Shown: positions 1 through 36,873 of the stretch, in pieces
Numbering within the stretch: position 1 is the first letter of the stretch
Layout: every line of letters begins with the position of its first letter
Assembly (NCBI GenBank): GCA_017462615.1
Contig: JAFTQT010000152.1
Span: 1-36,873, forward strand
Length of the DNA stretch: 36,873 nucleotides
Source of the DNA: Clostridia bacterium
GTDB lineage: Bacteria > Bacillota > Clostridia > Oscillospirales > CAG-272
Direction: 5' to 3'
Translations under genes and position numbers: made by a program
The notes under the pieces: generated by a model
Seen by the model: the letters and a program-made list of their open reading frames with translations, nothing else
Databases searched by the model: none
What the model was told of the DNA's origin: nothing

Positions 1-354
1 GTTATCGCTTCCCCCGACATGATGGGCGTTGTAGGCCGTCTGGGTAAGGTTCTGGGTCCTAAGGGCCTGATGCCTTCTCCTAAGGCCGGTACCGTTACCC
101 CCGACGTTGCCCGTGCTGTAACCGAGGCAAAGGCCGGTAAGATCGAGTACCGTCTGGACAAGACCAACATCATCCACTGCCCCATCGGCAAGGCATCCTT
201 CGGTGCTGAGAAGCTCTCCGAGAACTTCAACACCCTGCTTGGCGCTATCATCAAGGCTAAGCCCGCTGCTGCCAAGGGTCAGTATATCAAGAGCTGCGTT
301 CTGGCCTCTACCATGGGCCCTGGCATCAAGATCAACTCTGCTAAGATCGGCTGA
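1..354 (+). CDS. rplA: 50S ribosomal protein L1, C-terminal part (5' end outside window)
   Basis: This is the last 117 codons of ribosomal protein L1, read in frame from base 1 to a TGA at 352-354. L1 binds 23S rRNA at the mobile L1 stalk, helps release deacylated tRNA, and in many bacteria represses its own mRNA. The L1 signature is clear: [17 protein letters not shown], then the conserved stretch [17 protein letters not shown] and the C-terminal YIKS...STMGPGIKI. The gene is truncated only by the window edge. In many Bacillota rplA is followed by rplJ and rplL. Here a strong terminator follows within 20 bases and the next gene is unrelated, so L1 ends its transcript. Confidence 0.97.
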
Positions 355-371
355 TTTTGACGCTACGCAAC

Positions 372-408
372 AAAAAAGCACACCGCCCTCGGGCGGTGTG
401 CTTTTTTT
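372..408 (+). terminator. Rho-independent terminator after rplA
   Basis: A GC-rich perfect stem (377-388 pairing with 391-402, arms AGCACACCGCCC / GGGCGGTGTGCT, closing on a minimal CTCG loop) is followed by a run of seven T at 402-408. It starts about 20 bases after the rplA stop and isolates the ribosomal transcript from the VWA/tubulin cluster. Confidence 0.93.
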
Positions 409-440
409 GCGCGTTTTCGCCCGGAATTTATCGAAAAATG

Positions 441-469
441 TTGCAATTCCGTGAACAGAGTGTTATAAT
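441..469 (+). promoter_or_regulatory. Sigma-A promoter of the VWA/tubulin-like cluster (extended -10)
   Basis: The -35 is TTGCAA (441-446) and the -10 is TATAAT (464-469), with a 17-nt spacer and a TGn extended -10 (TG at 461-462). The predicted start near 476 leaves a leader of about 95 nt before the VWA start codon. The leader contains a small hairpin (AGGCG 491-495 / CGCCT 500-504). No other good promoter was seen before the end of the cluster, so this may serve the whole 19-kb unit. Confidence 0.85.
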
Positions 470-570
470 ATGATTAAATATAATTATATTAGGCGAAAAC
501 GCCTTGTCTGAACGTTGTGCTTTTATCGCCACAAGATCACCCTTCGAGTTTCCTCGGGAAAGGACTGCTT

Positions 571-3500
571 ATGAAAAGAACAAAGCAAGCCGTTTGCCTG
601 CTTCTCGCGCTGCTGATGGTGGCGGGCACGCTGATGCTCCCCAGCGCGGCCGGTGAGAGCGGCACCAACGCGTCCGCTGTCGCAGGCACGGATACCGCCG
701 GTGCCTATACCAAAAAGGTGGTTTCCGTTTTGTATGATAACTCCTATTCCATGCTTTCTCAAGGACAGTATTATGCAAAATACGCCATCCAGGCGCTGGC
801 TGCGCTGCTCGGACCCGAGGACGCGCTGCTGATGACGCCCATGAACGTGCCCGGCTCCTTTGAGGAGGCCACGGATGACCGATATACCTACGAGGTGGAT
901 CTCTCGAAGGAGGATCGCAACACGCAGATCGCCAAAATGCTGACCGATTCCTTCCTCAGCTACGATCCCGACGGCTCCACGCCGTTCGAGCCCATCAACA
1001 TCACCATCCAGCAGCTGATCGATCGGGGCATGAAGACCCAGGCGGACGCCAGCTTTGAGGCCGGCAACACGGAGTATTGGCTGTTTGTGATGACCGACGG
1101 CGTGTTTACCACCAAAAGCACGCCGGAGGCGGTGGAGAGCGAATATGCTAAATACATCAAGAAATACAGTAATTTCCACATGGTGCATCTTGGCTTCGGT
1201 GACGGCGCCAAGGATATGAGCCGCCCGGTGGTGGAGGAGCTGAAGAACGCCGGCAATTACAGCGCCTATCACTCCAAGGATACCACCAAGCTGATGGCCA
1301 CCATGCAGTCCATTGCCAATCAGATCTCCGGCCGCTATACGGCGGATGCGGCCGTATATACCGCCAACGGCAATCAGATCACCGTGCATCTGGATAGCCT
1401 GCGCTTCGCAGTTCACAACCTCTCGCTGCTGGTGCAGAATGCCGACGGCGTATTACAAAGCGCCACCTACAAGGGGCAGGCGCTGCAGATCAGCCAGGCC
1501 TGCACCATCGTGGCGCCGGATTATCTGGTAAACAAGGAAGAAATGGGCAACGGCTACTCGGCCGTGATCAAGCCCGGTGCGGGACTCCTGAGCGGCGGAG
1601 ATATCGTGCTGACCTTTACGGCGCCCGTGGGAGACATTTCCATTATGGTGGAGCCGGCGCTGAAGCTGCGCACCGTCGTGGAGCGCCGGGAGGGCAACGG
1701 CTGGGTCCCCACCGACGAGCTTTACATCAATAGCTTCATGAAGGAGGGCGACCAGATCCGCGTGGACTACGAGGTCTACGAGGAGGGCAGCGGAAGCGTG
1801 CTGGAGCTTTCCGACATTTTCAATCCCATCGAGGAAAGTGTGACCTACGCCGGTCACGCCTATCAGCCCGGCGACTCCATATCCCTGGTGGAGGGCAATC
1901 ACGAGATCCTTGTCAACGTCAGTGCCATGAACGGCACCTATCAGCTTTACGATTCCTTCAGCTGCATCGTGTGGAAGGAGCCCACGAATTTCCGTATCGA
2001 GGGCGTGGCAAGCTCCACGGATGGCGGCAAGGGCAACGCTTACGACCTGTTCTTTACCGTGATCTATGAGGGCAAGCCCCTCTCCGCGGCAGAGCTTGCG
2101 GCCTATACCTGGCTGGTGAAGGGAACCGACGCCAAGGGCGATCCCATTTCGCTTTCACCGCAGGTGACCGCCGACGGCAGGATCAAGGCTGCCGTCAATC
2201 TTTCCTCCTTGCCGGCAGGTGACGCGGTGTTTTACGCCAAGGTTACCTCACCCCAGGGCTTCGTGCGTGAAACCACGCTGAAGCTGAAGGCGGTGGCCGA
2301 TCTCAAGCTGCACCTGACGGTGGAGCGTCGGGAGGGCAGCGGCTGGGTGGAGGCCGAGCGGCAATACATCCATCGCTATATGAAGCCCGGTGACGAGCTG
2401 CGCGCCACCTACCGTCTGTACGACGAGGAGCGGGGCGCTTACGTGAACGCGGCCGACGTGATGGGCTCCTATACCGAAACGGTGACCTATGCCGGCGGCA
2501 CCTATCAGCCCGGCGCACCCTTCCCGCTTTCGGCGGGCAAGCACGACGTGACGGTGACGGTACGCTCCGATGACGGCGCATACGTGCTGACGGGCAGCTT
2601 CTCCTGCACCGTGCTTTCAAGCACGACGGATTTCCGCATTGAGGGAAGCGATACCGTGGTTGACCAGGGACTTGGCCTGCGTCACAACGCCACCTTCCTG
2701 GTTTACGTCAACAACAAGCCCCTTACCGCGGCGGAGCTGGCAGGCTACAGCTGGCAGATCACCGGTAAGGACGCAAACGGCACGCCCTTAACGCTGCAGC
2801 CCGCAGCCCAGGGTGACGGCAGCATTCTGGTGCCGCTGGATCTGACCAACATGCCCTTCGGCAAGCTGCGCCTGGAGGCAACGGTGACCGATCCCGACGG
2901 ATTTACCCGGGATACGGTATTGGAAATCACCCATGAGCCAAAGAGCATCACCGCTGTGGTGGTCGGCGCCGATCGCCTTTCCAAGACCCAGTATCAGCTG
3001 ACGCAGAACGCCGACGGCTTCGCCTTCGCGGTGGACGTTGCCTCAGCCGGAGGTGGCACGAGGCTGAGCCCCGCTCTTTATACCTACAAGGTAACGGTAA
3101 AGGGCAAGGACGTGACGAAATACTGCACCGTTGAGGGGGATAACGTCGTATTCGTGCCTACCAAGGAAAGCCTTGGCGAGCTGACGGGCCAGCTTGGCGA
3201 CCTGGAGGTGCTCTTTACCGCGCAGGTCACGGCCTCGCCCGATCTTACGGACAGCGCCACCGCCACCCTGGCCATTGCCACCACTGTTTACGAGGTGATC
3301 GTTTCGGTGGACGGAGAGGGCGTGGATCCCTTCCGCGTGAAGGACGACGAGCTGTATATTTACGTTACCGTGAGAAGAGACGGTATCCCGCTTTCGTCCG
3401 AGGAGCTGCTTGCCGCTAAGGAAAGCGGCGCGCTGGATATCCGGGTGCAGGGCGGCTTCCTGCGCAACCGCTTCGGCTTCTTCAAGGTGCTGGACGCCGT

Positions 3501-4293
3501 GGAGGATCACGACGGTATGCCCGCGCTGCGCATTGCACCCTGCCACGATAAGGCGTGGCTCGCTTACTGCATCACCGGCATGGTGGCCTTCCCCGGAGAG
3601 CGCACCGTTCACGCCACCTATCAAGGCGCTGCGGGCTCGGATGGCTACGAGATCTTCCATCCCGGCGCGCTGGCCTATATCCTGCGTTTGCTCATCTATT
3701 TCCTGATCCTGCATATCGTGATGCTGATCGTGGGCTACCGCCGCGTGGATCGCTTTGCGCCCGGCCGCTATTTCCGCGTCAGCATAACGCTCAACGATCA
3801 CAATGTGATCCTCAACGCCAACGTTGGCAGACCCCGCGACGTCAATCGCACCTTCTTCAGCCGGATCCTGTGGCGCCGCCTGTTTATCCCCTGCGTATAT
3901 TGGTTCCGCGGCACGCAGAAGCTGGAGATGGAAAACGGCAACGTGGTGCTGACGGCAACGGGTATGCGGTCGCCCAACGTCCGCATCAAGTACAACAATC
4001 GCTTTGCCGGGTCGTTTTTGGCAGCGATGAAGGTGGGTGACTATCCGGACGTGCCCAAGATCCAGGCCCGACTGCGCAACGGTCAGTATAACGGCCAGGA
4101 TCTGAGAAAAATGTCCATCGGCTTTGAGGAGCGCCCGCTCTTCAAGGTGACGGAGCAGTCCGGTAAGAGCACGCCCAAGCGGCAAAACGACGCCTTCCGT
4201 AATCTGAGCGATTTTCGGAATCCCATCTGTATCAAAAAGACCGGAAGTGCCCGCAGCACGACGTATATTCTGATCTTCTATATTCCCGATTGA
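571..4293 (+). CDS. Secreted VWA-domain protein with tandem beta-module repeat and C-terminal membrane anchor
   Basis: This 1240-residue protein has an N-terminal signal peptide (basic MKR, then a hydrophobic core to about residue 24, and LPSAAG before the likely cut). A VWA domain follows (about 48-250) with a complete MIDAS metal site: DNSYS (D56, S58, S60), T137 in DGSTP and D176 in MTDG. Residues 364-577 and 578-790 are a tandem duplication of a 214-residue module starting LKLxxxVERREGxGW, probably beta-sandwich. One membrane helix (about 1032-1054) is followed by a basic tail of about 185 residues, predicted cytoplasmic. This topology puts the metal-binding VWA face outside the membrane and the tail inside, next to the tubulin-like products. 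The start is ATG 571 because AAAGGA (559-564) lies six bases upstream; an in-frame GTG at 517 has no such site and would bury the signal peptide. The ligand is unknown. VWA proteins next to FtsZ-like genes are known from genome-context work. Confidence 0.9.
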   Translation: MKRTKQAVCLLLALLMVAGTLMLPSAAGESGTNASAVAGTDTAGAYTKKVVSVLYDNSYSMLSQGQYYAKYAIQALAALLGPEDALLMTPMNVPGSFEEATDDRYTYEVDLSKEDRNTQIAKMLTDSFLSYDPDGSTPFEPINITIQQLIDRGMKTQADASFEAGNTEYWLFVMTDGVFTTKSTPEAVESEYAKYIKKYSNFHMVHLGFGDGAKDMSRPVVEELKNAGNYSAYHSKDTTKLMATMQSIANQISGRYTADAAVYTANGNQITVHLDSLRFAVHNLSLLVQNADGVLQSATYKGQALQISQACTIVAPDYLVNKEEMGNGYSAVIKPGAGLLSGGDIVLTFTAPVGDISIMVEPALKLRTVVERREGNGWVPTDELYINSFMKEGDQIRVDYEVYEEGSGSVLELSDIFNPIEESVTYAGHAYQPGDSISLVEGNHEILVNVSAMNGTYQLYDSFSCIVWKEPTNFRIEGVASSTDGGKGNAYDLFFTVIYEGKPLSAAELAAYTWLVKGTDAKGDPISLSPQVTADGRIKAAVNLSSLPAGDAVFYAKVTSPQGFVRETTLKLKAVADLKLHLTVERREGSGWVEAERQYIHRYMKPGDELRATYRLYDEERGAYVNAADVMGSYTETVTYAGGTYQPGAPFPLSAGKHDVTVTVRSDDGAYVLTGSFSCTVLSSTTDFRIEGSDTVVDQGLGLRHNATFLVYVNNKPLTAAELAGYSWQITGKDANGTPLTLQPAAQGDGSILVPLDLTNMPFGKLRLEATVTDPDGFTRDTVLEITHEPKSITAVVVGADRLSKTQYQLTQNADGFAFAVDVASAGGGTRLSPALYTYKVTVKGKDVTKYCTVEGDNVVFVPTKESLGELTGQLGDLEVLFTAQVTASPDLTDSATATLAIATTVYEVIVSVDGEGVDPFRVKDDELYIYVTVRRDGIPLSSEELLAAKESGALDIRVQGGFLRNRFGFFKVLDAVEDHDGMPALRIAPCHDKAWLAYCITGMVAFPGERTVHATYQGAAGSDGYEIFHPGALAYILRLLIYFLILHIVMLIVGYRRVDRFAPGRYFRVSITLNDHNVILNANVGRPRDVNRTFFSRILWRRLFIPCVYWFRGTQKLEMENGNVVLTATGMRSPNVRIKYNNRFAGSFLAAMKVGDYPDVPKIQARLRNGQYNGQDLRKMSIGFEERPLFKVTEQSGKSTPKRQNDAFRNLSDFRNPICIKKTGSARSTTYILIFYIPD

Positions 4294-4351
4294 CCGGAAA
4301 CGAAAGCCCTTTGACTGACAAACCTCAAAAAACAGAAGAGAGGTGACCTGT

Positions 4352-7300
4352 TTGAAAAATATCCTTCTGATCGGCGTAGGCGGCACGGGTGGTGAAACCG
4401 TGCGCATGCTGTATCGGAAAATCGATCAACTTGGCAACCGCACCGACAACCGCATTATGGCGCTGCTTTTCAATATGGATACGGGCAAGATCAACCCCAT
4501 TGAGGGGGTTCCCAGTATCTGTATGACAGACGACGTGGACGTGGGCCGTGTCTGCGACCGTATTGGCGCGGAGCGGCTGAACGACTGGTTCCGCAGCGAG
4601 GAGGAGGAGATCCGGAGTCAGAGCATGACCTTCGGCGTATCCCTGTGGCGAAAAAAGGCGTATCTCGCGTTCCTGAACATGATGTATAAAAAGGAATCCC
4701 GCATCGCCTTCCACCGTGCCATGGAGCAAATGGCCAATTCCGAGCCCGGCTCCTCCTTTGAGATCTATCTCATCTCCTCCATTGCCGGCGCCACGGGTAG
4801 CGGTACCTTTCTCCCCATTGCGCTGTACGCGCGACGGTATATCCGTCAGCATCTGGGCATTACCCCGGCTGTCAGCGCGATGATCACCTGCCCGGATATC
4901 TACGCGGATTATCTGGTGTCGGAAAACGTGGATAAGGCCTATGCCAACTCCTACGCCGCCATGCGAGAGCTGAACGCCATCAACCAGGTGGCCCGCAGCG
5001 GATGCAACCGGAAAAATAATCTGAAAAAGACCTCCGTTCGCTTCAAGCTGGGCTCCGAGGATGAGCCGGTGGTGGGAGTCCTGTTCGATTCTACCGATAA
5101 GCGCTATTGGCGCCCCGACGCCGCGCCCTTTGATAAAATATACGTGCTGGATCGCATCCCCGGCGTGCATACCATCGAGGAGCACTACGTGGTGCTGGCC
5201 GACTCCCTTTACACGCTGATCTGCACCAACGTGGGCAGAGCCGTGGATGCGGAAATGTCCAACCACATGACGCTGACCTCGCAGAACAACGGTGGTAACG
5301 CCATCTTTTCCAGCATTTCCACCGCGCGGATCAAGTTTCCTTCGGATACGATCCTCGAATACCTGGCTGCCGAGCGTACCCAACGGGTCTGCAAGGATCA
5401 ATGGCTGACGCTGCACAATGAAACGGCACGCCGCATTGAGGAAAAGCGCCAGCGAGCCGTGGAAAAGCAGGAGGTCTTCTCTCTCAGCGAGGCCGACTAC
5501 GCCGCCATCTTGCTGGAGGCGCTGGAGGAATACGAGGAGACCGACAGCGGCGTGATGGAGATCGTCAACCGTTGGACGCGATTGCCCGCCGGCTACAGCG
5601 GTGCCGCTGCCAACAGCGCCGAGGCCTACTTTATGGAGCTTCGCCGCATGATCGGTGAGCGCGCCAGCAACCCCGGCAGCATCACGGCTATGCTGGAGGA
5701 TGCTACGCCCGAGGCGTTTACGGTAGAGGACGAGGGCGACCAGCTGTACGGTCAATTCCTTTCCAAAAAGAAAAATAAGCACCCGGAGCGGATGGTGCGC
5801 TTCTGCACCTACGTGCAGGAGACTATCCAGGGATTTTACGGGGAATGTCTGGAGACCGTTCGCAAGAGCGAAGCCGGTATTTGCGACGCGGTGCTGACCT
5901 TTGATGAAACCAAAAACCCCCGTGGGCATAAGGAGCTGTCGCTGGCAGAGCGGATCCTCATTCGGGACGACAAATTCATGCACCCCGTGGCCGCCATGGT
6001 ACAGCTTTGCCGCCTGCGTCAATATCTGCAAAAGCAGCTGAAGGGCTCAAGACCCGGGCTGGAGCTGACCCCCTTCGGCAGAGAGAAAAAGGTGCCCGAC
6101 GCCTTTTACGTGGAGGGTGAGCCCCCCGCGGTGCCGGTGCGGATGCGAAAGAGCCGCTATTGGCATATTGGCGAGGATCTGACGCCGGAGACGAGGAATC
6201 TGCGTATCCCGCACTTTGAGCAAAGCTTTGAGCGCTATTGCAAAAAGGCCAGCGCCGACGAATATCTGGATTTCGAGGCGCTGCGGACGGATGCCATCGC
6301 CACCGTGGAGCATATTGCAGAGGTGGCGACGGAAAATCTGCGCTATCGGGTATATAAGCGCATTGCTGCGCGACTGGACCTGCTCATTAAGCATTACAGA
6401 AGATTTTTCGATCGCTTCGTGGAGGTGGAGACCGACGCCCGCGCCGATCTCGACTATCTGAAAAAGCGAGATGGCGGCAGGATCGGTAGCATTATCAACG
6501 TCTGCGCCGGAGAGGCCGACAAGAGCCGTATTCTCGAAAGCGTATTCGGGGAGAGCGGCGCGGATCGCAGGGAGGACGTGGAGCGTGCCGATAATATTGC
6601 CGGCAGCGGCGTATTCGGCATTGCCATGCAGAGCGTGCGTGAGGAGCAGGAGGAATCCGGCGGCAACAAGGATGACCGCAACGTGGTGCGTCGCCTGCTG
6701 GACAACATGAATCAGGATCACAAGAACGTGATCCGCCAGAACGCCGAATTCAGACGCATCTCCTCTATGTCCGTGATAGAGGCGCTGGAGGAGGCCTGCG
6801 GCAAGCACTTCCTGGAGCCGGACGCCTTCCGGAGCAACCTGGACCGTCGGGTAGATGAAACGTTCATCTCGGCGGTGGAGCTTGCTTCTCCCACGCTGCA
6901 GATCGAGGCTACCCGAGCCGACGAGGAGGGAACGATCCAGCCCTCGGAGATCTGGCGCGTGCTGATGTCCGTGGAAACCGCGCGTCATATCAAAAAGAAC
7001 AGCGCGTGGTATCACCTGCCCGTGCAGGACGACGTGACGGAGGAGGTTGCCATCCGGTCGTTGGCGGAGGAATTTGTGAAAAAGCACGTGCATCCGAGAG
7101 CCAACGTGTCCGTGGTGAAGGACATGCCGGATAACGTGATGTACGTGACCGGTGAGCTGATGGATATCACCCCCGTGCGCATTGCCAAGATCAACGAGAT
7201 GAGCCGCATCCCCGGCTACTACACCCATTACTGTCGCGTTTTGGATATTAGACGGGAAACGGGGCTGGATATCTGGAATCCCCACCTGGGCTTTGATTGC

Positions 7301-8284
7301 GACAAGCGCGCCGTGCTGCCCTATATCAACGAGGAAATGGACCGCGGCTTTGACAGCCGCGTGGTGAAGGCGCTGCTCTATGCCTTCCTGGAGGGCAAGA
7401 TCACCATTGCGCACTTCGACGAGTCCAGGCGGGAAAAATTCCGCTTCATTCTTCACGATCGGGGCGAGCCGCAGGTCTGCAGGTGGGATGAGGACGAGAT
7501 CGGTGAAAACAACGCGTCGCTGCTGCTTGCTCTGATGCGTGAGGATGAGATCCGCGTGGACGCCTGGAGCCGAGAGCTGGATCGCCGTATTCAGCGGGAG
7601 CTGAAGACACTGCCCAACGCGTATTCCTCCGATCACGTAAAGCGCTTGAACCGTGCCATCGCGGAGATACCGCTCATGAAGATCCTGCGAGAGGGCATTT
7701 GCCCCCTGGACGGTGCGAAAAACGCCGGTAAGCGGGTGATGACGATCTTCGACTTTGCGGACATGATCAAGCGCAGCGAGGAGGCAAGACGGGATCAGAA
7801 CGATGCCGAAAAGCTGCTGTGCACCACCTTTGAGCTGTTTGAGCAGATCTGTCTCACGGCTGCCCGACCGGATATCAATCTGGAGATCGCCGTGGACGTC
7901 TATACCGACCAGCTGGAGCGGCTGTACGGCCAATTTGAGCAGATGCTGCTGCAAAAATACGAGCTTCTGCCCAAAAAATCCGCACGGGATGCATCCGCAG
8001 AAGAATCGGTGGAGGAGGGAAGCGACGGGGAATCCCCCCAAACGGGTGGGAAATCCAAGGGCACGGAGGCCTCTGTGTCCGCCGCGGTGCTTGCCAAGCG
8101 ACGGCTCTCCTTCCGCAATCATCTGTCCCGCGTGCTGGAGTGGGCCGTCAACGAGGTGGGTGCGTTCCGCCCCGTGGATCTGACCGCTCCCCTCGACGAG
8201 GAGGATTCCTTCCGGTACATGATCCTGAAGGATCCTTACAACTGGATGGCGGCGCTGGATGACGATAAAAAGCCGCGCAAGTGA
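4352..8284 (+). CDS. Tubulin/FtsZ-superfamily (Tubulin_2-like) protein, copy A
   Basis: This is a 1310-residue protein. The N-terminus reads MKNILLIGVGGTGG (GxGGTG at 8-13), the first nucleotide-contacting loop of the tubulin/FtsZ fold. GATGSG at 146-151 occupies the place of the tubulin signature GGGTGSG. The fold is therefore a GTP-binding tubulin-like domain followed by about 900 residues of mostly helical, charged sequence of no recognised family. A low-complexity linker (about 1208-1250) precedes a short conserved end. It aligns along its whole length with the next gene, for example DxWNPHLxF, LPYIN and VKALLYAxxEGK. Copy A has an Ala in the signature and FNMDTG where copy B has FDTDKG, so its nucleotide handling may differ. 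I chose TTG 4352 as the start: AGAGAGGTGA (4337-4346) sits at the right distance and the protein then begins exactly like copy B. The GTG at 4343 lies inside that site. Confidence 0.88.
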   Translation: MKNILLIGVGGTGGETVRMLYRKIDQLGNRTDNRIMALLFNMDTGKINPIEGVPSICMTDDVDVGRVCDRIGAERLNDWFRSEEEEIRSQSMTFGVSLWRKKAYLAFLNMMYKKESRIAFHRAMEQMANSEPGSSFEIYLISSIAGATGSGTFLPIALYARRYIRQHLGITPAVSAMITCPDIYADYLVSENVDKAYANSYAAMRELNAINQVARSGCNRKNNLKKTSVRFKLGSEDEPVVGVLFDSTDKRYWRPDAAPFDKIYVLDRIPGVHTIEEHYVVLADSLYTLICTNVGRAVDAEMSNHMTLTSQNNGGNAIFSSISTARIKFPSDTILEYLAAERTQRVCKDQWLTLHNETARRIEEKRQRAVEKQEVFSLSEADYAAILLEALEEYEETDSGVMEIVNRWTRLPAGYSGAAANSAEAYFMELRRMIGERASNPGSITAMLEDATPEAFTVEDEGDQLYGQFLSKKKNKHPERMVRFCTYVQETIQGFYGECLETVRKSEAGICDAVLTFDETKNPRGHKELSLAERILIRDDKFMHPVAAMVQLCRLRQYLQKQLKGSRPGLELTPFGREKKVPDAFYVEGEPPAVPVRMRKSRYWHIGEDLTPETRNLRIPHFEQSFERYCKKASADEYLDFEALRTDAIATVEHIAEVATENLRYRVYKRIAARLDLLIKHYRRFFDRFVEVETDARADLDYLKKRDGGRIGSIINVCAGEADKSRILESVFGESGADRREDVERADNIAGSGVFGIAMQSVREEQEESGGNKDDRNVVRRLLDNMNQDHKNVIRQNAEFRRISSMSVIEALEEACGKHFLEPDAFRSNLDRRVDETFISAVELASPTLQIEATRADEEGTIQPSEIWRVLMSVETARHIKKNSAWYHLPVQDDVTEEVAIRSLAEEFVKKHVHPRANVSVVKDMPDNVMYVTGELMDITPVRIAKINEMSRIPGYYTHYCRVLDIRRETGLDIWNPHLGFDCDKRAVLPYINEEMDRGFDSRVVKALLYAFLEGKITIAHFDESRREKFRFILHDRGEPQVCRWDEDEIGENNASLLLALMREDEIRVDAWSRELDRRIQRELKTLPNAYSSDHVKRLNRAIAEIPLMKILREGICPLDGAKNAGKRVMTIFDFADMIKRSEEARRDQNDAEKLLCTTFELFEQICLTAARPDINLEIAVDVYTDQLERLYGQFEQMLLQKYELLPKKSARDASAEESVEEGSDGESPQTGGKSKGTEASVSAAVLAKRRLSFRNHLSRVLEWAVNEVGAFRPVDLTAPLDEEDSFRYMILKDPYNWMAALDDDKKPRK

Positions 8285-8347
8285 CGTCCCGACCATCATG
8301 GAACCTTATTATCAATTTTACATCATAAAGAACAGGAGATTTATACA

Positions 8348-11300
8348 ATGAAAAACATTCTTTTGATTGGCGTTGGCGGTACCGGTAGTAACGCCGTTGA
8401 TATGCTGTATCGCAAGATTGCGACTCTTGGCAAGAACGCTGACAACAAGATCACGGCGCTGGTTTTCGATACCGATAAGGGTGATATTGAAAAGATCAGC
8501 TCCGCCACGGCCATTCCCATGGCGGATAACCGCCTGGTGGGCTCCATTTGCGACAGCATCGGCGCGGAGAGCCTGCGGGAGTGGTTCCCCTACAAGGATG
8601 AGAACGTCCGCGCGCAGGAAATGATCCGCGGCGCCTCTCAGTGGAGAAAGAAATCCTTCCTTGCCTTCGTCAACCTGATGAACAAGCCCCAGCTGCGCTC
8701 CGCCTTCCACAACGCGCTGGACGATATGAGAGATTCCAATCCCTCCTCCTCTTACGAGATCTATACCATTGCCTCCATCGCGGGCGGTACCGGCTCCGGC
8801 TCCTTTATCCCGATCACGCTGTACGCGAAGAAGTACATCAAGGAAAAGCTGGGCCGTGACGTGCAGTCCAGCGCCGTGCTTGCCTGCCCCGATATTTACA
8901 GCGAGGTGCAGACCTCTCTTGACAACAAGACCAAGGTGTATTCCAACGCTTACGCCATCCTGCGCGAGCTGAACGCCATCAATCTGGTGACCCACGGCTA
9001 CAATATGCCCAGCGCCAGCGCCAAGGATCATCATCCCCCCGTGCGCCTGCGCATCGGCCACGAGACCTCTCCCGTGGGACTGCTGTTCGATGCCTCCAAG
9101 GAGGCCTTCTGGGAGCCCGGCGCCGCCCCCTTCAACAAGGTGTTCCTGCTGGATAAGATCCCCGGCCTCAATTCCATTCAGGCACACGACGTGGTGCTGG
9201 CCAACTCTCTTTATACCGTTCTGTGCACCGAGATCGGCTCCTCCATCGACAGCGAGGTTTCCAACCACGCCATGCTCAACACTCAGAACAACGGCTATAA
9301 CGCCATCTATGCCGGCATTGCTACCTCCGAGCTGCGCTTCCCCGTAGATAGCGTGCTGGACTACATGGCACACCGCAAGACCCTGGAGGCCAGCAACGAG
9401 GAGTGGATGATCATCCACCGCGATACCGAAATGCGTATCCGCGAGGAGCAGAAGATCGCCAAGGAATCCCGTCGCGTTTACACCGAAAACGAGGGTGATT
9501 ACGCCGATAAGTATCTGATCTCCGTGCGGGAGCAGATGGAGGATCCCAACAGCAACCTGGCCGAGATCATTCGCCGCGGCACCGAGATCATCCGCGTGGT
9601 GGATGGCAAGTCCGATTCCGAAAAGAGGATCGACGGCTACGTCAAGCGCCTGCTTGCCGAGCTGAAGGGCAGACTTCCCTCCGGTGAGGAGCAGCGCAGC
9701 AAGTACGTGAATCCCGCGGACTTCGCCCTGGCAAAGGCAAAGGCCTTTGAAAGCGCCGACAGAAAGCGCGAGCACCTGGAGGAGTTCGTTTCCAACGTGG
9801 TGACTCCTGCCGTGCTTGATCTGACCGAGTACTACAAGGATTGCGCAACGGTGATCCATAACACCGCCAACAGCCTTGCCGATAACATTCTGACCTTTGA
9901 TCCCCACAAGGAGCTGAACGGAAACGAGACCCTGTCTCTGGTGGGCAATCTGTTGATGAACGGCACGCGCTATATTCACCCCGTGGCCGGTATGGTCCAG
10001 CTTTGCGCACTGCAGAAGGAGCTGCGCTCCCACATCAACTACGGCGTTTCCGAGTGGACCGATCTCCGTCGTTGCGAGGCCATTGCCGAGCTGCCCGTTG
10101 ATTTCTATACTGCCAACGAGGACGGCGTTTCCGTAGATCCCCGCGCTGCCAAGAAGAGCGCCTACAACCAGCTTGGCAACGAGCGTATGCAGAAGATCGC
10201 CACCAACGGCGGTGACGAGTACACCAATCTTGGCAAGAGCGATACCTCCGCTGACCTGGTGCTCTTCCTTGCCGACGTTTCCGCTACCATTGATACCATC
10301 AAGGACGGCGCCCGCGTGCAGCTGCTCAACCTGGTGCTGAAGAAGGTCTGCAGCCGTCTGGAGGCGCTGATCACCCAGTACCGTCGCTTCTTCAACAACC
10401 TGGAGGAGGAGAGAGAAAATCTGCGTGAGAAGACCGAGACCGCTCTGCGTGCCAACGGCGGCAACTCCGGCAGCGTGATCAACGTCGCCTCCGACGTCAA
10501 GTCCAAGCTGCGCATGTTCGAGCAGCTCAACGAGGTTGGCTCCGCGCCCAGCATGGAGGATATTCTCAACGTGGAGAATATTGCCGGTAAGGGCGTGTTC
10601 GATATGGCTTACGCCTCCGTACAGGATAGCCTGGATGCCGCCAGCGGCAAGACCAACTTCCGCAAGGAGGGCTTCTCCTCTCTGTTTGACGGCATGATCA
10701 AGTCCTACCGTGAGCAGATCTCGAGAAGCCAGGCTTACCAGAAGCTGGCCGGCCGCAACGTATTCGAGATCATTGCCGAGAATTGCGGCAAGCGTGCCAC
10801 CAAGGATGAGATCCTGCGCGCCGAGCAGCGCGTGATCAGCTCTCTCATCGAGCTTGCCCGTCCTTCCCTGATGGTGGATAACTACCGTCCCGACGACGGC
10901 ACGCCTCCCCCCTCTACCGTTACGGTCATTCTGATGTCCTCCAAGATCGCCAGATATCTGAAGCGCAACGCCGCTGCCTTTGAGCTTTCCGTGGACGACG
11001 ACAAGAACGAGGATGCGGCATCCCGCGCCTGCGCCGAGCAGTTTATCGTGAACGCCGGCGGCTACGGTGTGCGCATTGCCATCGTGGATGAGATCCCCGC
11101 CAACGTGGTATACGTGACCAGCGAGATCATCGACGTGCAGCCCACCCACATCAGCAAGATCGACGAGACCAGCGCCAACTCGGTATACTTCAACTATTAC
11201 AAGTCTGCCGTCAACAACATGGAGCGCTACGAGACCGATATGTGGAACCCCCACCTCAGCTTCAACCTGCACAAGAGAGGCTACCTGCCCTACATCAATC

Positions 11301-12148
11301 CTACGCTTGAGGCAGAAAACGACAAGAAGCTGGTCAAGGCTCTGCTGTACGCGCTCATCGAGGGCAAGCTGACCTACCACAAGCCTCTGCGTCAGCCCTT
11401 GGCCTTCCGCTACTTTGTGGATGGCGTGGAGCGTCAGATCATCGACATGGACGGCCAGGTGGTGGACGAAAAGAACCTGTCCGCGCTGGTCAGCTGGCTG
11501 CGTCCGCAGGCTGCTCTGATCGACGAGTGGAGCGGCGCCTTCGACGCCAACATCAAGGCACAGCTCAGTGCGCTGCCTCAGGTGACCTCCACCGAGGATC
11601 TGCCTCTGCTGGAGGCACGCATCACCACCTCCGAGTACATCTCCGTGATGCGTAAGAACCTGTTTGCCAAGATCAACGCCAGCAAGGACGAGAAGAGCAG
11701 AACCGACATGAGCCTCATCGAGTTTGCTTACGCCATCAAGACCAGCGAGGAGGCGACCCACGACTGTGACGACGCCGAAAAGATCCTTGCCGTTGTCTTT
11801 GAGATCTTCTGCAGCTTCTGCAGCTTCCGCCTGCCCATCGTGAAGGATTCCGGCCGCTATGCCAGCGTTTACACGCAGCAGCTGGACGGCTTCATGGAGG
11901 ACATGCGCAAGAACGTGATCGCCAACGCACGCAAGGGCACCGATGAAAAGAAGGGCAGTGCCGAGTCCAAGGTTGAGGCCATTTGCGAATGGGTCAACAG
12001 CACCGGCACCTTCCGCAGCATTTCCGAGCAGAATATGTTCAATGCCGACGGCAGCATCCGCTATGAGCCGTATAAGTTTGCCCCCAAGGCAAAGGATACC
12101 AAGAGCAAGGCCAAGGCCGATGCCGCAGATACTACCGCTGAGGAGTAA
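8348..12148 (+). CDS. Tubulin/FtsZ-superfamily (Tubulin_2-like) protein, copy B
   Basis: This 1266-residue paralog of the preceding gene starts at ATG 8348, with AGGAG (8334-8338) nine bases upstream. GxGGTG at 8-13 and the canonical signature GGTGSG at 146-151 show a tubulin/FtsZ-type nucleotide fold. The motifs fall at exactly the same residue numbers as in copy A. The rest, to about 1230, is a large helical extension shared with copy A, and the last 30 residues are a lysine/alanine/glutamate-rich tail, a type often seen on polymerising tubulin/FtsZ proteins. I could not identify a confident T7 catalytic loop by eye, so GTP hydrolysis on polymerisation is not proven. Copy B keeps the better nucleotide motifs and is the likelier active subunit. 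The 63-nt gap from copy A contains no terminator. Confidence 0.9.
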   Translation: MKNILLIGVGGTGSNAVDMLYRKIATLGKNADNKITALVFDTDKGDIEKISSATAIPMADNRLVGSICDSIGAESLREWFPYKDENVRAQEMIRGASQWRKKSFLAFVNLMNKPQLRSAFHNALDDMRDSNPSSSYEIYTIASIAGGTGSGSFIPITLYAKKYIKEKLGRDVQSSAVLACPDIYSEVQTSLDNKTKVYSNAYAILRELNAINLVTHGYNMPSASAKDHHPPVRLRIGHETSPVGLLFDASKEAFWEPGAAPFNKVFLLDKIPGLNSIQAHDVVLANSLYTVLCTEIGSSIDSEVSNHAMLNTQNNGYNAIYAGIATSELRFPVDSVLDYMAHRKTLEASNEEWMIIHRDTEMRIREEQKIAKESRRVYTENEGDYADKYLISVREQMEDPNSNLAEIIRRGTEIIRVVDGKSDSEKRIDGYVKRLLAELKGRLPSGEEQRSKYVNPADFALAKAKAFESADRKREHLEEFVSNVVTPAVLDLTEYYKDCATVIHNTANSLADNILTFDPHKELNGNETLSLVGNLLMNGTRYIHPVAGMVQLCALQKELRSHINYGVSEWTDLRRCEAIAELPVDFYTANEDGVSVDPRAAKKSAYNQLGNERMQKIATNGGDEYTNLGKSDTSADLVLFLADVSATIDTIKDGARVQLLNLVLKKVCSRLEALITQYRRFFNNLEEERENLREKTETALRANGGNSGSVINVASDVKSKLRMFEQLNEVGSAPSMEDILNVENIAGKGVFDMAYASVQDSLDAASGKTNFRKEGFSSLFDGMIKSYREQISRSQAYQKLAGRNVFEIIAENCGKRATKDEILRAEQRVISSLIELARPSLMVDNYRPDDGTPPPSTVTVILMSSKIARYLKRNAAAFELSVDDDKNEDAASRACAEQFIVNAGGYGVRIAIVDEIPANVVYVTSEIIDVQPTHISKIDETSANSVYFNYYKSAVNNMERYETDMWNPHLSFNLHKRGYLPYINPTLEAENDKKLVKALLYALIEGKLTYHKPLRQPLAFRYFVDGVERQIIDMDGQVVDEKNLSALVSWLRPQAALIDEWSGAFDANIKAQLSALPQVTSTEDLPLLEARITTSEYISVMRKNLFAKINASKDEKSRTDMSLIEFAYAIKTSEEATHDCDDAEKILAVVFEIFCSFCSFRLPIVKDSGRYASVYTQQLDGFMEDMRKNVIANARKGTDEKKGSAESKVEAICEWVNSTGTFRSISEQNMFNADGSIRYEPYKFAPKAKDTKSKAKADAADTTAEE

Positions 12149-12206
12149 TTTCTCCTCAACGCGGGGCGCCCTGCGGGGCGCCCCGCCAAGGCGGGTGACG
12201 GAGAAA
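12149..12206 (+). repeat. Structured inverted repeat between copy B and the next gene
   Basis: The element begins directly after the copy B stop codon. An outer stem TTTCTCC (12149-12155) / GGAGAAA (12200-12206) encloses a 9-bp GC-only hairpin (GGGGCGCCC 12163-12171 / GGGCGCCCC 12176-12184); an alternative CCCGCC/GGCGGG pairing is also possible. There is no T-run, so it is not a classical terminator. It may partly attenuate transcription or protect the upstream mRNA 3' end. Its right end (GTGACGGAGA) is shared with the intergenic element at 25759-25859, which suggests a dispersed repeat. Confidence 0.7.
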
Positions 12207-12224
12207 TAAGAAAGGGGACAGCCT

Positions 12225-14168
12225 ATGCTGACCTATGTGATCAATACTTCTGAAAACAAAACCTTTGATAACAACCTGCTCTTTGAGCTGGTTGGGTATT
12301 CCCAGATTCGCTGGAAGCATTGCAGCCTCCAGGGGATCGACCTTTGCGCGGAGGAGATCTGCGATGAGGAGCGCTCCAAGATCCTGAGCACGGGAGAATA
12401 CCGCATCATCGTTTTGGTGGATTTTTTTGGATTCCCCAAGACCGATCCCTCGGAGACCGAGACCGCCAGCGAATACGTGGAGATCTATAAGGCCTTTATA
12501 GAGCACTATTTGCTGATGCATCTGTTCAATCCCTTAAAGCAGCAGAACATTCCCGCAAAGGCTTGCGAGATTTACTATATTCAATACGTGCCCTACGAGC
12601 CGCTGTCCATCAATAATATGGCAATGGTGCAGACGGCGGATCTTCTGGGCCTTACCGACGTGGCAGAGGAGCTGCGCCGGAACATGAAGAATGGGGAAGA
12701 GGAGTGCTACGAGGCCACGGAGCAGAAGCGTGACGCCTTCCGGCTGCGCTGCGCCGGTGACGTGGTGCTGCCCATCTGCTTTGGAAAGGATTTTCGCAAT
12801 CCCAAGCCCGCCTCCTTCCGTGAGCTTTACAACGCCTTCATCAATCATCGGGATGACGCGCGCAAGTTCGGCGTCGTTACCCACAAGCCCTACGTGACCT
12901 TTGGTGACGCCAGCCGCGCCGCCTATGACGCGCTTTCCCGCTCCCTTTACTTGGTATATCTTTACGAGCGCCGGGATAACGTGACGCCGGATACGGAGAG
13001 CCCCCGGGTGGATGATAAGGCCTTTGTACAGCTGCTGCGCAGCTCTCTGCGCAAGATCCATTCTGCCCGCAGCGTGGCGCTGAAGAACGAGAGCCATTAT
13101 TACAGCCTGGATTTTGAAAGCAGCATCGACTTCAAATCCGGGAAGACGGAAAGCAAGAAGGAAGAGAAGAAGGCAAAAGAAAAGAAAATGACCGAGAAGG
13201 ATAAGTTTGATGAAATATGCAGGCTTGCCGATCGGAGCGAAAGCGCGCAGAGCGAGGAGCAGCAAAAGCAGCTCCACGATATGATGAAGCAGTATCTTGC
13301 CCGGCGGGACGAGGTGCGCGCGCGTATTCAGGATATTTATGAAAAGGACCGCATGGAGATCGACGAGTCCGCGGCAGATAGCCCCCATACCGTAAAGCAA
13401 TGCCCCTCGGATATTGACCGCAAGCGGAAGATCAAGGAAAAGGAAACCGAGATCTCCCAGCTTTTGGGCAGCGCGCTGGAGGCTGACTTCCACATGCAGG
13501 ACTACAGCGCCGAAAAGGAAAAGGCCGTTGTCATTTACAAAAAGCTCAAGCAGGCAAAGGCCTGCCAGACCAAGAATATTTTCGGTGATATTCTGATGCT
13601 TTTGATGGTGATCGTCTCTATGGGCGTGCCCTACCTGCTTTTGCAGCTCACGTCCCTTGCCTCCAAGCCGGCGGCAGCCATATTGCTGGGCATTTCCTCC
13701 GGCATTTTCGGCGGGCTTTTCGTGTTCCTGTTTTTGACGAGGCTGGCGGCGTCGGTTTCGGAGATCCGCCGCTATCGACTGCAGTTGAGCCTGCTGTACA
13801 ACCAATGCATGAAAAAGAAAAACGCCGCCATGGATGCGCTGCACAAGCGGTATGACCACGATCTGCTGCACATCGAGCTTCTGCGGCAGAATATCCGCGA
13901 GATCGAGCGCCGTGACCGCCTCAACCGGGAAAAGAACCGGCACGTGGAGATCCACCGCGAGAAGCTGGAGGAGGTTGAAAACCTGCTGAGCAGTATGCTG
14001 AACAGCTTCGGTGAGCGGGTGGATCTGACGCAGCTGGAGGACGTGCGGGACGAGTTCCGCATCGATAAGCCCATCACGGCAGCGGAAAACAAGATTTATA
14101 AGATTTTCTCGATGGATGCCATCGACAGACTGTTCAAGCAGAAGGGAGGGGAAATGCGGCATGTATGA
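12225..14168 (+). CDS. Unknown coiled-coil protein with a two-helix membrane hairpin
   Basis: I do not recognise a family for this 647-residue protein. The N-terminal ~300 residues look globular (alpha/beta), with no visible nucleotide-binding motif. A lysine/glutamate-rich helical stretch (about 305-450) leads to two closely spaced hydrophobic helices (about 453-473 and 485-510). After that comes a long amphipathic, probably coiled-coil segment (about 515-600) and a short conserved-looking tail. A hairpin in the membrane with both charged arms on the same side would place nearly all of the protein in the cytoplasm, next to the tubulin-like proteins. This suggests an anchor or adaptor, by inference only. 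The start ATG 12225 has AAAGGGGA (12211-12218) six bases upstream. Its last eight bases overlap the start of the next gene, so the two are translationally coupled. Confidence 0.85.
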   Translation: MLTYVINTSENKTFDNNLLFELVGYSQIRWKHCSLQGIDLCAEEICDEERSKILSTGEYRIIVLVDFFGFPKTDPSETETASEYVEIYKAFIEHYLLMHLFNPLKQQNIPAKACEIYYIQYVPYEPLSINNMAMVQTADLLGLTDVAEELRRNMKNGEEECYEATEQKRDAFRLRCAGDVVLPICFGKDFRNPKPASFRELYNAFINHRDDARKFGVVTHKPYVTFGDASRAAYDALSRSLYLVYLYERRDNVTPDTESPRVDDKAFVQLLRSSLRKIHSARSVALKNESHYYSLDFESSIDFKSGKTESKKEEKKAKEKKMTEKDKFDEICRLADRSESAQSEEQQKQLHDMMKQYLARRDEVRARIQDIYEKDRMEIDESAADSPHTVKQCPSDIDRKRKIKEKETEISQLLGSALEADFHMQDYSAEKEKAVVIYKKLKQAKACQTKNIFGDILMLLMVIVSMGVPYLLLQLTSLASKPAAAILLGISSGIFGGLFVFLFLTRLAASVSEIRRYRLQLSLLYNQCMKKKNAAMDALHKRYDHDLLHIELLRQNIREIERRDRLNREKNRHVEIHREKLEEVENLLSSMLNSFGERVDLTQLEDVRDEFRIDKPITAAENKIYKIFSMDAIDRLFKQKGGEMRHV

Positions 14169-17100
14169 ATTTCTGAAGGTCTTTATCATTGCCTGTATTC
14201 TGTTGATCCTTTCGTACCCCATTCTCCCCTTTTACTCCAGGGCAAGGCGTTTTTCCACCTTTTATTCTCTGCGCTATCAGGCACCCCATAACAAAAAGAA
14301 TCTGCCCTTCCTCTTTTTGACGATCCTGGAATTTGCGGTGCTGGTGGTGACCTTCGGGCTCCTTTCCGACGTGGTGCGCTTCGTTGGCGGACTGCCTTAC
14401 GTAAGAGACGTGCTGGATTTCATCGGCAGTCGCATCCAATTCGACGTGATCGTGTTCGTCAGCGTGCTGCTGATCAATTTCGTGATCTTGTACGCCTTCG
14501 TGTTCCTGAAGGGGCTGCTGAAGCGGTTGGTTTTCGACCGCATCTGGGGCATGCGTCCTGCCAAAAAGCCCCGCAAGGGTGAGAGCGCAGAAGGCGACGA
14601 GGCGGACGAGACCCCTGACGACGATGATCAATCTCCCTCGTTCGTGCACAGCGAGGATGAGGAAAATCCGGAAAAAGTGCCGGAACGGGATGAGAATTCC
14701 TTCTCTTATCGGGTGTATCGCTTCTTTTGTCGCCCGTTCTTCCAGGGAGAGGGCTTCCGCTACGCGCGCCCTTGGGTCATCCGGACGGTGGCGGTGCTGC
14801 AGACCTTTATTTACATCGTAGAGGCTGCCTATTTCCTGCTTTTCGCGCTGTTCCTTTTCGCCGCCTTCTTTGAAATGCCCGATGCGGTATACAAGCTTCT
14901 GATGAAGGTTGTGCCCAACATCTTCCTGTACCCCTTCGTGTCGCTGATCTTCCTCCAGGAGATCTGCAATACGCTCCGCTCCGAAATGGAGACCGTGACC
15001 GTGGAGACCGAGGACGTGGCGGAGGAGGAGAAGAAGCAGATCGAAAAGAAAAAGCGGGCGCTGAAGCGCCTGCACGCGGAGCTGGTGCGCAAATACACCG
15101 ATACGCACAAGCTGCGCTATTACGAGGTCACCACCGCCAAGAACGTGCCGGTATATAAGCCTACCAACGTGATCTATGAAAAGGCGCTGCAGTTTGTGCG
15201 TACCAGCATGATGAACGCCTCCGGGCACGTGGTGGAAAGCTATATGCGGGGCGTGGATGCGCTGCTCAACGACAACAACGTGTATTTTGGTGCCTCCTTC
15301 TACTCGGAGCTTGGCGAATACCTCATTTCCTATACCTATATCCGCCTTTTGGCCGGCGAACGGTTGGTTTTCGTGGTTTCTACCCGTGAGGAGGCGGAAA
15401 ATCTGAAGAAATTCGTGGGTCGCAGACTGAATCAGCTCTCCGGCTTCCAGAATCAGACCTCCTGGCGTATTCGCGACGGGCAGGACCGCCTGGATCAGGC
15501 GGACGTGCTGATTGCCGTTCCCGCAGATTTCAGCGGAGACAATATCGTAGAAAACAACCCTGTTTTCTTTGAAAACGTATGCAACGCCATCTTCATTGAG
15601 GCGGACAGGATCCTGAATCTGGATAGCTACCTGTGCACCATCATCGCCAACCGTCTGCGCAACGCCACGGGCAGAGAGATCTGCTTCGTATTTCTGACCA
15701 CCCACATCTGCCAGGGCCTTGTCAAGAGCATCAAGAAGTTTTTCAAGACCACCAAGGATATCGTGGAGTGCAACAGCGCCGACGAAAACGAGGACGTGAC
15801 CTTCATGCTTTGGAACTGCGAGACCGACGGCATCTACGAGCGCAACGGTCAGCGGGTGGAAACGCCGGAAATGCTGATCGCCACCGCCGCGCACGACGCG
15901 GACGTGGACGGCATCCGTATGATCACCTCCTCGCCCCTCAGCATGGAGAAGATGGTGGCGCTGCGCAATCATCGCGTGGAGATCAACGAGATGAAAAAAG
16001 AGGTCCCCGAGGTCAATTATATGATCTGCGTGGACGACAACTTCAATCTGGCCTCCGCCATCTACGCCTACACCCGCTTCCGGGGCAAGCAGGCCTCCAT
16101 GGTGCATATTCTCAGCAAGCCCTATCTCCTGCGGGAATATTTCGCCTCCCGCGCCAAGGAATACGTCAATCGCTCCGCCTTCATCAAGCCGCGCGTGGCC
16201 GAGCACGCAGACGAGCAGAAGCTTTTGCTGCTGGATCTCTTCTGTGACGCGACCCGCAGCGTGGAGGGCATGAAGCTTTCCGAGTACACGGAGCGCATGA
16301 AGTGCATCATCAAGGAATACAGCGACAAGCCCGACGAGAACGCTGCCGGCGAGCAGAAGACCCTGTACCAGATCTTCAAGGAGCGCGAGTTCGACTGCGA
16401 GGAGCTGGTGGGCTATATGCTGGAGGTGCTGCGGGGCAAAAAGCCCCACCATCGCGGTGAAAAGGAATGGACGGGCTACAAGAGCTGCTACCGTCTGACC
16501 AGCAACAAGGAGGATCGTGGCTATCAGCTCAAGGAGACCAACTACATCGCCTTCCTCTTCGTTGAGCGCGTGTTTGAGGAGCTGCTGCGCTGCAACCGCA
16601 GAGCCGAGCTTTGGCTCAACGGCCGCGTGATCGGCTATCTTGATACCTTCGCCAGCCGCCTGCACCAGCAGTACGTGCCCGGTCAGAGCATCGTTTATAG
16701 AAACTGTGAGTACGAGGTGGAGCGCATCTTCGTCCCCCAGACAGAGGAGGAGGAAAACGAGCCTGCAAGACTCTATTTGCGCCAGGAAAACGTCACCTTC
16801 AAGAATTGTCTGGATACGGTATTCCTGCGGCGCTACACCGTAGCGCAAAGAAAAGAGCGCAAGGACTTTTCCGGCGTCATGCATTATACCCGCGGCACGC
16901 TGGAGCGCATCACCGTTACCATGTATAACGCTAAGGTGACCGGCGAGACCTACGGCTTCTATAGCCTGATGAGCGATACGCAGACCCTGGACTTTACCCG
17001 CACCGTGCAGGGCAACCCGGCGCTTGATGAGGACGTGGTGAGCATGATCCGCCGTAACGTGGAGCACGCGCCTGTGCTTTCCGTGGAGATCAAGTCCCGC

Positions 17101-19905
17101 GAGGCCTGCAACGACGGCATGCGCCGTCTGCTTGCCACGGTGCTCAACGAGTATTTGCGCACCATGTTCCCCACGGTCTACCGCTGCGTGGCGGTGGTGC
17201 CCGTGCTGCAGGAGCCCTACGACCCTGCCACCTCCTTTGCCGAGGATCACTTCCAGCACGACGTTGCCGGACTTTACCCGTATCTGATCGGTGAATGTGA
17301 GCAGGATGAGCACACCGTGCGACTGCTGATCGTCAACGACTGCGTTGAGGACGTAGGCGTGCTGGACGTGCTTTACGACGGTGCTGCTCGCATCGTGGAG
17401 GAGCTGCTGTCCTACGTTTATAGTTATTTGAAGTGGCTGCAGGAGCATCCCGGCTCCGTGGGCGACCAGAAGCACTACATCTACTTCGGTGGCGAGACGC
17501 TGCCTGTCGTCTATGATTTGGAAAAGACGGTGGCGCTGCTGGAAAACTGCGCCCGCAAGTTCATGAGCACCGGCGCGGGCGATCGCCTGATGCCCGAGGA
17601 TGAGGAGGATGTGCAGGAGAAGCGCTGCGCCTTCTGTCACGGACTCCTGGAGGAGGGCAGATATTCCTCCTTCGGCCAGAACCGATACATCTGTATCTCC
17701 TGTGAGGCAGAGGCGGTGACGGACGAGACCGAGCTTGCCCGTATGGAAAAAGTGGCCAAACGGTATCTGAAAAGCAAGTATCCCGCCGTCAATTTCCCGG
17801 AGGATGTTACCTTCAAGCAGGATGGCATCTACGCCCTTTCGCCCGGCGCGGTGCTCAACGAGTTCTATTATAAGATCGATACCGATACCCGTCAGGTGCT
17901 GGTGGAAAAGGACGATCCCGCCACAACGGTCATCGTTTCCGTGCTGCACAGCCTGATCTTCTTCTGGCAATTTGATCGCAAGTGCTGGAATCACGAAAAC
18001 TACCGTGTTTCCGGATATCTGACGGCGCAGATGTACTACGAGGAATTCGCGTATCTGAGATCTCACGGTCACGAGGGCGCTGAGGCCTGGCTGCGTGAGC
18101 ATATCGACGCTGCCATCCGTGAGCAGCTGACCGAGCTGGAGCAGTATCTGGCCGAGCACGAGGGCGCCACCTCCTTTGACTTCATCGAGGCCAAGATGAA
18201 GGAGAATATGGTGGAGGATCGCACCGGCGACGGTGAGGGCGACACGCTCTTTGATCCCGACCGCGTGCCGCGCTTCTGGAAGCGCTTCCTGTATCTGGAT
18301 CCCGACGCCGTGGAGGATGACGAGGACAACGTCAACACGGGCGAGGACGACGATGAGGAGGACGTGTTCGGTGAGGGCGACAATGCCGACGGTGAGGATA
18401 CCACGGCAGAGGCGGCGGAGGATGAGGACCAGCACATGGCACCGCCTCCCGGCAGCGAAGCCGACGATGAGGCGGTCGACGACGCTGATCCCACCGACGA
18501 CACCGATCCTACTGACGACATCGACCCCGCCGACGGCGAGGAAACGCCCCGCGAGCGCCGCAAGCGTGAGCGCTTGGCCAAGAAGGCCCAGCGTGAGGAG
18601 GCAAAACGCAAGAAGCGGGAGCAGAAGGAGCTGGAAAAGCTTCGCCGCAAGCGCCAGAAGGAAGATCCCGACGGCGCGGAGGATGCGGACGTATTGCCCC
18701 CCGAGGACGATACCGATACCGGTGACGGGGACCCCACCGATACCAAGTCCGGTAAGAAAAAGACCAAGGAAAAGAAGAAAAAACCCTTGGTGCGCGGTAT
18801 CAAGAGCGGCGAGGAGATGATCCCCTTGGAGGACGAGGAGAACATCAACCCGTACCTGGCGCTCTATAACCGCATCGCCCGCGCTGCCTTTGATTTCGAT
18901 CAGAGTGAAATCGAGCTGCCCTATCGGATGCACATTGACGAGGTGCGTCGCATTTACTACTACGTGATGTACGACTACCCCGAGATCTTCTGGATCAAAA
19001 CCTTCAATTATACCCACAACGGTGATCACGTGGTGCTGAGCATGCGGCTGCTCTTCCGTTACGAGAAGCCCGACGGCTCCATTGACGTGTCGCTGATCAA
19101 GCGTTATCGCAAGGAGATCCGGGAAAGCGCCTCCTACTTTACCAAGGGCATCTCCCGCAAGACCAGCCCGTATAAGGCGCTGCTGACGATCTACCGTCGC
19201 GTGGTGCTGGCCTTTGACTACGACCACGACGGCCTCAAGCGTCAAAAGAGCGGCCTTGGCCCCGGCGAAAACGTGGAGGACGAGCTGAGATCGCTGCACG
19301 CCGCGCTGGTGAAGCACAAGGTGGTTTGCGTCGGCTACGCGGTGGCCATGCAGTATCTGCTGCAATCCGTGGGCATTTGCTGTGCGCAGATCGTCAGCGA
19401 GACCCACTCCTGGAACGTGGTCAAGATCGGCGGAAACGTCTACCATCTGGATGCAACCTGGGGCGATCAATCCGGTGAGCAGTACAGAAACAGAGTGTTC
19501 TACGACTACTTCTGTATCACCTCCGGTGAGAATAACCGGGATGGCGCCACGCGCGTGCCGGATGTGAAGCTGTTTGGCGATCATACCAGCTTCACCGCGC
19601 AAAAGTACGAGTATTTCCGCTATCATAACGCGTACGTTACCCGTTACGACGAGGCCAAGATAGCACGGATCCTGGCAGACGGTATTCTGCGCAAGGAGCC
19701 CTGCATCGGCTTCCGTTGCTCCTCCCAAACGCTGTTTGATACCGTCTACGCAAGGCTGAAGAACGGGCGGAAACCGGTGCTGGAGCAGGAGGTACGCAAG
19801 CTGGTGGCTGTGAAGAACAAGCGTCTTGCACGTCGGATCAGCTTCGGCTCCTGGGTGTCAAATTCCAAGCAGTACACCTTCTATTTCGTGGATTGCTTGA
19901 AATAA
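14161..19905 (+). CDS. Giant membrane protein: 5 TM, degenerate helicase-like core, zinc ribbon, transglutaminase-like domain
   Basis: This protein has 1914 residues. Five hydrophobic helices lie at about 5-25, 49-70, 94-118, 207-237 and 250-267. Residues ~355-640 resemble a superfamily 2 helicase core with degraded motifs: VFVVSTREE (403-411), DVLIAVPADF (448-457), IEAD (479-482) in place of DEAD and FLTTH (511-515) in place of SAT; no GKT P-loop is visible. Residues ~817-850 and 1006-1110 recall the post-helicase and DUF1998 parts of YprA/MrfA-type helicases (weak, by eye). A zinc ribbon has C1156, C1159, C1178 and C1181. Alternating acidic and basic linkers span ~1383-1545. The C-terminus is transglutaminase-like with C1723 (VCVGYA), H1749 (THSWN) and D1764 (HLDATWG), a complete triad. 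The start ATG 14161 follows AGGGAGGGGA (14143-14152) and overlaps the previous stop. Likely role: membrane-tethered effector or scaffold with a peptidase or crosslinking domain. The substrate is unknown. Confidence 0.85.
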   Translation: MYEFLKVFIIACILLILSYPILPFYSRARRFSTFYSLRYQAPHNKKNLPFLFLTILEFAVLVVTFGLLSDVVRFVGGLPYVRDVLDFIGSRIQFDVIVFVSVLLINFVILYAFVFLKGLLKRLVFDRIWGMRPAKKPRKGESAEGDEADETPDDDDQSPSFVHSEDEENPEKVPERDENSFSYRVYRFFCRPFFQGEGFRYARPWVIRTVAVLQTFIYIVEAAYFLLFALFLFAAFFEMPDAVYKLLMKVVPNIFLYPFVSLIFLQEICNTLRSEMETVTVETEDVAEEEKKQIEKKKRALKRLHAELVRKYTDTHKLRYYEVTTAKNVPVYKPTNVIYEKALQFVRTSMMNASGHVVESYMRGVDALLNDNNVYFGASFYSELGEYLISYTYIRLLAGERLVFVVSTREEAENLKKFVGRRLNQLSGFQNQTSWRIRDGQDRLDQADVLIAVPADFSGDNIVENNPVFFENVCNAIFIEADRILNLDSYLCTIIANRLRNATGREICFVFLTTHICQGLVKSIKKFFKTTKDIVECNSADENEDVTFMLWNCETDGIYERNGQRVETPEMLIATAAHDADVDGIRMITSSPLSMEKMVALRNHRVEINEMKKEVPEVNYMICVDDNFNLASAIYAYTRFRGKQASMVHILSKPYLLREYFASRAKEYVNRSAFIKPRVAEHADEQKLLLLDLFCDATRSVEGMKLSEYTERMKCIIKEYSDKPDENAAGEQKTLYQIFKEREFDCEELVGYMLEVLRGKKPHHRGEKEWTGYKSCYRLTSNKEDRGYQLKETNYIAFLFVERVFEELLRCNRRAELWLNGRVIGYLDTFASRLHQQYVPGQSIVYRNCEYEVERIFVPQTEEEENEPARLYLRQENVTFKNCLDTVFLRRYTVAQRKERKDFSGVMHYTRGTLERITVTMYNAKVTGETYGFYSLMSDTQTLDFTRTVQGNPALDEDVVSMIRRNVEHAPVLSVEIKSREACNDGMRRLLATVLNEYLRTMFPTVYRCVAVVPVLQEPYDPATSFAEDHFQHDVAGLYPYLIGECEQDEHTVRLLIVNDCVEDVGVLDVLYDGAARIVEELLSYVYSYLKWLQEHPGSVGDQKHYIYFGGETLPVVYDLEKTVALLENCARKFMSTGAGDRLMPEDEEDVQEKRCAFCHGLLEEGRYSSFGQNRYICISCEAEAVTDETELARMEKVAKRYLKSKYPAVNFPEDVTFKQDGIYALSPGAVLNEFYYKIDTDTRQVLVEKDDPATTVIVSVLHSLIFFWQFDRKCWNHENYRVSGYLTAQMYYEEFAYLRSHGHEGAEAWLREHIDAAIREQLTELEQYLAEHEGATSFDFIEAKMKENMVEDRTGDGEGDTLFDPDRVPRFWKRFLYLDPDAVEDDEDNVNTGEDDDEEDVFGEGDNADGEDTTAEAAEDEDQHMAPPPGSEADDEAVDDADPTDDTDPTDDIDPADGEETPRERRKRERLAKKAQREEAKRKKREQKELEKLRRKRQKEDPDGAEDADVLPPEDDTDTGDGDPTDTKSGKKKTKEKKKKPLVRGIKSGEEMIPLEDEENINPYLALYNRIARAAFDFDQSEIELPYRMHIDEVRRIYYYVMYDYPEIFWIKTFNYTHNGDHVVLSMRLLFRYEKPDGSIDVSLIKRYRKEIRESASYFTKGISRKTSPYKALLTIYRRVVLAFDYDHDGLKRQKSGLGPGENVEDELRSLHAALVKHKVVCVGYAVAMQYLLQSVGICCAQIVSETHSWNVVKIGGNVYHLDATWGDQSGEQYRNRVFYDYFCITSGENNRDGATRVPDVKLFGDHTSFTAQKYEYFRYHNAYVTRYDEAKIARILADGILRKEPCIGFRCSSQTLFDTVYARLKNGRKPVLEQEVRKLVAVKNKRLARRISFGSWVSNSKQYTFYFVDCLK

Positions 19906-19910
19906 CAAAA

Positions 19911-19954
19911 AAGGTGCTGAGTCACGTTTGAGTGACTCAGCACCTTCTCTTTTG
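19911..19954 (+). terminator. Bidirectional terminator between convergent genes
   Basis: A perfect 15-bp stem (19911-19925 / 19932-19946) has a six-base loop. On the plus strand it is followed by TCTCTTTTG. Read on the minus strand the stem is followed by a seven-base T run, the stronger signal. It therefore ends both the 1914-residue gene and the convergent RCK/RyR gene. Confidence 0.92.
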
Positions 19955-19996
19955 TATGGTTGGCCCGCGTCAAGGAGGCGGGCCCTTTTGATCGCT

Positions 19997-21826
19997 TTAT
20001 TCGCTGCCGACGCGGATATCCTTGTTGATGTCGTCCTCGGAAAGACGCTGGAAGCCAACCAGGTCATGGTGCATCTTGCCGAGATCGTTACGGCTGGATT
20101 TTTCACGGGAGCCGCTGTAGATGTAGCCCTGGGTGCGCATGTAGGCGTTCCAGCGGCGGTGCTCCAGCAGCGCGATGGTCTGCTTTTCCTCCTCCGTCAG
20201 CTCCTGCTCCTGCTTGCCGGCACCGGGGGCGCCAATGTCAATGCGCGCCTTCAGATGGATGGCGGAGGCGATAGAGGAGTGGTAGTTGTATTCGTACCGC
20301 CAGAAATCCTCCTCCTCGCCATACTTCAGATGGCGGCGCAGCGCGGATTGCTCCAGCTCAGGGTTGAGGATCACCTTTTCGGTATAGCAGGTGTAGTTGT
20401 CACCGATAAATTCAATGTTGTAGGGCTCGTTTTTGAAGGTGGTGATGTTGCACACCGTCTTTTTCAGCGCACCGTTCTGAACGATGGCCTGGATGCGGGG
20501 CGTGGGCTTTTCGGCCTTCGGCCGGTGGCGGCGCATCTGCTCGTAGAGCTTGCGCACCTCCAGGGCGTATTTGATATTCGCCTCGTCGGAGCCCAGGCAT
20601 ACCAGCACGTAGGTGGCGTTCTGCAGCTTCTCCAGCTCCTTGGCAAAGGCGAGGGAGTCGGTGGAGATGCCGGCGTGCACCCGCACAAGGCAGCGCATTT
20701 CGCCATTTTTGTCCTCGTGGTTGTTCAGCGTGGGATCCATGATCTCCGGGCATTGGCGCGTGATCCGCTCCTCGGCCAGCGGATCGGCGTCAAAGGCGTC
20801 AATGGTGACGCGGTAGCCGTCCATCTGGCAATACCAGATGAGAGATTTCAGCATGCCGGTTCCGTAGCGGCCAAGACCGACGATGACGGTGGAAATGTCC
20901 TTTTCTCCGGTTTTTTCATTGTCTACGGCGTCGCGGAAGAACTGGGCACCACTTTCATAAAGCTGGCGGTCGATGAGGGACTGATACTCGTCCACCCGGC
21001 GCACCTTCAGCTTTCGGGGCTCGGGAGAGGCCAGAACCATCTTGCAGGCCTCATGGTTGGAGAAGATGTAGAGCCTGGCGTTTTCGCGCTCTCGATAGAT
21101 CTCGATCAGCTTCAGCGCCTGCTCCACGTTTTCAGCCTCATTGGCGCCGATCACAAAGAAGGTGAGCGCGGCCCTTTCGCAGCGGGAATGCAGACGGAAA
21201 TTCACCACCAGAATATCCTTTTTGAAGCAAAGGGCGCCCAGCGCCTTGGCGCGCTCCACCAGCTCGTAGTTCTGCTCCTCACCATGGGGGAACACGTCGG
21301 TGAAGACGATGGTTGCCTTTTTATCGTTTTTCACGATGTCCTCCGCCAGCGTAAGAGAGCGGTCGTTCAGCTCGGAAAAGATATACGCCTTGCGGAAAAA
21401 GCTGAAGGCATAGCGGAAGTAGGCGGAGATATTCTGGAAGAAGGAGAGGATGGCACCAAAAGTGAGCAGCGGGGCTGCCGCATACAGAAAAGCGGCCAGC
21501 AACGTGTAATAGGGCGCAATGGTCTGTCCCGATTGCTCCACAAACTGACGGATGATGCTGAAGTCCTCGTCAATGACGAAGAGGCGCAGCACGTTGTGGA
21601 AGGTCAGCAGCAGGGTCTTGATGGGAGAAAAATCCTGCCCGCTGTACAAATGGATATAAATGGGCAAAAACAGCGCGTAGGCAGAAACGAAAACGCCTGC
21701 AGTCAACGCGGTGAAGGGCTGCACCAGCCGACCGAAGCGATAACGCCGCTTAAAGATCGCGACAGCCCACACAATGCCGGCCAGCAGCGCCAGCAGGGAT
21801 ACGGCAAAGCAAATATTCCATTCCAT
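19997..21826 (-). CDS. Membrane protein with dual RCK/TrkA-N-like domains and a C-terminal RyR domain
   Basis: This 609-residue protein has hydrophobic helices at about 4-24, 39-62 and 103-128. Two Rossmann-like halves follow, in the style of RCK/TrkA-N ion-transport regulators. The first (about 146-270) lacks a clear glycine loop. The second (about 312-455) has GLGRYG at 317-322 and acidic residues after the second strand (DAFDAD), typical of NAD(H)/nucleotide binding. The C-terminus (about 545-605) matches the RyR repeat domain: LEHRRWNAYMRTQGY, then KMHHDLVGFQRLSEDD. The membrane part has no K+ selectivity filter (no TVGYG), so it is probably a nucleotide-sensing membrane protein rather than a channel by itself. 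AAGGAG (complement of 21832-21837) precedes ATG 21826. It has its own strong promoter and converges on the tubulin-like cluster; a functional link is possible but unproven. Confidence 0.85.
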   Translation of the reverse strand: MEWNICFAVSLLALLAGIVWAVAIFKRRYRFGRLVQPFTALTAGVFVSAYALFLPIYIHLYSGQDFSPIKTLLLTFHNVLRLFVIDEDFSIIRQFVEQSGQTIAPYYTLLAAFLYAAAPLLTFGAILSFFQNISAYFRYAFSFFRKAYIFSELNDRSLTLAEDIVKNDKKATIVFTDVFPHGEEQNYELVERAKALGALCFKKDILVVNFRLHSRCERAALTFFVIGANEAENVEQALKLIEIYRERENARLYIFSNHEACKMVLASPEPRKLKVRRVDEYQSLIDRQLYESGAQFFRDAVDNEKTGEKDISTVIVGLGRYGTGMLKSLIWYCQMDGYRVTIDAFDADPLAEERITRQCPEIMDPTLNNHEDKNGEMRCLVRVHAGISTDSLAFAKELEKLQNATYVLVCLGSDEANIKYALEVRKLYEQMRRHRPKAEKPTPRIQAIVQNGALKKTVCNITTFKNEPYNIEFIGDNYTCYTEKVILNPELEQSALRRHLKYGEEEDFWRYEYNYHSSIASAIHLKARIDIGAPGAGKQEQELTEEEKQTIALLEHRRWNAYMRTQGYIYSGSREKSSRNDLGKMHHDLVGFQRLSEDDINKDIRVGSE

Positions 21827-21901
21827 AAAAGCTCCTTTCCTCCTGTGGCTCGAGGATGAAAAATTTTGACGATATCAAGTGTTGGTGAAATGGTTTTCTC
21901 C

Positions 21902-21930
21902 ATTATACAACGCGGGTGCGTTGTTGTCAA
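21902..21930 (-). promoter_or_regulatory. Perfect-consensus sigma-A promoter with palindromic spacer
   Basis: On the minus strand TTGACA (21930-21925), a 17-nt spacer and TATAAT (21907-21902) match the sigma-A consensus exactly. The sequence from 21907 to 21924 is a perfect inverted repeat, ACAACGC-GGGT-GCGTTGT, that fills the spacer and looks like an operator. The -35 overlaps the mtnN stop codon (21927-21929). It drives the RCK/RyR gene with a leader of about 70 nt. Confidence 0.9.
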
Positions 21931-22637
21931 GTGGCGGAAAGCTTTTGTAAAAAGGCCTCGGTAACGGCAATGGATTGCTCCGCCGCCAGGGTGACGAATT
22001 TGGAAAACTCCATGCCGTCTCCGCCGTCGGAGATGGCGCGGATCACCGCAAAGGGTACGTTGTTCACAAAGGCCACGTGGCCGATGGCGGCGCCCTCCAT
22101 CTCGCAGGCAATGGCGTCAAAGCGCTCCACGATGGTGGCCTTGGTCTTTTCCTCGGCAACGAAGAGATCGCCGGAGGCAATGGTTCCCACCACGCTGTTG
22201 ATCTCCAGCTCCGCCACCGCCTCGCAAAGGGGCTTGAGAAGGCGGGGGTCGGTGGGAATTTTCACCACGTTGATGCCGGAAAGCAGCCCCGGCGCGTCGC
22301 CAAGGGCGGTGGTATTCATATCGTGCTGCACCACCGCGTCGGCCAGGGCTACGTCGCCCACCTCCAGAAGGGGCAGCAGCCCACCGGCCACGCCGGTGTT
22401 CAGCAGGGCGCCAACGCCAAAGCGCAGGATCATGGCCTCGGCGCAAATGGCGGCGAAAACCTTTCCGACGCCGCACACGGCAACCACCACGTCCCGGCCG
22501 GCGAGCTTGCCCTCTGTGAATTTTACCCCACTAACGGTATGGGTTTTCGTGTCTGTCATCTTGGCCACAAGGCCGTCGATCTCGATCTGCATGGCGCCGA
22601 TGATGCCGATGCGCCCGGTGATCACTTCACTCTGCAT
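21927..22637 (-). CDS. mtnN: 5'-methylthioadenosine/S-adenosylhomocysteine nucleosidase
   Basis: This 236-residue cytoplasmic enzyme cleaves the N-glycosidic bond of S-adenosylhomocysteine and methylthioadenosine, releasing adenine and S-ribosylhomocysteine or methylthioribose. The family pattern is intact: RIGIIGAM with the catalytic-site Glu at E19, CGVGKV for the phosphate-like pocket, and CEMEGAA (E181) with RAISD (D204), equivalent to E174 and D197 of the E. coli enzyme. The length is normal. AAGGAGG (complement of 22646-22652) precedes ATG 22637 by eight bases. The start lies 11 bases inside luxS, the enzyme that takes its product S-ribosylhomocysteine, so the two steps are translationally coupled. 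No terminator follows; the promoter of the next gene overlaps its stop. Confidence 0.95.
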   Translation of the reverse strand: MQSEVITGRIGIIGAMQIEIDGLVAKMTDTKTHTVSGVKFTEGKLAGRDVVVAVCGVGKVFAAICAEAMILRFGVGALLNTGVAGGLLPLLEVGDVALADAVVQHDMNTTALGDAPGLLSGINVVKIPTDPRLLKPLCEAVAELEINSVVGTIASGDLFVAEEKTKATIVERFDAIACEMEGAAIGHVAFVNNVPFAVIRAISDGGDGMEFSKFVTLAAEQSIAVTEAFLQKLSAT

Positions 22638-23082
22638 AAGAAAATCCTCCTTTTTGCTCCTTCAGCACCGCCAGATACGCGGCACATTCCTTTTTGGCGT
22701 CCTCAAGGGACAGATTCAGATAATTGCCGCACTCCTTCCGGGCGGCGCCGGGCATGTCGCCGGTGTAGGCCACCGTCTGCTCCAGGGCGTGTAGCAGCGC
22801 CTCGCGCACGGTTTCGGGCGCGAGGTCGCGGGTGAGCAGATAAAAGCCTGTCTGGCAGCCCATGGGGCCGAAATAAATAACGCTTTCGCCAATTTCGCCG
22901 TTTCGCAGCAGCGTGGCCAGCATATGCTCCACCGAGTGCATGGTGCGGTTGTCCATATAGTCGCCGCAGTTGGGGCGGCGGGTACGCAGATCGAAGGTGC
23001 AGACGTCGCCGTCGATGCGGGAAATATACATACCGGGCAGGATCCTGTCGTGATCCACGGAAAAGCTTGCAATCCTTTTCAT
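22627..23082 (-). CDS. luxS: S-ribosylhomocysteine lyase (AI-2 synthase)
   Basis: LuxS splits S-ribosylhomocysteine into homocysteine and DPD, the precursor of autoinducer-2. It completes the activated methyl cycle. The protein has 151 residues, the usual size. The metal ligands HSVEH (H49, H53) and C118 (RKECGN) are present, as are the catalytic Cys C76 in GPMGCQTGF and the substrate region RRPNCGDYMDN. It begins eight bases after the stop of the AraC-type regulator and overlaps mtnN by 11 bases, so the whole series is probably one mRNA. Its ribosome-binding site (AGAGG, complement of 23086-23090) sits close to the ATG, so coupling to the upstream gene may matter. Confidence 0.97.
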   Translation of the reverse strand: MKRIASFSVDHDRILPGMYISRIDGDVCTFDLRTRRPNCGDYMDNRTMHSVEHMLATLLRNGEIGESVIYFGPMGCQTGFYLLTRDLAPETVREALLHALEQTVAYTGDMPGAARKECGNYLNLSLEDAKKECAAYLAVLKEQKGGFSYAE

Positions 23083-23089
23083 ATTCCTC

Positions 23090-23914
23090 TCACTTTCTGG
23101 CAGGGGCGCCGTTTTGGGGGCGCTTACCCTGTCGGTATTCGCTGGGCGTACAGCCCATTTGCTTCAAAAAGGCGCGGTTAAAGGTGCGCGCCGTGCCAAA
23201 GCCTGCCTTCTCTGCGATCTCCGTAATGCTGGCGTCGCTGTGGCACAGGTGGTCGCAGGCATAGGAGAGGCGCAGGGAATTGAGGTAATTGTTAAAGCCG
23301 ATGCGGAGCTTGTCCGAAAAGAGATGGGAGATGTAATACTTGCTGATGTGCAGCTCCCGCTCCAGCAGGCCGAGGGACAGCTCGCTTTGGTAATGGGCGG
23401 AGCAGTAGGCGATCACGGTCTTCAGCGCCTGGGAGTCCTGATAGGGGGACTCGGTCAGCTCCATTTGGGAGAGAAGCTTGGAGAAAAACACCTGCAGGTA
23501 TCCCCGTCGCATCTGGTCGGCATAGGGGCTGGTATCATTGGTGCTGGCCACCAGTGCCTCGGCGATCTGCAGCAGCTGCGGATCCCTGGCAGCGCCGGGC
23601 ACCCGGGCGGAGCGGGGAGAGAAGCTGAGAAAGGTGTGTGCCAGCTCCGGCATCAGATCCGGGTTGACGATCATCAGGATGTAGCGCTCCTGATCCACCG
23701 TTTCAAAGCGGTGGATGTGGTTGGGGAAGGAGATGAATACGTCACCGGGCTCCAGCTGATAGCGCTCGGTGCCGTCGTAGGCCACGGTGTTACCCTCCAG
23801 TAGCATCGCCAGCTCAATGTGACGGTGCAAATGCGCCGCTACCTGCAGGGAGCCCTGCGGCAGGGAGGTACGGCAGACAAAATCGCTGGTATGGGTTTGA
23901 TAAAAGGTGATCAC
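23090..23914 (-). CDS. AraC-family transcriptional regulator (cupin + double HTH)
   Basis: This 274-residue DNA-binding regulator has an N-terminal cupin-like sensor (about 20-95). Histidines in HLHRHIELAML and the turn EPGDVFISFPNHIHRF are typical. The C-terminal AraC domain (about 170-270) has two helix-turn-helix units, ELSLGLLERELHISKYYISH and ASITEIAEKAGF followed by FNRAFLKQMGCTPSEYR. The start is GTG 23914, which forms GTGA with the alr stop (4-base overlap); AAAGGAG (complement of 23922-23928) lies seven bases upstream. The ligand and targets are unknown. Sugars or small metabolites are usual for the family. Its position inside alr-luxS-mtnN suggests control of this operon, but that is inference. 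Confidence 0.93.
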   Translation of the reverse strand: MITFYQTHTSDFVCRTSLPQGSLQVAAHLHRHIELAMLLEGNTVAYDGTERYQLEPGDVFISFPNHIHRFETVDQERYILMIVNPDLMPELAHTFLSFSPRSARVPGAARDPQLLQIAEALVASTNDTSPYADQMRRGYLQVFFSKLLSQMELTESPYQDSQALKTVIAYCSAHYQSELSLGLLERELHISKYYISHLFSDKLRIGFNNYLNSLRLSYACDHLCHSDASITEIAEKAGFGTARTFNRAFLKQMGCTPSEYRQGKRPQNGAPARK

Positions 23915-25020
23915 GTTGCTGCTCCTTTCTTTTTTTGTTCTACGCGGGAGGAAACGGCGGTGAAAATTTCATAGGGAATGGTGCCGACGTGGGCGGCAAG
24001 CGGCCGGGGATCGTCCCAAAGCAGTACCCTGTCGCCGGGGGCAGCGGGAGTGTCCGTTAAGTCGAGAAAGGTCTGATCCATGCAAATATGCCCAATAACG
24101 GGGGCGGAAAACGCCTCTTTTTCGTGAAGCAGCGTGGCCGTAAAGCCCTCCGCCGCGCGGGGGAGACCGTCGCCGTAGCCAATGGCGCAAACGCCAACCA
24201 GGGTGGGGCGCTTCGTCACAAAGGCACCGCCGTAGCCGACGGGCGTGCCCTCTGGGAGGTGCCGCAGCTGCACCACGGGCGCCGAAAGCGTCATGGCCGG
24301 GCGCAGCGGAAGCGGGGTGCCAACGGTTGGGATGCCGTAAAGAGCAATGCCCGGGCGCGCGCCGTCCAGCACCGCTTCCGGCAGCGATAGCAGCGCGGCG
24401 GAGGCCGCCGCGTGGGAAAACAAGTGAAGTCCCCGTGCCGCCAGCTGCTGTCTGCAGCGCAAAAATTGGAAAAACGCATACCGTGTGGCGGCTAAATCCG
24501 AATCCGCCACGGGGAAATGGGTGTATAATCCGGTGGTGTGCAGCTGGGGACAGGCTGCCACGGCGGCGATCTCCTCCACCGCCTCCGGGGCGAACCCCAA
24601 GCGGTGCATGCCGCAGTCTACCTTGATATGTACCGCAACGGGGTGGGTTTTGACCGACTTTGCCAGGGCGGCGGCGTATGCTGCAGAAAACACCGTCTGC
24701 GTGATCCTCGCCTCGGAGAGCAGCGTAGCGCTTTGGGGAGGCGTGTAGCCAAGGATCAGAATATCTGCCCTCGGTGCCAGCAGTCGCACGGTCAGCGCCT
24801 CCTCCAGGGTGGCCACGGCAAAAAAGTCGCATCCGGCGGCCACCAGCGCCGGCACCACCAAGGCGATGCCGTGGCCGTAGGCGTTGGCCTTGACTACCGC
24901 GATCAGTCGCGTGGAGCGGTTGCCCCTCGCGCCGTGCTGCCGCAGCAGGGAAAAATTGTGGCGGATGGCGTCGGTATCAATGGTGGCAAGGGCACGATGG
25001 GCGCAAAAGTAGTCGGACAT
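23911..25020 (-). CDS. alr: Alanine racemase
   Basis: This PLP enzyme interconverts L- and D-alanine for peptidoglycan. It has 369 residues. The PLP lysine is K44 in AVVKANAYGHG, the catalytic tyrosine is Y263 in PVGYGGAF, and AIGYGDGLPR and HICMDQTFLDLT are family signatures. I chose ATG 25020 because AAGGAG (complement of 25027-25032) lies six bases upstream and the protein then begins with the usual short lead (MSDYFCAHRALATIDTDAI). Longer in-frame starts up to 25086 have no such site. It is the first gene of the minus-strand series with araC-type, luxS and mtnN. It lies divergent to the lipoprotein gene, with a gap of 98 bases. Confidence 0.96.
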   Translation of the reverse strand: MSDYFCAHRALATIDTDAIRHNFSLLRQHGARGNRSTRLIAVVKANAYGHGIALVVPALVAAGCDFFAVATLEEALTVRLLAPRADILILGYTPPQSATLLSEARITQTVFSAAYAAALAKSVKTHPVAVHIKVDCGMHRLGFAPEAVEEIAAVAACPQLHTTGLYTHFPVADSDLAATRYAFFQFLRCRQQLAARGLHLFSHAAASAALLSLPEAVLDGARPGIALYGIPTVGTPLPLRPAMTLSAPVVQLRHLPEGTPVGYGGAFVTKRPTLVGVCAIGYGDGLPRAAEGFTATLLHEKEAFSAPVIGHICMDQTFLDLTDTPAAPGDRVLLWDDPRPLAAHVGTIPYEIFTAVSSRVEQKKKGAAT

Positions 25021-25033
25021 CTCATTCTCCTTC

Positions 25034-25062
25034 ATCATATCACAATTTTTGTCGCATGGCAA
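25034..25062 (-). promoter_or_regulatory. Candidate promoter of the alr operon
   Basis: On the minus strand TTGCCA (25062-25057), a 17-nt spacer and TATGAT (25039-25034) resemble a sigma-A promoter. Its predicted start would fall within the Shine-Dalgarno site of alr, leaving almost no leader. The real promoter may therefore be further upstream, or translation may start on a nearly leaderless mRNA. Confidence 0.45.
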
Positions 25063-25118
25063 TAGAAAAACGGCATTTTTTCGCAATTTTGTGCATACGT
25101 TTTCAAAAAGGAGGGGCT

Positions 25119-25601
25119 ATGAAGCGATTTTTGTGCTTGGTGATTTGTGTGATGTGCTTGCTGGTGGGGTGCGCGCCGCGAGAGGAGCATCTGCTTGCCC
25201 GGTTTCGGGAGGGCTTTGTGGCAGAATGCGCCGGGGTGTGTGGCGGCGTGAGCTTTACCGCGCTGTTTGAGGCGGCGCCGCTGACCGAGGCGGGGCTGCT
25301 GCCCCTGACAGTGACATTTTATGCACCCAAGGCCTTGGAGGGCACTGTGCTGACGCGGCGAGCGGACGGCAGCGTCAGCCTCGCGCTGGACGGTATGGAG
25401 GTGGAGGCAGGGCTGCTCGGTCTTCGACGGATCTTGGATGCCTTTCCCGCCACAGGCGAGATCAGCGATGTGACGGTGTCGCCGGAGGGGCATACGGTGG
25501 TGAACGGTACGGATTTTTCGGTGTGCTATCTCTCGGACGGCACCCCCCTTTCGGTACGCTGCGGCGCAGTACAGCTGCAGGTGGTGCGCTGGGGGAAATA
25601 G
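25119..25601 (+). CDS. Small lipoprotein of unknown function
   Basis: This is a 160-residue protein. A basic MKR start and hydrophobic core lead to the lipobox LVGC with the lipidated Cys at 18, so it should be anchored on the outer face of the membrane. The mature part contains short beta-like segments and no motif that I recognise. The start ATG 25119 has AAGGAGGGG directly upstream. The gene is divergent from alr and ends in a strong hairpin, so it is probably transcribed alone. Confidence 0.8.
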   Translation: MKRFLCLVICVMCLLVGCAPREEHLLARFREGFVAECAGVCGGVSFTALFEAAPLTEAGLLPLTVTFYAPKALEGTVLTRRADGSVSLALDGMEVEAGLLGLRRILDAFPATGEISDVTVSPEGHTVVNGTDFSVCYLSDGTPLSVRCGAVQLQVVRWGK

Positions 25602-25606
25602 AACGG

Positions 25607-25657
25607 CAGAGGGAGGAGCCCCCTTTTGCAAAAGGGCGGCTCCTCCCTCTGTCTTTT
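25607..25657 (+). terminator. Terminator hairpin after the lipoprotein gene
   Basis: A 14-bp outer stem (25607-25620 / 25638-25651) continues through the palindrome CCCTTTTGCAAAAGGG (25621-25636), with one unpaired base. It is followed by TCTTTTC. The hairpin begins six bases after the stop codon. Confidence 0.8.
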
Positions 25658-25758
25658 CGCCGCCGCGAAAAGACATTCACCCACCTCACCGAAAACCTTC
25701 AAAAGGGGGCATAAGGGCTCATAGCGGATAGCTATGCAAATAAATTGGTGTTTATCGA

Positions 25759-25859
25759 ACCCTCTCACCCGTCTTCGACGGGAGCTCCCCCGGAGGGGGA
25801 GCCTAATGATAGCCTCCCCCTCCGGGGGAGGTGGCACGCGTATGCGTGACGGAGAGGGT
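25759..25859. repeat. 101-bp compound inverted-repeat element
   Basis: Terminal arms ACCCTCTC (25759-25766) / GAGAGGGT (25852-25859) enclose three further hairpins: CCCGTC/GACGGG, CTCCCCCGGAGGGGGAG and CCTCCCCCTCCGGGGGAGG. The right end GTGACGGAGA recurs in the element at 12149-12206. No open frame or T-run belongs to it. It resembles the small non-coding structured repeats common in intergenic regions of Clostridia. Confidence 0.75.
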
Positions 25860-25994
25860 CACCGACAAATCAAAATTTGAAAGACCTAAATATGGCAAAA
25901 TCGAGGGAGCACGACGTGTTTTAATGAATCGGCCCCTTCTTTTTTGTTTTTTTCATGCATAGAATAAGGGGAAGACGAAAAAGGGGGCATCACT

Positions 25995-28640
25995 ATGACC
26001 GAGCGCATCACCTATCAGAAAAGCGGTCTCACCCACGCCGAGGTAGAGGCCGCGCGGCGGCTGCATGGCAGAAACGTGCTGCGGCAGCAAAAGCGCGTGG
26101 GCTTTTTGCGGCATTTTCTTTCCAATCTGGGCGACCCGGTCATCAAGGTTCTGCTGCTGGCGCTGGGGCTGAACCTGCTGCTGCTCTTTCGCAGCCACGA
26201 TTGGTTTGAGACCGTAGGGATCGCCGTTTCGGTCTTTCTTGCCACCTTCATTTCCACCCTGTCGGAGCACGGCAGCGAGGCGGCCTTCGCGAAGCTCTGC
26301 GAGAGCTGCGCCGCGCCCCTTTGCCGGGTGCGGCGCGGGGGGCGCGTGCTGGAGATCCCCTGTGAGGAGGTAGTGGTGGGCGACGTGGTGCTGCTGGCCG
26401 CAGGAGAGCGTATCCCCGCAGACGGTGTGATCTTTACGGGTGAAATGGCGGTGGATCAATCCCCACTCACGGGAGAAAGTCGGGAGGCGGAGAAGCATCC
26501 CGCCCCCCTTGCGGGTAAGGGCACGCCCGACCATCCCGCGCTGCTGCTGGCAGGCTGCACCGTGCTCTCCGGCGAGGGTGAAATGGTGGTCAACGCCGTG
26601 GGCGACGCCACCTTTCTCGGCGGCATCTCCGGTGAGCTGCAGGAAAAGCCCCAGGAAAGTCCCCTGAAGGCACGCCTTACCCGACTGGCGGGGCAGATCA
26701 GCCGTATCGGCTATGGGGCTGCTGCCCTTTGCGTGCTGACCTTTCTTTTTTACCATCTTTTTATCGACGCGGGCTTTGACCGCGCGGAGCTGCTGCGGCG
26801 CGTGACCGATCTTCCTTACGTGGCAGAGCTGCTGCTCCATTCCCTCACCCTGGGGCTGACCGTTGTGGTGGTGGCCGTACCGGAGGGGCTACCGCTGATG
26901 ATCTCCGTAGTGCTCTCCTCCAACATCAAAAGAATGGTGCGGGATCAGGTGCTGGTACGCAAGCCGGCAGGGCTGGAGGCGGCGGGCAGTATGAATATGC
27001 TCTTCACCGACAAGACAGGCACCCTCACCGCCGGCAAGCTGATTTTGGGGAATTTTCATACCGTTTTCGGGGATTTTCGCAATTATGCCGCGCTGAAGCG
27101 AGCAGCGCCACGTCTCGCCGCTCGCCTTTCGCTTGCCGCCCACGCCGTTTCCGGCGCCCAGCGCGGTGAGCGGGAGGGTGAGATGGTGGCGCTGGGCGGA
27201 AACAGTACCGGCCGCGCGCTGCTGACCGCCTTTTTGGCATCACCCGCCCCGGAGCTTTCCATCCGTCACCGCCTCCCCTTTGACAGCGCCCGCAAATACG
27301 CGGCGGCCACCCTTTCCGACGGTAGCACCTTCTGGCTGGGCGCGCCGGAGCTGCTGCTGCCCCTGGTGGACAGCGCCTTGGATGGGGAGGGGCAAGCCCA
27401 TCCCGCACAGCGGGCAAGCCTGGGCGACCCGATACGAAGCGCCATGTCCGAGGGAAAGCGCGTGCTGCTGCTCTGCGAGGGCGAGGAGCCCATTGGCACC
27501 CGGTTGCCGCGACGCTTGACGCTTCTTTCCGTTCTCACCTTTCACGATCCGCTGCGCCCCGAAGCCAAAAAGGCCGTCCGCACTCTGCAGGGGGCGGGCG
27601 TGCAGGTGGTGATGATGACCGGAGACGGCAAGGAGACCGCCGCCCGCATCGCCCGGGATTGCGGGATCCTGTGGGGGGATCGCCTTTGCCTGGAGGGGCG
27701 GGAGCTGTCGGCACTCTCCGACGAGCAGCTGACCGCCGCCCTTCCCCGCCTTGCGGTGGTGGCAAGGGCTCTGCCTGCAGATAAAAGCCGCCTGGTGCGG
27801 CTTTCCGAGGCAGCGGGCCTTGTGGTGGGCATGACCGGAGACGGCATCAACGATGCCCCCGCCCTGAAGCGTGCCGACGTGGGCTTTGCCATGGGCAGCG
27901 GCACTCAGGTGGCCAAGGAGGCGGGGGACGTGGTGATCCTGGACGACAACCTTTCCTCCATCACCCGGGCGGTGCTCTACGGGCGCACCATTTTCAAGAG
28001 CATCCGCAAATTCATCACGCTGCAGCTGATCATGAACTTCTGCGCGGTGGGCATCTCCATCATCGGCCCCTTCATCGGCTTTGATTCCCCCGTCACCGTG
28101 GTGCAGATGCTGTGGATCAACATTGTGATGGATACCCTGGGTGGCCTCGCCTTCGCGGGAGAGGCACCGCTGCCGATCTATATGCAGGAGCCGCCCAAGG
28201 GGCGGGAGGAGCCCATCCTCACCGCGGCCCTCTTCCGGCGGATCGCCACCCTCACCGCCTTTACGGTGGCGCTGTCCGTGTTTTTCTTAAAATCTCATAC
28301 CGTTCGGGCACTTTATCGGGAAATGCCGGGGGATATCTGCCTGCTGACCGCCTTTTTTGCCCTCTTTATTTTCGCAGGCGTGCTGAATTGCTTCAACGCC
28401 CGCACCGACCGGGTACGGATGCTGATGGGGCTTGCCCGCAATCGCAGCTTTCTCCTGATCATGCCCGCCGTGGCAGCGGTGCAGATCGCCTTTGTCTATC
28501 TGGGCGGCACCGTGCTACGCACCGTGCCCCTCACGCCCCGGGAGCTACTCTTCACGCTGGCCATGGCGCTGACCGTCATCCCCGTGGGATGGCTGCACCT
28601 TCTGTGGCGCCGCCTTTGCGGCCAAAAGGGATTGTATTGA
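25995..28640 (+). CDS. Calcium-transporting P-type ATPase (PMCA/SERCA-like, P2 class)
   Basis: This 881-residue ATP-driven cation pump exports Ca2+ across the cell membrane through a phospho-Asp intermediate. Signatures in order are: an N-terminal cation-ATPase domain; LTGES (TGES at 159-162, dephosphorylation loop); VPEGLPLM in the fourth helix (the calcium-site PEGL motif); DKTGTLT with the phosphorylated D339; MTGDGKETA; MTGDGINDAPALKRADVGFAMG in the hinge; and LWINIVMDTLGGLAFAGE in the sixth helix. The N and D of that helix are Ca2+ ligands. VAVPEGLP and the sixth-helix sequence are closest to the plasma-membrane (P2B) type. The length is normal. The start ATG 25995 follows AAGGGGG. A structured terminator follows, and the gene appears to stand alone. 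Confidence 0.94.
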   Translation: MTERITYQKSGLTHAEVEAARRLHGRNVLRQQKRVGFLRHFLSNLGDPVIKVLLLALGLNLLLLFRSHDWFETVGIAVSVFLATFISTLSEHGSEAAFAKLCESCAAPLCRVRRGGRVLEIPCEEVVVGDVVLLAAGERIPADGVIFTGEMAVDQSPLTGESREAEKHPAPLAGKGTPDHPALLLAGCTVLSGEGEMVVNAVGDATFLGGISGELQEKPQESPLKARLTRLAGQISRIGYGAAALCVLTFLFYHLFIDAGFDRAELLRRVTDLPYVAELLLHSLTLGLTVVVVAVPEGLPLMISVVLSSNIKRMVRDQVLVRKPAGLEAAGSMNMLFTDKTGTLTAGKLILGNFHTVFGDFRNYAALKRAAPRLAARLSLAAHAVSGAQRGEREGEMVALGGNSTGRALLTAFLASPAPELSIRHRLPFDSARKYAAATLSDGSTFWLGAPELLLPLVDSALDGEGQAHPAQRASLGDPIRSAMSEGKRVLLLCEGEEPIGTRLPRRLTLLSVLTFHDPLRPEAKKAVRTLQGAGVQVVMMTGDGKETAARIARDCGILWGDRLCLEGRELSALSDEQLTAALPRLAVVARALPADKSRLVRLSEAAGLVVGMTGDGINDAPALKRADVGFAMGSGTQVAKEAGDVVILDDNLSSITRAVLYGRTIFKSIRKFITLQLIMNFCAVGISIIGPFIGFDSPVTVVQMLWINIVMDTLGGLAFAGEAPLPIYMQEPPKGREEPILTAALFRRIATLTAFTVALSVFFLKSHTVRALYREMPGDICLLTAFFALFIFAGVLNCFNARTDRVRMLMGLARNRSFLLIMPAVAAVQIAFVYLGGTVLRTVPLTPRELLFTLAMALTVIPVGWLHLLWRRLCGQKGLY

Positions 28641-28710
28641 TGGAAAATATGAAGGTGGGAGGGGGCTGTCTCATGAAGGATATTTTTCACAAAGCAAGCA
28701 AAAAGAAAGG

Positions 28711-28824
28711 CTCCCTTGTGTAAGTAAGGCGGTGAGGGATTGTTTTTTACAACCCCTCCGCCTCGCTTCACCTCGCCGTTGGCGAGCTGCTCGGCACCTC
28801 CCCTTACACAGGGGAGACTTTTTT
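28711..28824 (+). terminator. Long structured terminator / repeat after the ATPase
   Basis: Outer arms CTCCCTTGTGTAAG (28711-28724) and CTTACACAGGGGAG (28803-28816) pair with one G-T type mismatch. Inside are further arms (GGCGG...TTGT with ACAA...CCGCC, and CTCGCCGTTGGCGAG). A run of six T follows at 28819-28824, so it can terminate the ATPase transcript. The layered arms suggest a dispersed element acting as terminator. Confidence 0.7.
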
Positions 28825-29064
28825 GCAGTTTCACTTTAATGAGACACCCCCTCCCCCCACACACTCTCTCCCAAAACCTTCAAAAAAGGTATGGTATGTT
28901 TTTGACCGCGGCTTCCTGCCGTTTGACGCGACGGTTCCCTCCCTCGAAGAGCAAAAAACGCGAAAAACACGGCTGCGGACGCAAAAATATAGGCTGCGGG
29001 CACACTAATTTCCCGAAATCGGCTCTCTTTGCCTCTCTTTTTTCAAAATCGGTCATTTTACAAT

Positions 29065-29093
29065 TTGACGCAGCCGCCAAAACGTGCTATACT
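29065..29093 (+). promoter_or_regulatory. Sigma-A promoter of the NfeD/SPFH pair
   Basis: TTGACG (29065-29070), a 17-nt spacer and TATACT (29088-29093) with a TGn extension (TG at 29085-29086). The leader to the NfeD-like gene is about 25 nt. Confidence 0.87.
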
Positions 29094-29124
29094 AATATCA
29101 AAGAAAAAAGAAAGGAGCACCGTT

Positions 29125-29544
29125 ATGGAATACACTTGGATCGCTCTGCTCGTGCTGGGTCTTGTGGTAGAGGCCTTCACCGCCAATCTGGTGGTGATCT
29201 GGTTCCTGCCCGGTACGCTCGTCGCCATGATCCTTGCCTTTTGCCACGTGCCGCTGCCCGTGCAGCTGCTGGTATTTGCCGCCATGGGTCTTGTGCTGCT
29301 GTTTGCCACCCGGCCGCTGTCAAAGCGCCTCAAAAAAGGAGCCGAAACCCGCACCAACAAGGACGCCCTCATCGGTAAGATCGGCCTCGTCACCGAGGAG
29401 ATCTGCAACATCCGGGAATCGGGCGAGGTGAAGCTCTCGGGACTGCGCTGGTCCGCCCGCACCGCGGTGGATGGTGCCGTCATTCCCAAGGGCACGCAGG
29501 TCGAGGTTCTGGACATTCAAGGCGTCAAGCTCATTGTAAAATAA
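29125..29544 (+). CDS. NfeD-like membrane protein
   Basis: This 139-residue protein has two to three membrane helices in the first ~75 residues (MEYTWIALLVLGLVVEAF, then WFLPGTLVAMIL and LLVFAAMGLVLLF). A C-terminal OB-fold of the NfeD family follows (about 88-139: GKIGLVTEEI, GEVKLSGLRWSAR, GTQVEVLDIQGVKLIV). Small NfeD proteins work together with SPFH/stomatin proteins in membrane microdomains, and the SPFH gene follows 21 bases later. The start ATG 29125 has AAAGGAG (29111-29117) seven bases upstream. There is no ClpP-like protease domain, so this is the short form. Confidence 0.9.
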   Translation: MEYTWIALLVLGLVVEAFTANLVVIWFLPGTLVAMILAFCHVPLPVQLLVFAAMGLVLLFATRPLSKRLKKGAETRTNKDALIGKIGLVTEEICNIRESGEVKLSGLRWSARTAVDGAVIPKGTQVEVLDIQGVKLIVK

Positions 29545-29565
29545 AAAAAGAAAAGGAGAAAAACT

Positions 29566-30501
29566 ATGCATCCCATTGTAATCGTATTGCTGGTGCTTAC
29601 CGGCGTGGTGGCTGTGCTTGCCATCGCTAACATTCACATCGTCCCCCAGGCGCACGCCTACGTGCTGGAGCGCCTCGGCTCCTACAAGAAGACCTGGAGC
29701 AACGGTATCCACATGAAATTTCCCTTCGTAGACCGGGTCAGCAAAAAGATCAACCTGATGGAGCAGGTGGTGGACTTCCCGCCCCAATCGGTCATCACCA
29801 AGGATAACGTGCGCATGCAGATCGACACCATCGTGTATTATCAGATCACCGACTGCAAGCTCTACGCCTACGGTGTGACCAACCCCATCTTCGCCATTGA
29901 AAACCTGACCGCCACCACGCTCCGTAACATGATCGGTGAGCTGGATTTGGACGGCACGCTGACCTCCCGTGACACCATCAACTCCAAAATGCGCGCCATT
30001 CTTGATGAAGCCACCGACGCGTGGGGCATCAAGGTCAACCGCGTGGAGCTGAAAAACATCATCCCGCCCCGTGAGATCCAGGACGCCATGGAAAAGCAGA
30101 TGAAGGCCGAGCGTGAGCGCCGTGAGCTGATCTTGCGTGCGGAGGGTGAGAAAAACTCCGCTATTCTCCTGGCCGAGGGTCGCAAGCAATCCGCCATCCT
30201 GGATGCCGAGGCCGAAAAGCAGGCCGCCATTCTGCGCGCGGAGGCGCAGCGCGAAGCACGCATCCGCGAGGCCGAGGGTGAGGCCGAGGCCATTCTGAAG
30301 GTGCAGGAGGCTACCGCCGCAGGTCTGCGGATGCTCAATGAGGTGAAGCCCGGCGCCGAGGTATTGACCCTCAAGAGCTACGAGACCCTTGCTAAGGTCG
30401 CTGACGGCAAAGCCACCAAGATCATCATTCCCTCCGAGCTGCAGTCCCTGGCGGGACTGGCCACCACCCTCACCGAAACGGTGAAGGAACCGCAGGAATA
30501 A
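29566..30501 (+). CDS. SPFH/band 7 (stomatin/paraslipin-like) membrane scaffold protein
   Basis: This 311-residue protein has one N-terminal membrane helix (about 4-22). The SPFH domain follows (about 25-190: VPQAHAYVLERLGSYKKTW, FPFVDRV, VDFPPQSVITKDNV and VELKNIIPPREIQDAMEKQ). An alanine/glutamate-rich coiled coil (about 175-250) drives oligomerisation, and the C-terminal segment is short. It is predicted to form large rings that organise membrane microdomains and regulate membrane proteases. QmcA and paraslipin are the closest named types. The ribosome-binding site is AAAAGGAG, and the gene is in an operon with the NfeD-like gene. Confidence 0.94.
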   Translation: MHPIVIVLLVLTGVVAVLAIANIHIVPQAHAYVLERLGSYKKTWSNGIHMKFPFVDRVSKKINLMEQVVDFPPQSVITKDNVRMQIDTIVYYQITDCKLYAYGVTNPIFAIENLTATTLRNMIGELDLDGTLTSRDTINSKMRAILDEATDAWGIKVNRVELKNIIPPREIQDAMEKQMKAERERRELILRAEGEKNSAILLAEGRKQSAILDAEAEKQAAILRAEAQREARIREAEGEAEAILKVQEATAAGLRMLNEVKPGAEVLTLKSYETLAKVADGKATKIIIPSELQSLAGLATTLTETVKEPQE

Positions 30502-30505
30502 ACAG

Positions 30506-30547
30506 AATCCCCCGGCAGTTCAATGAACTGCCGGGGGATTTGCTTTT
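30506..30547 (+). terminator. Bidirectional terminator after the SPFH gene
   Basis: A perfect 15-bp stem (30506-30520 / 30526-30540) with loop CAATG is followed by TGCTTTTT on the plus strand. It lies between convergent genes and can also stop the HAAS/DUF4097 transcript coming from the minus strand. Confidence 0.9.
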
Positions 30548-30558
30548 TCAGTATTCCT

Positions 30559-32298
30559 TTACCCCATCACGGTCAGATCGCCCGAGGTGGAGTCCATTTC
30601 GATCTGCAACGCGCCGTCGCCGTAAATGTGCGCACCGTTGCGGTAGCTGGTAGCAAGGCTGCACTCAAAGTCGCCGGAGGTGCTGTCCAGCCGCGCGGTA
30701 AAGCCCGTCACATCTGCCTCCAGATGCAGCTCCATATCTCCGCTGGTGGTATCAAATTCGATCTGCCGAAGCGCGGCACCCACCATGATATCCACGTCGC
30801 CGGAGGTGGTATCGATCTCCACGATGCCGTGGACGCATTGGTTGCTGGCAAACCCCGCCGAAATGCCGGTGAAATCCACACGACCGACGGTGGAGGATTG
30901 CAGCGTCACGTTTCCGCTGACGGTATCCACGCATAGCACGTCAAGATCACAATCGGTGAGTATCTGTATGGCAGAAACAGCGTCCAGATCGGCCTTGTTG
31001 GCCAGCACGCCCTGCAGCATGATTGCCCCGGAAACGGTATCGATATCTAGCACGCCCGCACCTGCGGTGATCTGTATATCGCGCATCTCCAGCTTGGCAG
31101 AGACCAGCTCCAGCTCCACCGCGGACAGCACCGCATCCATGGGAATACGCACCACCAGATCCTTTTGGGGCTGCTTGCCCCAGTAGAACCGGATATCGCT
31201 GCGGCCGTCAAAGCGCACGTGCAAAGCCCCGTTTTCCCGGTACCAACGCATCCGCTCCTCACCGGCTGGCACCGGCTGGCCGTGCTGCGTCTCCACCAGC
31301 TCCACCGTGCTGCCCTCGTAATATTCGAGGCGCACCGACCCCGCCGTCCATTGAATGTCCAGCTGCTCCAGCGTCATTTCCACCGAGGCGTCACCCTCGT
31401 TGACGTAAAGTGCAAGGGGTCTGCCCTCGATGCCGAAAAGCCCGAAGGAGACGCCGTTGAAGCCTGCCCAAATGCAGGAGCAGATCATCAGCGCTGCCGC
31501 CACAAGAATGATGGGAACCAGCCAGCGATTGGGCTTTTTCTCGCCCCGTTCGGGGGGATTTTCCCCTTGCAGGGGCTGATAACCGGGACGATGTGCCAGG
31601 CTATCCGTGGCGGGCATGACATGAGAAGCGTAAACGATAGCGCCCACGCCCAGAGCAATGGCCGTAAACATCAGCGCCACGCCCCACTCGCTCTGGATCA
31701 GCACCACGGGGGTAATGGATACAATGCAAAGTCCAACACCCAGGGCGATCAAAATATGCGCAAGACGCGTCTTTTTCGCCCGCAGCTCCTCGCCGTACGT
31801 GAGAGCGCTGTCGTCCACGTAGGGCGGGATCCGGTTGCCGATCAGAATCAAGATAGAGGTGGCAACGGCCACGCAAAGGAACAAAAACACCACGCCCCAC
31901 GGCACCAGCACCGTGGGTGCCAGCCAGATGATATACAGCATCACGGCAATGGCCACGGCAAGGCCCATGCTGTGCTTGGCGCGGCAAAGCGCCTCGGCTG
32001 ACAGCTGCTTTTTCTTGCCAAGGGGTGGCGGAGTGCGCTTTTCCTCCGCGCTTTCGTGGAAGATCTGCGCCGTGCCACCGTCCGGTGCCGCCTCATTCTT
32101 CTCGATCAACGGATCGATATCCCCCAGCTCGCCAATAGCCTTGGCATAAGCATCGGCGGGGCTTTGTCCCTCGGCGATCAGCTCGTCGTAGCGGTCGTGG
32201 AGATTGCCCAGCAGCTCCTCAAACAGAGCGCTGTTGCGGGCGGTATTCCGTGCGTTTGTAAATAAGGATTGTAAATAAACCTTCAGATTGTCTTTCAT
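30559..32298 (-). CDS. HAAS (DUF1700-like) - transmembrane - DUF4097 beta-helix protein
   Basis: This 579-residue protein has three parts. The N-terminal ~70 residues are a helical HAAS/DUF1700-type domain (FEELLGNLHDRYDELIAEGQSPADAY then AIGELGD). About five membrane helices follow (two pairs near 110-225 and one near 275-300). The extracytoplasmic C-terminus is a DUF4097 beta-helix with repeated D-T/S-x-SGD-type turns (DTVSGN, DTTSGD, DSTSGD), typical of adhesin-like envelope proteins. HAAS and DUF4097 proteins commonly sit next to PadR regulators and respond to envelope stress; here both are fused in one chain. ATG 32298 overlaps the padR stop (ATGA), and GGAGGGAGGAGAG lies just upstream. 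Confidence 0.88.
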   Translation of the reverse strand: MKDNLKVYLQSLFTNARNTARNSALFEELLGNLHDRYDELIAEGQSPADAYAKAIGELGDIDPLIEKNEAAPDGGTAQIFHESAEEKRTPPPLGKKKQLSAEALCRAKHSMGLAVAIAVMLYIIWLAPTVLVPWGVVFLFLCVAVATSILILIGNRIPPYVDDSALTYGEELRAKKTRLAHILIALGVGLCIVSITPVVLIQSEWGVALMFTAIALGVGAIVYASHVMPATDSLAHRPGYQPLQGENPPERGEKKPNRWLVPIILVAAALMICSCIWAGFNGVSFGLFGIEGRPLALYVNEGDASVEMTLEQLDIQWTAGSVRLEYYEGSTVELVETQHGQPVPAGEERMRWYRENGALHVRFDGRSDIRFYWGKQPQKDLVVRIPMDAVLSAVELELVSAKLEMRDIQITAGAGVLDIDTVSGAIMLQGVLANKADLDAVSAIQILTDCDLDVLCVDTVSGNVTLQSSTVGRVDFTGISAGFASNQCVHGIVEIDTTSGDVDIMVGAALRQIEFDTTSGDMELHLEADVTGFTARLDSTSGDFECSLATSYRNGAHIYGDGALQIEMDSTSGDLTVMG

Positions 32299-32660
32299 AT
32301 GCTCTCTCCTCCCTCCTGTGCTTCGCGAGGATAAATTCCCGTAACCAAGCGATTGATCAGCAAATTGGCGCGATGCCATTCCGCCAGCGATTGCCGATAG
32401 GCGTCGTGTCCCGCGTCGGTGATGGCATAATATCGCCGCCGCGCGCCGCTCTCCTCATTGCCCCAATAGGAGCGGATGTAGCCCGCCTCCTCCAACCGAC
32501 GAAAGGCGGTGTAGAGCGTGGCCTCCTTCAGCTCATATTCCCCATCCGTGGCACTGCGGATGGCCTTGTTGATGCGGTAGCCGTAGCTGTCCTCCTGCTG
32601 CAGCAGCGCGAGGATGATGGTCTCGGTATGACCGCGTATCAGATCGGACGTAATAGACAT
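32295..32660 (-). CDS. PadR-family transcriptional regulator
   Basis: This 121-residue winged-helix repressor begins SDLIRGHTETIILALLQQEDSYGYRINKAI. The recognition region ELKEATLYTAFRRLEEAGYIRSYW is typical of PadR-like proteins, and a C-terminal helix serves dimerisation. The start ATG 32660 has a full AGGAGGTGA site (complement of 32665-32673). It is co-transcribed and translationally coupled with the HAAS/DUF4097 gene. The inverted repeat over its own -35 suggests autorepression. Confidence 0.94.
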   Translation of the reverse strand: MSITSDLIRGHTETIILALLQQEDSYGYRINKAIRSATDGEYELKEATLYTAFRRLEEAGYIRSYWGNEESGARRRYYAITDAGHDAYRQSLAEWHRANLLINRLVTGIYPREAQEGGESI

Positions 32661-32679
32661 ATGCTCACCTCCTGCTAAC

Positions 32680-32716
32680 AGTATAGCACGATATACCTCG
32701 CCTGTCAAGGTATATC
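32680..32716 (-). promoter_or_regulatory. Promoter and candidate operator of padR
   Basis: On the minus strand TTGACA (32708-32703), a 17-nt spacer and TATACT (32685-32680). A perfect inverted repeat GATATACC (32690-32697) / GGTATATC (32709-32716) with an 11-base centre spans the -35 and spacer. This is a natural site for autorepression by the PadR dimer. Confidence 0.82.
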
Positions 32717-32783
32717 AGAAAAATAATTAAAAAAAGCCGATGGAAGGGCGTGCAAAATTAGCGAAGAAATTATCTAACACACG

Positions 32784-32831
32784 GTAGGGGCGAACTGCGT
32801 TCGCCCGCGGGAGACCGCAGGTCTCCCCTAC
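32784..32831. repeat. Double-hairpin inverted repeat
   Basis: Outer arms GTAGGGG (32784-32790) / CCCCTAC (32825-32831) enclose two perfect 8-bp hairpins with three-base loops: GGGCGAAC-TGC-GTTCGCCC (32788-32806) and GGGAGACC-GCA-GGTCTCCC (32809-32827). It lies in non-coding DNA between padR and the lipoprotein gene. The shape is that of a small dispersed non-coding element. Confidence 0.7.
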
Positions 32832-32865
32832 GGATAAAAAATTGGTTCGCAGTAAACAAATAATT

Positions 32866-32899
32866 AACGCCGACAGACATCGAAAATCTGTCGGCGTTT
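32866..32899 (-). terminator. Terminator hairpin after the AT-rich lipoprotein gene
   Basis: A 12-bp stem (32866-32877 / 32888-32899, arms AACGCCGACAGA / TCTGTCGGCGTT) lies about 30 bases beyond the stop codon. On the minus strand it is followed by AATTATTTG, a weak U-rich tail. Confidence 0.7.
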
Positions 32900-32930
32900 G
32901 CTATTCGATAAATTGGGATTTGATTAACTC

Positions 32931-33446
32931 TTATTGTGCATAGGCAGAATAGTCCACTCTGAAATAATAGTAGTGACTGCTACCGTTGGTATCTTTTACA
33001 CGAACAAGATACGACCAAACTAAATAATCATTTACCCAGCTATCATCTCCTGCGTACCACCAATCGATTGGTATAGTTACCATTAAGCCATTGCACTTGG
33101 TTTCAATAAACAGGTCAATATAACTTTGCAATTCGATTTCAATGTCCGTATCATCGGTTCGGGATAAACGGCTAACCGAACACGATGATACTTCAAAGTC
33201 TGTTTCAAAAGAAACACTGGCAGCACTGCCGTGTTCCAAAACAATATTTGTGTAATTGCTTTGATATTCAGTTATTGCCGATTTAAGTTCTTCTTCCGAA
33301 AATTCGCCAGACCAAGCCTTCATTACATTTGATGTTTTATTTGTAGTGGAAGAAGATGTTTCCGTTTCTGGCGCTTGAATTTCTTGACATCCCACTAACA
33401 ATATGAAAATAGTAAATGTCAAAACTAATGCTATAAACCTCTTCAT
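32931..33446 (-). CDS. AT-rich orphan lipoprotein
   Basis: This 171-residue protein begins MKRFIALVLTF with lipobox LLVGC (Cys 20). A Thr/Ser-rich linker follows (about 25-40), then a mature domain ending in aromatic-rich strands (WWYAGDDSWVN, YLVWSYLVRV and SHYYYFRVDYSAY). I do not recognise the family. Base composition is clearly more AT-rich than every neighbour and codons are A/T-ending, pointing to acquisition from a lower-GC source. AAGGAAG (complement of 33454-33460) lies seven bases before ATG 33446. It stands alone between two gene pairs. Confidence 0.82.
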   Translation of the reverse strand: MKRFIALVLTFTIFILLVGCQEIQAPETETSSSTTNKTSNVMKAWSGEFSEEELKSAITEYQSNYTNIVLEHGSAASVSFETDFEVSSCSVSRLSRTDDTDIEIELQSYIDLFIETKCNGLMVTIPIDWWYAGDDSWVNDYLVWSYLVRVKDTNGSSHYYYFRVDYSAYAQ

Positions 33447-33566
33447 TTTATAACTTCCTTTGTTAAATTCTTATTTATCGTTCAGTTTTATCGCAAGTTT
33501 CGCCTTTGTATTACAAAGACTTGGGCTAAGCTCATACCCCTAAAGATGCACGAGCGTATCCAAAGG

Positions 33567-33585
33567 CTCTCTTTACACAAGAGAG
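33567..33585. repeat. Short hairpin in the lipoprotein leader
   Basis: CTCTCTT (33567-33573) / AAGAGAG (33579-33585) with a five-base loop lies just downstream of the promoter at 33601-33629. T-rich flanks are short on both strands. It could attenuate transcription or be the remnant of a repeat such as the one at 28711-28824, which shares TTACACA. Confidence 0.5.
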
Positions 33586-33600
33586 GCTTTTGTTAACTCC

Positions 33601-33639
33601 ATTATAGCACAAATCGGCAGAGAAAACAAGTTCTCTGCC
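33601..33639 (-). promoter_or_regulatory. Candidate promoter with inverted repeat upstream of the lipoprotein gene
   Basis: On the minus strand TTGTTT (33629-33624), a 17-nt spacer and TATAAT (33606-33601) with a TGC extension. A perfect 9-bp inverted repeat GGCAGAGAA (33616-33624) / TTCTCTGCC (33631-33639) surrounds the -35. It might be an operator, or the stem that ends the pflA message, though the T-run needed for termination is poor. Confidence 0.55.
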
Positions 33640-33709
33640 AAAGTTTTGGTGCCAGTCATTTCTCCGCTAAGAACGCAGAGAGAAAATCAGCTCTTTTTAA
33701 TATCATAGC

Positions 33710-34465
33710 TCAATGCACCGGCTGGAGCATTGCTTCCTTGATCACAGAGCGCGCGCGGGCTGCATCCTTTTCGGTCAGCTGAGGCGCATCGCCCATGGGA
33801 TAGGGGATACCCAGATTTTCATACTTTGCCTTTCCAAGAGAGTGGTAAGGCAGGGTCTCCACCTTTTCAAGATTGTCAAAACCGCCAAGAAACCGTCCCA
33901 GCGCCTGCCACTCGTCCTCGGTATCGGTGTAGCCCGGCACGATGACGTGGCGAATACGGGTAGGAACCCTTTTCTCATGGAGATAGGCGGCAAAATCCAG
34001 AATATTCCGGTTGGTATGGCCGGTCAGCTTTTTATGAATCTCGTCGTCCATATGCTTGATATCCAGCATCACAAGATCCGTCACGGCCAGCAGCTGATCG
34101 ATCCTTTCCAGCATCGCACTGTCCCGGCGGAAGAACACGCCCGAGGTATCCAGGCACGTGTGTATGCCCTCCTCCTTTGCCAGCGTGAAGAGCGCCAGCA
34201 GAAAATCCATCTGCTGCATGGGCTCTCCGCCGGTGGCGGTAATGCCGCCGGTGCTGTAAAAGGTGCGGTTGCGGAGCATCCGACGGAGCAGCTCCCCTGC
34301 GGTGCATTCCGTGCCTGCCGACGCCGCCCAGGTATCGGGGTTGTGGCAGTACAGGCACCGCATGGGGCAGCCCTCAAAGAAGACCACGAAGCGTACGCCC
34401 GGGCCGTCTACCGTGCCGAAGCTTTCAACCGAATGAACGCGACCGGTAACCTCAGATAGCGCCAT
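33710..34465 (-). CDS. pflA: Pyruvate formate-lyase activating enzyme (radical SAM)
   Basis: This 251-residue radical S-adenosylmethionine enzyme installs the glycyl radical in PflB. The [4Fe-4S] motif CxxxCxxC is C33, C37 and C40 in [15 protein letters not shown]. The N-terminal signature [22 protein letters not shown] (SAM binding) and [18 protein letters not shown] are those of PflA. The start overlaps the end of pflB by 14 bases, and no good ribosome-binding site is visible before ATG 34465. Translation is probably coupled to pflB termination, which would keep the activase in low stoichiometry. No strong terminator was seen after it. Confidence 0.95.
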
Positions 34466-36680
34466 GGAAGGTTCTGGAAATAACCTCGTCCTGCTGTGCT
34501 TTGGTCAGCTTGATGAAGTTAACGGCGTAGCCGGAAACGCGGATGGTGAGCTGAGGATACTTCTCGGGGTGAGCCTGTGCATCCAGCAGCAGCTCGCGGT
34601 CGAATACGTTGACGTTCAGATGGAAGCCGCCCTTGGCTGCGTAGCCGTCAAGCAAGGCAACCAGGTTCTGCTCACGCTCCTCCTCGTTCTTGCCGAGAGC
34701 GGCGGGAACGATGGTGAAGGTGTTGGAGATACCGTCCTGGGAATCCATGAAGGGGATCTTCGCCACGGAAGCAAGGGAAGCTACGGCGCCGTTGGCGTCA
34801 CGACCGTGCATGGGGTTGGCGCCGGGAGCAAAGGCCTCGCCGCACTTTCTGCCGTCGGGGGTAGAGCCGGTATTCTTACCGTAGGTGACGTTAGAGGTGA
34901 TGGTCAGGATAGAGGTGGTGGCAATACCGCCGCGGTAGGTGTGCTGCTGACGCAGGTAGCCGATGAACAGCTTCAGGATCTCCTTGGCAATATCGTCCAC
35001 GCGGTCGTCGTCGTTGCCGTACTTGGGGAAGTCGCCCTCAATCTCGAAATCGGTGGCAATACCCTGCTCGTTACGAATGACCTTGACCTTGGCGTACTTG
35101 ATGGCAGACAGGGAGTCAGCCACTACGGAGAAGCCAGCAATACCGGTGGCGAACCAACGGCGAACCTCCTTGTCGTGGAGGGCCATCTGCAGTCTCTCGT
35201 AGGAGTACTTGTCGTGCATATAGTGGATGATGTTCAGCGCATTTACGTAAACGCCGGCCAGCCACTTCATCATATCCTTGTACTTGGCCATAACCTCATC
35301 GTAATCCAGATACTCGGAGGTGATGGGCTGGAACTTGGGGCCAACCTGCTTGCCGGACATTTCGTCCACGCCGCCATTGATGGCGTACAGGAGGCACTTG
35401 GCAAGGTTGGCGCGAGCACCGAAGAACTGCATCTCCTTGCCGATCTTCATGGAGGACACGCAGCAGGCGATGCCGTAGTCGTCACCGTGAACGGGACGCA
35501 TCAGGTCGTCATTCTCATACTGCACGGCATGATGCTCGATGGAGATCTTGGCGCAGAACTTCTTGAAGTTCTCGGGCAGCTTCACGGACCAGAGAATGGT
35601 CAGGTTGGGTTCGGGAGCGGCACCGATGTTATTGAGGGTGTTGAGGAAACGGAAGGAGGACTTGGTGACCATGTGACGGCCGTCCACGCCTACACCGCCG
35701 ATGGACTCGGTAACCCAGGTGGGGTCGCCGGCAAACAGGGCGTTGTACTCGGGGGTTCTGGCAAAGCACACCATACGCAGCTTCATAATGAAGTGGTCAA
35801 CGATCTCCTGTACCTCGCTCTCGGTGATGATGCCGGCGGCAAGATCACGGGTAGCGTAGATATCAAGGAAGGTGGAGGTTCTGCCAAGGCTCATGGCAGC
35901 GCCGTTCTGCTCCTTGACTGCAGCAAGGTAGGCAAAGTAGGTAGCCTGCACGGCCTCCTTGAAGGTCTTGGCGGGAGCGGAAATATCAGAGCCGTAGGAG
36001 GCGGCCATCTTCTTGAGCATCTCAAGGGCGCGGATCTGCTCTGCGATCTCCTCTGCGTCACGGATGGTATCGGCGCTCATAGTAATGGGCAGAGATGCCT
36101 TCTGCTCCTGCTTGTCAGCGATCAGACGGTCTACACCGTAAAGTGCCACACGGCGGTAGTCGCCGATGATACGGCCACGGCCGTAGGCATCCGGCAGACC
36201 GGTGATGATGTGGTTGGAGCGGCAAGCGCGGATCTCGGGGGTGTAAACGTCAAACACGCCTGCGTTGTGGGTCTTTCTGTGCTCGGTGAAGTACTCGATC
36301 ACCTCGGGATCAACGGCATAGCCGTTGTCGCTGCAGGCCTTCATGGCCATACGGATACCACCGTAGGGCTGCAGGGAGCGCTTCAGGGGCTTTTCGGTCT
36401 GCAGACCCACCACCTGCTCCTTGTCCTGATCGATATAGCCGGGGGCGTGAGAGGTGATGGTAGAAATTACCTTGGTGTCCATATCGAGAACGCCGCCTGC
36501 GGCGATCTCCTCCTTCTTCAGCTCACTGACCTTAGCCCAGAGATCCAGGGTATTCTGGGTGGGGCCTGCCAGGAAGGAGTCGTCTCCATCGTAGGGGGTG
36601 TAGTTCTGCTGGATGAAATCTCTGACGTTGATCTCCTCTTGCCAAAGCTTACCTTTAAAGCCATTCCATTCTTCTCTCAT
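34452..36680 (-). CDS. pflB: Formate C-acetyltransferase (pyruvate formate-lyase)
   Basis: This 742-residue glycyl-radical enzyme converts pyruvate and CoA to acetyl-CoA and formate in anaerobic fermentation. The active-site cysteine pair C406-C407 (IACCVS) is present, and the radical glycine is G717 in RVSGYAVNF, at the usual distance from the C-terminus. The length fits the family. GGAGGT (complement of 36689-36694) lies eight bases before ATG 36680. It is transcribed with pflA from an extended -10 promoter with a Rex-like site in the leader. The glycyl radical and O2 sensitivity of the family imply a strict or facultative anaerobe. Confidence 0.98.
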
Positions 36681-36705
36681 TACTTTTTACCTCCAAAAAA
36701 TGAGT

Positions 36706-36723
36706 TTGTTAACTTTTTAACCA
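36706..36723 (-). promoter_or_regulatory. Rex-like operator in the pflB leader
   Basis: TTGTTAA-CTTT-TTAACCA matches the Rex consensus TTGTTAA-N4-TTAACAA at 13 of 14 defined positions. Rex is the NADH/NAD+-sensing repressor of fermentation genes in Bacillota. The site lies about 100 bases downstream of the predicted transcription start and just before the ribosome-binding site, so it would act as a roadblock, or serve another promoter closer to pflB. Confidence 0.75.
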
Positions 36724-36787
36724 CAAAAAAGTACCGACACACGAGCATTGCCCGACGGTCGGCGTTTTATGCGGGTCATCGCTTCTT

Positions 36788-36806
36788 CAATGGCGGGGTG
36801 CCATTG
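36788..36806 (-). promoter_or_regulatory. Perfect hairpin in the pflB leader
   Basis: CAATGGC (36788-36794) / GCCATTG (36800-36806) with a five-base loop lies within the first ~40 nt of the predicted transcript. It could stabilise the mRNA 5' end or be a regulator site. No T-run follows. Confidence 0.5.
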
Positions 36807-36828
36807 CCGTCGTTTCTTGACCACACAT

Positions 36829-36858
36829 AGTATAGCACAAAAGGGCTTTTATTGTCAA
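36829..36858 (-). promoter_or_regulatory. Sigma-A promoter of pflBA
   Basis: On the minus strand TTGACA (36858-36853), an 18-nt spacer and TATACT (36834-36829) preceded by TGC (extended -10). The predicted leader to pflB is about 140 nt and holds the hairpin at 36788-36806 and the Rex-like site. Confidence 0.88.
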
Positions 36859-36873
36859 GAGGAAGAGGGGGCA

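What the first reader, a model, noticed from the sequence alone, without database searches (positions are those of the whole stretch)
571..19905. 19-kb VWA / twin tubulin-like / membrane coiled-coil / pseudo-helicase-transglutaminase cluster
Five large genes share one direction, one strong promoter and a closing terminator. The last two overlap by eight bases. Together they offer an outside metal-binding VWA face, an inside pair of tubulin/FtsZ-fold proteins, a membrane hairpin adaptor and a very large membrane effector. VWA plus FtsZ-like genes have been proposed to be a membrane-remodelling system (Makarova and Koonin, 2010); I know of no description of this expanded composition. Joint function is inference from synteny.
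Basis: partly seen in the sequence, partly recalled or inferred. Interest (0 to 1): 0.93.

Follow-up and report, generated by a model that had tools for sequence, protein, structure and literature searches.

The report
Membrane-bound tubulin machine with dead helicase
This bacterial gene cluster, kept in the same gene order in many related genomes, encodes two tubulin-like proteins, a VWA-domain protein, a coiled-coil protein with a predicted membrane hairpin and a giant membrane protein whose middle is predicted to be a helicase fold and lacks the usual catalytic motifs; together they likely form one machine at the cell membrane that would help the cell resist invaders such as viruses.

Summary
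Five co-directional genes (571-19905) form one operon-like block with a promoter-like site before it, a two-way terminator after it and an 8-nt overlap of the last two genes. The 'pseudo-helicase' is predicted to be a YprA/MrfA fold (Foldseek E 3e-18) without Walker A and DExH motifs in 105 of 105 sequences; the transglutaminase triad is intact in 75 of 75 that have it. In 17 of 20 twin loci exactly one tubulin keeps both nucleotide-loop motifs. YprA helicases are central to DISARM, Dpd and Druantia defence; some flanks carry defence genes and three Thermaceae plasmids carry vWA-tubulin-hypothetical-brxL. I favour a membrane-tethered defence machine over membrane remodelling; function is inferred. 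Ten literature searches listed no paper on this composition. New variant of the vWA-FtsZl1 kind.

The parts
441..469 (+). promoter-like site (TTGCAA-17-TATAAT, TG before second hexamer)
   Evidence: consensus match only
571..4293 (+). VWA protein: signal-peptide-like start, MIDAS DNSYS at about 736-750, one TM segment near the C-terminus, short tail predicted inside
   Evidence: orthologues match Pfam VWA
4352..8284 (+). tubulin-like protein A (FtsZl1/Tubulin_2) with altered T4 loop AGATGSG
8348..12148 (+). tubulin-like protein B with intact T1 GVGGTG and T4 AGGTGSG
12225..14168 (+). coiled-coil protein: N-terminal alpha/beta domain, TM hairpin at about 13584-13748, long helices
   Evidence: model pLDDT 89.4, pTM 0.76
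14161..19905 (+). giant membrane protein P5: N-terminal TM segments, then the domains below
15133..17553 (+). YprA/MrfA-type (DUF1998) helicase fold without Walker A or DExH motif (predicted)
17626..17703 (+). CxxC...CxxC putative zinc-binding cluster
   Evidence: 105 of 105
17941..18045 (+). degenerate HELTHxWQ metallopeptidase-like site (VLHSLIFFWQ)
   Evidence: intact in five more distant relatives
18772..19725 (+). transglutaminase-like domain; Cys at about 19327, His at about 19405, Asp at about 19450
19911..19946 (.). two-way terminator-like stem-loop closing the block

Best explanation
A conserved gene block encodes a VWA-domain protein, one or two FtsZ/tubulin-family proteins, a coiled-coil protein with a predicted membrane hairpin and a membrane protein whose middle is predicted to be a YprA/MrfA helicase fold and lacks the Walker A and DExH motifs, and these likely act as one membrane-anchored machine that would sense invading DNA or envelope attack and switch on an effector domain. 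Shown: gene order, co-inheritance, loss of the helicase motifs, retention of the transglutaminase triad, unequal decay of the tubulin pair. Predicted: folds and topology (VWA outside, the rest inside). Inferred mechanism: the outside VWA face and the YprA platform, which would bind nucleic acid without hydrolysing ATP, detect the insult; GTP-dependent assembly of the canonical tubulin, biased by its degenerate partner, clusters the complex through the coiled-coil hairpin protein; clustering releases the transglutaminase-like thiol enzyme (in another clade a HELTH metallopeptidase) on nearby proteins, so that the infected cell is shut down or the entry site sealed.
For: Component distances over 25 loci correlate at r 0.90-0.98, 0 of 2000 permutations as high. 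P5 core is a YprA/MrfA fold by model; YprA helicases are central to DISARM, Dpd and Druantia (PMC12458937 abstract and sections 5 and 7). GK[S/T] and DExH/D absent in 105 of 105; Cys-His-Asp kept in 75 of 75 sequences with the transglutaminase domain. HELTH intact in five relatives. Defence genes beside some cassettes: type IIG restriction enzyme, CARF-PDDEXK nuclease and IetA-like ATPases, unplaced HEC-06, Orf5 and PDC-M42A hits against none of these in controls. vWA-tubulin-hypothetical-brxL on three Thermaceae plasmids. Patchy distribution.
Against: No functional test. The window's own neighbours look like housekeeping genes (PADLOC was not run on them). PADLOC finds nothing in the five proteins (one Cas7 row at 0.036). 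Much of the flank signal is non-specific: one kinase, one RecQ-like helicase, mad3 (which the controls also hit). 30 of 105 P5 sequences lack the transglutaminase domain and, like the rest of that clade, HExxH, so no effector enzyme is recognised there. No relative in viral contigs and only one named plasmid with the set. The Thermaceae vWA protein shows no significant similarity to the cassette VWA profile.
Confidence: 0.4

Rival explanations
1. Membrane-remodelling or envelope-morphogenesis machine: tubulin-like polymers on the inner face bend or organise the membrane, positioned by the VWA protein, with P5 as structural anchor and cross-linking enzyme.
For: Proposed for vWA-FtsZl1 operons in 2010 (PMC2875224); membrane segments in three of the four components and none in the tubulins; the window's neighbours are not defence genes.
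Against: Does not explain a YprA/MrfA-type fold, the defence genes near some relatives or the patchy distribution (10 of 197 genomes of the order).
Confidence: 0.33
2. Surface cross-linking or adhesion apparatus: VWA binds a ligand outside and the transglutaminase cross-links surface proteins, with P5's large domains outside the cell.
For: VWA with signal-peptide-like start and MIDAS motif; transglutaminase triad intact; hosts named in 15 of 25 titles are ruminant-gut samples, where adhesion would pay.
Against: A helicase-type fold and a CxxC cluster are usual in the cytoplasm; two tubulins need GTP inside the cell; P5's loops near the membrane carry many basic residues.
Confidence: 0.1
3. DNA-segregation or plasmid-partition filament: tubulins move DNA held by the P5 platform at the membrane.
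For: Some FtsZl1 kin lie on plasmids; a fold of a DNA-binding helicase family is tied to the membrane.
Against: The window's cassette lies beside ribosomal-protein and metabolic genes; no relative in viral contigs; VWA and transglutaminase stay unexplained.
Confidence: 0.05

Closest known systems
FtsZl1-vWA predicted operons (Makarova and Koonin 2010, PMC2875224; parts 1 and 2 of 5 read)
   Same: FtsZl1-type tubulins with coiled-coil and helical tails next to a vWA gene and membrane proteins
   Different: Their operons carry GTPases, protein kinases or OmpA proteins; the two parts that I read name no YprA-type helicase fold and no transglutaminase
GAP1-N2 GTPase-centric systems of firmicutes (Kaur et al. 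2020, PMC7159879; section 29 and passages read)
   Same: Two tubulins with coiled-coil tails, a membrane vWA protein with vWA outside, predicted conflict role
   Different: Built on a GTPase and GAP1-N2 with two vWA genes; here one vWA gene, no GAP1-N2 in 15 genomes, and the coiled-coil hairpin protein and P5 instead
YprA/MrfA helicase family: DISARM, Dpd, Druantia, ARMADA (Bell et al. 2025 preprint, PMC12458937; abstract, sections 5 and 7 and passages read)
   Same: RecA1-RecA2 and DUF1998-type fold by model, 4-Cys cluster
   Different: P5 is membrane-anchored, has no Walker A or DExH, ends in peptidase-like and transglutaminase-like domains rather than a nuclease; tubulin, vWA, transglutaminase and transmembrane do not occur in that paper's main text
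MoxR-vWA-effector ternary systems (Kaur et al. 2020; also a passage in PMC12839542)
   Same: vWA plus an NTP-driven part plus peptidase-type effectors, rarely transglutaminase-like ones
   Different: No MoxR ATPase in the window's genes scanned; tubulins would supply the NTP step
Heteromeric tubulins: eukaryotic alpha/beta and bacterial BtubA/B (recalled; BtubA/B also in a passage of PMC9871819)
   Same: Two tubulins encoded side by side, possibly unequal in nucleotide handling
   Different: FtsZl1 proteins have no recognised FtsZ/tubulin C-terminal domain; no heterodimer has been shown

Membership tests
FtsZl1 (Tubulin_2, PF13809) | N-terminal FtsZ/tubulin GTPase-like domain over the family cut-off | tested here: met
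   106.4 and 125.4 bits against 27
FtsZl1 (Tubulin_2, PF13809) | GGGTG(S/T)G-type glycine loop intact | tested here: inconclusive
   Tubulin B AGGTGSG, tubulin A AGATGSG; 17 of 20 twin loci have one copy with both loops intact; the effect on GTP was not tested
FtsZl1 predicted operon (2010) | vWA gene beside the FtsZl1 gene | tested here: met
FtsZl1 predicted operon (2010) | GTPase, kinase or OmpA gene in the operon (frequent, not universal) | tested here: not met
   none among the window's five cassette genes
GAP1-N2 GTPase-centric system | GAP1-N2 protein | tested here: not met
   0 of 15 cassette genomes; control rings in Corynebacterium glutamicum; several genomes are incomplete
GAP1-N2 GTPase-centric system | GTPase with N-terminal zinc ribbons beside the tubulins | tested here: not met
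   no GTPase family in the window's genes other than the tubulins; not tested in the other genomes
YprA/MrfA helicase family | RecA1-RecA2 core with OB, connector and DUF1998 module | tested here: met
YprA/MrfA helicase family | ATPase motifs I and II | tested here: not met
   GK[S/T] 0 of 105, DExH/D 0 of 105; also absent in the Azospirillum P5
YprA/MrfA helicase family | 4-Cys zinc cluster of DUF1998 | tested here: inconclusive
   CxxC...CxxC in 105 of 105 and in L110, but it lies just beyond the stretch aligned to MrfA; lacking in G261 and Azospirillum
DISARM, Druantia, ARMADA | fused or neighbouring nuclease, methyltransferase or second helicase gene | tested here: not met
   none in the window
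Transglutaminase-like superfamily | Cys-His-Asp triad | tested here: met
   75 of 75 sequences with the domain, the window's included
Transglutaminase-like superfamily | Pfam Transglut_core cut-off | tested here: not met
   15.3 against 23 bits in the window; some relatives carry PF01841
HExxH metallopeptidase (gluzincin-like; name recalled) | HExxH | tested here: not met
   lost in the window and its clade, 0 of 105; AHELTHIWQ in G020, G187, G089, G507, G013
Anti-phage defence system | lowers infection by phage or entry of foreign DNA | not testable with these tools
   only genome context is available

The most novel reading that the evidence does not exclude
A new class of transmembrane immune machine: a heteromeric pair of bacterial tubulins, one with a canonical nucleotide loop and one decayed, carries a signal between an outside VWA sensor and a membrane-tethered, catalytically silent YprA helicase that recognises invading DNA where it enters, and unleashes a built-in transglutaminase or metallopeptidase. 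It would be a tubulin-based immune signalling polymer in bacteria and a YprA protein that works without ATP.
Probability: 0.27. Interest if true: 0.94.

Novelty: new variant of a known kind. Interest (0 to 1): 0.82.

Why it matters
The paper that described FtsZl1 tubulins in 2010 could only propose a role, and I found no later test of one. Here they are locked, in several bacterial groups, to a membrane-anchored protein that is predicted to carry the fold of a defence-linked helicase without its catalytic motifs, and to a transglutaminase-like domain with an intact triad. That makes the old question testable: a named strain with a complete plasmid sequence carries tubulin, P5 and VWA side by side (Azospirillum ramasamyi, NZ_CP029832.1). 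The unequal decay of one of two tubulins is a natural experiment on heteromeric tubulin outside eukaryotes.

Tried and rejected

One duplication with fixed positions for the tubulins was rejected by an AU test holding all second-position copies together (p 0.0079), with long branches as a caveat; the tree is a quick one. The strict T1 motif also fails in four single-copy tubulins (GGIG in G089, G187, G507, GGLG in G261), so a failed motif does not prove a dead GTPase. The flank test was first read as 58 against 2 PADLOC families and then cut back: ten proteins were named, and one kinase and one RecQ-like helicase account for many families; only 25 of the 58 families were listed. Specific hits are two placed proteins (type IIG enzyme in G020, CARF nuclease in G507) and one to three unplaced (HEC-06, Orf5, PDC-M42A, which are not among the 10 proteins or the 28). 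The flank set was 123 of 147 called proteins from 9 genomes, the control 121 of 148 from 8 of them (size limit; proteins over 1000 aa excluded; G127 has no control stretch).

The distance correlations have no housekeeping control and use P5 sequences some of which are cut by the end of the fetched stretch, so they show shared history, not joint function. E-values are for small protein sets. In one search rows that were also in the profile match by construction; the independent matches are, where the coiled-coil proteins of L110 and G261 were not detected by sequence and were assigned by position, length and two TM segments. The Azospirillum third gene has no significant similarity (0.065) and no TM segment by my hydropathy count, which is crude. 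L094 and L098 come from one MAG and may be two halves of one cassette, so the 25 loci stand for 24 MAGs.

Full report
WHAT IS THERE. One search lists the five ORFs on the + strand. Likely starts are ATG 571 (VWA), TTG 4352 (tubulin A), ATG 8348 (tubulin B), ATG 12225 (coiled coil) and ATG 14161 (giant protein, P5), each preceded by a ribosome-binding-like stretch. A promoter-like site lies at 441-469, no strong one inside, and a 15-pair stem-loop that reads in both directions closes the block at 19911-19946 before a convergent gene. The window is a whole contig of a genome that is 78% complete.

CONSERVED ORDER. Tubulin B finds kin in 10 of 197 genomes of the order, the own genome included. 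The surroundings show VWA - tubulin - coiled coil with two TM - P5, in that order and on one strand, in G127, G016, G120, G020, G187, G089, G507, G013, G261 and, with P5 cut by the contig end, G055; G152 is split over two contigs; in G080 the tubulin lies in another context, beside a 355-aa transglutaminase-like gene. A scan of named genome contigs with 42 tubulins returned 30 loci. Twenty-five are from Clostridia MAGs (24 MAGs; 15 titles name a ruminant-gut sample): all are consistent with the order, 17 with every component present (P5 often runs into the end of the fetched stretch) and 8 cut earlier by contig ends. Four loci outside Clostridia (L106-L109) hold a tubulin without the cassette. 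L110, a gammaproteobacterial MAG, has VWA - tubulin - 604-aa two-TM protein - P5. A tubulin search of plasmids led to Azospirillum ramasamyi NZ_CP029832.1, where tubulin - 711-aa protein - P5 - VWA follow each other (P5 1.1e-20 and VWA 4.4e-34 against L110 in a 14-protein set). Gaps between cassette genes run from -53 to +273 bases, taking the longest ORFs. Pairwise distances of the four components over 25 loci correlate at r 0.90-0.98, and at 0.88-0.97 for the four pairs tested within the 18-locus twin clade, with 0 of 2000 permutations as high each time. The P5 core is rare: in 391 genomes of the class the sound matches are G000, G013 and G507, fragments in G266 and G559 and a distant form in G261; in 398 of the phylum G000 and G013; in 274 Gammaproteobacteria only the query's own genome.

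THE TWIN TUBULINS. In the named Clostridia loci two tubulins are the rule: 22 of 25 show at least two tubulin ORFs and the other three are cut by contig ends. The 10 unnamed loci and L110 have one. In 20 loci with two comparable copies, the window included, exactly one has both loop motifs intact in 17, both in 3, none in 0. In the window tubulin B is the intact one and tubulin A carries AGATGSG; among the other 16 one-intact loci it is the first copy in 14 and the second in two (L092, L096). The quick tree of 58 tubulins separates a fast second-position clade of 17 rows from a clade of the 25 Clostridia first-position copies plus four second-position ones, tubulin B of the window among them; one clade for all second copies is rejected (p 0.0079), with long branches as a warning. 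The pattern fits a pair in which one partner keeps the canonical loops and the other is freed, in either order.

COILED-COIL PROTEIN AND VWA. The coiled-coil protein has 118 database matches, itself included. Its model (pLDDT 89.4, pTM 0.76) shows an N-terminal alpha/beta domain and very long helices around the hairpin; there is no trustworthy PDB match. VWA proteins have DxSxS in 24 of 25 cases.

NEIGHBOURHOODS. The window's own neighbours are a ribosomal L1 gene, metabolic genes and unknowns. In relatives, one protein family with weak, sub-cut-off RyR matches lies near the cassette in five loci (1.3e-5 and 0.0022 in the two scanned); in L091 an IetA-like ATPase, this protein, VWA and tubulin run in one direction with short gaps. 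G507 has a CARF-PDDEXK nuclease (6.5e-39) and G020 a type IIG restriction enzyme. PADLOC at E <= 1e-15 gave 58 families for 123 flank proteins and 2 for 121 control proteins from the same contigs, but many of the 58 come from one kinase and one RecQ-like helicase, and mad3 is hit in the controls too; HEC-06, Orf5 and PDC-M42A remain as unplaced specific hits. Three Thermaceae plasmids carry vWA-tubulin-hypothetical-brxL (in one an insertion sequence lies before brxL), with DUF1156, Swt1-HEPN, RecQ or exonuclease genes near in one or more of them. In Azospirillum sp. TSA2s a tubulin lies among caspase-family and OmpA genes, the older OmpA-type context.

READING. I commit to a membrane-tethered conflict (defence) machine: sensing by VWA outside and by the silent YprA platform inside, coupling by a GTP-driven tubulin assembly through the coiled-coil hairpin protein, output by the transglutaminase-like enzyme or, in another clade, the metallopeptidase. 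Order, co-inheritance and motif patterns are shown; folds and topology are predicted; sensing, coupling and output are inferred. The main rival, membrane remodelling, is not excluded.

COMPARISON WITH THE LITERATURE. Makarova and Koonin 2010 (parts 1 and 2 of 5 read) described vWA-FtsZl1 operons with GTPases, kinases and OmpA proteins. Kaur et al. 2020 (section 29 and passages) described firmicute systems with two coiled-coil tubulins and a membrane vWA protein around GAP1-N2, which 15 cassette genomes lack. Bell et al. 2025 (preprint; abstract, sections 5 and 7, passages) surveyed nearly 52,000 YprA homologues; tubulin, vWA, transglutaminase and transmembrane do not occur in its main text (supplements not seen). 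A 2026 BREX survey (passages by term) has no tubulin; passages of PMC8195603, PMC9871819 and PMC11090510 gave no match either. Ten paper searches listed no paper on this combination; they cover openly licensed PubMed Central papers only. Hence a new variant of the vWA-FtsZl1 kind, with a membrane-anchored, catalytically silent branch of the YprA fold.

Noticed in passing
L144 8294-16371, L145 7392-15351, L146 7363-16455 (Thermaceae plasmids): vWA - tubulin-like - hypothetical - brxL in three plasmids, near DUF1156, Swt1-HEPN, RecQ or exonuclease genes: a vWA-FtsZl1 module joined to a BREX-type gene.
   Followed up: partly
L021 15444-17216, L027 3670-5412, L075 89-1924, L085 4131-6122, L091 4628-6637: A protein family with weak RyR-domain matches (two members scanned, both under the Pfam cut-off) near the cassette in five loci; in L091 co-directional with an IetA-like ATPase just upstream of VWA.
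   Followed up: partly
L018 5642-7165 (G120), L104 688-1935, L023 9037-10104 (G080): Separate transglutaminase-like genes close to the cassette or to a tubulin.
   Followed up: no
L147 8947-12591 (Azospirillum sp. TSA2s plasmid p2): Tubulin-like gene among caspase-family, OmpA and DUF4384 genes.
   Followed up: no
L099 4082-7890: The first tubulin is split into two overlapping ORFs (895 and 379 aa) while the second is whole.
   Followed up: no
window 19997-21826 (-): Convergent 609-aa protein with a 12-of-12 promoter match at 21930-21902 and only sub-cut-off matches to Response_reg_2 and TrkA_N.
   Followed up: no
window 25995-36680: P-type cation ATPase, SPFH/Band 7 protein, DUF4097 protein, and a pyruvate-formate-lyase-like gene next to a radical SAM gene.
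   Followed up: no
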